NCBI RefSeq assembly: GCF_013409865.1
Contig: NZ_JACCBM010000001.1
Location: 992,001-1,056,000 of the forward strand
Source of the DNA: Herbiconiux flava
GTDB taxonomy: Bacteria > Actinomycetota > Actinomycetes > Actinomycetales > Microbacteriaceae
DNA: 64,000 bases
Direction: 5' to 3'
Made by a program: the position numbers and the translations under genes
Shown here: positions 1-64,000 of the stretch, piece by piece
How the letters are laid out: every line of letters starts with the position of its first letter
Position numbering within the stretch: the stretch's first letter is position 1
The notes under the pieces: model-generated
Database searches by the model: none
What the model was told of the DNA's origin: nothing
The model's input: only the letters and a program-made list of their open reading frames with translations

Positions 1-120
1 AACGCGGGAGAAGGTGTCCCAGACCGAGGCCTCCTTGCCGTCCTCGAAGGCGGCGCCCTCGATCTGCGCGGCGGCGGTCGCCGATCCCCAGAGGAATCCG
101 GGCGGGAATGAGGTGGTCAT
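1..120 (-). CDS. GH1 family beta-glucosidase, N-terminal fragment
   Basis: Only the first 40 codons are inside the window; the rest lies to the left. The reverse-strand reading begins [19 protein letters not shown] and continues IEGA, followed by SVWDTF, which is the hallmark N-terminus of glycoside hydrolase family 1 (6-phospho-)beta-glucosidases: the FLWG.ATAA.Q.EGA motif lines the glycone pocket. These cytoplasmic enzymes hydrolyse cellobiose and other beta-glucosides. I chose the ATG at 120; an AAAGGAG lies a little far upstream, so a GTG at 129 is possible. A LacI-type palindrome sits about 50 bp upstream and matches the operators of the sugar ABC operon at 38.8 kb, suggesting shared control. 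The substrate is not provable from 40 residues. Confidence 0.85.
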
Positions 121-168
121 GCGGGGCACTGCTCCTTTGCCTGGTGCTGCACGCTCGCTCCGGGTGCG

Positions 169-182
169 AGAGAGCGCTCTCT
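169..182. promoter_or_regulatory. LacI-family operator upstream of the GH1 gene
   Basis: AGAGAGCGCTCTCT is a perfect 14-bp palindrome with the central CG typical of LacI/GalR operators. Its inner 12 bp (GAGAGCGCTCTC) are identical to one of the two palindromes in front of the sugar-binding protein gene near 38.84 kb. It lies between the divergent GH1 gene and the sulfhydrylase gene, nearer the former. The published CebR operator of Streptomyces (TGGGAGCGCTCCCA) has the same core; the assignment of the regulator is inference. Confidence 0.75.
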
Positions 183-263
183 GCAGTGTACAGGGCCGCC
201 TCCGTCGTAACAGAACTTCGCATAGGGCGAGGCATCCGGATGCGCGTGCGACCCTGGTTCATC

Positions 264-1712
264 ATGACCGACGACTCCCGCACCCCCCGCCACGGTTTCG
301 CCACCCGCCAGGTTCACGCCGGTGACGTGCGGGGCGACGGCATCAACTCCCGCGTCACACCGGTTCACCTCACCGCCGGCTTCGTGTTCGACGACTTCGC
401 GCAGGCAGAGGACCGGTTCTCGGGCGCCGACGACGGCTTCAGCTACACGCGCCTCGCCAACCCGACGAACGCCGCGGTCGAACGCCGCATCGCCGCCCTC
501 GAGGGCGGCACCGAGGCGGTGCTCGTGGGCAGCGGGCAGGCCGCGGTCACCGTCGCCGTGCTCGGGCTGCTGCAGGCGGGCGACCACCTCGTCTCGGCCA
601 ACAGCATCTACGAGGGCTCGCGCGGGCTCTTCCTCGACAACTTCGCCCGGCTCGGCATCGAGACCGACTTCGTGGTCGACGCGAACGACCCGCTGGCGTG
701 GGAGCTCGCGGTGCGGCCGACCACCCGGGCGTTCTTCGTCGAGTCGATCCCCAACCCGAAGAACGACATCGTCGACCTCGCGCTGGTGGCCGAGGTCGCG
801 CACCGGCATGGCATCCCGCTGATCGTCGACAACACCTTCGCGACGCCCTACCTGCTGCGTCCGCTCGAGCACGGGGGCGACGTCGTGGTTCACTCGGCAA
901 GCAAGTTCCTCGCGGGGCACGGGGCGGTGCTCGGCGGCGTGGTGGTCGCGGGCTCGACCTTCGACTGGGACGGTACTGCGGCGGATGGCACGGCCCGCTT
1001 CCCGCACCTGACGAACCCGGTGCGCTCGCTGGGCGACCGTTCGTTCGCCCAGCGCTTCGGCCGGGGCGCGTTCCTCGCCTACGCGCGCGACGTGGTGGCC
1101 GCACGACTCGGGCCGACGCCCTCGCCGCTGAACGCGTTCCTGATCCAGCAGGGCATCGAGACGCTGTCGCTCCGGGTCGACCGGCAGTCGTCGTCGGCGC
1201 TGGCGATCGCGAGCTGGCTCGAACAGCGGCCCGAGGTGGCGAGCGTGGACCACGCCGGGCTGCCCTCGAGCGCGTACCACGAGCTGGCGCAGCGCTACCT
1301 GCCCGACGGCCAGGGCGCCGTGTTCGCGTTCACGCTGCACGGCGGGCTCGAGGCGGCGAAGACCTTCTACGACCGGCTCGAGCTCTTCACCCGCATGACG
1401 CACCTCGGCGACGTGCGCTCGCTCGTGCTGCACCCGGCGACGACCACGCACGCCTGGCGCACGCCCGAGCAGCGTGCGGAGGCGGGCATCGCGCCAGGAC
1501 TCCTGCGCCTGTCCATCGGCGTCGAGGACCCGGCCGACCTCACGGCCGACCTCGCCCAGGCGCTCGCGGGACTGCCGAGGGCCGCGGCGGCACCGGCTCC
1601 TGACGCCGCCGCGACCGCCGACGCCGCGACCGCCGACGTCGCGTCGGCCGGCTCGGGCGCCACCGCTCCCGCCCCCACCTCCGCCTCCGCGCGAAGCGGC
1701 GTACCCGCGTGA
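264..1712 (+). CDS. metY: O-acetylhomoserine sulfhydrylase-like PLP enzyme
   Basis: A 482-residue member of the Cys/Met-metabolism PLP family. It would make homocysteine (or another thioether/thiol exchange product) from O-acetylhomoserine and sulfide or methanethiol in the cytoplasm. Seen directly: N-terminal HGFATRQVHAG, the NPTN.AVE.RIAALEGG block, the GSGQAA phosphate-binding loop, DNTFATPYL, and the PLP lysine in SASKFLAGHG (about K214). I start at the ATG at 264 because the family motif begins a few residues later; the longer reading upstream has no family similarity. The last ~45 residues are an Ala/Thr/Pro-rich tail that the family does not need. The stop overlaps the next start as GTGA, so translation is probably coupled to the monooxygenase. 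Cystathionine gamma-synthase is the main alternative. Confidence 0.82.
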   Translation: MTDDSRTPRHGFATRQVHAGDVRGDGINSRVTPVHLTAGFVFDDFAQAEDRFSGADDGFSYTRLANPTNAAVERRIAALEGGTEAVLVGSGQAAVTVAVLGLLQAGDHLVSANSIYEGSRGLFLDNFARLGIETDFVVDANDPLAWELAVRPTTRAFFVESIPNPKNDIVDLALVAEVAHRHGIPLIVDNTFATPYLLRPLEHGGDVVVHSASKFLAGHGAVLGGVVVAGSTFDWDGTAADGTARFPHLTNPVRSLGDRSFAQRFGRGAFLAYARDVVAARLGPTPSPLNAFLIQQGIETLSLRVDRQSSSALAIASWLEQRPEVASVDHAGLPSSAYHELAQRYLPDGQGAVFAFTLHGGLEAAKTFYDRLELFTRMTHLGDVRSLVLHPATTTHAWRTPEQRAEAGIAPGLLRLSIGVEDPADLTADLAQALAGLPRAAAAPAPDAAATADAATADVASAGSGATAPAPTSASARSGVPA

Positions 1713-3049
1713 GCCGCCTCCAGCACTTCGGCTGGTTCCTCTCGCGCGGCTTCGGACCGCACGGCTGGGGCCACCCGTACTGGGACTGGAACGACCGCTG
1801 GACGAGCCCGAAGCTCTACCAGCAGTCCGCCCGCGACCTCGAGCGCGCCGGCTTCGACCTCGTCATCATCGAGGACGCCCTCTCCCTCGGCAACGCCGAC
1901 ACCCTCGACCTCCGCATCCGGTCCGCGTACGGCGGCCCCAAGCACGACCCACTGCTGCTCGCGCCCTACCTCTTCGCCGCGACGGAGCACCTCGGCATCG
2001 CGCCGACCGTGAATCCGCTCGCCTACCCGCCCTACCAGGCGGCCCGGCAGTTCGCGACGCTGCAGCACCTGAGCGACGCGCGCTTCGGCATCAACGTGGT
2101 GACCGACGTCGGCTCCAGCCGGCACTTCGGCGCCGCGCCGCTCGGCCACGACCAGGCGTACGACCGGGCCGAGGAGTGGCTCACGGGCATCCGCGACCTC
2201 TGGCACAGCTGGGGGCCGGATGCTCTCATCGCCGACCCCGCGACCGGCCGTTTCGCCGACGGCACCCGCCTCGACCCCGTGCAGCACCGCGGCGAGCACT
2301 TCACCTTCGACGGCCCGCTGAACGCCCTGCCCTTCCCGCCCCTTGGCCCGGAGACGCTGAGCGGCGACCCCGTGGTGGTCTCGCCCGGCGGATCGGGCCG
2401 CGGCCTGGGCTTCGCCGGCGCCCACTCCGAGGTGCAGCTCGCCCTGGCCTCGCTCGACCTCGACACGGTGCGGGCGTACCGCGCGAAGGTGCACGAGGCG
2501 GTCAGGGCGGCGGGGCGCACCCCGGCCGACATCGACATCCTGTTCGTGTTCAAGCCGATCGTCGCGGCGAGCCCGGAGGAGGCGCAGCGCATCGTCGACG
2601 CCTCCCTGCACCCCGACGACCAGGCCCTGCACACGGTGGCCGCCGCCTGGTCGAGCGACCTCGAGACCGATCTCACCGGGCTCGACCTCGACCGCCCGGT
2701 CGACCCCGCGATCTTCGGCGACCACGTCTCGAAGGGCAGCATCAAGGGCCTGCTCGGCCGCTACGACTCCTTCGCCGACGCCACCCTGCGCGACCTGCTG
2801 ACCGCCAAGGCCAGGCTCGGCCGCATCGCCTCGCGCGAGGGCTACGTCGGCACCGCCGAGGAGATCGCCGACTTCATCGAGGAGTTCGGCGAGGAGGCCG
2901 GCAACGACGGCTTCATCTTCTCGGGCGACCTGCACCCGGTCACCGTGCACCGGATGCTCGACGAGCTCGTGCCCGTGCTCCGCCGCCGCGGCATCCTCCG
3001 CTCGAGCTACGGCGACGCCGGCCTCCGCGGCAACCTCCGCTCCTTCTGA
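1709..3049 (+). CDS. LLM-class flavin monooxygenase (SnaA/NtaA/DszA type)
   Basis: A 446-residue bacterial luciferase-like monooxygenase. These enzymes take FMNH2 from a separate reductase and oxidise organosulfur, nitrilotriacetate-like or sulfone substrates. The N-terminus (HFGWFLSRGFGPHGW, then HPYWDWNDRW) and the block around SDARFGINVVTDVGSS are typical of the long NtaA/SnaA/DszA/SoxA subfamily rather than the ~340-residue luciferases. The GTG start lies inside the stop of the upstream sulfhydrylase gene. That pairing suggests release of sulfur from an organic compound followed by assimilation into homocysteine; the substrate is inference. No flavin reductase or transporter is adjacent. 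Confidence 0.85.
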   Translation: MSRLQHFGWFLSRGFGPHGWGHPYWDWNDRWTSPKLYQQSARDLERAGFDLVIIEDALSLGNADTLDLRIRSAYGGPKHDPLLLAPYLFAATEHLGIAPTVNPLAYPPYQAARQFATLQHLSDARFGINVVTDVGSSRHFGAAPLGHDQAYDRAEEWLTGIRDLWHSWGPDALIADPATGRFADGTRLDPVQHRGEHFTFDGPLNALPFPPLGPETLSGDPVVVSPGGSGRGLGFAGAHSEVQLALASLDLDTVRAYRAKVHEAVRAAGRTPADIDILFVFKPIVAASPEEAQRIVDASLHPDDQALHTVAAAWSSDLETDLTGLDLDRPVDPAIFGDHVSKGSIKGLLGRYDSFADATLRDLLTAKARLGRIASREGYVGTAEEIADFIEEFGEEAGNDGFIFSGDLHPVTVHRMLDELVPVLRRRGILRSSYGDAGLRGNLRSF

Positions 3050-3072
3050 CGCGCCCGTCCCTCGTGGGCGCG

Positions 3073-3146
3073 GCGCTGAGTCGCGGCAGAGTGTCGCTCC
3101 AGCGCCTGAGTCGCGCCGAAATGCGACACTTTGGCGCGACTCAGCG
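3073..3146. repeat. Intergenic palindromic repeat element, copy 1
   Basis: Two direct copies of CTGAGTCGCGsC (about 3075-3086 and 3106-3117) are followed by an inverted copy at 3133-3144. The arm CTGAGTCGCGCC pairs perfectly with GGCGCGACTCAG across a 15-nt loop. TGTCGC at 3092-3097 is also complementary to GCGACA in the loop, so alternative foldings are possible. The same direct-direct-inverted architecture recurs at 52.09 kb. Both copies sit just downstream of a plus-strand gene and just past the 3' end of a minus-strand gene, so a role as bidirectional terminator or a REP-like dispersed element is plausible. There is no T-run. Confidence 0.75.
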
Positions 3147-3151
3147 GGAGG

Positions 3152-5097
<1,946 letters not shown>

Positions 5098-5127
5098 CCA
5101 CACCCCCAGCCCGAGGGCTGCCGCGGG

Positions 5128-5625
5128 TCAGCCGCCGAAGAGCTTGCCGAAGAAGCCCTGCTTCTTCGGGGCGTAGCCGGCCGCGGTGAGGGCCTCGATG
5201 AGCGGCGTCTTCACTTCGTCGGTCGTGAACGAGTACCCGTAGGTGTTGCCGACGTGGGTGCCCTGGCGGTCGGTCGACTCGGCCGCCACCGGGGTGGCGC
5301 CGAACTCGAACGAGAACGACTTCTTCCGGCCCGAGAACGTCGAGGTGCCCCCCGAGATGCCGATACCGCCCGGACGAGCCCGCGCGGTCACGTCGGACGA
5401 GGTGTCGGTCTCATGGAAGGTCCAGGTGCCCTCGGCCGGGTCGAGCTCGACCCGCAGCTCGTAGGCCCGGTCGATCAGGCCGGCCGCCGTGAAGGAGGCC
5501 CACTTGATGTCGGCGTACTTCCAGATCGCGCGGAGGCCGTCGGGCTCCGCCGTGTAGACGAAGGGCAGCTCGTCGCTGTTCAGCGCGAGCACGGCGTTCT
5601 GGGCGTCGGCGAGCGGGGCGGCCAT
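5128..5625 (-). CDS. Hypothetical protein, last gene of the T7SS-like operon
   Basis: I do not recognise a family for this 165-residue soluble protein. It has no signal peptide or membrane segment. Its middle reads as beta-rich (DRAYELRVELDPAEGTWTFH and the SGRKKSFSFEFG segment) and it ends in the short amphipathic KKQGFFGKLFGG. The start overlaps the stop of the upstream gene (TGATG), so it is co-translated with the end of the WXG100/EssC cluster. A role as a secretion accessory or substrate-handling factor is suggested only by position. Confidence 0.7.
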   Translation of the reverse strand: MAAPLADAQNAVLALNSDELPFVYTAEPDGLRAIWKYADIKWASFTAAGLIDRAYELRVELDPAEGTWTFHETDTSSDVTARARPGGIGISGGTSTFSGRKKSFSFEFGATPVAAESTDRQGTHVGNTYGYSFTTDEVKTPLIEALTAAGYAPKKQGFFGKLFGG

Positions 5626-6101
5626 CAGACGGTCGTCACCGCGCTCGACTGGATCTCGCGCAGCTCGCCCCAGAGCGACAGCGCCTGCGATCCGGTCGCC
5701 GTGGCCGTGATCTGCACGAGGTCGGCGACGGGCCCGTTCTCGACGACCACGATGCGCACACCCTGCATCAGGGTGCCGACGCGCTCGTCGGGGTAGCTGA
5801 ACTCGATGCGGTAGCCGTCGCGGCCGAGCACCTCCTGAGCCTCGCGACCGCCCTCGACGACGCCCGGCAGGGCCTCGACGCGCGCGGTCACCTCGTCGAT
5901 CGCAGTCTGCAGCGCGTAGCCCGCCGTGAAGCGGGTGATCGCCACCACGACGTTCGGGCGGAATGTGCCGGGCTCGACGGTCTTGCCGGTCGCGAGCACG
6001 GCGCCCGGGGCGGCGAGCGGGGCCCAGTCGTCGGGCACCGTGAGGCCGATCGAGGGGAAGCCGGGAGCGGCGTCACCGGGGAAGGTCAGGGAGTGGGACA
6101 T
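5625..6101 (-). CDS. DcrB/DUF1795-like small protein
   Basis: A 158-residue protein with no clear signal peptide. The reading SLTFPGDAAPGFPSIGLTVP, followed by DDW, and the later strand-rich body resemble the Mog1/PsbP-like fold of the DcrB/DUF1795 family, members of which occur beside WXG100 genes; this assignment is tentative. I start at the ATG at 6101 because AGAAAGG lies 8 nt upstream; a GTG at 6146 overlapping the upstream stop is the alternative. It sits between the long WXG100 protein and the last hypothetical gene, overlapping the latter. A chaperone-like or substrate-linked role is possible but unproven. Confidence 0.55.
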   Translation of the reverse strand: MSHSLTFPGDAAPGFPSIGLTVPDDWAPLAAPGAVLATGKTVEPGTFRPNVVVAITRFTAGYALQTAIDEVTARVEALPGVVEGGREAQEVLGRDGYRIEFSYPDERVGTLMQGVRIVVVENGPVADLVQITATATGSQALSLWGELREIQSSAVTTV

Positions 6102-6142
6102 GGTTCGAGCCTTTCTGAAGTCGGGGAGGAGGGCAAGCCGGG

Positions 6143-7234
6143 TCACAGCCCGAACAGGTTGCCGATCGAGTCGATGGTGTCGGAGGCGTCGATCTCGAAG
6201 TCGAAGCTCACGCCGCCGCCGATGCCGAGGGCGGCTCCGACGTCGATGGTGCCGTTGAAGGTGTCACCGTCGACGCCCACGTCGATGTTCGCGTGACCGC
6301 CGATGCCGGCGTAGACCTCACCGCCGACCGTGGCGGTCGCGCCGGCCACCGACACCGAACCCTCGGCCTCGGCCTTGGCGCCCGCGAAGGCGTCGACACC
6401 GGCGGTCACGCCGATGCTGTCCGGGCCGATCGTGCCGCCGACGGTGGCGTTGGCCTCGGCGCCCGCCATGACGGATGCGCTGCCCTCCGCCTCGGCGAAA
6501 CCGTTCAGTGCCGAGACGGAGCCCTCGGCCTCGGCCTTGGCCCCGGCGAAGCCGCCGACGGACGCCTCACCCGCGAATCCCTCGTCCCATTCGAACGAGC
6601 CCTCGGCGGCGGCGTTGCCCTCGACCCCGACGATCGCGTCGGCCGAGCCCTCGCCGCCGAACGTGTCGTCGCCGAACGAGCCGGAGGTCCCGGCGCCGGC
6701 TCCCCACTGCCACTTCGCGTCGGCGTCGCCGTGCGCGGTGCCGATGCCGATGTCACCGTCGGAGTTCGTGTCGGTGTGCACGCCGGGGAGCATCGTCCAG
6801 GGGCCCTCGTCGTCGTCACCGCGGCCGTCCCCGCCGCCCCCGCCGCCTCCGCCTCCCGCGGAGCCGCCACCATCCGAGCCGCCGCCCCCGCCCGAGCCGC
6901 CGCCGGCCCCGCCCGCGGAGCCGCCGCCGGACCCGCCGGCCCCCGCGCCCCCGCCGATCGAGTCGGTCGATGCCGCGTTCTGCTCGTCGGCGTTCTTCAG
7001 CAGCCCCGTGCTACCGGAGGTGAGCGCGGCCACGGCGGCCTTCAGCTGCGCCGTGTGCGTCCCGTTCCAGTCGGTGCGGAACTGCGACGCATCCGGGCCC
7101 TGCCAGGCCTGCGTCTGATTGACGCTCGAGGTGAGGGTCGTGCCGACCGTCTCGAGCTGCGAGGCGGCCGTGTCGAACTGCTTCGCGAGCGTGCGGAGCT
7201 CGTCGACATCGGCGCCGTAGAAACCACCAGGCAT
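6143..7234 (-). CDS. Long WXG100 protein with Gly-rich linker and A/E/G repeat tail
   Basis: A 363-residue candidate type VII substrate. Residues 1-95 form a WXG100-like helical hairpin: DELRTLAKQFDTAASQLE, the turn WQGPDASQF (a W-x-G motif) and FRTDWNGTHTAQLKAAVAAL. A Gly/Ser linker follows (about 100-145). The C-terminal ~200 residues are low-complexity and beta-like, rich in A, G, E, V and D, with the unit FAGAKAEAEGSVS present twice exactly and degenerate copies between (FAEAEGSASV, VMAGAEANATVGG). There is no signal peptide. The linker and tail look like a cargo domain exported through the WXG100 head. The following gene may be an accessory. The fold of the repeat tail is unknown to me. 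Confidence 0.75.
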   Translation of the reverse strand: MPGGFYGADVDELRTLAKQFDTAASQLETVGTTLTSSVNQTQAWQGPDASQFRTDWNGTHTAQLKAAVAALTSGSTGLLKNADEQNAASTDSIGGGAGAGGSGGGSAGGAGGGSGGGGGSDGGGSAGGGGGGGGGDGRGDDDEGPWTMLPGVHTDTNSDGDIGIGTAHGDADAKWQWGAGAGTSGSFGDDTFGGEGSADAIVGVEGNAAAEGSFEWDEGFAGEASVGGFAGAKAEAEGSVSALNGFAEAEGSASVMAGAEANATVGGTIGPDSIGVTAGVDAFAGAKAEAEGSVSVAGATATVGGEVYAGIGGHANIDVGVDGDTFNGTIDVGAALGIGGGVSFDFEIDASDTIDSIGNLFGL

Positions 7235-7283
7235 GACACCCTCTCAGCGTGTGCGGGGTTGGAGAACAGGGGGAGACGGCGAA

Positions 7284-7309
7284 GGGGCGGGAGCCGAAGC
7301 TCCCGCCCC
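7284..7309 (-). terminator. Strong hairpin between the two WXG100 genes
   Basis: An 11-bp perfect stem (GGGGCGGGAGC / GCTCCCGCCCC) with a 4-nt CGAA loop lies 8 nt past the stop of the small WXG100 gene. No U-tract follows, so it may be a weak terminator or an RNA-stabilising element that raises the level of the small WXG100 protein over the genes downstream. Confidence 0.6.
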
Positions 7310-7317
7310 CGTGAACG

Positions 7318-7584
7318 CTAGGCGTTCGAGGTCGACTCCTGGTCGCTGGCGTTCTTCGACGCCTTCTGCGACGCGTCCTCGAGAGCGGTGATGACCTGCT
7401 TCAGCGCGGCGGTGTGGGTGGTGTTCCACTCGTTGCGGAAGCCCTCCGCGTCCGGACCGGTCCACTGCACGTTCTGCAGTGCGCTGGTCAGCGTGGTCAG
7501 GATCTGCTGCACCTGCTGCGACTGGGTGTTGAGCTGCTTGCTGAGCCCACGAACCTGCTCGACATCGAGACCCCAAACGGCCAT
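7318..7584 (-). CDS. WXG100 family protein (EsxA/EsxB-like)
   Basis: An 88-residue ESAT-6-like protein. It forms a helix-turn-helix hairpin that is usually exported as a dimer by an FtsK/EccC-type ATPase. Seen: N-terminal MAVWGLDVEQVRGLSKQLN, the turn motif VQWTGPDAEGF (W-x-G) and FRNEWNTTHTAALKQVITAL, close in pattern to the longer WXG100 protein encoded next. The start at 7584 is chosen because AAGGAGAG sits 5-6 nt upstream; the ATG at 7599 is next to that ribosome site. The canonical C-terminal YxxxD/E signal is not obvious (the end reads SKNASDQESTSNA). The gene follows eccC after a 118-bp hairpin-rich gap and may be the most abundant product of the operon. Confidence 0.88.
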   Translation of the reverse strand: MAVWGLDVEQVRGLSKQLNTQSQQVQQILTTLTSALQNVQWTGPDAEGFRNEWNTTHTAALKQVITALEDASQKASKNASDQESTSNA

Positions 7585-7599
7585 GATTCTCTCCTTCAT

Positions 7600-7704
7600 C
7601 TCCGCGGTCCGGACTGTCCGGATCCGCTACTTCCTGTGAGTGCTTCTCACAAGGAAGACACTATTGACACCTGTCGCTGACGGCGATGGGGAGAAGTCCC
7701 CATC
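7600..7704 (-). promoter_or_regulatory. Hairpin-rich leader between the FtsK/EssC gene and the WXG100 gene
   Basis: Three inverted repeats fill this gap. GATGGGGA-gaag-TCCCCATC (7685-7704) overlaps the upstream stop codon. An imperfect CTTCCTGTGAG / CTCACAAGGAAG pair lies at 7630-7657. TCCGGAC-T-GTCCGGA (7608-7622) lies just before the ribosome site. A weak internal promoter (TTGTGA-N17-TAGCGG on the minus strand) could be read between them. The arrangement suggests separate transcription or attenuation for the WXG100 genes; this is inference. Confidence 0.5.
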
Positions 7705-10700
7705 AGTCGTCCCTGGTCGCCACCTGCAGCTTCACGACCCGGCCGCCCTGCACGTAGAACCCCCGGCCAGGCGGCAGATCCGCGCGCTTGAACCGGCCGA
7801 GCGAAGTACCCAGAAGAGAGTCGCCGTCGAGGTCGCCGGGCACCAGCAGGAGCCCCCGTTTGGAGTTCTTGAAGGCTCCGCCGAGCGTCCAGGCCGCCGA
7901 CCAGGTCGACGACTCGCTCTCCCCGATCACGAACACGTCGTCCCGCAGCGCCCGCTTCACCAACCGATCCACGTCGGCCTCGGCCGGGCTGCCGTTCAGC
8001 TCGCCGACGTTCTCGACGAACACCGCGAACTGCGTCGGCTTCAGCGTCTCGGCGTCGAGCTGCGCGGTCACGTCGTCGGCGAAGGCCGCGATCTGCGCCG
8101 GGTCGCTCAGCGAGAGGCTCCAGAGCGGCAGCGGCGTGAGGCTCGTCTTGCGCGGCGAGATGTGCACGAGACGGATGCCCGGGTCGGCCCGTCGCAGCGC
8201 CGTCGCGATGGTCGCGAGCGCCGTCGACCGCCCGCTGCCCGCGGTTCCGGCGACGAGCATCGCTCCCGAGGGCGAGATGCCGAGGGCGCCGAGGGTGTCG
8301 TCGCGCACGCCGATCACCGGCTGTCCCGCCGCGACGGCGGGGAGCGTGCTGAGCGGGATGGCGTCACCGAGGGTCTGGATCGGCGGAGCATCCGTCACCC
8401 CCTGCCGGCGCATGGCCTCGGCGAGCTTGGAGATCTCGCGGGACTGGATGGCCACGTTCGAATCGGCCCCGAGCACCGCCATCTGCACCTCGTCGCCGTC
8501 CATCACGCCGCGGCCGGGCGGGGAGACGGCGCTCAGCGTGTCCTTCGGGGCGCCGAGCAGCGCGTAGTCGTCGTCGTTGGCCATGCGCAGCACGAGGCGC
8601 CGCTGGATGGTCGAGCCGAGCGACGCCGGCACCGAGTTCGGCCGGTCGCCCGCCACGACGATGTGCACGCCGACCTGACGGCCGTCGGTGGCGATCTGGG
8701 CGAAGGTGGTGAACCAGGCCGAGTGCCCGCCGAACTCGTACTGCTCCCGGAAGGCGCCGATGCCGTCGACGAGCACCAGGATGCGCGGCTCCTGCGGGGC
8801 GTCGGCGATCCGCCGGTAGTCCCCGATCGATCCCGCGCGCACGGCCGAGTAGCGGATGGAGCGGTCGTCGACCACGTCGCGGAGCCTCCGCAGCAGCCGG
8901 ATCACCCGCTCCTCGTCGTCGCCGGAGATGATCGCGCCGACGTGCGGCAGCTCCTCGAGCATGCTCAGGCCGCTCGAGCCGAAGTCGAGGCCGTAGACGT
9001 GCACCGGGCCGCCGCGCGGCGTGACCGCGGCCGACACGGCGATGGTGCGGAGCGTGGCGCTCTTGCCCGAGCCTCCGGTGCCGAGCACGGCCATGTTGCC
9101 GTCGCGGTCGGGCTCGTAGAACACGGTGGGCTGGCTCTGGCTCGCCGGGTCGTCGATCACGCCGAGGAGCAGCCGCTCATCCGTTCTCGGGTTGGGCAGC
9201 AGCGAGAAGTCGTAGACCGCCGCGAGCTCGTCGAGCCAGGGCTTGCGCGGTTCGGGGATCTTCGCCATCGACGCGGCGTGACGGATGCTCGTCACGAGCC
9301 GCGCGATGTCGGTCGGCCCCTGCTCGACCGACTCGGGCGTCTCCTCGTCCTCGGGCACCTCCCAGGCGGCGCCGGCACCGAAGTCCATCTCGACGAGGTC
9401 GATCCGGGGGCGGGGCGGGGTGCTGGTCGTCCAGCCGCCCGCGTAGCCGGTCTGGAACGGTGCGAGCCGCCCCGGGCCGGTCTTCGCGGCGCCGCGGCCG
9501 GGGATCGACTGGTCGAAGTAGGCGGCCATCGGATCGCCCAGGATGTCGCTGGAGTCGTCGGCGTCGGCCATCCGGAGTGCGATGCGGAGGTTGGTGTTGG
9601 CGCGCAGGTTGTCCTTGATCACGCCGGCCGGGCGCTGCGTGGCGAGGATGAGGTGGAGGCCGAGCGAACGGCCGCGCTGGGCGACGTCGACGACCCCGTC
9701 GACGAACTCGGGCACCTCGTTCACGAGCGCCGCGAACTCGTCGACCACGATCAGGAGGCTCGGCGGGGTGTCGGGGTCGCCCGTCTTCTCGAGCGAGACG
9801 AGGTCCTTCGCCTTCTTGCGGTTGAGCAGGTGCTCGCGGTAGCGCAGCTCGGCGCGGAGGCTCGTCAGCGCGCGGCGCACGAGGTGCGGCGACAGGTCGG
9901 TGACGAGCCCGACGGTGTGCGGCAGGCCGACGCACTCGGCGAAGGCCGCCCCGCCCTTGTAGTCGACGAACAGGAAGGTGGCCCGGTCGGGGCTGTGCGC
10001 CGCTGCCATGCCGAGCACCCACGACTGCAGGAACTCGGACTTGCCGGCGCCCGTGGTGCCGCCGACGAGGGCGTGCGGCCCCTGGTTGCGGATGTCGAGG
10101 TAGAACGGCTCGGTGCCCGAGTGCCCGACCAGCGCGCGCAGCGATCCGGCCTGCTTGCGGCGCACGGGCGGCGACCCGTCGCGGAGGGCGATCGAGTTGC
10201 TCTCGCGCCAGCGGTCGATCACGGCCTCGGGCTCGTCGGCGAGCTCGGAGCCGACGAGCGTCAGGTAGGAGACCTGGCGCGGCAGGTCGGAGTCGTCGTC
10301 GACCGGCGCTCCGACGTCGGTCACCGGCGAGAGCTGGCGGGACAGCCGGTGGGCCGTGTCGGCGTCGACGGTCTCACAGACCAGCGGGAAGGTGTGCTCG
10401 CCGAGGCGCACCTGGCCCGCGGTCGCACCGGCGGCGTCCTGGTCGACGCTGACGAAGCTGCGGCAGGCGGCCGGCAGGGCGGCGATCGAGGGCGCCGACC
10501 AGATCACGTGCACGTTCGCGTCGGCGCCGCGCTCGACGAGCCGGGTGAGGCGGCCGCGGTCCAGCGGTGCGTCGTCCTCGATCACGACGAGGACGGCGGG
10601 GGTGATCGGATGCACGAGCTCGTCCTCGCCGCTCTTGCCGCTGGTGTCGATCGGCCCGCGGGGGGAGGGCGCGCCCTTCGTGCGACGCGAGATGAGGTCC

Positions 10701-12154
10701 TCGAGGCGGGCGAGCAGCGCGGATCCCGAGCCGGGGTTGTCGGCCAGGTGGTCGCCGGCCAGCGGGCTGTGCGGCGAGCTGGTGTGGGGCAGCCACTCCA
10801 GCCACTCCCAGGTGCTCCGCGAGGTGGGGGAGACGACGGCGGCGACGACGAGCTCGGCGGGGGAGTGCAGCCCGACGAGCTGCGTCACGATGCCGCGGGC
10901 GACCCCGTGCCGCTGCTCGGCGGGGCCGGCGACGCCGAGGGCGCCGGCCTTGCGGAACTCGACCACGATCGGCACGCCGTCGATCCGCGAGAAGCGGTCG
11001 GCGGTCTGCTCGACCTGCGCGTAGTACTCGGGCAGGGCGTCGTTCTCGTTCGGGGTGGTCACCACGTCTCGGCTGAGCGAGGTGCCGAGGCCGAGCCGGG
11101 CGGTCAGGAACGACGGATGCTCGGGCCGGTGCGTCCACATCAGCTGACCCAGTCGCTGCACCGCGTCGATCGTCGCGGCCACCGCCGGGGCCTCGGTGAG
11201 CCGCACGGCCCGCTGCACCCGCTGGCGCTCGTGCATGGACGCGACGAAGGCGTCGAGCGACTCGTTGAACTGCTTGATGGCGGCCTTCAGCTGCGCGCGG
11301 GTCTGCAGCTTGTGGTCGAGCCAGGTGCCGATCATCAGGATCGGGCTCAGCGCGATGAAGACGAGGCTCAGCGCGTTGCCGGTCGCGGCGAACAGAATGG
11401 GGCCCATGATCAGCGGGGCGATCAGCGCCACCAGCGGGAAGCGCAGCGACTGGGGCTGCTTCGGCGGGGTGGGGGCCGGGAACTCGGAGCCGGGGTAGCG
11501 CGCGACGACCCGCGGCGAGCGGTTGAACTCGATCACCGGCGTCGACGGCGCGGCGCCGCCGAGGCGCTGCAGCGGCACGACGCAGATCGCGGTGTCGCCC
11601 AGCACGACGACGTCGGCGGAGCTGAGGGTGGTGCGGGCGACCTGCTCGCCGCCCATCAGCAGGCCGTTCGCCGACTTCATGTCGACGATCTCCACCTGCT
11701 CGCCGATGTTGATGCGGGCGTGCCGCTTGGAGACCAGACCGTCGCTCAACCGCACGTCGATGCCGCGCTCGCGGCCGATGTAGCTGGAGCCGAAGGGGAG
11801 CGAGAACTCGGCCCCCGCATCCGGCCCGCTGAGCACCCGGAGCGTCGCCGCCGCCGGGCCGTGGCTGCCGGAGCTGAAGCCGTCGCTGTGCCGGGCGAGC
11901 TCGAGCACGGAGCCGGAGCGCACGCCCGCCTCGATCAGGTTCGAGGCCGGGTCGACCACGCGCTGCTCGCCGCTCGTGCCGGTGACCTGCAGGGTGAGGC
12001 CGGCGGGCACCTGGGCGCGCTGGTACTCGCTCAGCTGCGGGTCGGCGAGGTGGATCGCCTCGGCGATGTCGCCGACGCTCGCCGTGGCGTCGGCGGTGAT
12101 CTGGAGGTTCGACGCCGATCCCCCGGGGCGTCGGAGGGTGGCTTTGATGCGCAT
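7703..12154 (-). CDS. eccC/essC-like: Type VII secretion ATPase: ubiquitin-like + FHA + three FtsK/SpoIIIE domains
   Basis: A 1483-residue motor expected to drive WXG100 export at the inner membrane. Domains in order: a ubiquitin-like region (residues 1-90, ending GVRSGSVLELAR); an FHA domain (~103-195; IGRERGID, LVSKRHARI, KSANGLL); two membrane segments (~240-280); a first ATPase with intact Walker A GGTTGAGKSE (~696) and Walker B LLIVVDEF; a second with GTGGSGKSA (~1023) but LVLVDG in place of a DE motif; a third with GTAGSGRST (~1300), where Lys is Arg, and FAVFVEN. Only domain 1 keeps full catalytic residues, as in known EccC/EssC proteins, where domains 2-3 bind substrate or regulate. 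A fused ubiquitin-like domain may stand in for a separate YukD/EsaB or EccD N-terminus. No other Ecc components are found nearby. Confidence 0.9.
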   Translation of the reverse strand: MRIKATLRRPGGSASNLQITADATASVGDIAEAIHLADPQLSEYQRAQVPAGLTLQVTGTSGEQRVVDPASNLIEAGVRSGSVLELARHSDGFSSGSHGPAAATLRVLSGPDAGAEFSLPFGSSYIGRERGIDVRLSDGLVSKRHARINIGEQVEIVDMKSANGLLMGGEQVARTTLSSADVVVLGDTAICVVPLQRLGGAAPSTPVIEFNRSPRVVARYPGSEFPAPTPPKQPQSLRFPLVALIAPLIMGPILFAATGNALSLVFIALSPILMIGTWLDHKLQTRAQLKAAIKQFNESLDAFVASMHERQRVQRAVRLTEAPAVAATIDAVQRLGQLMWTHRPEHPSFLTARLGLGTSLSRDVVTTPNENDALPEYYAQVEQTADRFSRIDGVPIVVEFRKAGALGVAGPAEQRHGVARGIVTQLVGLHSPAELVVAAVVSPTSRSTWEWLEWLPHTSSPHSPLAGDHLADNPGSGSALLARLEDLISRRTKGAPSPRGPIDTSGKSGEDELVHPITPAVLVVIEDDAPLDRGRLTRLVERGADANVHVIWSAPSIAALPAACRSFVSVDQDAAGATAGQVRLGEHTFPLVCETVDADTAHRLSRQLSPVTDVGAPVDDDSDLPRQVSYLTLVGSELADEPEAVIDRWRESNSIALRDGSPPVRRKQAGSLRALVGHSGTEPFYLDIRNQGPHALVGGTTGAGKSEFLQSWVLGMAAAHSPDRATFLFVDYKGGAAFAECVGLPHTVGLVTDLSPHLVRRALTSLRAELRYREHLLNRKKAKDLVSLEKTGDPDTPPSLLIVVDEFAALVNEVPEFVDGVVDVAQRGRSLGLHLILATQRPAGVIKDNLRANTNLRIALRMADADDSSDILGDPMAAYFDQSIPGRGAAKTGPGRLAPFQTGYAGGWTTSTPPRPRIDLVEMDFGAGAAWEVPEDEETPESVEQGPTDIARLVTSIRHAASMAKIPEPRKPWLDELAAVYDFSLLPNPRTDERLLLGVIDDPASQSQPTVFYEPDRDGNMAVLGTGGSGKSATLRTIAVSAAVTPRGGPVHVYGLDFGSSGLSMLEELPHVGAIISGDDEERVIRLLRRLRDVVDDRSIRYSAVRAGSIGDYRRIADAPQEPRILVLVDGIGAFREQYEFGGHSAWFTTFAQIATDGRQVGVHIVVAGDRPNSVPASLGSTIQRRLVLRMANDDDYALLGAPKDTLSAVSPPGRGVMDGDEVQMAVLGADSNVAIQSREISKLAEAMRRQGVTDAPPIQTLGDAIPLSTLPAVAAGQPVIGVRDDTLGALGISPSGAMLVAGTAGSGRSTALATIATALRRADPGIRLVHISPRKTSLTPLPLWSLSLSDPAQIAAFADDVTAQLDAETLKPTQFAVFVENVGELNGSPAEADVDRLVKRALRDDVFVIGESESSTWSAAWTLGGAFKNSKRGLLLVPGDLDGDSLLGTSLGRFKRADLPPGRGFYVQGGRVVKLQVATRDD

Positions 12155-12160
12155 CCGGTG

Positions 12161-12915
12161 CTACCTGTCGTCGGTGTCGTCGTGGGGCTGGTCGAGCAGC
12201 GGGAGGTCGTTCTTGGTGACGAGGCGCGAGAGCACCGCGTACTCCACGAGCCGCGCCCGGCGATTGGTGGCGAGAGCGCCGACGCCGCCGCGCAGGCCCT
12301 CGACGCCGGTGCGGCTGAGCTTGTCGCAGACGTTGTCGAGCTTGCGGTTGAAGCGGCTGAGCGCCCAACCGAGCCGTTCGGCCGCAAGCTGGCTCGAGGG
12401 GATCTCGCTCGTGCCGGTGCCGTCGCGCTTCAGCATCGGCTCGGCCAGGGCCAGGATGAGCAGCTTCTGCGAGGCGGTGAAGGTGACGGCGCCGACGGTG
12501 GTCGCCCCGCTGCCGTCGGGTACCGGGGTGGAGTCGAAGAAGGTCGGAGTGCTCGTGTGCACGGTGAACTCGTAGCTCGTGGGGCCCGCGGTGAAGACCA
12601 CGGTGGTGAGACCGAAGACGATGGGCATGCGGGCGCCCGGGGCGAGCCAGGCCTGCATGGTGCGGCTGGCGTCGGAGACGGTGGCGCTCAGCCGGGAGCC
12701 GACGTTCGAGAGCCACCACATGCCGTCGACGTTCGCGATCTGCAGGAAGCGGCGGTGCAGGTACTGGTTGTCGTCGATGTCGAGATCGGCGTCGCGGCCG
12801 ATCTCGAACGGCTTCGCCGGGTCGAGGGCGAACCACTCGCCGCAGAACTCGACGTTCGCGTCGGAGCGCGTCGCCGGAGCGGTGGGCGGGGGAGCGGTGG
12901 TCTCGTCGGGGGTGC

Positions 12916-12919
<4 letters not shown>
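12161..12919 (-). CDS. FHA-like protein with C-terminal winged-helix-like region
   Basis: A 252-residue protein between the kinase and the secretion ATPase. Residues ~25-120 resemble an FHA beta-sandwich (FEIGRDADLDIDDNQYLHRR, later WWLSNVG), which would bind a phosphothreonine target of the neighbouring kinase. Residues ~150-240 look like a helical winged-helix module (LLILALAEPMLKRD, SSQLAAERLGWALSRFNRKL, DKLSRTGVEGLRGG). The start at 12919 overlaps the kinase stop as ATGA; an ATG at 12928 is the alternative. It may be an adaptor carrying the kinase signal to the ATPase; a DNA-binding role is also possible. The fold assignments are by eye. Confidence 0.65.
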
Positions 12920-14522
<1,603 letters not shown>

Positions 14523-14526
<4 letters not shown>

Positions 14527-16019
14527 GGGATCTCCTCGAACGCCACGGTCACGCCGTCGCCGAGGTCGATCACGTCGCCGCTCAGCACCAGCTCGGGCTC
14601 GTTCGGGCCGAGGCGCTTGGGCGGGGTGCCCTCGCGGTGCAGCACGCTGCCGTTCGTGGTGGCGAGGTCGACGGCGAGCACGTGCCGGCCCTCGAGGCGG
14701 ATCTCGAGGTGGTTGCGCGAGATGTCCTGCTCGGGGCTCGCGACCGTGACGAGCACGGGCACCGCGTCGGCCTGCACGCGGTTGGCGCGGGGCCGGCGGC
14801 CGATGATGACGGGGCGGTCGAGGTCGTAGCTCTCGCCGGTCGACAGCACGATGCGGCCGAGTGCGTCGGCGGGCAGGCCTGCTGCGGCGGGCGCGGCGTC
14901 GGCATCGGCGAGGCGGCGCATGGCCTCGAGTTCGGAGACCGTGACGGTGAGGCCGTCGTGGTCGTCGTCGGCGGGGCCGGCCGCGGGGGCTGCAGGGGCT
15001 GCAGAGGCCACGGTGCTATGCGGCGGCTTGGGCGCGGCGGGCGGCACGGTGGTGCCGAGCAGGGCGGGGCTTCCGGATGCTGCGCCGACGCTCCCGAAGC
15101 CGGGAACGCTGTCGATCAGCCCGGTGCCCTGCACCGCGGGCGCCGGAGTGGAGGCGGGCGGCGTCTGCGGCGCAGGTTCCGGGGCCGGCGTCGGAGGCGT
15201 CGGGGCCGCGACCGGTACCGCCGCGCTCTCGGCCTCCGCCTCCTCGTCGTCGAGCTCGCGCACGGCGGCGTCCTCGACGGACTTCACGACGGTCGCGCCC
15301 CACAGGTGGTCGTACGCGTCGTCGGGCAGCTCGGCCTGGGTGCTCTCGAGCTCCTCGGCCTGGGAGTTCTCGAGCTCGCTTGCGACATCCTGGGTCAGCT
15401 CGACGTCGGGGGCGGGCTCGGGGACGGGATCCGGCTCGGGTTCGGATACCGCCTCAGGGGCAGCAGCCGGTTCCGGTGTCACCGCGGGTGCGGGCGCGGG
15501 CGACGGTGCGGGCGCCGCTTCGGGCTCGGGCGCGGCGACAGCGGTGGGCGCAGCCGCCGGCGGCGAGGCGATCGCCGCCCCCGAAGCCACCTCCACCTCG
15601 CTCACCAGCACGACCCCCGACACGATGGCGAAGCGCTCGCCACCGGCCGAGGTCTCGGGCGTGCTCACCACGAACCCGGCCGCCGAAGCCACCGCCCGCT
15701 CGCTCCACGTGCTCACGCCGGCCCCCGACACCACGACCGGCCCGGCGTCCTCGGAGATCGACACCGAGACCTCGCCGCGCACCGCGAGCCGGGACTCCCC
15801 GTCGCCGAACGCCACCACGGCGAACGGCGGCAGGGCGCTGAACCCTCCGCCGACCGCCTCGGCGAGCGACGAGAGCACCGCACCGAGGCCGGCACCCGAG
15901 TCGAGCACCGCCCGGATGCGCCCGAGGAGCTCCGCGTCGACGGTCGGCGGCAGCACCGCGACCCCACCGGCCGCGACCACCGCGCGCCAGGCTCCGGGGC
16001 TGTACAGGATCTCGCTCAT
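14523..16019 (-). CDS. FHA-domain protein with long Ala/Pro-rich linker
   Basis: A 498-residue protein. The N-terminal ~170 residues form an unrecognised globular domain (MSEILYSPGAWRAVVAAGG, later GFSALPPFAVVAFGDGESRL). A long A/P/E-rich linker follows (~190-380), and a canonical FHA domain closes the protein (VIIGRRPRANR, DISRNHLEIR, TNGSVL). FHA domains bind phosphothreonine; the adjacent kinase and PP2C are the obvious partners. The start at 16019 has GGAAGGA upstream and sits right after the PP2C stop; the longer reading overlaps PP2C and is unlikely. The stop overlaps the kinase start (GTGA). Confidence 0.8.
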
Positions 16020-16020
16020 G

Positions 16021-16893
16021 TCAGTTCCTTCCGCCCACGTCGACCGGAGGCCGGGGGATGGTGTCCTCACCGTGCGGGTCGCGCCGGCGGCCGCCGGGCC
16101 CCTCGGCCGAACCGGCGGCATGCGCCTCGGCGCCGGCGCGGTCGTACGCGTCGACCACCACGGCGGTGAGGTTGTCGCGCCCGCCGTGCAGCAGCCCTTC
16201 GTGCACCAGGCGGCTCGCGGCCTCCTGGCTCTCGTGCTCCTCGAGCAGGATGCGCTCGATCAGCTCGTCGTCGAGCTCGCCCGAAACGCCGTCCGAGCAG
16301 ATCAGGATGCGGTCCCCCGACTCCACCGGAACCAGCCAGTAGTCCGCCTGGTACGGTCCGCCCGCCCCGAGCGCGCGGGTGATGACGTTCCGCTCGGGAT
16401 GCGTCGCGGCCGCCGCCCGGGAGAGCGTGCCGCCGTCGAGCATCTCCTGCACGACGGAGTGGTCGACGCTGATCTGCTCCAGCTCGCCGTCGGCCAGCCG
16501 GTAGGTGCGCGAGTCGCCGAGGTTGAACACGAGCCAGTGCGCCCGCCCGTCGCTCTCGGCGATGGCGACGCCCGAGACGGTGGTGCCGGCCCGCCGGAGC
16601 CCGGTCGAGACGATCGCCGCGATCGACTCGTGCGCGCGTCCGAAGGCGTCGCGGAGGTCGGCGGCGGCGACGCTCGCCGTGCCGGTCAGCGTGGCGAAGG
16701 CATCGACGGCCAGGGCGCTGGCGACCTCGCCGGCCTCGTGCCCGCCCATCCCGTCGGCGACGAGGAAGAGCGGCTCGGCGGCCAGGAACGCGTCCTCGTT
16801 CGCCCGCCGGCGCAGCCCGGTGTGCGTCGCGGTGCCGACCTGCAGCCGCAGCTCCGCGAGGGTGACGCCGGGCGCCGCGGTGTCGTCGCTCAT
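16021..16893 (-). CDS. PP2C-family Ser/Thr phosphatase (PstP/Stp type)
   Basis: A 290-residue soluble Mg/Mn-dependent phosphatase that would reverse kinase signalling in this cluster. All PP2C motifs are present: RRRANEDAF, VADGMGGHEAGEVAS (metal-binding DG), FNLGDSR, ILICSDGVS and the C-terminal GGRDNLTAVVV. About 35 charged residues follow the domain; unlike housekeeping PstP there is no membrane helix. The ATG overlaps the stop of the RDD/FHA gene, and the next FHA gene starts within 2 nt of its stop, so all three are co-translated. Confidence 0.93.
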   Translation of the reverse strand: MSDDTAAPGVTLAELRLQVGTATHTGLRRRANEDAFLAAEPLFLVADGMGGHEAGEVASALAVDAFATLTGTASVAAADLRDAFGRAHESIAAIVSTGLRRAGTTVSGVAIAESDGRAHWLVFNLGDSRTYRLADGELEQISVDHSVVQEMLDGGTLSRAAAATHPERNVITRALGAGGPYQADYWLVPVESGDRILICSDGVSGELDDELIERILLEEHESQEAASRLVHEGLLHGGRDNLTAVVVDAYDRAGAEAHAAGSAEGPGGRRRDPHGEDTIPRPPVDVGGRN

Positions 16894-18188
16894 GCCGAGC
16901 CCTCCACCTGCAGCACGCGCGTGCCGACGCGGATTCGGTCACCCGACTCCACCCGCACGCGCTCGCCCGCGTCGAGCTCCAACTCCACGCCGTCGCCGCG
17001 CACGAGCGCCGTGCCGTTGGTCGAGCCGCGGTCGCTCACCCAGACCCGGCCGTCCTCCAGCCCGAACTCCAGATGCGTCTTCGAGACCGAGAGGGTGTCG
17101 CCCTGCAGCGCGATCAGCAGGTCCGACGCGTCGCCGCCCGGAGCCACCGGGTCGCGCCCGAGCACACCGTGCCGCGTGATCGGCACGACCTCGCCCGTGT
17201 CGAGCCGGAACACGATCACGCCCGCCGGCACCGAGACCGGCCCCGAGCCCGACAGTCGCGTGCTCTCGAAGTCGTCGGCGGGCGGGGCGGATGCGCGTGC
17301 GCCCCCCGCACCCTCCGGCGCGAACCCGGGCACGCGGTCGATGGGCGCGAACGACTCGGTCGCGGGCGGCACGGCGGACGGTGCCACAGGCGCGGGCGCG
17401 GTGGCCGGAGCCACGGGAGCGGCGTTCCGCGGCCCGCTCGCGCGAGCATCCGGAACCGGAGCCGGCTCGGACTCCTCGAGCACCAGCTGCCCCGGCCGCG
17501 CCTTGAGCGGGTTCGGCCCCGCCTTGACGTCGATGACCCAGGTGCCCGCGAGCTTGTCGTGCCAGCCGCGGCTCATCTTGGAGGCATCCCAGAGCGGGGA
17601 CAGCCAGACGACGTACTGGCCGATCAGGAAGACGAGCGAGGCGGCCGCGACCACGAGCCAGCGCAGCAGCATGTGCAGGATGCCGACCCGGCCGAGCGTG
17701 TCGAGCCGCACGATGCGGAGACCCATCAGCGCCTTGCCGGGCGAGAAGCCGGGCAGGGCCTGCATCAGCAGCGAGACGATCGGGTAGAGCACGGAGGCGA
17801 CGAGCAGCAGCACAGCGCTCGGGCCGGTGAACGCGATGGCGGTCTCCTCGACCTGAAACGCGATCACGCCGAGCGCCATCAGGGGCAGCACGATGACGAG
17901 CCAGAGCACGGTGCCGAAGACGCCGTCGAGCAGGAACGCGAGCACGCGACGGCCGTAGCCCGCGGGGAGCAGGTCGCCCTCGCGGATCGGCTCGACCGCC
18001 GGGTCGGGCCGCCAGCCGTCGATCGGGGCCGAACCCGGGCCGGCGGCGGGCGCCTGGCCCGCGACGGAGCCGAGGGCCGCCGACTGGCTGCGTGCCGCGG
18101 AGGCGGGGGTGCCGCAGACGAGGCAGAACTGCGCGTTGCGCGGCACGGGGGAGCCGCACTGCACGCAGGGATGGCCGGCATCGGTCAT
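16890..18188 (-). CDS. Zinc-ribbon, RDD membrane domain and C-terminal FHA protein
   Basis: A 432-residue membrane protein with three parts. The first is an N-terminal zinc ribbon (CVQCG...FCLVCG). The second is an RDD domain with about four hydrophobic helices (~85-230; ends in SRGWHDKLAGTWVID). The third is a Pro/Ala linker leading to an FHA domain (VLGRDP, LSVSKTHLEF, DRGSTNGTAL). The ATG at 18188 overlaps the transglutaminase stop as ATGA and begins directly before the zinc ribbon, so the 69-residue longer reading is not real. RDD proteins are of uncertain function, some acting as ion antiporters. Here the FHA domain ties the membrane part to the kinase next door. Confidence 0.85.
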   Translation of the reverse strand: MTDAGHPCVQCGSPVPRNAQFCLVCGTPASAARSQSAALGSVAGQAPAAGPGSAPIDGWRPDPAVEPIREGDLLPAGYGRRVLAFLLDGVFGTVLWLVIVLPLMALGVIAFQVEETAIAFTGPSAVLLLVASVLYPIVSLLMQALPGFSPGKALMGLRIVRLDTLGRVGILHMLLRWLVVAAASLVFLIGQYVVWLSPLWDASKMSRGWHDKLAGTWVIDVKAGPNPLKARPGQLVLEESEPAPVPDARASGPRNAAPVAPATAPAPVAPSAVPPATESFAPIDRVPGFAPEGAGGARASAPPADDFESTRLSGSGPVSVPAGVIVFRLDTGEVVPITRHGVLGRDPVAPGGDASDLLIALQGDTLSVSKTHLEFGLEDGRVWVSDRGSTNGTALVRGDGVELELDAGERVRVESGDRIRVGTRVLQVEGSA

Positions 18189-20704
18189 GGGGTGTCTCCT
18201 CCAGGCGTCGTCGCTCGGTCTGCGGGGCCAGTGTCCACCGTACGGCCTCGTCCGGCCGCAGGCGTGACGTCCGGCTCGGCGGCGGCCGCCCGGCCCGGCC
18301 CGGAGGCGGCGTCGCCCGCTCGCGCGGTGCCGGGTGCCTTGCGCCCGCGCAGCAGCGACCGCACCGACCAGCGCGCCTTGAACCGCGTCCACCACGACAC
18401 CGACGCGGCCATCGTGCTGACCACGGCGTCGACCTCAGTCCAGTACCGCTCCACCTCGTCGTCGGCGGGCTCGCCCGGGCCGAACACGCTCGAGTCGGCC
18501 TTCGTGGCCACGTCGAGAACGGGGGCGGACGGATACGCGGTCGCGAGCACCCGGGCGCCGTCCCGGCGGGTCACGCCCGCGGGCACCGGGGTGCCGAGGT
18601 CGCCGGCGCGGTCGACGATCTCGTCCCACCCGCCGCTCACGCGGTCGGCCGGGCGCGGGGCCAGGCGCCGGCGCTTCCGCCGCCGCAGCTTCAGGAGGGC
18701 GATCGCGAGCAGCGGGCCCAGGATCAGGATCAGCAGCAGCAGTCCGCCGCCCACCGCGAGGGCCACGGGGAGGAAGTCGAAGCCGTCCTTCTCCGCGTCC
18801 TCCTGCTCGGTGTCCTCGGTGCGGATGTCCGGCGGCAGCTCCGCGGGAGCCTGCGGCGGGGGTGGCGGCTGCAGCACCTGCGCCTTCGGATCCGACTTCG
18901 GCTTCGGGGCCTCCTCGAGCGGAACCTGGTCCTCGGGCGGCGTCGGGTCGAACGCGACCCAGCCGGCCCCCTCGAACGGCACCTCGACCCACGCGTGCAG
19001 GTCGTCTCCGGTGATCTCCTGGGTCGCATCCGGCCCCGCGTACTCGTCGGGGTGGAAGCCCATCACGACCCGGGCGGGCATGCCGAGCGAGCGCACCATG
19101 AGCGCCATGGCGACCGAGTACTGCTCGTCGTCGCCCACCATCTGCTCGGCCGCGAGCATGCTCGCGATGCGCTCGGCGCCGTGTCCGGCCCGCGAGACGG
19201 CCTCGCCCTCGAGGCCGTGGCTGAAGAAGCCGTTCTGGCTGAGGTTCGCCGCAAGGTTGCGCACCTCCTCGATGGGGGTGTCGGCGTCGCCCACGTACTC
19301 CGAGGCCAGCGAGCTCACGACGTCGGGGACGCCGGACGCCCGAGGCAGCGCGACCGAGTCGATCGAGCGACTGGCGAGCTGCTCGTCCGTGAAGGTCGGG
19401 GGCAGCACCGCGTCGACGGTGTAGCTGTCGCCGTCCCGCACGCCGAGGGTGTCGAGCGCCACGCCGGTGGCCGCGTTGTAGTGCAGCGCGCCTTCGAGCG
19501 AGTCGGCGCGGTCACCCGTGAAGCGCAGGCCGTCGAGGTAGCCGAGGTCGGGCATCCAGACCCCGGTCAGGCCCGTGACGCCGATGTCGACGCTCACCGG
19601 TTCGCCGGCGACGTCGTTGGCGATCTCGCTCGAGACGCGGGTGAAGGTGCCCGAGCCCTCGGTGCCGTCGCCGGCCACGTCGTAGACGATGCCGTCGTAG
19701 CTGTCGAGCGTGGCGAGGCGGATGCGCGCATCCGTCGGAAGGCCCTTCACGGTGAAGAGCGACTCGTCCTTGAAGTCGCGCACGTAGCTGCGGAAGCCCA
19801 CCAAAGGGCTCGCGTAGTCGTGCAGGTCGAGTGGCGGCACGACGTTGTCGCGCAGCACTTCCCGGGCCGACGCGGGCACGAGCAGGCCGCCGGTGACGGC
19901 GCCCACGACGAGCGCGCCGACCACGAGACCGGCGCCCGCGGCGAGCCGGGTCGTGCGCAGGGCCTTGGCGGTCGCGGGGTCGAGCGAGCTGCCGCCCCCG
20001 AGGTCGGTGCCGCGGGAGGCGCGGGCGCGCGACTCCTGTCGGCGCCAAGCCGTCCAGACCAGGGCGATGCCGGCGAAGGCGAGCCCCAGCACGACGGGGA
20101 ACGCGGCCTCGCGGGTGCCGAAGGCAATACCCAGCACGAACAGCAGAGTCAGCGGCAGCAGGGCCCAGCCGGCGTGCTTGAGGCGCAGCGCGAAACTCGT
20201 CGCCAGCACGGTCGCGACCAGTGCCGAGAGGAAGGGCACCACGAGTGTGCCGTCGAACTGGCCGACGGGCACCACGAGGGTGAGTGCGTCCTTCCACGAG
20301 AACACGATGCCGAGCACGAGGGTGCGCAGGGTGTCGAGCGTCGGGACGACGCCGAGGATCGTGGTGCCGGGCGCCGCGAGCGGGCCGCCGAACAGCAGGT
20401 AGACGACGACGGTGGCCGCCGCGACGATCAGCAGGTTCCACGACAGGCGCCAGCCGGCCGCGCCGATCAGGATGCCGAGCACGGCGCCTCCGATGCCGGC
20501 GACGAGGTAGCCGACGCCGCCGAACGCGGGGCCGAGCGTCAGCACCGAGACGATCGCGAGCAGCAGCACGACGCCGGCGTCGGTCGCGATCGACCAGGCC
20601 GGGCGGGCGGCCGCGGGAAGCGGCGGGAGCAGCGGGGTGGAGGCGCGGGCGGCCCGGCGCGGACTCGCCGCGCTGGCCCGCCGGGGGCTGGAGGCCGTGG
20701 TCAT
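18185..20704 (-). CDS. TgpA-like membrane transglutaminase-fold protein
   Basis: An 839-residue protein with a Pro/Ala-rich start, about six to eight N-terminal membrane helices (~35-260), a large extracytoplasmic region, a transglutaminase core (~500-590), another helix (~650) and a cytoplasmic tail. The usual core motif G.C.. is read here as VGDDEQYSVAMALMVRSLGM, followed by PARVV, so the catalytic Cys is apparently Asp (~523). The His (LHAWVEV, ~569) and Asp (FDPTPP, ~585) remain. It may therefore be a binding or structural rather than catalytic protein. MoxR, DUF58 and TgpA-like genes commonly travel together, as they do here, and act at the cell envelope. Confidence 0.85.
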   Translation of the reverse strand: MTTASSPRRASAASPRRAARASTPLLPPLPAAARPAWSIATDAGVVLLLAIVSVLTLGPAFGGVGYLVAGIGGAVLGILIGAAGWRLSWNLLIVAAATVVVYLLFGGPLAAPGTTILGVVPTLDTLRTLVLGIVFSWKDALTLVVPVGQFDGTLVVPFLSALVATVLATSFALRLKHAGWALLPLTLLFVLGIAFGTREAAFPVVLGLAFAGIALVWTAWRRQESRARASRGTDLGGGSSLDPATAKALRTTRLAAGAGLVVGALVVGAVTGGLLVPASAREVLRDNVVPPLDLHDYASPLVGFRSYVRDFKDESLFTVKGLPTDARIRLATLDSYDGIVYDVAGDGTEGSGTFTRVSSEIANDVAGEPVSVDIGVTGLTGVWMPDLGYLDGLRFTGDRADSLEGALHYNAATGVALDTLGVRDGDSYTVDAVLPPTFTDEQLASRSIDSVALPRASGVPDVVSSLASEYVGDADTPIEEVRNLAANLSQNGFFSHGLEGEAVSRAGHGAERIASMLAAEQMVGDDEQYSVAMALMVRSLGMPARVVMGFHPDEYAGPDATQEITGDDLHAWVEVPFEGAGWVAFDPTPPEDQVPLEEAPKPKSDPKAQVLQPPPPPQAPAELPPDIRTEDTEQEDAEKDGFDFLPVALAVGGGLLLLILILGPLLAIALLKLRRRKRRRLAPRPADRVSGGWDEIVDRAGDLGTPVPAGVTRRDGARVLATAYPSAPVLDVATKADSSVFGPGEPADDEVERYWTEVDAVVSTMAASVSWWTRFKARWSVRSLLRGRKAPGTARAGDAASGPGRAAAAEPDVTPAAGRGRTVDTGPADRATTPGGDTP

Positions 20705-22002
20705 CAGCTGTTTGCCCTCCGGAGTGCGCGCGGCAGGTCGGTCAGATCGCCGACGGTCAGCAGGGTGATGTCCCCGAGCGTGCGCAGCGACATCCGCTCG
20801 CCTGGCCGCGAAGCGATCGCGATCACGCGCACCCCGAGCGGGATGTGCATCGACGACGCCTGGATCTGGGTGGGAGTCACGCCGCTGCCGAACAGCAGGA
20901 ACGCCACCGACGCCTGCGGCACCGCGGTGCCGGTGGTCTTGGCGAGCTGCACGACGGTCTCGCGGCTGGTCTCGTTCTGCTCGACGGCCGAGAGCTCGTC
21001 GAGCAGGCGCCGGCCGGTCTCGGCATGCAGGGTGCTCCCGGGGGTGAGCACGGTGATCTCCCGCTCCTCCATCAGCGCCTGCACGGCGAGCGAGCCGCAG
21101 ACCGAGACCGCGAGCTCGAACTCCTCGTCGCCTCGCTCGCCGTCGGCGTAGTCGGCGCGGTTCGTCGAGAGCGCGATGGCGAGGTGCGAGCGTCGGGTCT
21201 CCTCGAACTGGCGCACCATCAGCTTGCCCGTGCGGGCGGAGGTCTTCCAGTGGATGTACCGCCGGTCATCCCCCGGCACGTACTCGCGCAGCGCGTGGAA
21301 CGAGACGTCGTTGTCCGACAGCACCCGGCTCTCGACGCCCTCGAGGTCGCGCAGGAATCCCGACGACGAGCCGCCGAGCGAGACGGTCCTCGGATGCACG
21401 AACAGGTCGACCGGGTCGGTCCACCGCAGCTCCCGCCGCAGCAGGCCCAGCGGATCGCCGCGAACCGATCGCACGGGCCCGACCACGATCACGGCACGAC
21501 GGCCGGTCGGGATGCCGAACAGCTCGTCGTGCTCGGCCTCCGGAGCGAGGCGCGGCAGCTGGAAGGATGCGAAGGCCGAGCCGACGGGCAGCTCGATGCG
21601 GGCGGGCAGGAGGGTGCGGGCCGAGGTGTTCGAGACGGCGAGCCGGCCGACGGCCCGCTCACCCACCACCACGCGGGTGAGGGCGAGGTCGAGCCGCACC
21701 GCGTAGGCCGAGCGCCCCACGGCGAAGCCGATCGCGATCAGCAGCGCGGCGAGCAGCACGAAGCCGATCACCAGCAGCTCCCGCCAGCCCAGCGCCAGGC
21801 CGGCGACGATCGCGACGACCGTCACGCCGAGCACGGCCCAGCCGAACCCCGACACGGTGCCGAGCACCGGGCCGACGGCGGGCGCGACGGCGGACCCGGC
21901 GCGCCGTGCCGTCGTCGACACCGCGGGCCAGCCCGTCTCCGTCACCCAGCGCGCGGGCGCCGATCCGCGGATCGCGCGCGCGCCCTCCCCCGCCCGGCTC
22001 AT
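20704..22002 (-). CDS. DUF58 domain membrane protein
   Basis: A 432-residue protein with two adjacent membrane helices (~45-90) and a cytoplasmic or von Willebrand-like domain carrying the DUF58 signature YVPGDDRRYIHWKTSARTG, followed by FEE (~285-310). DUF58 proteins accompany MoxR AAA+ ATPases and are thought to be their assembly clients or adaptors. The stop overlaps the transglutaminase start and the start overlaps the MoxR stop, so the trio is translationally coupled. The exact function is unknown. Confidence 0.9.
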   Translation of the reverse strand: MSRAGEGARAIRGSAPARWVTETGWPAVSTTARRAGSAVAPAVGPVLGTVSGFGWAVLGVTVVAIVAGLALGWRELLVIGFVLLAALLIAIGFAVGRSAYAVRLDLALTRVVVGERAVGRLAVSNTSARTLLPARIELPVGSAFASFQLPRLAPEAEHDELFGIPTGRRAVIVVGPVRSVRGDPLGLLRRELRWTDPVDLFVHPRTVSLGGSSSGFLRDLEGVESRVLSDNDVSFHALREYVPGDDRRYIHWKTSARTGKLMVRQFEETRRSHLAIALSTNRADYADGERGDEEFELAVSVCGSLAVQALMEEREITVLTPGSTLHAETGRRLLDELSAVEQNETSRETVVQLAKTTGTAVPQASVAFLLFGSGVTPTQIQASSMHIPLGVRVIAIASRPGERMSLRTLGDITLLTVGDLTDLPRALRRANS

Positions 22003-22973
22003 GCAGCGGGTTGCCTCGACTGCGGTGCGGCGACGTCGGCCAGCACGCGGGCGAGCACGCCCTCGGCCGTCGCCCCCGAGAACTCGGCTTCGGCGTCGAG
22101 CACGAAGCGGTGGGTCCAGACGGGCCCGGCGAGCTCCTTGATGTCGTCGGGCAGCACGAAGTGCCGGCCCTGCGAGGCCGCCCAGACCTTGGCGGCGCGG
22201 ATCAGCGCCATCGCGCCGCGCACCGAGACGCCGAGGCGCGACTCGGGGGCGCTGCGGGTCTCCTCGGCGAGCTGCGCGGTGTAGCGCAGGATGGCCGGGT
22301 CGACGTGCACGGTCGCCGCGAGGTCGGCCATGTCGGCGACCGCGGAGGTGGTGATCACGGGCGAGAGGCCCGAGGAGGGGTTGCGGTTGGCGGAACCGGC
22401 GAGGATCTGCTCGGCCGACGCGAGGTCGGGGTAGCCGATCGACGTCTTGATCAGGAAGCGGTCGAGCTGCGCCTCGGGCAGCCGGTAGGTGCCCGCCTGC
22501 TCGATCGGGTTCTGGGTCGCGATCACGAGGAAGGGGCGGCCGACCTCGTGGGCGACGCCGTCGACCGACACGCGGGACTCCTCCATCACCTCGAGCAGCG
22601 CCGACTGGGTCTTCGGGCTGGCACGGTTGATCTCGTCGGCGAGCACGATCGAGGCGAAGATCGGGCCCTTGTGGAAGTCGAACGTGCGGGTGTCCTGGTC
22701 GTAGATCGTCACGCCGGTGACGTCGGAGGGCAGCAGGTCGGGCGTGAACTGGATGCGCTGGCTGGTGCCCTGCACGGTCGCCGCGATCGCCTTCGCGAGG
22801 CTCGTCTTGCCGGTGCCCGGGGCGTCCTCGAGCAGCACGTGGCCCTCGGCGATCATCGCCATCAGGGCCAGGCGCACCACGTGGTCCTTGCCCAGCACGG
22901 CCAGGCCGACGTTCTGGGTCAGCCGGTCGAAGGTGCCGGCGAACCAGGTCGCCTGCTCGGGGGTCATCGTCAT
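21999..22973 (-). CDS. MoxR-family AAA+ ATPase
   Basis: A 324-residue AAA+ chaperone-like ATPase. It shows Walker A in LLEDAPGTGKTSLAKAIA, Walker B and sensor in VLADEINRASPKTQSALLEV, sensor 1 in FLVIATQNPIE, and the MoxR lid (LPEAQLDRFLI). It would remodel or assemble the DUF58/transglutaminase membrane complex or the secretion machinery encoded downstream. The start has AGAGGAA directly upstream; the gap to the giant surface protein is only 22 bp, so they share a transcript. Confidence 0.93.
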   Translation of the reverse strand: MTMTPEQATWFAGTFDRLTQNVGLAVLGKDHVVRLALMAMIAEGHVLLEDAPGTGKTSLAKAIAATVQGTSQRIQFTPDLLPSDVTGVTIYDQDTRTFDFHKGPIFASIVLADEINRASPKTQSALLEVMEESRVSVDGVAHEVGRPFLVIATQNPIEQAGTYRLPEAQLDRFLIKTSIGYPDLASAEQILAGSANRNPSSGLSPVITTSAVADMADLAATVHVDPAILRYTAQLAEETRSAPESRLGVSVRGAMALIRAAKVWAASQGRHFVLPDDIKELAGPVWTHRFVLDAEAEFSGATAEGVLARVLADVAAPQSRQPAA

Positions 22974-22995
22974 CGTTCCTCTTTCATCACACGTG

Positions 22996-25900
22996 TCATC
23001 GTCTGACCTTCATCGGCGTGCCCTCGCAGTTCATGCGGGAGGCCTGGTTCTCGAGCGAGTAGGCGCCTGTGTCCTGCGTGTACCAGTTGAGCTGCTTCGA
23101 GCCGTTGCCGTTGCCGTCGACCGGGATGGTGGTGCTGAGGTACTCGCCCCCGGTCCACTCGCAGAACACGCTGCTCTGGCCGAGGAAGTTCTCGACCGTG
23201 ATCTTCATGCGCACACAGGGCGGCCCGTTGACCAGGCCCTCGCCGTCGCAGCTCTTCCACGACGACAGGAAGGCGCCCTTGGGGGGAGCCGAGCCGCTCG
23301 ACGCGCTCGTCGAGTTCTCGGAGCTCTGCCCGGCCGAGTCCTTCACCACGACGCGGATGGAGTGCTTCTCGCTGTAGGCGTCTCCGACGGTCACCGTGCC
23401 GTTGCCGGCGTTCGAGTTGAGGTTCCCGTCGACGTAGACCTCCACCGATGTGATGGGGCGTCCGTTGCCGGCCGGAGCGTTCCAGGACAGCGTCACCGAC
23501 TTCGCGTTGCCGTTCGCCGACACCGAGGGCTGCGCGAGCGGGCCGAACGGCACTCCGGCGTTCGATTCGCCGCTCGCCGGGCCCTCGTAGTTCGTCCCGT
23601 CGAGCGGGGTCGTCGCCCGCACCCGCACCGTGTAGCTCGTGCCGTTCTGCAGTCCGGTGACCTGGTAGGCCTGGGCGTTCCCGGGGATCGGGGTCCAGCC
23701 GCCGCCGTTGACGCTGTACTGGTAGATCAGCTCGCCCTGGGAGGCGCCGTTGCCCGAGGCGCTGGCGCCGCGGTCGAAGGTGACGCTGCCGTCGCCCTCC
23801 GAGGTGATCGTCGCAGGACCGGCTGCTCCCGGCGGAGTGAAGCTCCGGCGGGGGGCCGAGGCCGCCGAGGGAGCGCCCTCGCCCGCCTTGTTGGTCGCGG
23901 TCACCGAGAAGGTGTAGTCGCTCTCCGAGGTGTCGAGCCGCACGGTCTGCTCGGTGGCGGTGAGCCCGGGCAGGCTGTCGACCGGGCTGCCGCCGCGGAG
24001 GATGGTCAGCGTGTACTTGAGGTTGTCGTCGCCGTTGCCCGAGGGCTTGCTCCAAGCAACCCGCATCTGCGACTGCCCGCCGACGGGGTCGAGCCGGGTC
24101 GTGCTCGGCTGACCCGGGGCCTCCGGCTTTCCGGCCGGGATCTCGGTCGCCGAGAAGGCGCTGAAGTCGGAGGGCTCGGGGGCCTTGTTCACGGCCTGCA
24201 CCCGCACCTGGTAGGCGGTGCCGTTCTCGAGGCCCTCCCAGACGATCGAGTTGCCCGTCACGCCGTAGCGCGAGGGGGCTCCGCGCGCCGGGGCGGGGGA
24301 GATCTCGAGGTTGAACGACTGCACCGCCGAGCCGGGGGTCGGGGGCGTCACCCAGCTCACCTCGAGGCTCTTGTCGCCGAACTTCAGGGTCGGCGGCTGG
24401 GGCTGATCGGGACGCGCGTCCGGTCGGGCCACGGCCGAGGAGGGCGACGGGTCTGAGGTGCCCACCGAGTTCGTCGCCGTGACGGTGAAGGTGTACTCGA
24501 CGTCGTTGGTGAGACCGTCGAGCGTGCACGTCGTCGACGCGCAGGTCTTCGTGTAGCCCTGGGGGCTCGTCACGGTGTAGCTCGTGATCTCGGCGCCGTT
24601 GTTCACCGGGGACGCCCAGTTCAGCACGACCGTGCGGTCCTGGATGCTCGTGACCGTCGGCGTCGCGGGGGCGTCGGGGCGGCCCTGTACGGTGAGCTGG
24701 ATGCGCCCGTCTGCTTGGCGTGACGGGTCGCCCGTGGCGTCGATGATGCCGTAGCGCACGACCATGGTGCCCACGAAGTCGGCCGCCGGGGTCACGGAGA
24801 CGTCCGAGCCCGAGAAGTCGGCGTTGCCGGTGCCCGTCTCGATGGCGACCTCGGTGATCCTCAGGGGGGTGTCGGGGAACGGATTGAAGTCGTTCGCCAG
24901 TACCGGCACCGAGACCGTCTGGCCCTGGTTGGCCTGCGGCACGATGTCGTCCGTGGCCGACGGGGGCGTGCGGGTGGTTGCGAGCACCGAGATCTGCACG
25001 GCCCCGCGCACCGGCGTGTTGACGCCGTCGGAGACCTCGATGTCGAGGGTGGAGGGGTTCAGCGGGGCATCGGCATCCGCCCGGGCCACGAGCGTCGAGC
25101 CGTCGAGGCGCACCGAGACGCCGGCCGGAGCGTCGCCGACGATCGCGAAGGTCAGGGCCTCGAGCTCGCCCTCGTCGGGGTCCTCCGCGGCGCCGCGCAG
25201 GTCGATCGACTGCTCGTCCTCGCCCGCCGCGACGGTGAGCTCGGCGCCCTTGAAGGTGGGCGGGGTGTTGTAGTCCGAGACGACGGTGATGGGGATGACG
25301 AGGGTCGCCGTGCGGCCGTCCGGGTCGTCGGGGCCCGTGCCGTCGGTGACCTCGAAGCTCAGGGCGTCGGGGCCGTCGTAGCGCGGCTTCGGCGTGTAGC
25401 GGAGGGTGTCGGCATCGGCGAGGAGGTCGTCGCCGTTCGAGTTCGCGGCCCTCACGGTGTCGGCCTCGGTGATGCGCACCGACTTGCCCTCGCCGACCAG
25501 CACGTAGTCCGAGAGCTCGACGTCGACCGTTTGGCCGTCGTTCACCACGAGCGGCTCGATGCCCGGCCGCAGCACGGGCGGCAGCGTGTCGCTGCCCGGC
25601 ACGTTCACGAAGGCCGAGGCGGTCAGGCCGTCCTGGTCGGTGACGGTGTAGGTGATGATCTGCGAGGTCGGCAGCAGGGTGATCTGCAGGTTGCCGCTCG
25701 CGAGCGGGGTGGCGGCGGGGTCGGAGCTCGTGACCGTGAGGCCCTCGATCGTGCCGTCGGGGTCGTCGTCGTTCTCGCGCACGTTCACGTCGACGGTCTC
25801 GCGGTCGAGCATGTCGGCGACGGGCACCTGGTCGTCACGGGCGATGGGCGAGGCGAGCGGAGCATCCGGACTCACCTGCACCAGCAGCGTGCCGGCCGCC

Positions 25901-28900
25901 GCCGCACCCCAGCGGTCGACGATCGTGTACTGCAGCGTGTAGTCGCCGGCCTCACCCGGGGCGGTGACGAGCACGCGGCCGCCCTCGACCGAGGCGGTCA
26001 CGCCGTCGGGCACGGTCAGGCCCTCGGAGCGGATGGCGATGGGGTCGCCGTCGGGGTCGTTGTCGTTCTCCATCACGTCGACCGCGACCGTGCGGCCGGG
26101 GCGGGCCGAGATGGCGTCCTTCACCGCGTACGGCGGCTGGTTCGACTCGCTCGCGGGGATGATGCCGACGAGCACGGAGGCCGTGGCCGAGGCGCCGAGC
26201 CGGTCGCGCACGGTGTATGTGAACGTGTCGGTCCCGGATGCGTCGGGGTACGCCTCGTAGACGAGCCACGCCTCCCCGACCTCGGTGATGCGCCCCTTGC
26301 CCGGCGCCGAGCTCTGGCCCACGAGCTCGACCGAGTCGCCGTCGGGGTCGATGCCGTCGAGCGGGATCGGGATGCGCACGGTCGTGCCCTGCAGCGCCCG
26401 GATCGTGACGTCCTGCGGTCGCGGCGGCGCGTTGGTGCCGTCGTCGGGGCCGACGATGCGGATGGTGATGTAGCCGGCGTCCTTCTGGCCCTGCGAGTCG
26501 ACGGCCTCGTAGGTGGCGTAGACGGTCTTGGGCTCGGGCCCGGCGTTGAAGCGCACGGTGTCGCCGGCCACGAAGATGCTGCCGTCGGCCGGGTCGACCA
26601 CGGGGTCGATCAGCGTGGGCGAGAGCGAGAGCGTGTCGCCGTTCGGATGGGTGTCGTTCGCGAGCACCGGGATCGTCACGATGTCGCCGACCCGCACCGT
26701 GACGTCGTCGTCCTCCGCGTTCGGCGGGAGCAGCCGGTCGGGGGCGGGGATCGGCGTGACGAACACCTCGCCGCGTGAGGAGGCCGCCCCGTTCGACACC
26801 GTGTAGGTGATGGTGATCGGGTCGGTGAGCCCGCGGTCGGTGATGCGCAGGATCTCGTGCTCGAGCACCTCGACGCTCACGCCCGCCTCGGCCGGCACCT
26901 GCACCGACTGCACGGCGAGGATGCCGCCGTTCGGGTCGGTGTCGTTCGACAGCACGTTGACGAGCGTGGTGCCGCCGTTCGGCAGCTGGGCCGTGTCGCG
27001 CACGGCGATCGGCGGGTCGGTGCTGTCGGTGACGGGCAGCACGGTGACGCGCACGAGGCCCTCGGCGGTCTTCGGGCCGTCGGAGACCAGGTACTGCACG
27101 TAGTAGTCACCCGGGGTGCTGCTGGTGAAGTCGAAGGTGCCGGTGGTGTAGTCGGGCTGCAGCGCGGCGCCGGGGGTCTCGTTCACCTTCGCCAGGCGGA
27201 GCGGTGCTCCCGACGGGCTGAGGTCGTTGTCCATGGGCGCCACGGTCACGCGCTCGTCGACGGTCGTGACGACCGTGTCGCCGTTGGTCACCGGCGCGAG
27301 GCTGCCGGGGTCGCGCACCTGGAAGCGCACGGTGCCCTCGGTCTCGGTGCGGCCGTCGGAGACGACGACCGTCACCTCCTTCGGGCCGGTGTCCTGGTCG
27401 ATGCTGGTGAAGCTGATCTGGCCGTCGGGTCGGTACTGCACCTGGTCGTCGGTGCCGGTCGAGGCGCCGACGACGTAGAGGTCGTCGCCGTCGGGGTCGA
27501 TGAAGTCGGGCAGCACGTTGTGGTTGACGCTCGCCCCGAGCTCGACCAGCACGTCGGTGACGCGCTTCTGCTTCGGCGGGGCGTTCTCCTCGTCGCCGCG
27601 CACGCTGAGCGAGACGGTGGCGGTGTCGCTGCCGCCGCGGCCGTCGTCGACGGTGTACCCGAAGCTCGCGCTGCCCGAGGCGTCGGGCGAGACGACGATC
27701 TGCAGGGCCGCTCCGTTCAGGATGCGCTGCACCTCGCCGATCCCGGGCTGGGAGCCCTCGATCTTCGCGGTGAGCATGTCGCCGTCGGGGTCGAGGTCGT
27801 TGTCGAGCACGGGCAGCACCACGGTGCGGCCGGGCCGCACGCCGAAGGCGTCGTCCTCGGCCGTCGGAGGAGTGTTCTCCTCGGAGCGGTCGGGCAGCAG
27901 CACCTGGAGTTCGTCCTCGGTGCTGTCCTCCTCCTCGTCGGAGTCGCTCTGCTCGGGCGGCGGGGCGATGTCGTCCCAGTTGTCGACCTTCTTCATGTCC
28001 TGGTTCACCAGGAACACGACGCCGGTCGACACGTCGTTCAGCACCACGACGTCGCGGTTCACCCGGAAGCGGAGGTCGGCGTTCGCCGCCAGGCCGTCGA
28101 TCTGATCCTCGACGTCGTTCGCGTCGCCCGAGCAGTCGCGGAGGAAGGCCCCCGATCCGGACCAGGCGGCGTACGCGCATCCGTTCAGGAAGACCGGCGC
28201 GGCCGGTGTGCCGGGTTCGCCCCCGGCGGGGATCACGGTGGCCTCGCCGCCGTCGAGGGGCTGCCGGATGAGCGAGGTCTTCGTCGCGACCAGCACGTCG
28301 GAGGAGGCCGGCCCGGTGGGCTGCACGACACCGCCCTCGGCGTCGGGCAGCTCGACCACGGAGCCGCCGGGCAGGTGCAGGCTTCCGGAGGAGGCGTCGA
28401 AGACGACGGCCTGGTCGCCGACGGTGGTCAGGGTGAGGCGCGCGCCCTCCTCGACCTCGGGGAAGTCGGTGCTGGCCGGCTCGACGGGGAGGCCGCCGTT
28501 CTCGTCGCGGTCGTACTCGAGCAGCTTGCCGGCGGAGGTCGACAGCGCGTGCACGTTGCCCGCGGCGTCGGCCACGGCTGCGCCGGCGCCGCCGAGCTCG
28601 CCGAGCGGCTCGTCGGGGTCGAGCTGCAGGCCCGCGGCGTTCGACGAGGGGCCGGCCCAGAGCTCTCCGGTCTCGCGGTCGAGCACCGTGAGCGTCGGGC
28701 CTCCGAGTGACACCGATGACTCGGGAGGGAGGATGAGGGGCGCCTCGAGCGCCATGGTGACCGGGTTGACCGGGGTGAGGGAGGAGCCCGTGGTGTCGAG
28801 CATCAGCACCGTCTCGTCGCGCTGCAGCACGTCGAACTCGGTGGAGGAGGTGCGGAGGCCCCCGTCGATCACCTGCGCGGGGTGGTTGAGGTGCCCGAGC

Positions 28901-29085
28901 AGCAGCCCGGAGGGCTTCGTCACCCAGACACCGCCGTCGTTGAGGTCGACGTCGGCCGTCTCGATGCCCTCGTAGAGGAACGCCATCGTGGTCACGCCGA
29001 TCGCCAGAGCGGCGATGGTGGCCACCGATGCCGTCGTCGCCTTGCGACGGCGGATCGCCTCGAACAGCCTCACACGGGTCTCCAC
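22996..29085 (-). CDS. Giant membrane-tethered cadherin-like/Fn3 repeat protein
   Basis: A 2029-residue protein that opens the operon. A basic N-terminus (EAIRRRKATT) and one membrane helix (~18-38) suggest N-in, C-out anchoring. Residues ~40-400 are beta-rich and unassigned. About ten Ig/cadherin-like repeats follow, marked by N-D-x-D-P-x-G loops (LDNDLDPDGD, LSNDTDPNGG, LANDTHPNGD, MENDNDPDGD, RENDDDPDGT), which may bind Ca2+. Five Fn3 domains come next (~1500-1920), and a C-terminal ~100-residue domain with four Cys. There is no LPXTG motif. The start is GTG. It probably spans the wall as a fibre, adhesin or scaffold for the co-encoded secretion system; the role is inferred from position. 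Confidence 0.88.
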   Translation of the reverse strand: METRVRLFEAIRRRKATTASVATIAALAIGVTTMAFLYEGIETADVDLNDGGVWVTKPSGLLLGHLNHPAQVIDGGLRTSSTEFDVLQRDETVLMLDTTGSSLTPVNPVTMALEAPLILPPESSVSLGGPTLTVLDRETGELWAGPSSNAAGLQLDPDEPLGELGGAGAAVADAAGNVHALSTSAGKLLEYDRDENGGLPVEPASTDFPEVEEGARLTLTTVGDQAVVFDASSGSLHLPGGSVVELPDAEGGVVQPTGPASSDVLVATKTSLIRQPLDGGEATVIPAGGEPGTPAAPVFLNGCAYAAWSGSGAFLRDCSGDANDVEDQIDGLAANADLRFRVNRDVVVLNDVSTGVVFLVNQDMKKVDNWDDIAPPPEQSDSDEEEDSTEDELQVLLPDRSEENTPPTAEDDAFGVRPGRTVVLPVLDNDLDPDGDMLTAKIEGSQPGIGEVQRILNGAALQIVVSPDASGSASFGYTVDDGRGGSDTATVSLSVRGDEENAPPKQKRVTDVLVELGASVNHNVLPDFIDPDGDDLYVVGASTGTDDQVQYRPDGQISFTSIDQDTGPKEVTVVVSDGRTETEGTVRFQVRDPGSLAPVTNGDTVVTTVDERVTVAPMDNDLSPSGAPLRLAKVNETPGAALQPDYTTGTFDFTSSTPGDYYVQYLVSDGPKTAEGLVRVTVLPVTDSTDPPIAVRDTAQLPNGGTTLVNVLSNDTDPNGGILAVQSVQVPAEAGVSVEVLEHEILRITDRGLTDPITITYTVSNGAASSRGEVFVTPIPAPDRLLPPNAEDDDVTVRVGDIVTIPVLANDTHPNGDTLSLSPTLIDPVVDPADGSIFVAGDTVRFNAGPEPKTVYATYEAVDSQGQKDAGYITIRIVGPDDGTNAPPRPQDVTIRALQGTTVRIPIPLDGIDPDGDSVELVGQSSAPGKGRITEVGEAWLVYEAYPDASGTDTFTYTVRDRLGASATASVLVGIIPASESNQPPYAVKDAISARPGRTVAVDVMENDNDPDGDPIAIRSEGLTVPDGVTASVEGGRVLVTAPGEAGDYTLQYTIVDRWGAAAAGTLLVQVSPDAPLASPIARDDQVPVADMLDRETVDVNVRENDDDPDGTIEGLTVTSSDPAATPLASGNLQITLLPTSQIITYTVTDQDGLTASAFVNVPGSDTLPPVLRPGIEPLVVNDGQTVDVELSDYVLVGEGKSVRITEADTVRAANSNGDDLLADADTLRYTPKPRYDGPDALSFEVTDGTGPDDPDGRTATLVIPITVVSDYNTPPTFKGAELTVAAGEDEQSIDLRGAAEDPDEGELEALTFAIVGDAPAGVSVRLDGSTLVARADADAPLNPSTLDIEVSDGVNTPVRGAVQISVLATTRTPPSATDDIVPQANQGQTVSVPVLANDFNPFPDTPLRITEVAIETGTGNADFSGSDVSVTPAADFVGTMVVRYGIIDATGDPSRQADGRIQLTVQGRPDAPATPTVTSIQDRTVVLNWASPVNNGAEITSYTVTSPQGYTKTCASTTCTLDGLTNDVEYTFTVTATNSVGTSDPSPSSAVARPDARPDQPQPPTLKFGDKSLEVSWVTPPTPGSAVQSFNLEISPAPARGAPSRYGVTGNSIVWEGLENGTAYQVRVQAVNKAPEPSDFSAFSATEIPAGKPEAPGQPSTTRLDPVGGQSQMRVAWSKPSGNGDDNLKYTLTILRGGSPVDSLPGLTATEQTVRLDTSESDYTFSVTATNKAGEGAPSAASAPRRSFTPPGAAGPATITSEGDGSVTFDRGASASGNGASQGELIYQYSVNGGGWTPIPGNAQAYQVTGLQNGTSYTVRVRATTPLDGTNYEGPASGESNAGVPFGPLAQPSVSANGNAKSVTLSWNAPAGNGRPITSVEVYVDGNLNSNAGNGTVTVGDAYSEKHSIRVVVKDSAGQSSENSTSASSGSAPPKGAFLSSWKSCDGEGLVNGPPCVRMKITVENFLGQSSVFCEWTGGEYLSTTIPVDGNGNGSKQLNWYTQDTGAYSLENQASRMNCEGTPMKVRR

Positions 29086-29187
29086 ATCGTCAACGGTGTC
29101 CAGCGGTGTGGGTAAGACGGCGGGTCAGGACACATGGGTGAGCGATTCCTGCGGCTCCCGACTTCGGGTGGGGGGAGCCCCGCACAT

Positions 29188-29217
29188 CGGCAATTCAAGC
29201 ACGGTTCCGAATTGCCG
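29188..29217. promoter_or_regulatory. Inverted repeat upstream of the T7SS-like operon
   Basis: CGGCAATTC-N12-GAATTGCCG is a perfect 9-bp dyad about 100 bp upstream of the giant protein start and 85 bp upstream of the divergent carboxypeptidase. It is AT-richer than its surroundings. A smaller dyad GGGGAG-aa-CTCCCC lies at 29244-29257. The 216-bp gap holds no gene. An operator for the divergent promoters is likely; the binding protein is unknown. Confidence 0.55.
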
Positions 29218-29301
29218 CCCAAATCGGGTGCCACCTTTTAAGGGGGGAGAACTCCCCATTGCGTCACGGGGTTCCGATGCACCGGGCGTTATGCTCGTCG
29301 G

Positions 29302-30228
29302 GTGTCGAGGTTGATGGACCGCCGGCAGCGGCGCTCGCGGCGTCGCGTGCGCGGAGTGCTGATCGGCGCCGCCTCCCTCGTGGTCGTGGCGCTCCTCGTG
29401 GGCGGTGCGCTCGTGGTGACCGGGGTGCTGCATCCCGCCGGTGGAGTGCTGGCGGCTCCGACGGCACTGCCGGCCCCGTCGTTCACGGCGGCACCCTCGT
29501 CGTCCCCTGCTCCGACGCAGCCACCCGTGGCCTCGGCCACCGTCTCACCGGCTCCTTCTCCCTCCGCTTCGCCCGAGCCGGCCGCCCCGCCGGCGCCTCC
29601 CGCCTTCGACCGATCGGCGAACTCCGTGGACGATCCGCTCAGCCCCTGGGTCGTGGTGAACAAGCTCCGCCCCATCCAGGACGGCGCCGACTACGGCCCG
29701 CCCGACCTCGTCGACCTGCCGGGCGACATCCCGAACCCGAACGGCTACCAGCTCCGCGCCGACGCGGCGTCGGCCCTGGTCGACATGTTCCATGCGGCGG
29801 CGGGCGAGGCGGGCATCCAGCTGGTCGCGCAGAGCGGCTACCGCTCGTACAGCGTGCAGGTGCGCGCCTACGACTACTACGTGAACTCGCTCGGTGTCGA
29901 GGGGGCCGACCTCACCAGCGCCCGCCCCGGCTTCAGTGAGCACCAGACCGGCATGGCGATGGACATCCTCGACACGGTCTCCGGATGCTCGACCGACGGT
30001 CGCTGCTTCGCGAACACCCCCGCCTACACCTGGCTGCAGCAGAACGCCCACCGCTTCGGCTACGTGCTGCGCTACCCCGACGGCGGCACCCCCGTGACCG
30101 GTTACGAGTTCGAGCCGTGGCACTGGCGCTGGGTCGGGGTGCCGCTCGCGACGGAGCTGCACACGACGGGCATCCCGACCCTCGAGGAGTACTTCGGGCT
30201 GCCCGCGGCCCCCGGCTACGCGGGCTGA
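29302..30228 (+). CDS. VanY/DacB-type D-Ala-D-Ala carboxypeptidase (peptidase M15B)
   Basis: A 308-residue exported zinc peptidase that trims the D-Ala end of peptidoglycan stems. It has an Arg-rich N-terminus and one signal-anchor helix (~17-42), a Pro/Ser/Ala-rich wall-spanning linker (~50-100), and a C-terminal catalytic domain. The M15 metal motif is SEHQTGMAMD (H and D ligands) and the second His lies in EPWHWRWVG. Divergent from the secretion operon with a shared intergenic dyad; wall remodelling could assist its assembly. The start is GTG at 29302, with an ATG at 29314 as alternative. Confidence 0.9.
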   Translation: MSRLMDRRQRRSRRRVRGVLIGAASLVVVALLVGGALVVTGVLHPAGGVLAAPTALPAPSFTAAPSSSPAPTQPPVASATVSPAPSPSASPEPAAPPAPPAFDRSANSVDDPLSPWVVVNKLRPIQDGADYGPPDLVDLPGDIPNPNGYQLRADAASALVDMFHAAAGEAGIQLVAQSGYRSYSVQVRAYDYYVNSLGVEGADLTSARPGFSEHQTGMAMDILDTVSGCSTDGRCFANTPAYTWLQQNAHRFGYVLRYPDGGTPVTGYEFEPWHWRWVGVPLATELHTTGIPTLEEYFGLPAAPGYAG

Positions 30229-30298
30229 GGCCCTTCTTCGCAGCCCAACCCCCAAAGAGCTATTTGACGGTCGGATGCGCGGCCCGCACGATGGCTCC

Positions 30299-30826
30299 AT
30301 GTCCTCCCTCGACGTCCTCCGCGCCACCGCCCACCCCGTGCGCCTCCGGCTGCTGTCGCTGCTGACGGCCACCGCGATGAGCGCGGCCGAGGCCGGACGC
30401 GAGCTGCGGGTCTCCCAGGCCGCCGCCAGCTACCACCTGCGGGTGCTGGAGCGGGCCGGGCTCATCCGCGTCGTCGAGGTGGTGCGGGTGCGGGGCGGTG
30501 ACGCGAAGCGCTACCGGCACGAGTCGTCGGCCGAGCCGTTCCGGTTGGACGAGGGGGTGGTGGCCGGCGGCGCGGCGTCGGAGGAGCGCGCCGAGTACGT
30601 GGAAGCGGTGATCGACGAGCTGCGCCGGCGCTCGGCACTGCGGGTCGCAGGGCCGCACCTGACGACCGACGCCGAGCTGTGGGTCGACCCGGTGACGTGG
30701 CGGCGCGTCGTCGGAGCCGTGGGCGCCGCCTCGGCGCTGCTGCACGAGGCCGCGCGTCCGGCGCGCACACCGGGCACGGTGCCCGTGTCGATGACGGCGG
30801 AGCTGTTCCCGCTGCGGCGACCGTGA
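30299..30826 (+). CDS. ArsR-family helix-turn-helix regulator
   Basis: A 175-residue regulator. The winged helix is at residues 1-80 (RATAHPVRLRLLSLL, then SQAAASYHLRVLERAGLIR, a standard recognition helix). No CxC metal site is visible, so the signal is unclear. The C-terminal half is a helical extension seen in ArsR proteins paired with exporters. The GTG start of the MFS gene overlaps its stop, so it most likely controls that transporter. The start ATG at 30299 lacks a good ribosome site; TTGACG at 30264-30269 could be a -35 for a near-leaderless mRNA. Confidence 0.85.
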   Translation: MSSLDVLRATAHPVRLRLLSLLTATAMSAAEAGRELRVSQAAASYHLRVLERAGLIRVVEVVRVRGGDAKRYRHESSAEPFRLDEGVVAGGAASEERAEYVEAVIDELRRRSALRVAGPHLTTDAELWVDPVTWRRVVGAVGAASALLHEAARPARTPGTVPVSMTAELFPLRRP

Positions 30827-32193
30827 GCGGCGCGCCGCCGCCTGCCTCGGGGTCGCCCGCCGTGCCATCGCCGGCTCCCGTGCCTTCACCGGCTCCACCG
30901 TCGCCTGCCGGCACGTCGCTCGTCGGGCGCCCGCGGCTGCCGGGGCCGCTTCGGCGCCGCGCGTACCGGTGGCTGCTCGCGGCCCGCACGACGAGCATCC
31001 TGGGCAACGCCGTCGCGCCGATCGCCCTGGCCTTCGCGGTGCTCGACCTCACGGGCTCGGTGGTCGACCTCGGTCTCGTCGTCGCCGCGCGCTCGATCAC
31101 GAACGTCGCCGTGCTGCTCGCCGGCGGGGTGCTCGCCGACCGGCTGCCGCGCGACCTGCTGCTCGTCGGTGCCTCGCTCGCCGCGGCGCTGACGCAGGGC
31201 GTGGTCGCCGCCCTGGTGCTCACGGGCACGGCGTCGATCCCGTCACTGGTGCTGCTCGGCGCGCTGAACGGGGCGGTCGCAGCGGTGAGCCTCCCCGCCG
31301 CGGCGGCGCTCGTGCCCGAGACCGTTCCGTTCGCCGAGCTGCGCTCCGCGAACGCCCTGCTCCGGCTGGGGCTCAACGGCTCGAGCATCGTGGGCGCCGC
31401 GGCGGGCGCGGGTCTCGTGGCCGCGGTCGGGCCGGGCTGGGGGCTCGCCATCGACGCGGCCGGGTTCGCTCTGGCGGGGCTGCTCTTCTCGCGGATGCGG
31501 CTGCTCCGCGCATCCGTCACCCCGCCGCCGCCGGGTCGGCCCGGCCTGCTGACCGGCCTGCGAGCGGCGATCGGCGAGCTGCGCGAGGGCTGGCGGGAGT
31601 TCACCCGCCGCCGCTGGGTGTGGGTGGTCGTGGCGCAGTTCGGCGTGCTCAACGCCGCGTTCGTCGGCGCGACGACGGTGCTCGGGCCTCTCGTGGCCGA
31701 CCAGACGTTCGGCCGGGCCGGGTGGGGCTTCGTGGTGGCGGCGCAGGCCGGTGGTCTCGCGCTCGGGGCGGTGCTGGCGCTGCGCTGGCGTCCGCGCCGG
31801 GCGCTCGCGGTCGGGGTCGGCGGGATGGCGCTGACGGCACTGCCCGTCGTGGCGCTCGCAATCGTCGCCGGCGGTCTCGGGCCTTCCGCCGCCGGGGCTG
31901 CGGCGGTGCCCGTGCTGATCGTCGCCTTCGCGCTCGGCGGGGTCGCCCTCGAGGTCTTCGCCATCGCCTGGGACCAGTCGCTTCAGACCCACGTGCCCCG
32001 CGGGGCGCTGTCGCGCGTCTACTCGTTCGACATGGTGGGCTCGTTCCTCGCGATCCCGCTGGGCGAGGTGCTCGTGGGCCCGCTCGCGCACAGTTTCGGC
32101 ACCGCGCCGACGCTGCTCGGCTGCGCCGCGCTGGTCGTGGCGGCGACCGCGGCGGCCCTCACGGTGCCGGCGGTTCGGCGCTTGCGCGCATGA
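30823..32193 (+). CDS. MFS transporter (MFS_3, 12-TM)
   Basis: A 456-residue major facilitator with a Pro/Ala/Ser-rich N-terminal ~45 residues, then about 12 hydrophobic helices. The loop 2-3 signature appears as GGVLADRLPRDLLL and the central cytoplasmic loop as ELREGWREFTRRRW, patterns shared with enterobactin-type exporters and macrolide efflux proteins. The substrate is unknown. The GTG overlaps the ArsR stop (GTGA), indicating coupled expression and probably export in response to the ArsR ligand. Confidence 0.88.
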   Translation: MSGAPPPASGSPAVPSPAPVPSPAPPSPAGTSLVGRPRLPGPLRRRAYRWLLAARTTSILGNAVAPIALAFAVLDLTGSVVDLGLVVAARSITNVAVLLAGGVLADRLPRDLLLVGASLAAALTQGVVAALVLTGTASIPSLVLLGALNGAVAAVSLPAAAALVPETVPFAELRSANALLRLGLNGSSIVGAAAGAGLVAAVGPGWGLAIDAAGFALAGLLFSRMRLLRASVTPPPPGRPGLLTGLRAAIGELREGWREFTRRRWVWVVVAQFGVLNAAFVGATTVLGPLVADQTFGRAGWGFVVAAQAGGLALGAVLALRWRPRRALAVGVGGMALTALPVVALAIVAGGLGPSAAGAAAVPVLIVAFALGGVALEVFAIAWDQSLQTHVPRGALSRVYSFDMVGSFLAIPLGEVLVGPLAHSFGTAPTLLGCAALVVAATAAALTVPAVRRLRA

Positions 32194-32222
32194 CGTCGCG
32201 GGGGTCTGGGCCCCCGCGGCGG

Positions 32223-33701
32223 CTAGTGCCCCTCGAGCTCGGGGGCGTCGGTGACGCCCGCGGCGGCCGCCTCGCGACGGCGCGCCCGCAGCGACGGCGC
32301 CACGAGCGCCGCGAGGATCGCCAGCACGCCGACCCCCGCCGACGCCCAGAAGCCCACGGTGAACGCGTCGTCGAGCGGAGCCCCCTGCGGGGACACGTTC
32401 GACGAGATCAGCGCCGCGATCACCGCGGTGCCCACGCTGCTGCCGACCGTGCGGATGACCGTGTTCGCACTGATCGCCTCGCTGGTCTGCGCGGCCGGCA
32501 CGCTCTCCACGATCGCGTTGGAGGTCGCGGCGAGGGCCATGCCGATGCCGATACCGGTCAGGATGCCCGACAGCAGGATCTGCCAGGTCTCCCCGTGCCC
32601 GAACGCCGGGATCAGGAACGCGACGGTCACCGACACCCCGCCGAGCACCATCGGGATCTTCGGTCCGACCCGCCTGATCAGGATGCCCGCGAGCACGCCC
32701 GAGATGACCATCGCCACGACCGTGGGCAGCAGGTAGAGCCCAGCCTCCGTCACCGACAGCCCGAACCCGTAGCCGAGCGCCGAGGGCAGCTGCAGCAGGG
32801 TGGGCACCAGGATGAACGTGCCGAACATCGCGAAGCCGAACGCCAGGGCGACGACGTGAGCGGTCCAGACGCCGCGGTGCGTGAACAGCCGCACGTCGAT
32901 CAGGGGCTCCTTCACCCGCAGCTCCACGAGCACGAACGCCACCAGCGCCACGGCGCCGAGCGCGAGCAGGCCGATCGTCTTGCCGTCGCCCCAGCCCCAC
33001 TTCTCGCCCTCGCTGATCGCGAGCAGCAGGCCGACGAGGCCGACGGTCAGGATGGCGGTGCCGACGAGGTCGAGCCGGCCGGGCGTCCGCACCGGCGACT
33101 CCGGGATGCCGAAGATCGCACCCAGCAGGGCGATGGCCACGAGCACGGCGGGCAGCCAGAACAGCCAGTGCCACGACAGGGCCTCGACGATCGGCCCGGC
33201 GGCCACGATGCCGACACCGGCGCCGATCCCGAAGATCGCCGAGAGCAGGCCGATGGTCACACTGACCCGCTCCTTCGGCAGCTCGTCGCGCACGATGCCG
33301 ATCGACAGCGGCATCACCGCGCCGGCGGCACCCTGCAGGATGCGGGCGACGATCAGCACGCCGAGGTTCGGGGCGAGGGCGGCGAGCACCGTTCCGACGA
33401 GGAGCAGCGCGAGAACGACGATGATCACGCGGCGCTTGCCGACCATGTCGCCAAGGCGTCCGAGGATCGGCGTGAGCACCGACGCCGAGAGCAGGTAGGC
33501 GGTCAGCACCCAGCTCGCGTCGGTCGTCGCGACGCCCAGGTCGCTGCCGATGGTGCCGAGCGCGGGCGCGACCAGCGACTGCAGCACGGCGAAGGAGAGC
33601 CCGCCGAGCGAGAGGAACAGGATGATCGCCGTGCCCCGTCCGCGGGCGGCCGCGGTGGTGGGCACCGAACCTGTGTTCGGGCTCCGGGTGGTGGTGGTCA
33701 T
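32223..33701 (-). CDS. MFS drug exporter, DHA2 (14-TM) family
   Basis: A 492-residue exporter with about 14 membrane helices. The signature loop is LGRLGDMVGKRRVI, the TM4 block is VARILQGAAGAVMPLSIGIV, and TM5 motif C is IFGIGAGVGIVAAGP. It differs clearly from the DHA2 exporter at 3-5 kb. It is divergent from a TetR gene across a 110-bp gap with inverted repeats, the usual layout of a self-repressed efflux module. The start ATG is at 33701. The substrate is unknown. Confidence 0.9.
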   Translation of the reverse strand: MTTTTRSPNTGSVPTTAAARGRGTAIILFLSLGGLSFAVLQSLVAPALGTIGSDLGVATTDASWVLTAYLLSASVLTPILGRLGDMVGKRRVIIVVLALLLVGTVLAALAPNLGVLIVARILQGAAGAVMPLSIGIVRDELPKERVSVTIGLLSAIFGIGAGVGIVAAGPIVEALSWHWLFWLPAVLVAIALLGAIFGIPESPVRTPGRLDLVGTAILTVGLVGLLLAISEGEKWGWGDGKTIGLLALGAVALVAFVLVELRVKEPLIDVRLFTHRGVWTAHVVALAFGFAMFGTFILVPTLLQLPSALGYGFGLSVTEAGLYLLPTVVAMVISGVLAGILIRRVGPKIPMVLGGVSVTVAFLIPAFGHGETWQILLSGILTGIGIGMALAATSNAIVESVPAAQTSEAISANTVIRTVGSSVGTAVIAALISSNVSPQGAPLDDAFTVGFWASAGVGVLAILAALVAPSLRARRREAAAAGVTDAPELEGH

Positions 33702-33811
33702 GACGCTCCTCGGGTATGTAAGCAGATGCTGACTTGAGAAGTATCGTCCTGTGGTTGCTCTAAGTCAACTTTTGTTTACACCCGCCCACGAGCCGGTACA
33801 GTGGCTCGGGC
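33702..33811. promoter_or_regulatory. Divergent control region of the TetR/DHA2 pair
   Basis: The gap is clearly AT-richer than its surroundings. It carries TGACTT (33730-33735) opposite AAGTCA (33762-33767) and outer TGTAA/TTACA arms, consistent with promoters and a TetR operator. The exact operator boundaries cannot be set by eye. Confidence 0.5.
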
Positions 33812-34414
33812 ATGAGCATCGACGACGAACTGATCCGGTCGGGCCGCGACGCCGCGGTGACCCGACGGGCCCTCGTGCGCGCCGCCCGCCGCCGCTTCGC
33901 GACCGACGGCTACCGCGCCACCACCGTGCGCGCCATCGCGGCCGACGCGGGCGTGAACGTGGCCCTGATCAACCGCTACTTCGTCTCGAAGGAGGGCCTG
34001 TTCGAGGCGTGCATGGCCCGCACCTCCGACGAGCTCGACACCCAGACGCCGGCCCGCGCATCCGATCTCGAGGCCGTGATCGACCGCCTCGTGCTGCACG
34101 TCGTCAATGCACCGGATGGCGACGACCCCCTGCAGCTCCTGCTGCTGCTGCGCTCCTCCGGTGACGAGAACGCCGACCGCATCCGCCGCCGCACCCTCGA
34201 GCACTTCACCCGCCGCCTGGCGGCCGCGGCCGGCTGGCGCGAGGACGACCCCGCTACCGCCCCCGTCCTGCTGCGCGCGCAGCTCGCCATCTCCACCCTC
34301 CTCGGCGCGGTCATGCTCCGCAGCGCGGCGGCCGCCGAACCCCTCGCCTCGGCCACCCACGACGACCTCGCCGCCCCCCTCCGCGCCACCTTCCGCGCGC
34401 TCCTGGCCCGCTAG
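33812..34414 (+). CDS. TetR-family repressor
   Basis: A 200-residue regulator with a clear N-terminal HTH (RRALVRAARRRFATDGYRAT, then TVRAIAADAGVNVALINRYF) and a helical ligand domain. It probably represses itself and the divergent DHA2 exporter. Its TAG stop shares the palindrome CTAG with the stop of the convergent LacI gene, so the two coding regions overlap by 4 nt. Confidence 0.9.
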   Translation: MSIDDELIRSGRDAAVTRRALVRAARRRFATDGYRATTVRAIAADAGVNVALINRYFVSKEGLFEACMARTSDELDTQTPARASDLEAVIDRLVLHVVNAPDGDDPLQLLLLLRSSGDENADRIRRRTLEHFTRRLAAAAGWREDDPATAPVLLRAQLAISTLLGAVMLRSAAAAEPLASATHDDLAAPLRATFRALLAR

Positions 34415-35460
34415 GCGTCGCGGGGCGTCGTCGACGCCCGCACGATCAGCCGCGTCGGCATCATCGTGACCCGGTCGACCGGCTTGCCCTCGATGCGCCG
34501 CACCAGCACCTCGGCCATCGCTCGCCCCAGCTCGAGCGACGGCTGGTCGATCGTCGTCAGAGCCGGCACCGCCGTCGACCCGAAGTAGTTGTTGTCGAAG
34601 CCGGCGACCGCGATGTCGTGCGGGATGCGCAGCCCCCGCTCGAGGATGACCGAGTAGGCCCCCGCCGCCATCTGGTCGTTCGCCGCGAACAGCCCGTCGA
34701 TCGGCTCGCCGCGATCGAGCAGCCGCCGCATGGCCTCGGCGCCCGAGTCGGGGGTGAAGTCACCGTACTCCACGAGGTCGGAGCGCAGCCGCGCATCCGC
34801 CATCGCCCGTCGGAAGCCGCGCAGCCGGTCGAAGCCCGGCGGCATGTCCTGGGGCCCCGCGATCGTCGCGATCGAGCGACGGCCCGTCGCGATGAGGTGT
34901 GCGGTCGCCTCGGCGGCCCCAGCGACGTTGTCGACGTCGACGAAGTAGCTCTCGCTCTCGCTCTCGAGCAGCGGCCGGCCGCCGTAGACGATCGGCAGCG
35001 ACAGGTCGAGCCGGTCGTAGGAGTGGTCGCCCTCGTGGTGCGAGACCACGAGCGCCCCGTCGGCGTTGCCGCCGAGCAGGTAGCGACGCGTCTTCTCCGA
35101 GCGCATCTCCGACGCGATCAGCATGTTCAGCGTGAAGTCGGTGTCGGAGAGGTAGAGCGCCACGCCCTGCACGACCGTGGCGAAGAACGGGTCGCTGAAC
35201 AGCTTGGCCGTCGTCTCCGGCACCACCAGCGCGATCACCTGGGTGCGCCGGCTGACGAGGGAGCGTGCAGCGCGGTTCGGGACGTAGTTGAGCTTGAGGA
35301 TGGCCTCGTTCACGGCCTCGGCGATCGCATCCGACACATTGGGAGCCGCGTTCACCACCCGCGAGACGGTCGCCCGCGACACCCCGGCGGCGGCCGCCAC
35401 CATCTCGAGCGTGGGGGCCGGATGCGCGTCCCGCCCACGCCCCGACGACATCTCGCTCAC
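34411..35460 (-). CDS. LacI-family repressor of the sugar operon (CebR-like)
   Basis: A 349-residue repressor: HTH (MVAAAAGVSRATVSRVVNAA), hinge helix (LNYVPNRAARSLVSRR) and a periplasmic-binding-like ligand domain with LacI landmarks (GLFAANDQMAAGAYS, DIAVAGFDNN). It is the last gene of the binding-protein/permease operon, 43 bp after the second permease. It likely binds the GAGAGCGCTCTC sites in front of the operon and the GH1 gene, releasing them on a disaccharide. The GTG start has AGGAGG close upstream; an ATG at 35451 is also possible. Confidence 0.9.
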   Translation of the reverse strand: MSEMSSGRGRDAHPAPTLEMVAAAAGVSRATVSRVVNAAPNVSDAIAEAVNEAILKLNYVPNRAARSLVSRRTQVIALVVPETTAKLFSDPFFATVVQGVALYLSDTDFTLNMLIASEMRSEKTRRYLLGGNADGALVVSHHEGDHSYDRLDLSLPIVYGGRPLLESESESYFVDVDNVAGAAEATAHLIATGRRSIATIAGPQDMPPGFDRLRGFRRAMADARLRSDLVEYGDFTPDSGAEAMRRLLDRGEPIDGLFAANDQMAAGAYSVILERGLRIPHDIAVAGFDNNYFGSTAVPALTTIDQPSLELGRAMAEVLVRRIEGKPVDRVTMMPTRLIVRASTTPRDA

Positions 35461-35503
35461 GGGGCCTCCTCAGGGTCTGCCGATCTCCAGTGTAGAGCTC
35501 GGC

Positions 35504-36361
35504 TCAGCCCTTGACCGCGCCCGCCATGATGCCCGAGACGAGCTGCTTGCCCGCGAGCACGAACAGCAGCAGGAGGGGCAGGGTGGCGAGCACCGCGCCG
35601 GTCAGCACGATCGAGTAGTCGACGTACTTGGCCGACTGCAGCTGGCTCAGCGCCACCTGCAGCGTCGGGTTCTGCGGCACGACGAGCAGCGGCCAGAGGT
35701 AGTCGGTCCACGCGGTCATGAACGTGAACAGGCCCAGGATGGCCATCGCCGGGCGCGCGGCCGGGATGCCGACGTGCCAGAACGTGCTCAGCATGCTCGC
35801 GCCGTCGACCCGGGCGGCCTCGATCAGCTCGTCGGGGATGACGTCGACGAGGTACTGCCGCATGAAGAACACGCCGAAGGCGGTCACCAGGGTGGGCACG
35901 ATGACGGCGCCCAGGGTGCCGGTCCAGCCGAACTGCTTCATCACCATGAAGAGCGGGATGATGCCGAGCTGGGTGGGCACCGCGAGGGTCGCGATGACGA
36001 ACACGAGCAGCCCCTCGCGGCCGCGGAACTTCAGCTTCGCGAACGAGTAGCCGGCGAGCGTCGAGAACAGCACGACCGACACCGTGATGACGCTCGAGAC
36101 GATGATGCTGTTCAGCAGCGACGTCCAGAACGGCACCGTGTTCATCACCTCGCCGACGTTCTGCCAGAACTGCCCGCCGGGCAGCAGCGGCGGCCACGTC
36201 TCGGTGAGCACCGAGCTCGGGCTGGTGCCCGCGATGAACGACCAGTAGAGGGGATAGGTGCCGGCGACGAAGAAGACGATCAGCAGGCCGTAGGTGAGGA
36301 ACCCGGGTCGCTTGTCGATGCCGAGCGGCTTGCGGCGGCGGGCGATGGTGGTCGTGGTCAC
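35504..36361 (-). CDS. Sugar ABC transporter permease (CebG/MalG type)
   Basis: A 285-residue carbohydrate-importer permease with six membrane helices. The EAA loop is visible as ELIEAARVDGASMLSTFWHV, the docking site for the ATPase. It starts at a GTG overlapping the stop of the partner permease (GTGA). No ATP-binding subunit is encoded in the operon, as for CebEFG, which uses the shared ATPase MsiK; an ATPase from elsewhere is therefore expected. Confidence 0.9.
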   Translation of the reverse strand: MTTTTIARRRKPLGIDKRPGFLTYGLLIVFFVAGTYPLYWSFIAGTSPSSVLTETWPPLLPGGQFWQNVGEVMNTVPFWTSLLNSIIVSSVITVSVVLFSTLAGYSFAKLKFRGREGLLVFVIATLAVPTQLGIIPLFMVMKQFGWTGTLGAVIVPTLVTAFGVFFMRQYLVDVIPDELIEAARVDGASMLSTFWHVGIPAARPAMAILGLFTFMTAWTDYLWPLLVVPQNPTLQVALSQLQSAKYVDYSIVLTGAVLATLPLLLLFVLAGKQLVSGIMAGAVKG

Positions 36362-37380
36362 GAGCGCTTTCCCTTCTTGATGGCCTTCTTCGCGATGAAT
36401 CGGCTCTCGACCGAGGCGATGCGCCGCGAGATCAGGAAGTTCAGCACCCCGAAGAGCACGATGATGAGGAACAGGAGCCAGGCGACCGCGGAGGCCTTGC
36501 CGAAGTTCTGCCGGTTGAACGCGAGGTCCCAGAGGTAGAGCACCGTGGTCTGGTACTGCCGCTGCGGGCCGCCGGGGGTGGCGGTGGTGGGGTTGAAGAG
36601 CTTCGGCTCGGTGAAGATCTGCAGGCCACCGACGGTGGCCGTGACGATCACGAAGATCATGGTCGGGCGGATGCTCGGCAAGGTCATCGAGAAGAAGCGC
36701 CTGATCGCTCCGGCGCCGTCCAGCGCGGCGGACTCGTAGATGTCACGCGGCACGGCCTGCATGGCGGCGAGCAGGATCAGGGCGTTGTAGCCCGTCCAGC
36801 GCCAGTTGACCATCGAGGCGATGGCGACGTGCGAGGGGAGGGTCTCGGTCTTCCACATCACGGGGTCGATCGAGAGGGTCTGCAGCACGTTGTTGATCAG
36901 GCCGTACTTCTCGTCGAAGGCGCTGGAGAAGATCAGCGTCACGGCGACGGGGGTGACGACGTAGGGGATGAGCACGCTCATCCGCCAGAAGGTCTTGGCG
37001 CGGATGTTCTGGTCGAGCACCGCCGCGATCAGCACCGCGCCGACCAGCTGCGGGATGGCCGAGAGCAGGAAGATGCTCACGGTGTTGAAGAGCGAGTTCC
37101 AGAAGAAGGGGTCGTTCAGCTCGGCGACGTAGTTGTCGAGGCCGACGAAGCCGGCGGGGCCGGAGAGCAGGTTCCACTCGTTCAGCGACACGATGAAGGT
37201 GTAGACGAGGGGGAAGAGCCCGACCAGGCCGAACAGCACGAAGAACGGGGCGATGTAGAGGTAGGGGGAGGCCTTCACGTCGAAGCGGCTGCGCCAGTAC
37301 GCGAAGGGGGTGCGCTGCTTCGGGCGATAGGGCTCGTGCGGCGTCGTGTCCGACGTCGGCGGCGTGAGGGTGGCGGTCAT
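36358..37380 (-). CDS. Sugar ABC transporter permease (CebF/MalF type)
   Basis: A 340-residue permease with a hydrophilic N-terminus and about six helices. The EAA loop reads DIYESAALDGAGAIRRFFSM. The start at 37380 (MTATLTPPTSD) is supported by AGGAAG 4-5 nt upstream; the longer reading runs through a strong hairpin and is rejected. It pairs with the overlapping downstream permease to form the channel for the binding protein encoded upstream. Confidence 0.9.
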   Translation of the reverse strand: MTATLTPPTSDTTPHEPYRPKQRTPFAYWRSRFDVKASPYLYIAPFFVLFGLVGLFPLVYTFIVSLNEWNLLSGPAGFVGLDNYVAELNDPFFWNSLFNTVSIFLLSAIPQLVGAVLIAAVLDQNIRAKTFWRMSVLIPYVVTPVAVTLIFSSAFDEKYGLINNVLQTLSIDPVMWKTETLPSHVAIASMVNWRWTGYNALILLAAMQAVPRDIYESAALDGAGAIRRFFSMTLPSIRPTMIFVIVTATVGGLQIFTEPKLFNPTTATPGGPQRQYQTTVLYLWDLAFNRQNFGKASAVAWLLFLIIVLFGVLNFLISRRIASVESRFIAKKAIKKGKRS

Positions 37381-37414
37381 GACGGCTTCCTGGTGGCTGC
37401 GGCAGGGAAAGGTG

Positions 37415-37444
37415 GGGGGTGGGCGGCCGAGGCCGCCCACCCCC
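37415..37444 (-). terminator. Long GC hairpin between binding-protein and permease genes
   Basis: GGGGGTGGGCGGCC and GGCCGCCCACCCCC form a perfect 14-bp stem with a 2-nt gap, 7 nt after the binding-protein stop. No U-run follows. Such hairpins after a binding-protein gene usually stabilise its mRNA or end most transcripts, so that binding protein exceeds permease. Confidence 0.7.
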
Positions 37445-37450
37445 GGGTGC

Positions 37451-38779
37451 TTACTTGTTGACGACGAGCTGGTTCAGCAGCTCGAGCGCGTTGTCCCAGG
37501 CCGTGGCGCCGTCGGCCTTGCCCGAGTCGATCTGCTGGATCGCGGGGCCGAAGACCTGCGACTGGATGACCGAGTCGTCCGGGCCCTTGTACTGGGCGAC
37601 GACACCGTCGGCGCGCTGGGCGAGGATCTCACCGATGGGGGCGTCGTTGAAGAACGTCGACAGCTCGTTCGTGCCCGTCACGGCGGGGTCGGTCTGGGCG
37701 GCCGTCACGCTCGGGAAGGTGCCCGCGACACCGAAGGCCGCGGCCTGCGACTTCGCGTCGGTGAGGAAGGCGGCCAGCTCGGCGGCCTCCTTCGGGTGCT
37801 TGGACTGCGTGGGCACGGTCAGGAAGCTGCCGCCCCAGTTGGCCGCACCGCCGGGGAAGACGTTGGCGAAGTCCCAGCCGGTGGTGGCGTCGCCGCCCGC
37901 GGCGGTGACCTGGCCCTTCACCACGCCGAGCATCCAGCCCGGGCAGACGAAGGTCGCGAAGGTCTGGTCGGTGAAGGCCTTGCCCTTGCCCCAGTCCCAG
38001 GCGGTCTGGTTGGCCGACAGGCCCGACTCGGTGGCGGCGGAGAGGGTCGTCCAGAGCTTCTGGAGGTCCTTGTTGCCGTCGACGTTCAGCTCGCCGTCCT
38101 TGGTGTAGTAGCCCTCGGGCTGCTGGTTCACCATGGCGTTCCAGAGGAAGCCGGACTGGTCGTAGAACGCCTTGCCGGTCGCGGCCTTGTACTGCTGGCC
38201 GACCTCGAAGTACTTGTCCCACGTGGCGTCCTCGCCGCCGAAGAGCGTCGCAACCTCCTCGCGGTCGGTGGGCAGGCCGGCGGCCTCGAAGGCGGTGCGG
38301 TTGTAGCAGAGGCCCTCGGGGCCGATGTCCGAGCCGTAGCCGATCAGGCGGCCGTCCTTGTCGGTGGCCTGGGCGAGCTTCCAGTCGACCCAGCGGTCCT
38401 TGATCTCGTCGGCTCCGTAGTCGCTGAGGTCGTTGAACTGGTCGGAGACCTGCATCACGGCGCTCAGCCAGCCCTCCTCGACGGCCTGCACGTCGGGCAG
38501 CCCGGCGCCGGCGGCGGCCTTGGTCTGCCAGTCGGTCTTGGCGTTGTCGCCGGTGTCGATGTTGGTGGGCTTGATGGTGATGTTCGGGTGGTCGGCCTCG
38601 TACTGCGCGTAGAGGTCGTCGTAGCCCATCGTGCCGAACGTCGTGACGGTCAGCTCGACCTTGTCGCCGGAGCCCCCCGACGACGACGAGTCGCCGGCCG
38701 AGCAGCCGGCGGCGAGAAGGGCGATGGCGGCCGCGCCCGCAACGGCGGCTACGGCTTTTGTGCGTCGTGAAAGACTCAC
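37451..38779 (-). CDS. Sugar ABC transporter substrate-binding lipoprotein (CebE-like)
   Basis: A 442-residue lipoprotein with a signal peptide ending in the lipobox LLAAGCS (Cys ~26) and a Ser/Gly linker. The body is a family 1 solute-binding protein (VELTVTTFGTMGYDDLYAQY, LPDVQAVEEGW, ATTGWDFANVFPGG). The start of the mature part resembles cellobiose/cello-oligosaccharide binding protein CebE. I choose the GTG at 38779, 5 nt after AAAGGAG; the GTG at 38785 overlaps that site. Two LacI-type palindromes lie 26-70 bp upstream. The sugar is likely a beta-glucoside, supported by the matching operator at a GH1 gene. Confidence 0.88.
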   Translation of the reverse strand: MSLSRRTKAVAAVAGAAAIALLAAGCSAGDSSSSGGSGDKVELTVTTFGTMGYDDLYAQYEADHPNITIKPTNIDTGDNAKTDWQTKAAAGAGLPDVQAVEEGWLSAVMQVSDQFNDLSDYGADEIKDRWVDWKLAQATDKDGRLIGYGSDIGPEGLCYNRTAFEAAGLPTDREEVATLFGGEDATWDKYFEVGQQYKAATGKAFYDQSGFLWNAMVNQQPEGYYTKDGELNVDGNKDLQKLWTTLSAATESGLSANQTAWDWGKGKAFTDQTFATFVCPGWMLGVVKGQVTAAGGDATTGWDFANVFPGGAANWGGSFLTVPTQSKHPKEAAELAAFLTDAKSQAAAFGVAGTFPSVTAAQTDPAVTGTNELSTFFNDAPIGEILAQRADGVVAQYKGPDDSVIQSQVFGPAIQQIDSGKADGATAWDNALELLNQLVVNK

Positions 38780-38804
38780 GGTCACTCCTTTGTGCGTGTC
38801 TATG

Positions 38805-38848
38805 AGAGCGCTCTATCACGCGACCGTGCGTGCTGTGAGAGCGCTCTC
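38805..38848. promoter_or_regulatory. Two LacI-type operators in front of the sugar ABC operon
   Basis: AGAGCGCTCT (38805-38814) and GAGAGCGCTCTC (38837-38848) are perfect palindromes with central CG, 33 bp centre to centre (about three helical turns), suited to cooperative binding by one LacI dimer pair or tetramer. The second is identical to the core of the site at 169-182 by the GH1 gene. The sites lie between the start codon and the upstream plus-strand lipoprotein. Confidence 0.82.
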
Positions 38849-38978
38849 TTGGGATTACCAGGAGCGTAAGCGCGTGGTTGTCCCACGTCAAGGAGGACGG
38901 CGGAAAATCGTTCGACGGAAGTTCTCGGGCTGTCGAGCCCGTCCCCCTCATAGGGGACACAAATGAAGATGTGTTGCG

Positions 38979-39914
38979 ATGGACCTCATGCCCCGAAGCA
39001 GTACCCGACGTCCTTCCGCTCGCCCCTCCCGCCGCCCGCTCACCGCTCTCGTCGCGGCCTTCGCCGTCGCGAGCCTCGCCCTCACCGGCTGCGCGGCCGG
39101 CGCCTCCGGCAGCGGCTCCGGTTCCGGATCCGCCGACTCCGCTGCGGCCGCCGCCCGCGTGGCCCTCGAGGCCGTCTCGCCCGCCACCGGCAGTCTCACC
39201 GGGGGCGCCGAGGTCACCGTCTCCGGATCCGGGTTCGACGGCGATTCACCCGTCGCCGCGGTGCGCTTCGGCACCGAGGCCGCACCCTCCTTCGCCGTCG
39301 TCGACGACCGCACGCTGACCGCGGTGACCCCCGCATCCGTCGACTTCGCCGTGGCCGCCGTGCCCGTGACCGTCACCCTCGAGGACGGCTCGGAGGTCGT
39401 GCTCGACGGCGGCTTCGGCTACGAGGTGCAGACTCCGGTCGACAGCCAGATGAACTACGCCTTCACCTACTGGAAGGACTACAACCTCGCCGAGTGGGGC
39501 CAGTTCCCCGACAACGACTGCGGCAACTTCGTCAACCAGGCCATGCTCGCGCGCGGCTGGGTGCAGGACGAGAACTGGTACAGCGAGTACGCGACCACCG
39601 GCGACTACAGCTACAGCTGGATCCGCGGCAACCAGATGGACGCCTACTACGCCTCCCGTCCCGACACCACGCGGCTCGAGATCACCCAGCGGGACCAGGT
39701 CAAGATCGGCGACGTCGTGATGTTCGACTGGGACCCGCAGAACGACAACGGGGTCGACCACACGATGATCGTCTCGAAGGTCACCCCGAACCTCGACGGC
39801 ACCATCGCGATCAAGATGGTCGGCCACACGCTCGACGCGCAGTACCGCGACCTCGACACCGCCATCACGGTCGAGAAGCCGGGCGGCACCGCGCACTTCT
39901 GGTCGATCGCCTAA
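38979..39914 (+). CDS. Secreted lipoprotein with IPT/TIG and Amidase_6 domains
   Basis: A 311-residue exported protein. The signal peptide ends in the lipobox LALTGCAA (Cys ~38), then a Gly/Ser/Ala linker. An IPT/TIG Ig-like domain follows (~65-145; VSPATGSLTGGAEVTVSGSG) and a C-terminal putative amidase domain of the Amidase_6 type (~155-311): DCGNFVNQAML supplies the Cys, with a later His in VDHTMIVSKV. Such domains are cysteine-histidine peptidoglycan amidases or related hydrolases. A nearby ATG at 38988 is an alternative start. The stop overlaps the convergent hydrolase stop. Confidence 0.82.
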   Translation: MDLMPRSSTRRPSARPSRRPLTALVAAFAVASLALTGCAAGASGSGSGSGSADSAAAAARVALEAVSPATGSLTGGAEVTVSGSGFDGDSPVAAVRFGTEAAPSFAVVDDRTLTAVTPASVDFAVAAVPVTVTLEDGSEVVLDGGFGYEVQTPVDSQMNYAFTYWKDYNLAEWGQFPDNDCGNFVNQAMLARGWVQDENWYSEYATTGDYSYSWIRGNQMDAYYASRPDTTRLEITQRDQVKIGDVVMFDWDPQNDNGVDHTMIVSKVTPNLDGTIAIKMVGHTLDAQYRDLDTAITVEKPGGTAHFWSIA

Positions 39915-40834
39915 GAGGCGCCGGCAGAGGCACCGCCGCCGCTGCTGCCGCGACCGCGACCGCCACCGCCGTCGGACCCGGCTTCGACTTCGGCCCAGAA
40001 GTCCCCGACGACCCGCGCCAGGGCGGCGGGCTGCTCGAGCGGCACGAGGGTGCGCGCGCCCGCGATCGTGACCGACCGCGCGATCGGCCCGGCGGCGGCG
40101 GCCGAGCGCTCGGCGTCGGCCGGGCTCCAGTCGCCGCGGTCGTCGGAGGCCACGAACAGGCTGGGCACCGTGAGCCGCGGCAGCAGCGCCGACACGTCGA
40201 CCCGGTTCAGGATGAACGATCGCAGCGCGAGGCCCATGCTCCGTCGCTCGGGCCGCCCGAGGCTCTCCAGCACGGTGCTCCGGATGCCCGGGTCGGCCGC
40301 CGAGGCGTCGGTGAGCATCGCGTCGAGCACGGCCGCGCGCACCGGACCCACCGGCCCGATCAGCCGCAGCACCGGCGCGAGCAGGTTGATGCGCTGCCGC
40401 AGCTCGACCGAGATGGGCTCGACCGGGGCGCTGACCGCGACGAACGAGCGCAGGAGGCCGGGATCGGCCGCCAGTTCGTAGCCGACGTGGCCGCCGAAGG
40501 CGTTGCCGAGCCAGTCGACGGGCCGCCCGTCCGGGTTCAGCACGGCGAGGGCGTCGCGTGCGGCGTCGGCGGCGCCACGGATGTCGGTGGCGCGCGTCAG
40601 CGCGTCGCTTCGGCCGAGGCCGGGCGGGTCGATCAGGGCGAACGCGCGGGTGGGGTGGGCGCGCTGCAGGAGCGGGAGCATCCGGAACCAGGTGCTGCTG
40701 TCGACGAACATCGACGACCAGAGCACGGTCAGGGGGCCGGCGGCGGGGCCGGTGGTGCGCACGTGCAGGCGGCCCAGGCGGGTCGGAACCAGTTGCGCGC
40801 GAAGACAGTCATTCGGAGTGAGTGAGGTTGACAT
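39911..40834 (-). CDS. Alpha/beta-hydrolase fold protein with atypical nucleophile elbow
   Basis: A 307-residue cytoplasmic alpha/beta-hydrolase-like protein. The oxyanion region (LWSSMFVDSSTWFRMLPLL) and DPPGLGRSD fit the fold, but the elbow, normally G-x-S-x-G, reads LGNAFGGH, so the nucleophilic Ser is Ala (~residue 110). It may be inactive, a lyase-like relative, or a ligand-binding protein. The last ~25 residues are Gly/Ser/Arg-rich and the end overlaps the convergent lipoprotein stop. The start codon is only 26 nt from the divergent TetR start, with an operator-like palindrome between them. Confidence 0.82.
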   Translation of the reverse strand: MSTSLTPNDCLRAQLVPTRLGRLHVRTTGPAAGPLTVLWSSMFVDSSTWFRMLPLLQRAHPTRAFALIDPPGLGRSDALTRATDIRGAADAARDALAVLNPDGRPVDWLGNAFGGHVGYELAADPGLLRSFVAVSAPVEPISVELRQRINLLAPVLRLIGPVGPVRAAVLDAMLTDASAADPGIRSTVLESLGRPERRSMGLALRSFILNRVDVSALLPRLTVPSLFVASDDRGDWSPADAERSAAAAGPIARSVTIAGARTLVPLEQPAALARVVGDFWAEVEAGSDGGGGRGRGSSGGGASAGAS

Positions 40835-40839
40835 GAAAA

Positions 40840-40859
40840 GTGATGTTAGCCTAAGTCAC
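40840..40859. promoter_or_regulatory. TetR operator between hydrolase and regulator genes
   Basis: GTGATGTTAGCCTAAGTCAC is a near-perfect palindrome (GTGA..TTAG-C-CTAA.TCAC) filling almost the whole 25-bp gap between the two divergent start codons. Both mRNAs would be near-leaderless and a bound repressor would block both promoters. Confidence 0.65.
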
Positions 40860-41465
40860 ATGAAAGCGCGAGACTCCGGCGGCAAGCCCCGCGAGTACCG
40901 CATGTCGGTGCGGGCCGAGTCGGCCGAGGCGACCGGCGAGCGCATCGTGGATGCGATGCTGACGCGCTTCGCCGACACTCCGTACGAGCGCATCCGCCTC
41001 GACGACGTGGCCGCCGACGCGGGCGTGGCGGTGCAGACCGTGATCCGGCGCTTCGGCGGGAAGCCGGGGCTGATGACGACGGTGGTGGAGCGCGAGCTGG
41101 GCCGCATCGCCGCCGCCCGCGAAGCCGCGGCGCAGGCGTCGGTCGCGGCCACGGTGGAGGCGCTGGTCGAGCACTACGAGGTGTACGGCGCGCTCATCCT
41201 GAAGACCTACTCGGAGGCGCCGCTCGTTCCCGGGCTCGTCGACCTCGCCGCCCGGGGCCGGGCGTACCACGTGGACTGGTGCCGCCGCACCTTCGAGCAG
41301 CACCTCGACCCGTCGCTGGACGGCGCGACGCAGCGCCTGCGCCTGGCGCAGATCGTCGCCGTCTGCGACGCGACGACGTGGCGCATCCTGCGCGCCGACG
41401 GCGGGCTCACCGCCGCCGAGACGACGACGGCGCTCCGCGCCTTCCTCGCGCCGCTCCTGCCGTAG
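40860..41465 (+). CDS. TetR-family regulator
   Basis: A 201-residue regulator. HTH: ERIVDAMLTRFADTPYERIR then LDDVAADAGVAVQTVIRRFG; the C-terminal domain is helical and contains YSEAPLVPGLVDLAARGR. The ATG at 40860 directly follows the operator-like palindrome; an in-frame ATG at 40833 would overlap the divergent start and is less likely. It probably controls itself and the divergent alpha/beta-hydrolase. Confidence 0.85.
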   Translation: MKARDSGGKPREYRMSVRAESAEATGERIVDAMLTRFADTPYERIRLDDVAADAGVAVQTVIRRFGGKPGLMTTVVERELGRIAAAREAAAQASVAATVEALVEHYEVYGALILKTYSEAPLVPGLVDLAARGRAYHVDWCRRTFEQHLDPSLDGATQRLRLAQIVAVCDATTWRILRADGGLTAAETTTALRAFLAPLLP

Positions 41466-41485
41466 TTCGAGAGCGGGGCCGGGCG

Positions 41486-43114
<1,629 letters not shown>

Positions 43115-43160
43115 GCCCCAAGTCTGGCACCCGCCGCCCGCCCGTGCCATCGCCGCTCGC

Positions 43161-43173
43161 TAGGCTCAGGGGC
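43161..43173 (+). promoter_or_regulatory. Leaderless-type promoter of pheA
   Basis: TAGGCT lies 7 nt before the pheA ATG with no Shine-Dalgarno, so transcription would begin at or next to the start codon. The same layout is seen at other genes in this window. Confidence 0.6.
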
Positions 43174-44102
43174 ATGTCGGAGACCTACAGCTACCTCGGC
43201 CCCTCGGGAACCTTCACCGAGGCCGCGCTCGCCCAGGTGCCCGAGGCACGGGGCAAGGAGTGGCGCTCGGTCAACAACGTGGGCGAGGCGTTCGACGACG
43301 TGGTGTCGGGGCGCAGCGTCGCCGCGATGATCGCGATCGAGAACTCCATCGAGGGCGGGGTCACGTCGACGCTCGACGCGCTGGCGAACATCCCGAACCT
43401 CAGGATCGTGGGGGAGTACCTCGTGCGGGTGCAGTTCGTGCTCGTGGCCCGGCCCGGCACGCGGCTGGAGGACGTGCGGGTGGTGAACGCGCATCCGGTC
43501 GCCTACGCTCAGACCCGCAGCTGGCTCGACGCGAACCTGCCGACGCACGGCCACATCCCGTCCACGTCGAACGTGGCCTCCGCGCTGGCGCTGTTCGAGA
43601 ACGACCTCGCCGACGCGGCCGTGGCGCCGCCGCAGATCGTGCAGCACCACGAGCTCGAGGTGCTGGCCGAGAACATCGCCGACAACGCCAACGCGGTCAC
43701 GCGGTTCGTGCTCGTGTCGCGCAGCACGGTGCTGCCGGCGGCGACCGGGGCAGACAAGACGAGCATCATCGCCGAGCTCCCGGATGACCGTTCCGGAGCC
43801 CTGCTCGAACTGCTCGAGCAGTTCTCGACGCGCGGGGTGAACCTGTCGCTGCTGCAGTCCCGGCCGATCGGCGACGCCCTCGGGCGCTACCGCTTCGTGA
43901 TCGACGCCGACGGGCACATCTCCGACGAGCGGGTGGCGGATGCCCTGCTCGGCGTTCGCCGGTTCAGCCCCAGTGTGATCTTCCTGGGGTCGTACCCGCG
44001 GGCCGACCAGGCGCCGGTCGAGTACGTCGACCGCTACGACGACGAGGTCTTCCGCGAGGCGCGCGAGTGGCTGCGGGGGCTGATCGACGGCGAGCCGACC
44101 GC

Positions 44103-44106
<4 letters not shown>
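43174..44106 (+). CDS. pheA: Prephenate dehydratase
   Basis: A 310-residue monofunctional prephenate dehydratase converting prephenate to phenylpyruvate in phenylalanine synthesis. Visible: YLGPSGTFTEAAL at the N-terminus, the catalytic-domain IENSIEGGVTSTLD, the conserved TRF triplet in NAVTRFVLVS, and a C-terminal ACT domain for Phe feedback (SGALLELLEQFSTRGVNLSL, then LQSRPI). No chorismate mutase domain is present. The start at 43174 is fixed by the motif and by the leaderless promoter. Confidence 0.95.
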
Positions 44107-45518
<1,412 letters not shown>

Positions 45519-45566
45519 GCTCGAACCGTACGCCCGGGGCCGCCGACCCGCCAGAGCGTGGGGGCG

Positions 45567-46220
45567 CTACTCAGCCGATCGGGCGAGCCGCAGGCCCACG
45601 TCGTCGTGCGTCGAGCGGGGTGGCGCGCCGCGTCGCACGTCGGCCCGCACGTTCCACGCGTCGTCGGCGAAACCGCCGCCGCGGAAGACCCTCGATCCGC
45701 GCGCGGGGTCGTCATCGGGGTCGAGCAGGTCGAAGCACCACTCCGAGACGTTGCCGAGCGTGTCGAAGAGGCCGAAGAGGTTCGGATGCCGTGCCCCGAC
45801 GTCCTGCGGAGACCCGACCCCGTCGGCGGCCGACCACGCGACCTCCCCGAGCGGACCGTAGACCGGCCCGGTCGAGCCGGCGCGGCAGGCGAACTCCCAC
45901 TCGGCCTCGCTCGGCAGCCGGTACCCCTCGGAGTCGCGGTGCCAGACCACGTCCTCGCCGTCGACGCCGTAGGCGAGGTCGAGGCCCTCCCACTCCGAGG
46001 CGGCGTTGCACAGGCGCACGGCGCGCAGCCAGCTCAGCTCGACGGCCGGGCGGCGCGGGTGCTCGGCGGTGACCCCGATCAGCTCGGCCACGAGTGCCTC
46101 GGTGACCGGGTAGACGCCGATCTCGAAGGGCTCGAGCTGCTCGGTGCGGCGGATCTTCCGCCTCGCATCCACGAGCTGCAGCGTGCCGCCCGGGATCGAG
46201 GCCAGCTCGATGTCGGTCAC
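45567..46220 (-). CDS. SUMF1/formylglycine-generating-enzyme-like protein
   Basis: A 217-residue FGE-sulfatase fold protein. Markers are SIPGG near the start, EIGVYPVT, the block GYRLPSEAEWEFACRAG, LGNVSEWCFDL, and a closing RGGGFADDAW...VGLRLARS. True FGEs are longer and have a paired-Cys active site not evident here. No sulfatase gene is in the window, so the role may be one of the many non-FGE functions of this fold. The start is GTG without a clear ribosome site. Confidence 0.78.
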   Translation of the reverse strand: MTDIELASIPGGTLQLVDARRKIRRTEQLEPFEIGVYPVTEALVAELIGVTAEHPRRPAVELSWLRAVRLCNAASEWEGLDLAYGVDGEDVVWHRDSEGYRLPSEAEWEFACRAGSTGPVYGPLGEVAWSAADGVGSPQDVGARHPNLFGLFDTLGNVSEWCFDLLDPDDDPARGSRVFRGGGFADDAWNVRADVRRGAPPRSTHDDVGLRLARSAE

Positions 46221-46257
46221 GCTGAAATCGCTGTCGAGTCGACCGAGTGAGCCCAGC

Positions 46258-46692
46258 TCACTCGGCGCTGGCGTCGCGGCGACGATCCACCGGATCGTCG
46301 CTTTCAGCTCCAGCGCGCTTACCTGCCTTGATGTCGTTCACGCGGTGGTTCTCTTCCCGCACCTCGGCCTGGATGCGGCGTTCGGTGACCAGCCACTCGG
46401 GCGGTGCCTCGAGCAGCTCCTTGATCTGGGCGGTGGTGAGCGCATCCGTAACCCCGGCGCGGGCGAGACCCGAGATCGAGACGCCGAGCTTGCGCGCCAC
46501 GACGTCGCGCGGGTGCGGGCCGTTCAGCCGCAGCTCGACGAGCCACTCGGGCGGGGACTGCAGCAGCTCGTTCAGGGTCTCGCGCGTCATCGGCGCCTCC
46601 TGCAGCTCCGCGGGGGCCGCGGGCAGGTAGATGCCGAGCTTCTTCGCGGCGGTCGCCGGCTTCATGGTCTGCGGCGTCTTGGAGGGGCTCAT
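46258..46692 (-). CDS. DUF5997 family protein
   Basis: A 144-residue cytoplasmic protein that I recognise as the actinobacterial DUF5997 type. It has two similar helical halves around LQSPPEWLVELRLNGPHPRD and LEAPPEWLVTERRIQAEV, an internal duplication of the PPEWLV motif. The C-terminus is charged and disordered. It is divergent from a LysR-substrate-domain gene 42 bp away, a frequent pairing. TACGCT six nt before the ATG suggests a leaderless transcript. Function unknown. Confidence 0.75.
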   Translation of the reverse strand: MSPSKTPQTMKPATAAKKLGIYLPAAPAELQEAPMTRETLNELLQSPPEWLVELRLNGPHPRDVVARKLGVSISGLARAGVTDALTTAQIKELLEAPPEWLVTERRIQAEVREENHRVNDIKAGKRAGAESDDPVDRRRDASAE

Positions 46693-46734
46693 CTGCACAG
46701 CGTATCCTGGGCGGGCTCGACGAAAGGGGGCGCC

Positions 46735-47556
46735 ATGGTCCTCCGAGTCGCCTTCGTGCCCGGCGTCACCCCGTCGAAGTGGGTGCGCATCTGGGGCGAG
46801 CGCTTCCCGGGTGAGCGGCTCGAGCTGCTGCCGCTCGACACCGTCGCGCTGGGTTCGACCGACGATCTGGCGGTGCTCTTCGAGGTGCCGGATGCTCGCG
46901 CCGACGATGCGGAAGCCGCCGACGCCGAGCCGGCCGAAGTCGCCTCCGACGATGCCGGCCCCGCCGATGCCGAGCCCGCCTCCGGCCCCGCCGACGTCGT
47001 GATCGCGCGGCTGCCCGTGCGCACCGAGGGCGTGCACGCGATCCCGCTGTACGAGGAGCTGCCGGTCGTCGTCGTCCCCGCCGACCACGAGATCACCGCG
47101 GTCGACGAGATCGCGCTGGACGAACTCGAGGCGATGCTCGGCGAGCGGATGCACGCCCCCGCCGCCACGCCCACCGGCGGCCCCGACGCGGTCGCCCTGG
47201 TCGCGGCGGGCGTCGGCGCCGTGCTGCTGCCGAAGTCCCTCGCCCGCCTCTGGGCACGGAAGGACGTCGACTCCCGCCCCGTGACCGGCGCCCCGTCCAC
47301 CACGGTCGCGCTGGTGTGGCGCACCGATCTCCCGGCCGAGCGCGCGGCCCTCGTCGAGGAGTTCGTCGGCGTCGTGCGGGGTCGTACCGCCAACACCTCG
47401 CGGGCGGCCGGATCCACGGAGCCCCCCGTCAAGCAGAAGGCGACCGCCAAGGCGAAGGCGCGCGCCGCCGAGGCCCGTGCCGCCGAGGCCAAGGCGAAGG
47501 CGTCGCGCAAGAAGACGGTGGTGCCGGGGCGCACCCGTCCGCGCCGGGCTCGCTGA
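46735..47556 (+). CDS. LysR substrate-binding-domain protein without HTH, basic C-tail
   Basis: A 273-residue protein. The body resembles a LysR-type ligand domain (LRVAFVPGVTPSKWVRIWGE, PLYEELPVVVVPADHEI, GVGAVLLPKSLARL) interrupted by an Ala/Asp/Glu-rich insert (~56-85), but there is no N-terminal DNA-binding domain. The last ~45 residues are rich in Lys, Arg and Ala (AKAKARAAEARAAEAKAKAS), resembling a nucleic-acid-binding tail. The ATG at 46735 has AAAGGGGG upstream. It is paired with the divergent DUF5997 gene. A sensor or DNA-associated role is possible. Confidence 0.75.
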   Translation: MVLRVAFVPGVTPSKWVRIWGERFPGERLELLPLDTVALGSTDDLAVLFEVPDARADDAEAADAEPAEVASDDAGPADAEPASGPADVVIARLPVRTEGVHAIPLYEELPVVVVPADHEITAVDEIALDELEAMLGERMHAPAATPTGGPDAVALVAAGVGAVLLPKSLARLWARKDVDSRPVTGAPSTTVALVWRTDLPAERAALVEEFVGVVRGRTANTSRAAGSTEPPVKQKATAKAKARAAEARAAEAKAKASRKKTVVPGRTRPRRAR

Positions 47557-47582
47557 GCATCCGCTCGCTTCGCTTTTCGGGG

Positions 47583-48623
47583 TCAGGCCCGACCGGCTGA
47601 TTCGCGCGCCGTGACCGCCGCGGCCGTGACCGCGGGCGTGAGCGACGGCACGCGCACGAGCAGCGCCGCCGGAGCGACATGGCTGCGCACGGCCGTCGCG
47701 GTGCCCCACTCGTCGCCGTCGAGCTGGATCTCCTCCTCGGTCTCGAGCCGCAGCTCGAAGTCGCGGCCCTTCGCGTAGGTGACCGAGCGCACGTCGTGGT
47801 TGAGGTCGATGATGCGCCGGCCCGCGGCCGACTTGCGCAGCACGCCGTTCTCGAAGGCGATCTTGTTCCACACCTTCAGCCAGCCGAAGGGGCCCTCGGG
47901 CCGCAGAGCGACGATGTCGAGCAGGCCGTCGTCGGGCTCGGCGTTCGGGATGAGCAGCAGCCCGCCCGGCAGCAGTCCGCAGTTGCCCACGATGACGGTA
48001 TGGGCGGAGGTCGAGCGCCAGGCCGAGCCGTCCATCCGGAAGCGCAGCCGCACCGGCTTCAGCTCGGGCAGCGCGCGGCCGATGCCGTCGACGTAGGCGA
48101 GCCAGCCGACTCGCTTCTTCAGCGCCTTGTTGGTCTTCGCGATCATCTTGGCGTCGAGCCCGAGGCCCGCCATCACGAGGAAGACGTGCTCGTCGACGGA
48201 GCCGTCGCCGCGGGTGGCCTGGACCACTCCGAGGTCGATCGCGCGATCGAACCCGGTGAAGGCGGTCATCACCGCGAGCTCGACGTTGGTGAGGTTCAGC
48301 TCGAGGTTGCGGGCCAGCAGGTTGCCCGTGCCCACCGGGAGGAGGCCGAGCGGCACCCCCGTGTCGCGCAGCGCCTCGGCCACGGCGCGCACGGTGCCGT
48401 CACCGCCGGCCGCCATCACGACCGCGGCCCCGAGGGCGACCGCCGTCGTGGTCGCCTCACCGCCGGCCTCGTGCACGGTGGTCTCGAACCAGAGCGTGGG
48501 GCCCCAGCCGGCCGCCGTCTCGGCCGCCTCGACGAGCCCGCGCAGCTTCGCCGCGTCGACCTTGACCGGATTGACCACGATCGCCGCCCGCGGGGGTGTG
48601 CGCGTCTCCGCTTCCCGTGCCAC
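47583..48623 (-). CDS. Diacylglycerol/lipid kinase family protein (YegS/LCB5)
   Basis: A 346-residue lipid kinase-like enzyme. Motifs: [10 protein letters not shown] (nucleotide site), the glycine-rich [30 protein letters not shown], and [12 protein letters not shown] near the C-terminal lobe. It would phosphorylate diacylglycerol or a similar lipid for phospholipid recycling. The GTG at 48623 is chosen because the domain begins 15 residues later and TACGGT lies 6 nt upstream (leaderless type); the longer reading has no similarity. Divergent from serS. Confidence 0.88.
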
Positions 48624-48747
48624 GGGATCACCGTACCGTGCGGGGGCGGGGCGTTCCCGCCGCGGGCTGTCCGGCCCTGGCTGTCCGGCGTGGATCCCGC
48701 CTGGAGTCTGCGCCCGCTCCCCGCCGCGGGCTGTCGGGGGCGGCCCG

Positions 48748-48760
48748 TAGACTGGCAGGC
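48748..48760 (+). promoter_or_regulatory. Leaderless-type promoter of serS
   Basis: TAGACT ends 7 nt before the GTG start codon and there is no ribosome-binding site. I see no T-box or other leader. Confidence 0.6.
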
Positions 48761-50023
48761 GTGATCGATCCCGTCCTCCTGCGTGAAGCCCCTGATGTCG
48801 TCCGAGCCTCGCAGCGTGCGCGGGGAGCATCCGTCGAGCTCGTCGACACCGCCCTCGCGGCCGACCTGGAGCGGCGGGCCGCGCTGACCGAGTTCGAGAC
48901 GCTGCGGGCCGAGCAGAACGCCTTCGGCAAGACCGTCGCCGCCGCCCCCAAAGACGAGAAGAAGGCCCTCGTGGCCCAGGCCCAGGAGCTGGCCGCCGCG
49001 GTGAAGGCCGCGCAGCAGCGGGCGACGGATGCGGAGGCGGCGTTCACGGAGTCGGCCCGCCGCATCCAGAACATCGTCGTCGACGGCGTGCCCTCGGGTG
49101 GCGAGGAGAACTTCGTCACCCTGCGCGAGGTCGGCACCAAGCCCTCGTTCGGCTTCGAGCCTCGCGACCACGTGGAGCTCGGCGAGTCGCTGAAGGTCTT
49201 CGACCTCGCCCGCGGCGCCAAGGTCTCGGGGGCCCGCTTCTACTTCCTCACCGGCATCGGGGCCCGGCTCGAGATCGCCCTGATGAACCTCGCGCTCGAC
49301 CGCGCGCTCGCCGCCGGCTTCACACCGCTGATCACCCCGACGCTGGTGCGGCCCGAGACCATGGACGGCACGGGCTTCCTCGGCGAGCACGCCGACGAGG
49401 TCTACTACCTCCCCGCCGACGAGCTCTTCCTCACCGGCACGAGCGAGGTGGCGCTCGCCGGGTTCCACATGGGCGAGATCCTCGATCTCTCGGCCGGATC
49501 GCTGCGCTATGCGGGATGGTCGACCTGCTACCGCCGCGAGGCGGGGTCGCACGGGAAGGACACCCGGGGCATCCTGCGCGTGCACCAGTTCAACAAGCTC
49601 GAGATGTTCAGCTACGTGCTGCCCGAGAACGCCGAGGCCGAGCACGAGGCGCTGCTGTCGTACCAGGAGGCCATGCTGACCGACCTCGGTCTCGCCTACC
49701 GCGTGATCGACGTGGCCGCCGGCGACCTCGGCTCGAGCGCCGCCCGCAAGTTCGACACCGAGGCGTGGGTGCCATCGCAGGAGACCTACCGCGAGCTCAC
49801 CTCGACCTCGAACTGCACCACCTACCAGGCGCGCCGCCTCGACACCCGGTACCGCACCGAGTCGGGCAAGACGGCGCCGGTGGCGACGCTGAACGGCACG
49901 CTCGCCACCACGCGGTGGATCGTGGCGCTGCTCGAGACGCACCAGCAGGAGGACGGCTCGGTGGTCATCCCCGAGGTGCTGCGGCCGTACCTCGGCGGGC
50001 TCGCCGTGATCGAGGCGCCGTGA
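48761..50023 (+). CDS. serS: Seryl-tRNA synthetase
   Basis: A 420-residue class II synthetase that charges both tRNA-Ser genes found in this window. N-terminal [13 protein letters not shown] start and a long coiled coil (~25-100; [20 protein letters not shown]). Class II motif 2 is [20 protein letters not shown], then QFNKLEMF; motif 3 is [26 protein letters not shown] binds serine/ATP. The start is GTG. The last base pairs overlap the HAD gene start (GTGA), so the two are co-expressed. Confidence 0.96.
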
Positions 50024-50862
50024 GCGGGGCTGCTGCGGCTGCTGGGGCTTCCGCCTCGGCTCCGGTCGCGCCATGGCTCGTCGCGCTCGACATCGACGGC
50101 ACCGTGCTGCACGAGGACAGCTCGCTGAGCGACATCGTCGGCGCCGAGGTGCGCCGCGCCGCCGCCGACGGCCACGAGGTCATGCTCGCCACCGGGCGCT
50201 CCTCGGTGCACACGCTGCCCGTGATCGCCCAGCTCGGCATCACCCCGGAGTACGTGGTCTGCGCCAACGGCGCCGTCACGCTGAAGCGCGATCCGTCGGC
50301 ACCGCTCGGCTATCGGCAGGAGCACGTCGAGACGTTCGATCCGGGGCCGGTGCTCACGACCATCCGCTCGCATCTCGCGGAGGCCGTGTTCGCGGTCGAG
50401 GACGACGACGGCAACTTCATGTACACCGACTCGTTCCCGCAGGCGGCGCTCGGCGAGCAGACGCGGCTGGTGACGTTCGAGGAGATGATCGGCATCCGCG
50501 CGACGCGGGTCGTCGTGGTCTCGCCCGACCACGACATGGAGGACTTCCTGCAGGTCGTCGACCGCATGGGCCTGCACCGGGTGTCGTACTCGATCGGCTG
50601 GACCGCCTGGCTCGACATCGCGCCCGACGGCGTGAACAAGGCCACCGGGCTCGAGCGCGTGCGCGAGGCGCTCGGCATCCCGCGGTCGCGCGTGATGGCG
50701 ATCGGCGACGGGCGCAACGACCTCGACATGTTCCGCTGGGCGGGCGAGTCGGGGCGGGCCGTCGCCATGGGGCAGGCGCCCGATGACGTGATCGCCGCCG
50801 CGACGGAGGTCACCGCCTCCGTCTACGACGACGGGGTGGCGCAGGCGCTCGCGACGATCTGA
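50020..50862 (+). CDS. HAD-IIB (Cof-type) phosphatase
   Basis: A 280-residue phosphatase of the haloacid dehalogenase superfamily. It has motif I LDIDGTVL, motif II LATGRS, motif III Lys in GVNKATGLE, motif [12 protein letters not shown], and a C2B cap between. Such enzymes dephosphorylate sugar phosphates or nucleotides; the substrate is not evident. The GTG overlaps the serS stop. The first ~15 residues are Ala-rich. Confidence 0.9.
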
Positions 50863-50940
50863 CGCGGCCCTTTTCCTGCGCTCGCAGGTGGGCGGGTATG
50901 CTCGTGGCTGATCGTTGCGCCCTTGGGGCGGCGGCGATCG

Positions 50941-51030
50941 GGAGGGCTGTCCGAGCGGCCGATGGAGCCAGTCTTGAAAACTGGTGGGGTGTCAAAGCCC
51001 TCAAGAGTTCGAATCTCTTGCCCTCCGCCA
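50941..51030 (+). tRNA. tRNA-Ser (anticodon UGA)
   Basis: Class II tRNA. The acceptor GGAGGGC pairs with GCCCTCC, discriminator G at 51027, and CCA is encoded (51028-51030). The anticodon stem CCAGT/ACTGG frames loop CTTGAAA with TGA at 50975-50977. A long variable arm and the T-loop GTTCGAATC are present. A TATGCT (-10-like) lies about 40 bp upstream at 50897. Confidence 0.95.
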
Positions 51031-51096
51031 GGTCTTTCCGCTCCGCGGGTGGGCGGATGCTCGGCCCGATCGTCGACGGCCCCCTCCGCCGTGGAG

Positions 51097-51360
51097 TCAC
51101 CGGCCCTCTTCGCTGTAGGGGGTGACCGCCTCGTCGGCGTCCTCGGGGGTGGCGCCGTCGGCGTCGCCGTCGCGTTCGCCCGACAGGGGTTCGGCGAGGC
51201 CGCGGAAGGTCGCGCCGAGCACGCCGCCGGTCTCCTCGTCGTCGTCGGGGGCGTCGCCGACCGTGCCGCGGTCGTCGCCCTCGAGGCCCTGGGCCAGGCC
51301 GTTGGTCTGGTCGAACGGCTCGTTCTCGCCGGTCGGTGTGGTGGTGCTGTCGTCGCTCAT
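51097..51360 (-). CDS. Small acidic hypothetical protein
   Basis: An 87-residue, strongly acidic, low-hydrophobicity protein (rich in D, E, G, T) that is probably disordered. AAGGAGA sits 5 nt before the ATG, which supports it being a real gene. I recognise no family. It lies between tRNA-Ser and a DUF1349 gene. Confidence 0.65.
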   Translation of the reverse strand: MSDDSTTTPTGENEPFDQTNGLAQGLEGDDRGTVGDAPDDDEETGGVLGATFRGLAEPLSGERDGDADGATPEDADEAVTPYSEEGR

Positions 51361-51473
51361 GATGGTCTCCTTCGACGTCGTGATGATCGCTCCCAGTCAA
51401 TGACCATCGGCGAATGACGGCAACGGGGTCGCCCGCCGCGCAGCAGCTGCGTCGCATCCCGTAGCGTGGGGGG

Positions 51474-52061
51474 ATGAGTGAAGGCGTGCGCGTTCCGTGG
51501 TCGGAGGGTGCGTGGACGCATCCGCCGGTCGACGCCGAGGAGCGGGGAGAGGCGCTCGTCGTCACCGCGGTCGAGGGCAGCGACGCCTGGCGCGAGACGT
51601 ACTACGGCTTCGTGCACGACAGCGAGCACGGTCTGCTCGCGCCGTTCGCGGTCGGCACCGCGATGGAGGTCGAGTTCGAGGCGGAGTTCGCCGAGCAGTT
51701 CGACCAGGCGGGGATGTTCGTGCGGGCATCCGCTGATCGCTGGGTGAAGGTGGGCGTCGAGTTCGCCGACGGGCTGCTGCAGCTGGGCGCCGTGGTGACC
51801 CACGGGCGGTCGGACTGGTCGGTCGCGCCGATGCCCGCGTGGCTCGGGCGGCGGGTGCTCGTGCGGGTGAGCCGCGGCGACGACGCGCTGATCGTGCGGG
51901 CCGCGGTCGACGGCGGGCCCCTGCAGTTCGTGCGTGTGATCCCGTTCGAGGCGTCGCTCGAGGCGCAGGCCGGGCCGCTCGTGGCGGCGCCGACGCGCCC
52001 GGGCCTCACGGTGCGGTTCCTCGCCTGGCGACGCACCCCGGCCGACGTCTCGCTGCACTGA
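51474..52061 (+). CDS. DUF1349 (concanavalin-like) protein
   Basis: A 195-residue beta-sandwich protein. VEGSDAWRETYYGFVHDSEH, QAGMFVRASADRWVKVGVEF and WSVAPMP identify the DUF1349 family, related to concanavalin A-like lectins/glucanases. It is cytoplasmic as read, and the enzymatic role is unknown. TAGCGT six nt before the ATG and no Shine-Dalgarno suggest a leaderless mRNA. Confidence 0.85.
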   Translation: MSEGVRVPWSEGAWTHPPVDAEERGEALVVTAVEGSDAWRETYYGFVHDSEHGLLAPFAVGTAMEVEFEAEFAEQFDQAGMFVRASADRWVKVGVEFADGLLQLGAVVTHGRSDWSVAPMPAWLGRRVLVRVSRGDDALIVRAAVDGGPLQFVRVIPFEASLEAQAGPLVAAPTRPGLTVRFLAWRRTPADVSLH

Positions 52062-52085
52062 CCCCCGCCCGCCGACGTCCTCGGC

Positions 52086-52158
52086 GGCTGAGTCGCGGCA
52101 GATGGTCGCGTTTCGGGCTGAGTCGCGGCGAAATGCGACGCATTGCCGCGACTCAGCC
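52086..52158. repeat. Intergenic palindromic repeat element, copy 2
   Basis: GGCTGAGTCGCGGC occurs directly at 52086-52099 and 52116-52129 and inverted (GCCGCGACTCAGCC) at 52145-52158, a 14-bp perfect arm. The 15-nt spacer contains AATGCG-A-CGCATT, so the second half is almost one continuous palindrome of 43 bp. The layout and sequence match copy 1 at 3.1 kb, including the GAAATGCGAC loop. It lies between the convergent ends of the DUF1349 and SRPBCC genes. Confidence 0.8.
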
Positions 52159-52186
52159 GCCGCCGCCGTTGCGCGCGGGGGCCGCT

Positions 52187-52690
52187 TCAGGGGGCGAGCA
52201 GGGCGTCGAGGCGGCGGTAGCCCTCGACGACGCCGCGCTCCATGCCGTTCTGCACCATGCCGTCGCGCGCCTCGACGCTCGGGAAGACGCTCCAGCCGCG
52301 GATGACCGTGCCGGCGCCGCCCGTGCCGCCGGTGCCGCCCGCCCCGCCGTCGCCCGCCGTGAAGCGGATGCTCTCGAGCGCCACCGAGTCGGGCATCCCC
52401 TCCCACTCGAACGTCTGGATGATCAGCTCCTCGGGCCGCACCGTGTGGAACGACCCGCGGAACGCGAACACGTCGCCCGCCGGGTTCGTGTGCAGGTAGC
52501 GGTAGTGCCCGCCGCTGACGAGGTCGTAGCTCTCCAGGTCGACGTCGTAACCGTCGGGCCCGAGCCACTGCGCCACGAGCAGCGGGTCGGCATACGCGGC
52601 GTAGACGGCGGCGACGGGCGCGTCGAACTCGCGCACGATCTCGATGAACGGCAGGCCCTCGGGGGCCGTGATGGTGGTGGGGTTCGTCAT
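52187..52690 (-). CDS. SRPBCC/AHSA1-like protein
   Basis: A 167-residue START-like lipid/ligand-binding fold: FIEIVREFDAPVAAVYAAYA, DPLLVAQWLGPDGYDV and the C-terminal GWSVFPSVEARDGMVQNGME, followed by RG, are the AHSA1 pattern. A Gly-rich insert lies at ~115-130. The ATG overlaps the stop of the ArsR gene, a very common pairing in which the regulator and SRPBCC protein form a stress-response unit. Confidence 0.88.
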   Translation of the reverse strand: MTNPTTITAPEGLPFIEIVREFDAPVAAVYAAYADPLLVAQWLGPDGYDVDLESYDLVSGGHYRYLHTNPAGDVFAFRGSFHTVRPEELIIQTFEWEGMPDSVALESIRFTAGDGGAGGTGGTGGAGTVIRGWSVFPSVEARDGMVQNGMERGVVEGYRRLDALLAP

Positions 52691-53079
52691 GATTCCTCCT
52701 CCTTCTCCTTCGAAGTCGTGGCGGGGGTGATGGGTTCCGGCGACGCAGGGGCAGCGGATGCTCCGAGCACCCCGTCGAGGCGCCGGAACCGCCGTTCGTG
52801 CTCGAGCCGGTACCCGTCGATCCACGCCGTCAGCCCCTCGAGCGCCGCCGGCGCCAGATGCACCGGCCGCCGCTGCCCGTCGCGGCTGCGCGTGACGAGC
52901 CCGGCCTCCTCGAGCACCCGGATGTGCCGCGACACGGCCTGCACCGTGATCGCGAACGGCTCGGCGAGCGACCCGACCGTCGCGGGCCCTCGGCTGAGGC
53001 GGGCGACGATGCTGCGGCGCACCGGATCGGCCAGCGCGAGGAACGCCCGGTCGAGCGCGGCATCGTCGCGAGCATCCAT
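52687..53079 (-). CDS. ArsR-family regulator paired with SRPBCC protein
   Basis: A 130-residue winged-helix repressor: ALADPVRRSIVARLSRGPAT, then VQAVSRHIRVLEEAGLVTRS. No metal-binding Cys is present, as in other SRPBCC-linked ArsR proteins. The ATG at 53079 is preferred over an upstream TTG. The C-terminus is charged. It is divergent from the LCP gene with AT-rich DNA between. Confidence 0.87.
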   Translation of the reverse strand: MDARDDAALDRAFLALADPVRRSIVARLSRGPATVGSLAEPFAITVQAVSRHIRVLEEAGLVTRSRDGQRRPVHLAPAALEGLTAWIDGYRLEHERRFRRLDGVLGASAAPASPEPITPATTSKEKEEES

Positions 53080-53154
53080 CGTCAACAACTTCGTTTATCA
53101 ACCAATGCGTTGAATATAGCAGTGTGCCAGACTTCTGCAAAGGAGACCCCCACC

Positions 53155-54465
53155 ATGACGAAGAAGACGCCGATCGCGCGCCACGGCCGCCTGCGCAGTC
53201 CCCATCCCCTTCGCGCCGTCGCGACCACCGCGCTCGCCGCCGTCGCGGTGCTCGGGATCAGCGGCGCCACCCTCGGCGCCTACGCCGCCTGGGACGTCAC
53301 GCGGAGCATCCAGACCGTCTCGCTCGTCTCCGATCAGGAGGCCGCGGCTGCCCAGGCGAGTGGCGCTGACGGGGCCGACATCGCAGCCGCAGCCCCCGCC
53401 ATCTCGGCCATCGACGGCGGCGTCAACCTCCTGCTCGTCGGCAGCGACAGCCGCACCGGCCAGGGCGACGCCTACGGCGACGACGAGGGCGCCGAGCTCA
53501 ACGACGTCACGATGCTCATGCACATCGCGCAGGACCACTCGAGCGCCACCGTCGTCAGCTTCCCCCGCGACCTCGTCGTCGACCTCCCCGAGTGCCCCGA
53601 GGGCGGCGGCTACACCGCGCCGATCAACGAGTCGCTCGGCCAGGGCGGCCTCGCCTGCACCGTGCTGACGGTCGAGAGCCTGACCGGGCTGAGCATCCCG
53701 TTCGCGGCCGAGATCCAGTTCAACGGCGTGATCGAGATGTCCAACGCGGTCGGCGGCGTGCCCGTCTGCGTCGCCGAGGTGATCGACGACCCGTTCACCG
53801 GCGTCTACCTCGAACCCGGCACCCACCCGCTGAAAGGGGCGGATGCGCTCGGCTTCCTGCGCACCCGCCACGGCGTCGGCGACGGCAGCGACATCGGCCG
53901 CATCTCCTCGCAGCAGGTCTTCCTCTCCTCCCTCGTGCGCACCGTGAAGAGCGACTCGACCCTCACCGACTTCGGCAAGCTCTACGGCCTCGCCAAGGCC
54001 GCCGCGAGCAACATGACGCTCTCCGACCGGCTGGCCTCGCCCGACACGATGGTCTCCATCGCGCTCGCCCTCAAGGACATGGACCTCTCCAAGGTCACCT
54101 TCGTCGCCTACCCCAACTTCGCCGCCGACTGGGTTCCCGAGGGCAAGGTCGCGCCCGACACCGAGGCGGCCGACATCCTGTTCGCGGCGATCCTGGCCGA
54201 CCAGCCGGTCGCGGTCGCGGCTCCGGGCGGGGTGGCGTCGGTCGTCGATCCGGCTTCGCCGGGGGCTCCGGATGCTGCCGCCCCCGTCGACCCGTCAGCC
54301 CCCGCCGCTCCCGCCGACCCGTCGGCGCCGGTCGATCCCGCGGCCCCCGTCGACCCCGCGGCCCCGGCTCCGGGCACCGTCCTCGCCGACGGATCCACCC
54401 TGCTCCCCGACTCCGTCAAGGGCCAGACCGCCGCCGACTACACCTGCTCGGTGGGCAACGAGTAG
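53155..54465 (+). CDS. LytR-CpsA-Psr (LCP) family cell-wall glycopolymer ligase
   Basis: A 436-residue membrane enzyme that transfers lipid-linked wall polymers to peptidoglycan. It has a basic cytoplasmic tail, one membrane helix (~21-45) and an extracellular LCP domain: LLLVGSDSRTG, ATVVSFPRDLVVDLPE, INESLGQGG, LRTRHGVGDGSDIGR (the pyrophosphate-binding Arg/Asp set). The C-terminal ~80 residues are Ala/Pro/Asp repeats (VDPAAPVDPAAPA) ending in a short conserved tail. The AAGGAG site upstream supports this start. Confidence 0.92.
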   Translation: MTKKTPIARHGRLRSPHPLRAVATTALAAVAVLGISGATLGAYAAWDVTRSIQTVSLVSDQEAAAAQASGADGADIAAAAPAISAIDGGVNLLLVGSDSRTGQGDAYGDDEGAELNDVTMLMHIAQDHSSATVVSFPRDLVVDLPECPEGGGYTAPINESLGQGGLACTVLTVESLTGLSIPFAAEIQFNGVIEMSNAVGGVPVCVAEVIDDPFTGVYLEPGTHPLKGADALGFLRTRHGVGDGSDIGRISSQQVFLSSLVRTVKSDSTLTDFGKLYGLAKAAASNMTLSDRLASPDTMVSIALALKDMDLSKVTFVAYPNFAADWVPEGKVAPDTEAADILFAAILADQPVAVAAPGGVASVVDPASPGAPDAAAPVDPSAPAAPADPSAPVDPAAPVDPAAPAPGTVLADGSTLLPDSVKGQTAADYTCSVGNE

Positions 54466-54469
54466 CGCC

Positions 54470-55153
54470 GTGCCCGAGCTGCTCTGGACCGGCCCCGCCG
54501 ACGGCCCCGTGCTCGTGCTCGCGCACGGCGCCGGCGCGGCGATGGACTCGGACTGGATGAACCGGATGGCGGCCCTCCTCGCCGACCGCGGCGTGCGCGT
54601 CGCCCGCTTCGAGTTCGCGTACATGGCCGCCCGCCGCGGGCCCGACGGACGCCGCAAGCCGCCGCCGAAGGCCGAGACGCTGATGGGCGAGTACCGCGCC
54701 GCCGTCGCGGCGGTGCTTTCGGCCGAACCGGCCGCGCGCCCGGTGCTGATCGGCGGCAAGTCGATGGGCGGCCGCGTCGCCAGCCTCGTCGCCGACGAGC
54801 TGCGGGCCGACGGCGAGGTGCGGGGGCTGGTGTGCCTCGGGTACCCGTTCCATCCACCGGGGCGGCCCGAGAGGCTGCGCACCGCGCACCTGCTCTCGCT
54901 CGCCACGCCGACGCTCGTCTGCCAGGGCACGCGCGACCCGTTCGGCACGGTCGAGGAGGTGCCGGCGTACGGGCTGGCGGCGAGCATCCGCTTCGTCTGG
55001 CTGGAGGACGGCGAGCACGAGTTCAAGCCGCGCGCGAAGCTCTCGGGGCGCACCCACGCCGAGCACCTGACGGCGGCGGCGGATGCGGTGGCCGACTTCG
55101 CGCGAACCGTCGGCTATGATGGCACAGGCGAAAGCCAAGGAGACGTCGCATAG
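54470..55153 (+). CDS. KAT-type alpha/beta hydrolase
   Basis: A 227-residue small hydrolase: LVLAHGAGAAMDSDWM, GGKSMGGRVASLVADEL (nucleophile Ser in GKSMGG), and a C-terminal GEHEFKPR with the catalytic His. Members of this group are of unknown substrate. The GTG follows the LCP stop by 4 nt. The last 15 nt overlap the 5' end of tRNA-Ser(GCU), so the mRNA runs into the tRNA. Confidence 0.85.
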   Translation: MPELLWTGPADGPVLVLAHGAGAAMDSDWMNRMAALLADRGVRVARFEFAYMAARRGPDGRRKPPPKAETLMGEYRAAVAAVLSAEPAARPVLIGGKSMGGRVASLVADELRADGEVRGLVCLGYPFHPPGRPERLRTAHLLSLATPTLVCQGTRDPFGTVEEVPAYGLAASIRFVWLEDGEHEFKPRAKLSGRTHAEHLTAAADAVADFARTVGYDGTGESQGDVA

Positions 55154-55228
55154 TTCGGCCTAGTGCACCACCCTGCTAAGGTGGAGTACCCGTCAAGGGT
55201 ACCGTGGGTTCAAATCCCACCGTCTCCG
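55139..55228 (+). tRNA. tRNA-Ser (anticodon GCU)
   Basis: Class II tRNA. The acceptor GGAGACG pairs with CGTCTCC (55221-55227), discriminator G at 55228; CCA is not encoded (CAC follows). The anticodon stem CCACC/GGTGG holds loop CTGCTAA with GCT at 55175-55177. It has a long variable arm and T-loop GGTTCAAATCC. Its first 15 nt lie inside the hydrolase gene. A terminator follows directly. Confidence 0.95.
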
Positions 55229-55235
55229 CACTGCA

Positions 55236-55270
55236 CCGTCAGATCCCCACGATCTGGCGGTTTTCTTTTT
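55236..55270 (+). terminator. Rho-independent terminator after tRNA-Ser
   Basis: CCGTCAGATC-cccac-GATCTGGCGG forms a 10-bp stem with one G-U pair, followed by TTTTCTTTTT. It is the clearest intrinsic terminator in the window. Confidence 0.9.
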
Positions 55271-55287
55271 GCCCGTGTGCGGCGGGG

Positions 55288-55776
55288 TCAGTACCAGGTG
55301 ACGGTGAAGTTCTTCGGGGCGGCGGTCCGGTCGACCGCGTTGAAGGCGAGGGTGTCCGACGCGGGGTAGTTCAGGTGCTGCGACTGGGGCTGCAGCAGCA
55401 CGGAGTTGCTGATCGCACCGGGGGCCAGGATTCCCGACCAGGAGAGCGTGGTGGACGAGTACACGGTGCGCGTCACGCCCGACCACTGGGGGGTCTCGGC
55501 GATGGCGACGATGAAGAAGTTGTCGGAGTGCTGCACGAACATCCCCGACATGATGACGGACACGGTGCCGGAGAACTCCGTCGTCGACGTGTTCATGATC
55601 GAGAGGTTCACCGAGCTGCGGACGTCGCGGTAGGTGGTCGCCGACTCGGGCGACAGCACCAGGGCGAACGCGAACTCGGTGCTGGCTGCCTCCGCCGGAG
55701 CGGCGACGGCGGCGGCCACCACCGGCACGGACCAGGCGCCCATCGCGAGGACGGAGCGTCGGTTCAGGTCTGGCAC
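55288..55776 (-). CDS. Secreted (Tat-type signal) hypothetical protein
   Basis: A 162-residue exported protein. The N-terminus NRRSVLAMGAWSVPVVAAAV, followed by AAPAEA, has a twin Arg and hydrophobic core of a Tat signal ending at an AxA-like site (~31). The mature part is beta-rich and resembles a single Ig-like domain. I recognise no family. The GTG start has GAGGGAG upstream. Confidence 0.7.
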   Translation of the reverse strand: MPDLNRRSVLAMGAWSVPVVAAAVAAPAEAASTEFAFALVLSPESATTYRDVRSSVNLSIMNTSTTEFSGTVSVIMSGMFVQHSDNFFIVAIAETPQWSGVTRTVYSSTTLSWSGILAPGAISNSVLLQPQSQHLNYPASDTLAFNAVDRTAAPKNFTVTWY

Positions 55777-55879
55777 GGTGGACTCCCTCGCGCAGTGATC
55801 GGGACTGCCCTTCAGGATCGGGCCCGGGCGCTATCCGACACAAGGCCCGGTTGCGGACATGTCCGCTTCCGGGCATGCG

Positions 55880-56272
55880 TCACGGGGTCGGGGTGAAGAA
55901 CTCCAGGGCTGTGCCGTCGGGGTCGGTGAAGCTGAGGGCGGTGCCGTAGTCGGCGTCGACCAGGCCGCTGTGCGCGATGCCGACGGTGTCGAGGTGGGCC
56001 GCCCACGCCTCGAGCTCGGCGCGGTCGGCGACCGCGAGGCCGAGGTGGTCGAGGCCGGGTCGGAACGGGCTGAAGCTCTCGCTCGTCGCGGTGTCGTGCT
56101 GAGTGAGGCCGAGGTTGACGCCGTCGGGCAGGGTGAAGAGCCGTCGGTGCAGGTGCTCGTCGTCGATCCCGCCCGCGGGCGGGAAGCCGAGGACGCGCTC
56201 GTAGAAGGCGGCGGAGGCGGCGAGGTCGCTGACGGTGACGGCGACGTGGTGGATTCCGGTGAACTGGGGCAC
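55880..56272 (-). CDS. VOC family (glyoxalase-fold) protein
   Basis: A 130-residue vicinal-oxygen-chelate protein: FTGIHHVAVTVSDLAASAAF, YERVLGF, PGLDHLGLAVADRAELEAW and DPDGTALEFFTP. The His in HHVAVTV, the His in LDHLGL and the C-terminal Glu are candidate metal ligands. The function (dioxygenase, lyase or resistance) is open. I choose the GTG at 56272, since TACGGT lies 7 nt upstream (leaderless type); a GTG at 56281 is the alternative. Confidence 0.85.
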   Translation of the reverse strand: MPQFTGIHHVAVTVSDLAASAAFYERVLGFPPAGGIDDEHLHRRLFTLPDGVNLGLTQHDTATSESFSPFRPGLDHLGLAVADRAELEAWAAHLDTVGIAHSGLVDADYGTALSFTDPDGTALEFFTPTP

Positions 56273-56356
56273 GCTCGCCACCGTACGCCGGGGCGCGGGC
56301 CGCCGCGGTGGCAGTGGCCGCGCCGCGCATCCACGGTCGACCTCGTGGGGCGGGGG

Positions 56357-57280
56357 TCAGGCGGGGCGCATCGTCGCGGTCGCGCGGGAGGCGAAGGCGC
56401 GGGCCGTGGTGGCGACGGTGCGCTGCATCACCTGCACGGCGCGGGACGGGGTGACGTCGCGCGGCCGGGCGAGGCTGATCGTGCGGGTGAGGGGCGGCCC
56501 CGCGAGGCGCAGCGAGCGGAGGCCCGGGCGGTCGATCAGCACCATCGCCGGCACGATCGCCACGCCGAGGCCGCGCTCGACGAAGCGGAGCACCGCGTCC
56601 ATCTCGGCGCCCTCGAGCACGACATCGGGCGTCAACCCGGCGAGAGCGAAGGCCTCGTCGGTGGCCGCCCGCAGGTCGTAGCTGCGGCTGAAGACGATCT
56701 GGGGCAGCGCGGCCGCCTGCGACAGCGACAGCGTGGCTCCGGGCGCGACCGGGGGAGCCGCCGCCGAGGAGATCAGCACCAGCTCCTCCACGAGCAGCGG
56801 GCTCACGGTGAAGCGCTCGGCGGTGGTCGCGTGCGAGGTCGTGATCAGGGCCAGATCGAGCTCGCCGCCCGCGAGCTGGTCGAGCAGCCGCCGCGAGCCG
56901 TGCTCCGAGAGATGCAGCTCGACGCCGGGGTGCTCGGCGTGGAAGTCCTTCAGCACCTCCGCGACGAGGCTGATGCAGAGGGTCGGGGTGGCCCCGAGGC
57001 GCACCGTGCCGCGCTGGAGGCCGGCGAGTTCGGCGAGTTCGCGTCGCACGGAATCGGCGTCGGCGAGCATCCGCTTCGCCAGGGGCAGGAGTGACTCGCC
57101 GGCCGCCGTGAGGGTGCTGCCGCCGCGGGCGCGCGTGAACAGCTCGGCGCCGAGGTCGTGCTCGAGGGCGGCGATCTGCCGGCTGAGCGAGGGCTGGGCG
57201 AGATGCAGGTTCTCGGATGCGCGGGTGAAGTTGCCCTCGCGGGCCACCTCGGCGAACCCTCGCAACTGATCGAGGTTCAT
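56357..57280 (-). CDS. LysR-type regulator
   Basis: A 307-residue LTTR. The HTH is at 1-60 (MNLDQLRGFAEVAREGNFTR, then QPSLSRQIAALEHDLG), followed by a type 2 periplasmic-binding-like effector domain. It is divergent from the flavoprotein gene by 76 bp containing AACGCT/AGCGTT arms, so it is the likely regulator of that gene and of itself. Confidence 0.92.
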   Translation of the reverse strand: MNLDQLRGFAEVAREGNFTRASENLHLAQPSLSRQIAALEHDLGAELFTRARGGSTLTAAGESLLPLAKRMLADADSVRRELAELAGLQRGTVRLGATPTLCISLVAEVLKDFHAEHPGVELHLSEHGSRRLLDQLAGGELDLALITTSHATTAERFTVSPLLVEELVLISSAAAPPVAPGATLSLSQAAALPQIVFSRSYDLRAATDEAFALAGLTPDVVLEGAEMDAVLRFVERGLGVAIVPAMVLIDRPGLRSLRLAGPPLTRTISLARPRDVTPSRAVQVMQRTVATTARAFASRATATMRPA

Positions 57281-57356
57281 GGCGATAGCTTACGCGCATC
57301 GTCACAACGCTCAAGATGCATTGGAGTAATAAGAGCACCCATCCTAGCGTTGAGGC

Positions 57357-59093
57357 ATGCGCCCCACAGAACGACAGATCTCCACCACCGTGCTCGTCAT
57401 CGGCACGGGCGGCTCCGGCCTCCGCGCCGCCATCGAGCTGGCCGAGGCCGGCGTCGACGTGCTTGCCCTCGGCAAGCGCTCCAAGAGCGACGCCCACACC
57501 TCCCTCGCGGCCGGCGGCATCAACGCCGCGCTCGCGACGATGGACCCCGAGGACAGCTGGCAGCAGCACGCCGCCGACACGCTCAAGGAGTCCTACCTCC
57601 TCGCCAACCCCCATACGGTGCAGATCGTCACCGAGGGCGCCGCGCAGGGCATCGACGACCTCGAGCGCTACGGAATGCCGTTCGCGCGCGAGGGCGACGG
57701 CCGCATCTCGCAGCGCTTCTTCGGCGCGCACACCTACCGCCGCACCGCCTTTGCGGGCGACTACACGGGGCTCGAGATCCAGCGCACGCTGGTGAACCGC
57801 GCCGCGCAGCTGGACGTGCCGATCCTCGACACGGTGTACGTCACGCGCATCCTCGTGAACGACGACGGCGCGGTGTTCGGCGCCTACGGCTTCGACGTCG
57901 AGGACGGCACCCGCTACCTCATCCACGCGGATGCCGTGATCCTCGCCGCCGGCGGACACAACCGCATCTGGCGCCGCACCTCGTCCCGACGCGACGAGAA
58001 CACCGGCGACTCGTTCCGGCTCGCCGTGGAGGCGGGCGGGCGGCTGCGCGACCCGGAGCTGGTGCAGTTCCACCCGAGCGGCATCATCGAGCCCGAGAAC
58101 GCCGCCGGCACGCTGATCAGCGAGGCCGCCCGTGGTGAGGGGGGCATCCTGCGCAACGGTCTCGGCGAGCGGTTCATGCACAAGTACGACCCCGAGCGGC
58201 TCGAGCTCTCGACGCGCGACCGGGTGGCCCTGGCCTGCTACACCGAGATCAAGGAGGGTCGCGGTACGCCGAACGGCGGGGTCTGGCTCGACGTGTCGCA
58301 TCTGCCGCGCGAGACGATCATGACCCGGCTGCCGCGCGTCTACCAGACGATGCTCGAGTTGCAGATGCTCGACATCACGACCGACCCGATCGAGATCGCG
58401 CCCACCGCGCACTACTCGATGGGCGGGGTCTGGGTGCGGCCCGAGGACCACTCGACCGACGTTCCCGGGCTCTACGCCATCGGCGAGGCCTCGTCGGGGC
58501 TGCACGGTGCGAACCGGCTGGGCGGCAACTCCCTGATCGAGCTGCTCGTCTTCGGACGGATCGTCGGGCAGGCTGCAGCAGCGTACTCGAGCGGGCTCAC
58601 GGCGCAGAAGCGCTCGGCCGCGGCGGTCGAGACGGCGCGGTCGGAGATCACGTCGCTCCTCGAGGGCGACGGGCCCGAGAACGTGCGGGCGCTGCAGCGG
58701 GCCATCCGCAACACGATGACCGAGCATGCCGGTGTCGTCCGTGACGAGGAGGGGCTGCGGGCCGGCCTCGCCGAGCTCGACACCATCGAGGCGCGCATCG
58801 GCGACGTGGGCGTGCACCCCGACATCGCCGGGTACCAGGACCTCGCGCACGCCTTCGACCTCAAGTCGGCCGCGCTGGCGGCCCGGGCCACCCTCGAGGC
58901 GGCGCTCGAGCGGCGCGAGACGCGGGGGTGCCACAACCGGAGCGACTACCCGTCGATGGATCCTGCGCTGCAGGTGAACCTGGTGTGGTCGCCGTCGGGT
59001 GGGGTGACGCGGGAGTCGATCCCGGAGATCCCGTCCGAGATCGCGGCGCTGATGGCCGAGGAGGTCTCGGTGGGCGGGAAGCTGCTCGAGTAG
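57357..59093 (+). CDS. Fumarate reductase/succinate dehydrogenase-type flavoprotein (orphan)
   Basis: A 578-residue FAD enzyme of the SdhA/FrdA/NadB family. Seen: FAD-binding VLVIGTGGSGLRAAIELAEA, AAGGINAAL, the catalytic-region LVQFHPSG, TLISEAARGEGG, HYSMGGVWV, GANRLGGNSLIEL and C-terminal RRETRGCHNRSDYP. No iron-sulfur or membrane subunit lies beside it, so it may be a soluble fumarate reductase, an L-aspartate oxidase relative, or an enzyme for a related dicarboxylate under LysR control. Promoter: TTGGAG-N18-TAGCGT, six nt before the ATG (leaderless type). Confidence 0.88.
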   Translation: MRPTERQISTTVLVIGTGGSGLRAAIELAEAGVDVLALGKRSKSDAHTSLAAGGINAALATMDPEDSWQQHAADTLKESYLLANPHTVQIVTEGAAQGIDDLERYGMPFAREGDGRISQRFFGAHTYRRTAFAGDYTGLEIQRTLVNRAAQLDVPILDTVYVTRILVNDDGAVFGAYGFDVEDGTRYLIHADAVILAAGGHNRIWRRTSSRRDENTGDSFRLAVEAGGRLRDPELVQFHPSGIIEPENAAGTLISEAARGEGGILRNGLGERFMHKYDPERLELSTRDRVALACYTEIKEGRGTPNGGVWLDVSHLPRETIMTRLPRVYQTMLELQMLDITTDPIEIAPTAHYSMGGVWVRPEDHSTDVPGLYAIGEASSGLHGANRLGGNSLIELLVFGRIVGQAAAAYSSGLTAQKRSAAAVETARSEITSLLEGDGPENVRALQRAIRNTMTEHAGVVRDEEGLRAGLAELDTIEARIGDVGVHPDIAGYQDLAHAFDLKSAALAARATLEAALERRETRGCHNRSDYPSMDPALQVNLVWSPSGGVTRESIPEIPSEIAALMAEEVSVGGKLLE

Positions 59094-59102
59094 CCTTCGG
59101 GC

Positions 59103-59753
59103 ATGGCTTCCCCCACCGTAACCTGCCCTGGTGGCAGCACCCGCACCGGCTTCACGCGCGCCGATCTCGACGCGTTCCGGGGCCGGTCGATCCCCGACGT
59201 GGTGGGGCCGGCGCCGCGGCTGCTGCTCGTGGGCATCAACCCCGGGCTGCACACCGCAGCCGTGCAGGCGCCGTTCAGTCGGCCGGGCAACCGGTTCTGG
59301 CCGGCGCTGCACCGGGCGGGCATCCTGGATCGTGTCGTCGACGCCTCGGCGGGGCTGCTTCAGGATGACCGTGCCCACCTCTTCGCGCGCGGCGTCGGCA
59401 TCACCACCCTCGTCGCCGGGGCGACCGCGCGGGCCGACGAGCTCACCGCGCAGCAGCTGCGCGACGGAGCCTCGTCGCTCGCCCCGCGCGTCGCCGAGCT
59501 GAGGCCGCGGGTGGTGGCGCTGCTCGGGATCACGACCTTCCGCATCGCGTTCGGGCAGCCGCGCGCCGTCGTCGGACGGCAGCCGGCCGATCTGGCGGGG
59601 GCGGAGCTGTGGGTGGTGCCGAACCCGAGCGGACTGAACGCGCACGAGAGCGTCGACTCGCTCGCGGCGGCGTATCGGGCGGTGGCTGTGGCGGCCGGGA
59701 TCGACGTCTACCCCGTGCCGGATCCCTCCGTCGCGCGCGGGGCCGGAACGTAG
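59103..59753 (+). CDS. mug: Mismatch-specific uracil/thymine DNA glycosylase (Mug/TDG)
   Basis: A 216-residue DNA repair enzyme that removes U or T opposite G. The active-site motif LLLVGINPGLHTA (catalytic Asn) and the DNA-intercalating VPNPSGLNAH are clear; FSRPGNRFWPALHRAG is also family-specific. The -10-like TAGCCT, six nt before the ATG, includes the TAG stop of the upstream flavoprotein gene. Confidence 0.92.
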   Translation: MASPTVTCPGGSTRTGFTRADLDAFRGRSIPDVVGPAPRLLLVGINPGLHTAAVQAPFSRPGNRFWPALHRAGILDRVVDASAGLLQDDRAHLFARGVGITTLVAGATARADELTAQQLRDGASSLAPRVAELRPRVVALLGITTFRIAFGQPRAVVGRQPADLAGAELWVVPNPSGLNAHESVDSLAAAYRAVAVAAGIDVYPVPDPSVARGAGT

Positions 59754-59798
59754 TCGCAAGGGCTTCCGCGCGGGGGAGTCGGGGTGCCATCGTGGAGG

Positions 59799-60194
59799 AT
59801 GGCCATCGAACGGATCCGCCCCGAGGGGCTCGTGCGCAGTCCCGCCTTCAGCCACGTCGCCGTGGTGCCGCCGGGCTCGACGACCGTCTACGTCGGCGGG
59901 CAGAACGGCGTCGACGAGTCGGGCGCGGTCGTCGCGCCCGACGTCGGGGCGCAGGCGGCCCGGGCGCTCGAGAACGCCCGCGTCGCGCTGGCCGCCGCCG
60001 GCGCCACGCTCGACGACGTCGTGCAGTGGACCGTGCTCTTCGTCGAGGGCGCCGACCTCCGGGCGGGCTACGGGGCGATCGCGGGGGAGCTCGCGTCGGA
60101 GCATCCGCCCCTCGTCACGGCGGCCTTCGTCGCGGGCCTCGGCGTGCCCGGCGCCCTCGTCGAGATCACGGCGATCGCGGCCCTGGCCCCCTGA
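59799..60194 (+). CDS. RidA family protein
   Basis: A 131-residue YjgF/YER057c/UK114 protein. VYVGGQNGVDESG, ALENARVALAAAGATLDDVV and PGALVEITAIAAL are family signatures. True RidA proteins hydrolyse reactive enamines/imines using an Arg near residue 105; here that region reads LASEHPPLVTAAFVAGLGVP without the usual Arg, so it may belong to a non-archetypal Rid group. A GTG at 59784 with GGGGGAG upstream is an alternative start. Confidence 0.83.
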   Translation: MAIERIRPEGLVRSPAFSHVAVVPPGSTTVYVGGQNGVDESGAVVAPDVGAQAARALENARVALAAAGATLDDVVQWTVLFVEGADLRAGYGAIAGELASEHPPLVTAAFVAGLGVPGALVEITAIAALAP

Positions 60195-60225
60195 CCCGCC
60201 CCGTCGGCACCGCGCGCTCGCCGGT

Positions 60226-61188
60226 TCAGGGGATGGGGGTCGCGGTGCCCTCGACGCGGATGCCGCCCGCGGCCGGGATGGTGGCGACGAGGAGGCTGGG
60301 TCGGCCGACGTGGCGGCCCTGGTGGATGGTGAGGCGGGCCGGCGGGGTGAGCGCGCCGAGGTGTCGGAGGTAGCCGCCGAGGGAGGCGGCCGCCGAGCCG
60401 GTCGCCGGGTCCTCGGTGATGGCGCCGACCGGGAAGAGGTTGCGCGTCTCGACCTCGAGCTCGGCCGGGGCGGCGGGCGCCGGAGCGGCGGGCGCCGAGG
60501 AGGGCACCGAGGCGCGCGGGTCGAGGGCGCCTGCAGCGGGCGCGTGCATCACGGTGACGGTGCCCCGCCAGCCGCGGCGGTCCATCAGCGCGCGGAGGGC
60601 CGCCGGGTCGAAGGCGAACGCGTCGAAGGTCGCGGGGGAGGCCACGGCGACCACGGGATGCCAGTTGCCCGCGAACGACTCCAGCAGCGGGAAGCGGGGG
60701 TCGAGATCGGCCGGGGAGAGTCCCAGCAGGGCCAGCAGGTCGTCGGCGACGCCCTCGTCGGGCACCCGGACGTCGGGGGTGACGCTGGTGAAGGCGGCGA
60801 GCATCCGGTCACCGTCTCGGGTCGTCTCGATCACGATGGGGCCGACGGGGGTCTCGACCGTGAAGGGCCCAGGGCCGCGCTGCTCGGCGAGGGCGACCGC
60901 GGTCGCGATGGTGGCGTGGCCGCAGAAGGGCACCTCGGCCGTCGGCGAGAAGTAGCGCGCGCGCACGTGGCGCTCGTCGCCGTCGATGGCGGGGTCGACG
61001 AGGAACGCCGTCTCGGAGTAGCCGACCTCGGCCGCGATCGCCTGCAGCGCGGCGTCGTCGAAGCCGCCGGCCTCGAGCACCACCCCGGCGGGGTTGCCGC
61101 CCTCGGGCGTGGCCGCGAAGGCGGTGAGCCGCAGCACCTCCGGGGTCGTGTCGGGCGGGGTCGGGTCGGCCGGATGCGCGTCAGTCAC
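60226..61188 (-). CDS. PhzF family isomerase/epimerase-like protein
   Basis: A 320-residue protein of the PhzF/diaminopimelate epimerase fold. Markers: FAATPEGGNPAGVVLEAGGF, GYSETAFLVDP (the conserved Glu), FCGHATIATAVAL and EDPATGSAAASLGGYL. An Ala/Pro-rich insert lies at ~235-250. The substrate is unknown. The GTG at 61188 follows CAGAAT and GGAGGG. No phenazine genes are nearby. Confidence 0.88.
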   Translation of the reverse strand: MTDAHPADPTPPDTTPEVLRLTAFAATPEGGNPAGVVLEAGGFDDAALQAIAAEVGYSETAFLVDPAIDGDERHVRARYFSPTAEVPFCGHATIATAVALAEQRGPGPFTVETPVGPIVIETTRDGDRMLAAFTSVTPDVRVPDEGVADDLLALLGLSPADLDPRFPLLESFAGNWHPVVAVASPATFDAFAFDPAALRALMDRRGWRGTVTVMHAPAAGALDPRASVPSSAPAAPAPAAPAELEVETRNLFPVGAITEDPATGSAAASLGGYLRHLGALTPPARLTIHQGRHVGRPSLLVATIPAAGGIRVEGTATPIP

Positions 61189-61271
61189 CCCTCCATTCTG
61201 CCGAACGGCAGCGGGCACCGGGCGCGCCGGGCACGCATCGCCGACGGCACCGTTCCGGTAGGCGGCGGCGC

Positions 61272-62237
61272 TCAGCAGCGCAGACCGAGGAGGCCCAGGA
61301 CGACGACGTTCAGGGTGTAGGGCGACCCCGCCGACACGGTGCCGTAGGTGCCGTCGACCGCTTGCACGAGTATCGGGACGGAGCCGAGGCTGAGGACGCC
61401 GAGCTGGCTGCCGTTGACCTTGATCGTGGGGGCGTTCGGGTCGGGCGGCACCGCGTTCACGATCACCGTGCCCGGCGTGCTCGCCCTGACGACGTTGTAG
61501 CTCGTCGCACCCACCGCCCTCGGGAACGACAGCGTCACCGTGCCGACGGGGTCGGTCGAGGTTCCGGTGCCGTTCGTGCAGGTGACCGTGCCCGGGTCGG
61601 GAACCCGGTAGACGCTCTGCGTGATCGCCGACGCCGCCGTCGCGCTCCAGTTCGCGCCGACGCGGCCGGTGAGGGTGAAGGTGGCCGTGACGGTCTGGCC
61701 CTGCGAGGCCGCCGTCGTCGTGGTCAGCCGCAGCGCGACGCAGAGGGCGAGCGAGCTGCCCGCCGGCACCGAGGCGAAGGCGGCCGGCAGGGTGAGCGCG
61801 CCGGTCAGGGCTCCCGAGGTGGTTCCCGAGGCGGGCACGCTGCTGCCGCAGAGAGCCGCCGTGCTCGCGCTCCAGAAGGTGACCGCGATGTTCGCGGCGA
61901 GGGTGCCGTTGGTGTTCGTCGCCGCGACGGTGAGCGCGAGCGGTACGGTGCCGGTGTTCGCGTAGGTGAACGCCCCGAGGTGCGTCGTCTCGGTCACGGG
62001 TGGTGAGGTGACCTGCACCGCGAACTGCCCGGTCGGAGGTGTCGTGACGGTCGAGGTCACCGACACGGATGCCGCCGCGGCCGAACCGGCGAGGGTGACG
62101 GGGGCCGCGGTCCACGAGGCGCTCGCCGCCCAGCTCGAGGTACCCACGGCGAACACCGACACGAAGACGACCACGATCAGGCGCCATCCCGCGAGCCGGC
62201 GCACGGGGCGGGGGCTCGGGTCGGGGCTGTTGGGCAT
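61272..62237 (-). CDS. Secreted Thr/Ala/Val-rich surface protein
   Basis: A 321-residue exported protein with a basic N-terminus, a hydrophobic signal (~16-36: GWRLIVVVFVSVFAVGTSSW) followed by ASASWTAAPVTL, reminiscent of SipW-type substrates whose mature part begins with a SxAxWT-like stretch; that link is tentative. The body has two beta domains, the second Fn3-like (~220-310). Four Cys are present and there is no sortase motif. The 168-bp region upstream holds nothing I recognise. Confidence 0.65.
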   Translation of the reverse strand: MPNSPDPSPRPVRRLAGWRLIVVVFVSVFAVGTSSWAASASWTAAPVTLAGSAAAASVSVTSTVTTPPTGQFAVQVTSPPVTETTHLGAFTYANTGTVPLALTVAATNTNGTLAANIAVTFWSASTAALCGSSVPASGTTSGALTGALTLPAAFASVPAGSSLALCVALRLTTTTAASQGQTVTATFTLTGRVGANWSATAASAITQSVYRVPDPGTVTCTNGTGTSTDPVGTVTLSFPRAVGATSYNVVRASTPGTVIVNAVPPDPNAPTIKVNGSQLGVLSLGSVPILVQAVDGTYGTVSAGSPYTLNVVVLGLLGLRC

Positions 62238-62405
62238 GGTGGGCGAGCGCCTTTCGGGTCGCCGTCAAGTCTGCGGATGCCCGGCCCACCGGCCTCGGAA
62301 CGCGACCCCCGACGTCGCCGGGGTGACGCATCCGGTCGCGCAGGTGACCACGCACGCCGCGGGCACGGGACCGGTGGCGGGCCTGCGCGCCGCTGGGAGC
62401 GCCGG

Positions 62406-62768
62406 TTACTGCGCCGCGGGCACGGCCGCGGGCACGGCCGCGAGGTGCTCGCGCGACTTCTGCTCCAGGAACGAGCACAGCTCCGCCGCCACCACCAGCT
62501 CCTCCGAGAGCTCGTTCAGCCGCTCGACGTCGAGGGTGAGCTCGTCGTGCCGGGGCGCGAACACGACCTGCCAGCTCGGGTCGCCGGGCGCGGTCGGTTC
62601 GAGGTAGGCGTAGGGGCCGGCGTTCTTCAGGCGAACCACCACGAGGCCGGTGTCGCCGCCGCTCAGGTCTTCGTGGCGCAGCACTTCGAGCTCGCCGGGC
62701 ATCGGATGCTCCTCGGCGATGAATTCGGCGAGCCACTCCTCGAGCAGCTCCTTGGTACGGAACGGCAC
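62406..62768 (-). CDS. Hypothetical conserved cytoplasmic protein
   Basis: A 120-residue soluble protein (FRTKELLEEWLAEFIAEEHP, later WQVVFAPRHDELTLDVERLN). I recognise no named family. The GTG at 62768 is selected because GAGGAGG sits 4 nt upstream. The C-terminus is Ala/Val/Pro-rich. It lies between the secreted protein and the metal transporter ATPase without overlap. Confidence 0.7.
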   Translation of the reverse strand: MPFRTKELLEEWLAEFIAEEHPMPGELEVLRHEDLSGGDTGLVVVRLKNAGPYAYLEPTAPGDPSWQVVFAPRHDELTLDVERLNELSEELVVAAELCSFLEQKSREHLAAVPAAVPAAQ

Positions 62769-62838
62769 CGGTCCTCCTCTGCACTGGCGACGGGAATGGC
62801 CGCTCGGCCACAGCAGAATCATAGGGAATGCGAGCCGT

Positions 62839-63543
62839 TCACCCGAAGGCGCCCGGAGGGGTTGACGGCTGCCCCTCCGGTGCGACGGTGCCGGGCCCGG
62901 TCAGCCGCAGCACGAGTCCTCGGGGGCCGGCCCGCCCGGCCCAGGCGGGGTCGTGCGTGGCCTGCACGACGGTCGCCCCGCGCGCCAGCTCGGCGTCGAC
63001 CGCCGCGCGGATGAGCTCCTGCGCCCGGTCGTCCACCCCCGAGGCCGGCTCGTCGAGCAGCACGAGCGCGGCCCGTTGGGCGAGCGCCTGGGCGACGAGC
63101 GCGCGCTGACGCTGTCCGCCCGACAGCTCGTGCAGCGGCCTCCGCGCGAGCGGCCCGATCTGCAGGGCGTCGAGAGCGTCGTCGACGATGCGGCGGTCGG
63201 CGGCGCGCAGGAGGCCGACGGGTCCGCGCGCCCGCCAGCGCCCCATCGACACGACCTCGCGCACGGTCAGGGGCATCCGTTCGGGGGCGGCGCTGCGCTG
63301 CACCACGAGTGCCACGCTCGATCGCGGCCGGCGTTCGAGGTGCCCCGAGCTCGGTTTCAGGATGCCCGCCAGCACCGCGAGCAGCGTCGACTTGCCCGAT
63401 CCGTTCGGCCCGAGCAGCACGGTCAGCCGGCCCTCGGGCGGTTCGAAGTCGACCCGGTCGAGCACGAGCCGGTCGCCGTAGGCGGCGGACACGGCGGTCA
63501 GCCGCACGAGCGGCCCGGTCGTCGGAGCGGGTAGGGAGGTCAC
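62839..63543 (-). CDS. Zn/Mn ABC transporter ATP-binding protein (ZnuC/AztA-like)
   Basis: A 234-residue ABC ATPase. Walker A is LLGPNGSGKSTLLAVLAG, the Q-loop is VALVVQRS, the signature is LSGGQRQRALVAQALAQ, Walker B is ALVLLDEPAS, and the switch His is in VQATHDP. The divergent neighbour is the matching metal permease, so this is a zinc or manganese importer component. The GTG start is 55 bp from the permease start, with a Zur-like box between them. Confidence 0.88.
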   Translation of the reverse strand: MTSLPAPTTGPLVRLTAVSAAYGDRLVLDRVDFEPPEGRLTVLLGPNGSGKSTLLAVLAGILKPSSGHLERRPRSSVALVVQRSAAPERMPLTVREVVSMGRWRARGPVGLLRAADRRIVDDALDALQIGPLARRPLHELSGGQRQRALVAQALAQRAALVLLDEPASGVDDRAQELIRAAVDAELARGATVVQATHDPAWAGRAGPRGLVLRLTGPGTVAPEGQPSTPPGAFG

Positions 63544-63561
63544 GCGCCGATCCTAACTTAA

Positions 63562-63576
63562 TGAGAATGGTTATCA
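63562..63576. promoter_or_regulatory. Zur-like box between metal transporter genes
   Basis: TGAGAATGGTTATCA is an imperfect 15-bp palindrome (TGA.AA...TT.TCA) in a distinctly AT-rich gap. It resembles the actinobacterial Zur/Fur-family box with core TGAAAATnATTTTCA, and would let zinc-loaded Zur shut both divergent genes. TAGGGT at 63585-63590 is a likely -10 for the permease. MntR control is a possible alternative. Confidence 0.65.
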
Positions 63577-63598
63577 ATTAACGCTAGGGTCGGTGACC

Positions 63599-64000
63599 AT
63601 GACCGAACTGCTCGAGCCCTTCGCCGCCGGCTTCCTGCTGCGTGCCCTCGTCGGCGGCGTGCTGGTGGCGGTGCTCTGCGGGGTAGTGGGCACGTGGGTC
63701 GTGATCCGCGGCATGGCCTTCCTCGGGGAGGCGATGGCGCACGGGGTGCTGCCCGGGGTGGCCGTCGCGACGCTCCTCGGTCTGCCGCCCGTCGTCGGGG
63801 CGGCGGTCAGCGCCTCCGTGATGACCGCCGGCATCGGGGTCGCGTCGCGGCGGGGGCGGCTGTCGGACGACACCGCCATCGGTCTGCTCTTCGTGGCCAT
63901 GCTCAGCCTCGGCGTGATCGTCGTGTCGCGGTCGCGGTCGTTCGCCACCGACCTCACCGCCATCCTGTTCGGTGACGTGCTGGCCATCTCGTGGGGGGAC
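63599..64000 (+). CDS. Zn/Mn ABC transporter permease (ZnuB/AztB-like), partial
   Basis: The first 134 codons of an ABC-3 family permease that is cut by the window end. FLLRALVGGVLVAVLCGVVG, GTWVVIRGMAFLGEAMAHGV, then LPGVAVA are the family hallmark, followed by at least three membrane helices and SRSRSFATDLTAILFGDVLA. It partners the divergent ATPase; the binding protein is not in view. Confidence 0.9.
   Translation, partial: MTELLEPFAAGFLLRALVGGVLVAVLCGVVGTWVVIRGMAFLGEAMAHGVLPGVAVATLLGLPPVVGAAVSASVMTAGIGVASRRGRLSDDTAIGLLFVAMLSLGVIVVSRSRSFATDLTAILFGDVLAISWGD

Follow-up and report, generated by a model that had tools for sequence, protein, structure and literature searches.

In Herbiconiux flava, a block of 14 minus-strand genes with mostly overlapping ends (positions 5128–29085 of the 64-kb stretch of DNA analysed, hereafter the window) appears to encode a distinct actinobacterial variant of type VII secretion (T7SS), in which an EssC-like motor would be wired by a phospho-threonine switch to an envelope module of the PFNA kind. 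We put the probability of this reading at roughly 0.57. Judged by its sequence, the block has the general features of a type VII system, namely a tandem FtsK ATPase of the EccC/EssC type and nearby WXG100-type genes. From the gene set, its conserved order and the intact pockets of its kinase, phosphatase and FHA proteins, we infer that the block may secrete WXG100 proteins and that phosphorylation may gate their export.

An N-terminally anchored Big/Fn3 giant marks one end of the block, and two WXG100-type proteins with small companions lie at the other; the ORF list of the window bears out the number, strand, overlaps and coordinates of the genes that an earlier, sequence-only reading had given. 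Among the families which that reading had assigned, Pfam backs the main enzymes, FHA proteins and motor (MoxR, DUF58, TgpA-like, RDD/FHA, PP2C, FHA, kinase and EssC/EccC-type motor). All features below lie on the minus strand. The gene of the giant surface protein (22996–29085) is followed by those of a MoxR AAA+ ATPase (21999–22973; AAA_3) and a DUF58 membrane protein (20704–22002), which overlap by 4 bp, and of a TgpA-like membrane protein (18185–20704; TgpA_N and Transglut_core). Then come a protein combining a Zn-ribbon, an RDD domain with three hydrophobic segments and an FHA domain (16890–18395), a PP2C phosphatase with an acidic-Thr tail (16021–16893; PP2C_2), an FHA protein with a long linker (14523–16121) and a Ser/Thr kinase composed of a catalytic domain (Pkinase), a linker, a transmembrane segment at residues 400–431 and a small ecto-domain (12916–14526). 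The kinase gene overlaps that of a 255-aa adaptor (12161–12928), which precedes the motor gene (7703–12154). By eye, the true starts of the RDD-FHA and FHA genes likely lie near 18188 and 16019, so that most junctions in the block overlap or nearly touch. Scans for promoters and terminators at both block ends found nothing.

The upper half of the block is the PFNA operon of Bifidobacterium, a giant-surface-protein module known from gut bifidobacteria, as far as the available text of PMC8430577 describes it, with the giant, MoxR, DUF58 and TgpA-like genes as counterparts of fn3, aaa-atp, duf58 and tgm. The giant has 2029 residues, Big_9/cadherin-like repeats and four fn3 domains in Pfam; a hydropathy scan finds a single N-terminal hydrophobic segment (residues 18–39) and none at the C-terminus. 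FN3 profiles match in 33 of the 60 panel loci and, among the named loci (the 80 best of 587 matches), in 9 of 80, in sets whose flanks often stop before the giant.

Active transglutaminases and TgpA proteins carry the motif G-x-C-x-x-[FY]-A. The corresponding signature of the TgpA-like protein is GDDEQYS (residues 524–530; 19115–19135), in which D526 occupies the column of the catalytic Cys of canonical TgpA. Among 108 aligned rows, none has Cys in this column, while G is kept in 108 and E and Q in 107 each. The column was set by alignment with another TgpA of the same H. flava genome (L216), which served as control and does have the Cys. The tgm product likewise lacks the catalytic Cys in 11 of 11 PFNA-type loci of a Bifidobacteriaceae-like family. 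By alignment, the “transglutaminase” of the block is a pseudoenzyme that has lost its active site and, if this is true, the enzyme label carried by the PFNA “transglutaminase” stands corrected.

The motor, the only one of T7SS type in the H. flava genome, has 1483 residues and three ATPase domains (Pfam FtsK_SpoIIIE and FHA). It matches the YukB chain at E 1.1e-105 and the EccC5 chain at E 2.8e-85, and scores under the NCBIfam cut-offs for EssC, EccCa and EccCb. A hydrophobic stretch at residues 236–280 probably forms two transmembrane segments. The 36 rows of H. flava type (of 141) included in a quick 60-motor tree make up one side of a branch with an SH-aLRT support of 100 and sit apart from the T7SSa, T7SSb and T7SSd-like rows; as placed by this tree, they are a separate clade. 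The motor's FHA domain (residues 106–194; 11573–11839) has a phospho-threonine (pThr) pocket formed by R128, S142, H145 and N163, of which R and S are kept in 138 of 141 rows, H in all 141 and N in 136, and all four residues are intact in 135 of 140 loci. Ahead of it, a ubiquitin-like (beta-grasp) domain is probably fused at the N-terminus (residues 1–90; 11885–12154), as suggested by a predicted strand-strand-helix-strands topology (pLDDT 84–94 by block) and by weak matches to ubiquitin and YukD profiles (best E 0.024). The match by hhalign to three EccD N-termini is weak (E 0.031, probability 1.6%); when the EccC N-terminal model was used for fold searches, FHA chains were listed, and the missing ubiquitin-like matches are no evidence against such a domain.

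Downstream of the motor lie a 93-aa protein (7318–7599) and a 363-aa protein whose WXG100-type N-terminus precedes a Gly/Ala-rich tail (6143–7234). The earlier assignment of both to WXG100 holds in part: both have the W-x-G motif, but both score below the curated cut-offs of the WXG100 models, with 26.5 and 18.8 bits in Pfam (cut-off 27.3) and 34.6 and 22.8 bits in NCBIfam (cut-off 44.85), respectively. WXG100-type ORFs occur in 101 of 140 related loci, and 181 of the 185 such ORFs lie downstream of the motor on the same strand; a third gene of this type is found elsewhere in the H. flava genome. No WXG100 was recognised in the other 39 loci, many of them from Arthrobacter, and a pattern hunt for hidden members there found none; 7 of these 39 cover less than about 1.2 kb after the motor, and panel loci extend only about 2.7 kb past it. 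In four loci of the Arthrobacter group, a Pro-rich, TM-ended protein of secreted type follows the motor instead of WXG100. The remaining companions in H. flava are an LpqN-domain protein (5625–6146; 32.2 bits, cut-off 22.4) with no signal peptide evident by eye and a 165-aa protein (5128–5625) of no assigned family that has a relative in 1 of 80 loci.

The sequence-only reading had recognised no EccB, EccD, EccE or mycosin gene in the block. EccB gave no match in the H. flava genome, in a search that was positive in 15 of 60 genomes of the class; YukC/EssB gave none either, with a positive B. subtilis control; and EccD gave only partial matches of 25.3 and 22.9 bits against a cut-off of 94.95, which is exceeded in genomes G017 and G298. 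No EccE match was found by Pfam among the block ORFs at E ≤ 0.1. No mycosin lies in the block, and a mycosin-like protease about 2.2 Mb away on the same contig scores 262.7 bits (cut-off 278.75). Among 297 genomes of the order, such a protease occurs in 33 of 87 with the motor vs 110 of 210 without it (E 1e-50, scoring being limited to six candidates for each genome); for want of a positive association, the distant mycosin was rejected as a component of the system. A canonical ESX (T7SSa) or Ess (T7SSb) system was also rejected, since EccB and EssB are missing, EccD is partial and the motor scores are sub-cut-off.

The proposed kinase/phosphatase/FHA circuit, including the motor's FHA domain, has its key residues in place. 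The kinase keeps HRDxKxxN and DFG in 91 of 91 rows, the phosphatase its metal-site residues in 92 of 92, and the FHA protein its G-R and S in 91 of 91 and its H in 89 of 91. The residue counts omit rows under set score limits (TgpA 400, kinase 380, PP2C 250, RDD 200, adaptor 200, FHA 80, motor 1700) and keep duplicate rows. Of the three separate FHA proteins claimed earlier, only two (14523–16121 and 16890–18395) have pThr-reading residues. The adaptor, which matches neither Pfam nor NCBIfam, is assigned an FHA fold by structure prediction, with a non-canonical site, having H and F at the positions where FHA readers have S and H; its C-domain, first taken by eye for a winged helix, is all helices in the predicted model, and that guess was dropped. 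Candidate target sites are provided by an acidic-Thr-[RVIL] motif, present in the linkers of the kinase (89/91), the FHA protein (87/91) and the RDD-FHA protein (55/92) and in the PP2C tail (79/91), each count being above all 200 shuffles. With each 65%-identity motor cluster reduced to a single row, z ranges from 3.0 to 5.4; in the thinned kinase set, the observed count (22/24) was reached by at least one shuffle out of 500. The motif also exceeds shuffles in DUF58 (z 3.9) and in the kinase ecto-domain (z 2.5).

Conservation of the gene set as a unit was a check proposed with the earlier reading, and the block proves to be widely conserved. Of the related motors with 9 kb or more of upstream sequence, 127 are distinct, and 102 of these have the PFNA module (at least three of seven genes) upstream, as against 1 of 20 control motors; 24 of the 127 have none of the seven genes. 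With duplicates included, the count is 105 of 130 loci, from which 10 named loci (of 80) with less than 9 kb upstream are left out. The related motors come from a panel of 60 of the 87 genomes of the order with a motor of at least about 42% identity (the 87 include H. flava itself and some fragmentary motors) and from the named set, the best 80 of 587 confirmed matches; the two sets share three motors. In 84 motor loci, duplicates kept, TgpA, PP2C, FHA, kinase and adaptor genes are all upstream, in one order in 83, from which we take the linkage to be more than chance; as the loci are related, the counts are not independent. On the other side, the halves also occur without each other and are thus separable, as judged from neighbourhoods and one family-level search: PFNA genes stand without an adjoining motor in the 11 loci of the Bifidobacteriaceae-like family, as they do in a second copy within the H. 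flava genome, and three motors from Mycobacteriales (L156, L161 and L163) and several from Microbacteriaceae have no adjoining PFNA module in the neighbourhoods covered. The pThr pocket is destroyed in its entirety in three motors, all of one clade, and none of them has the module beside it. The module is also missing beside 29 motors with an intact pocket and present beside two in which N163 is changed; the association of pocket change with module loss is not significant (p = 0.08).

Under the favoured reading, the kinase would use its ecto-domain to sense the envelope or a neighbour and would autophosphorylate. It would also phosphorylate the acidic-Thr-[RVIL] sites of three linkers, its own and those of the FHA and RDD-FHA proteins, and of the PP2C tail. 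The motor's FHA domain and the two FHA proteins would dock on these sites, phosphorylation would assemble or open the export complex, and PP2C would reset it. The motor would export the WXG100-type proteins, its fused, probably ubiquitin-like domain standing in for a separate EsaB/YukD. MoxR and DUF58 may assemble or remodel the pseudo-transglutaminase and the giant; rather than act as a cross-linking enzyme, these two may provide a scaffold, sense contact or form an outer path.

The separability of the halves also suits another account, possible though unlikely, in which two independent modules share one operon: PFNA would serve signalling or surface display, the motor and WXG100 genes would form a separate, co-transcribed exporter, and the kinase would regulate the surface and not secretion. 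Both the motor-less PFNA loci and the motors without PFNA speak for it, whereas the gene order kept up to the motor, the overlap of kinase and adaptor genes in H. flava and the pThr-reading FHA domain within the motor itself speak against it. That the motor now moves other cargo, for example assembling the giant at the surface instead of exporting WXG100, we hold to be very improbable; the 39 loci with no recognised WXG100 and the Pro-rich proteins after the motor in the Arthrobacter group are what it would account for, against the same-strand WXG100-type ORFs downstream of most motors and the third such gene in H. flava.

It is also improbable, if less so than a change of cargo, that the block is simply a T7SSd or T7SSe with extra neighbours. 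These subtypes, named in 2024 by Garrett, Higginson and Palmer, have a kinase, an FHA motor and an Ig giant (PMC11217815), and the available text of that paper describes, as in H. flava, WXG100 proteins, an FHA-bearing EssC-like ATPase with a conserved pThr site, a transmembrane kinase and an Ig-type giant. A T7SSd-like locus (L112) unites WXG100, kinase, giant and ATPase. However, in a tree that samples this subtype by L112, itself only T7SSd-like, the H. flava motor is not on the L112 branch; the PFNA genes of the L112 genome form a separate locus about 31 kb from the motor; and MoxR, DUF58 and transglutaminase do not occur in the main text of PMC11217815. Pfam lists no FHA domain for the L112 ATPase among the best 25 of 28 families.

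The favoured reading, a type VII variant wired to PFNA, can be carried further, to a synthesis that we regard as doubtful, more so than that of two independent modules. PFNA and motor would make up one phospho-gated, contact-sensing type VII exporter. MoxR and DUF58 would build its envelope path from the pseudo-transglutaminase and from a fibre formed by the giant Big/Fn3 protein, and the motor would read the kinase state directly through its FHA domain. Bifidobacterial PFNA, at present interpreted as a receptor for host signals, would be a motor-less relic or precursor, and the ubiquitin-like part that T7SSd reportedly lacks would turn up as a fusion to the motor. If true, the proposed coupling of motor, switch and PFNA module would explain, in a way that can be tested, how a T7SS lacking EccB, EccD and EssB is switched and anchored, would join bifidobacterial PFNA signalling with the T7SS subtypes, which we have not found connected in print, and would suggest why T7SSd showed no separate ubiquitin-like gene. 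Carriers of the block include soil Herbiconiux, Arthrobacter and Cellulosimicrobium, so the system is open to study outside pathogens.

The sequence-only reading knew of no characterised example of this exact set; no paper was found that joins both halves, or that connects the PFNA operon with T7SSd/e, but each half has published relatives. The PFNA operon reads pkb2-fn3-aaa-atp-duf58-tgm, with prpC, a hypothetical gene and fha added in some species, and Pkb2 phosphorylates its MoxR (PMC8430577, PMC6803598, the phosphorylation in the former; both as far as their available text goes). All five families are present in H. flava, in the same fn3-MoxR-DUF58-tgm order and with kinase, phosphatase and FHA in the unit; the kinase gene comes first in Bifidobacterium and after the FHA gene in H. 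flava, where RDD-FHA and adaptor are extra. The missing catalytic Cys is common to H. flava and the PFNA-type loci examined, which, unlike the H. flava block, have no adjoining motor or WXG100, and the main texts of both papers mention neither FtsK nor WXG.

With T7SSa (ESX) and T7SSb (Ess), H. flava shares the tandem FtsK-type motor and WXG100, but its genome lacks EccB, a convincing EccD and EssB, and its motor has the pThr site that, according to the available text of PMC11217815, T7SSb FHA domains lack. A PPM phosphatase and an FHA protein, TseJ, of DUF6382-FHA type are further parts of T7SSe; for the FHA protein of H. flava, FHA is the one domain listed by Pfam at E ≤ 0.1. The ubiquitin-like protein of T7SSe, TseB, is separate, whereas that of H. 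flava is probably fused to the motor, and T7SSd, reported to lack one, features the single-TM protein TsdH (PMC11217815). H. flava differs from both subtypes in having MoxR, DUF58 and transglutaminase-like genes, unmentioned in their main-text description. A works-like comparison only is offered by the type VI secretion system (T6SS), which likewise has a transmembrane kinase and an FHA reader beside the secretion machine. Its threonine-phosphorylation pathway consists of a kinase, a phosphatase and an FHA protein. The Agrobacterium T6SS is a case cited in the available text of PMC11217815. The T6SS apparatus is unrelated, and the H. flava motor additionally contains a reader domain of its own.

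The 14 consecutive genes at 5128-29085 of the window all lie on the minus strand, with overlapping or touching ends in most cases; gene set and end overlaps bear out the sequence-only reading of a block running from a giant protein to a WXG100 region. In transcription order, the block opens with a 2029-aa protein (22996-29085) that has a single hydrophobic segment near its N-terminus, repeats of Big_9/cadherin-like type and four fn3 domains, followed by MoxR, DUF58 and a TgpA-like membrane protein (genes 2-4), Zn-ribbon/RDD/FHA, PP2C and FHA proteins (genes 5-7), and a Ser/Thr kinase with one transmembrane (TM) segment and a small outer domain (gene 8). A 255-aa adaptor and the EssC/EccC-like motor (7703-12154; genes 9-10) precede a pair of WXG100-type proteins (genes 11-12), of which the second ends in a Gly/Ala-rich tail, an LpqN-domain protein (gene 13, 5625-6146) that adjoins the WXG100 genes and has no evident signal peptide, and a 165-aa protein of unknown family (gene 14). 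At a guess, the LpqN-domain protein could be a cytosolic cargo chaperone. Of the ARAGORN tRNA calls in the window, 55139-55229 is confirmed by Rfam, and 12035-12127 (+) and 50941-51030 (+) are without such confirmation; the call at 12035-12127, antisense over the motor gene, is probably false.

Conservation of this neighborhood, proposed earlier as a check, was borne out in a panel of 60 loci plus the best 80 of 587 matches. Upstream sequence of 9 kb or more is available at 130 of these loci, and 105 of them carry, upstream of the motor and on its strand, at least three of seven module genes (MoxR, DUF58, TgpA, PP2C, FHA, kinase, adaptor); once three duplicate motors are collapsed, the module lies upstream of 102 of 127 distinct motors, and none of the seven genes is found at 24 of 127, as against a module at 1/20 other, distant motors. 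In the same sample, TgpA, PP2C, FHA, kinase and adaptor are all present in 84 loci, and their order into the motor is kept in 83 of them. Carriers include Microbacteriaceae, Micrococcaceae, Promicromonosporaceae, Propionibacteriaceae and Nocardioidaceae, and in Arthrobacter sp. StoSoilB13 a plasmid of 1.35 Mb bears the entire giant-to-motor run, with the TgpA and motor frames each split in its record (real or assembly error). The closest named record among the best 80 of 587 matches is Herbiconiux gentiana (motor identity 97%), where a HipA-like/helix-turn-helix pair named by eye (L122:17043-18469) separates the block from an MFS transporter gene; in the window, that spot spans only ~113 bp. 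An actinobacterial copy of the block also occurs on a Bacillota-labelled contig (Sporosarcina beigongshangi record), an assembly that is probably mislabelled or contaminated.

The motor profile matches YukB (9qks, E 1.1e-105), EccC5 (7b9f, E 2.8e-85) and, as top structure, 4nh0 (E 5.9e-107), the Thermomonospora EccC, whose entry is labelled FtsK/SpoIIIE. The motor falls below the NCBIfam cut-offs for EssC (526 vs 778), EccCa (364 vs 509) and EccCb (296 vs 347). A quick tree was built from 60 motors, several distant rows of which sit on long branches. In it, a branch with SH-aLRT 100 separates the 36 window-type rows used from one mycobacterial and one Streptomyces EccC, an Enterococcus EssC and the motor of L112, a T7SSd-like locus (genome G082). 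Other FtsK-type matches in the genome are a 974-aa frame, read as a DNA translocase, and two weak ones below cut-off. Genome-wide profile searches returned no match to EccB or YukC/EssB. The earlier statement that no EccB, EccD, EccE or mycosin gene is recognizable stands for EccB throughout the genome and for mycosin within the block; EccD gave only partial matches (25 and 23 bits), and a mycosin-like protease lies at 3.25 Mb, in a region that also contains an enolase gene (identified by eye). This subtilase (~3247846-3248745), of a kind common in the order, has a C-terminal hydrophobic segment; across 297 order genomes, mycosin-like proteases show no association with the motor (33/87 with, 110/210 without).

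Motor residues 1-90 are predicted to fold as strand-strand-helix-strands (pLDDT 84-94 by block) and are probably ubiquitin-like; of the sequences with solved structures, a redesigned ubiquitin gives their top profile match (E 0.024), and YukD matches motor N-termini in 3/30 rows, below threshold. Comparable N-termini were seen by eye ahead of the TM region of further motors from actinobacteria, including that of L112. That no separate ubiquitin-like gene has been found in T7SSd may be because the ubiquitin-like part precedes the motor TM region. The L112 locus holds WXG100, a kinase, a 1798-aa Ig giant and the ATPase, and is not a sure T7SSd because Pfam gave no FHA in that ATPase (best 25 of 28 families).

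By its active-site columns, the 'transglutaminase' of the block and of the PFNA-type loci examined is a pseudoenzyme. Over 108 aligned TgpA rows (the window and 107 loci of the panel plus best 80 of 587), the catalytic Cys column never holds Cys (D 85, E 18, Q 4, S 1); the replacements sit in GDxEQ[YF]A, and the His column is H in 72/108 rows. In 11 loci of f4, a family inferred from gene order to fit Bifidobacteriaceae, the three columns read S, non-His, and Y or H. As a control, a canonical TgpA of the H. flava genome (L216) has Cys and His in these columns. A binding or scaffold role would be the natural reading.

WXG100-type ORFs occur in 101/140 loci (panel plus best 80 of 587); in that sample, 181/185 such ORFs lie downstream of the motor on the same strand and 145/185 contain W-x-G. 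Many Arthrobacter-group loci have no recognized WXG100, and four of them (L124, L128, L136, L159) bear at that position a Pro-rich, TM-ended secreted-type protein. A third WXG100-type gene of the H. flava genome (340 aa, L214:4760-5782), far from any T7SS motor, possibly encodes a cargo in trans.

The PFNA half and the motor half can part. In f4, PFNA-type TgpA occurs in 24/61 genomes at E 1e-10, weak partial matches among them; kinase-fn3-MoxR-DUF58-TgpA is found in 9/11 loci (one has no MoxR match, one is ended by the contig), PP2C comes next in 6/11, and a motor adjoins PFNA in 0/11 within the stretches examined. The T7SSd-like motor of G082 lies ~31 kb from PFNA, as does, by coordinates, one in a second genome of that genus (G138). 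A further giant-MoxR-DUF58-TgpA-FHA set in the H. flava genome (2402000-2412000) has no motor, and its TgpA core is also without Cys (GDPEQYA). In one further locus (L114), the T7SS motor that comes after the PFNA-type genes and a few others is not the usual one but a distant relative, possibly a motor replacement. Two Mycobacteriaceae (L161, L163) and a Rhodococcus (L156) have a ruined motor FHA pocket and no module in the motor flanks examined; they form one clade and therefore count as one event. N163 is changed in two other motors that keep the module, 29 motors with an intact pocket are without it, and the association of pocket change with module loss falls short of significance (p = 0.08). 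Phospho-gating of secretion would be the best explanation, with a probability of roughly 0.57, a value lowered slightly in view of the thinned kinase set and of the FHA-pocket result. The PFNA proteins may provide an envelope path.

The upper half of the block corresponds to the PFNA operon of Bifidobacterium, described in main texts as pkb2, fn3, aaa-atp, duf58 and tgm, with prpC, a hypothetical gene and fha in some species; FtsK and WXG do not occur in those main texts (PMC8430577, PMC6803598, PMC12067865). The lower half resembles T7SSd and T7SSe, for which a kinase, an ATPase with an FHA domain, WXG100 and a giant of Ig type are noted in a study whose BLASTp search started from a Brevibacillus EssC, and whose main text does not mention MoxR, DUF58 or transglutaminase (PMC11217815). 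The sequence-only reading knew of no characterized example of this set; each half does have published relatives, but no paper linking PFNA to T7SS subtypes was found among open-licence main texts. As far as the papers searched extend, the block is, judged from gene content and order, an undescribed but real and widely conserved T7SS variant joined to a PFNA module.
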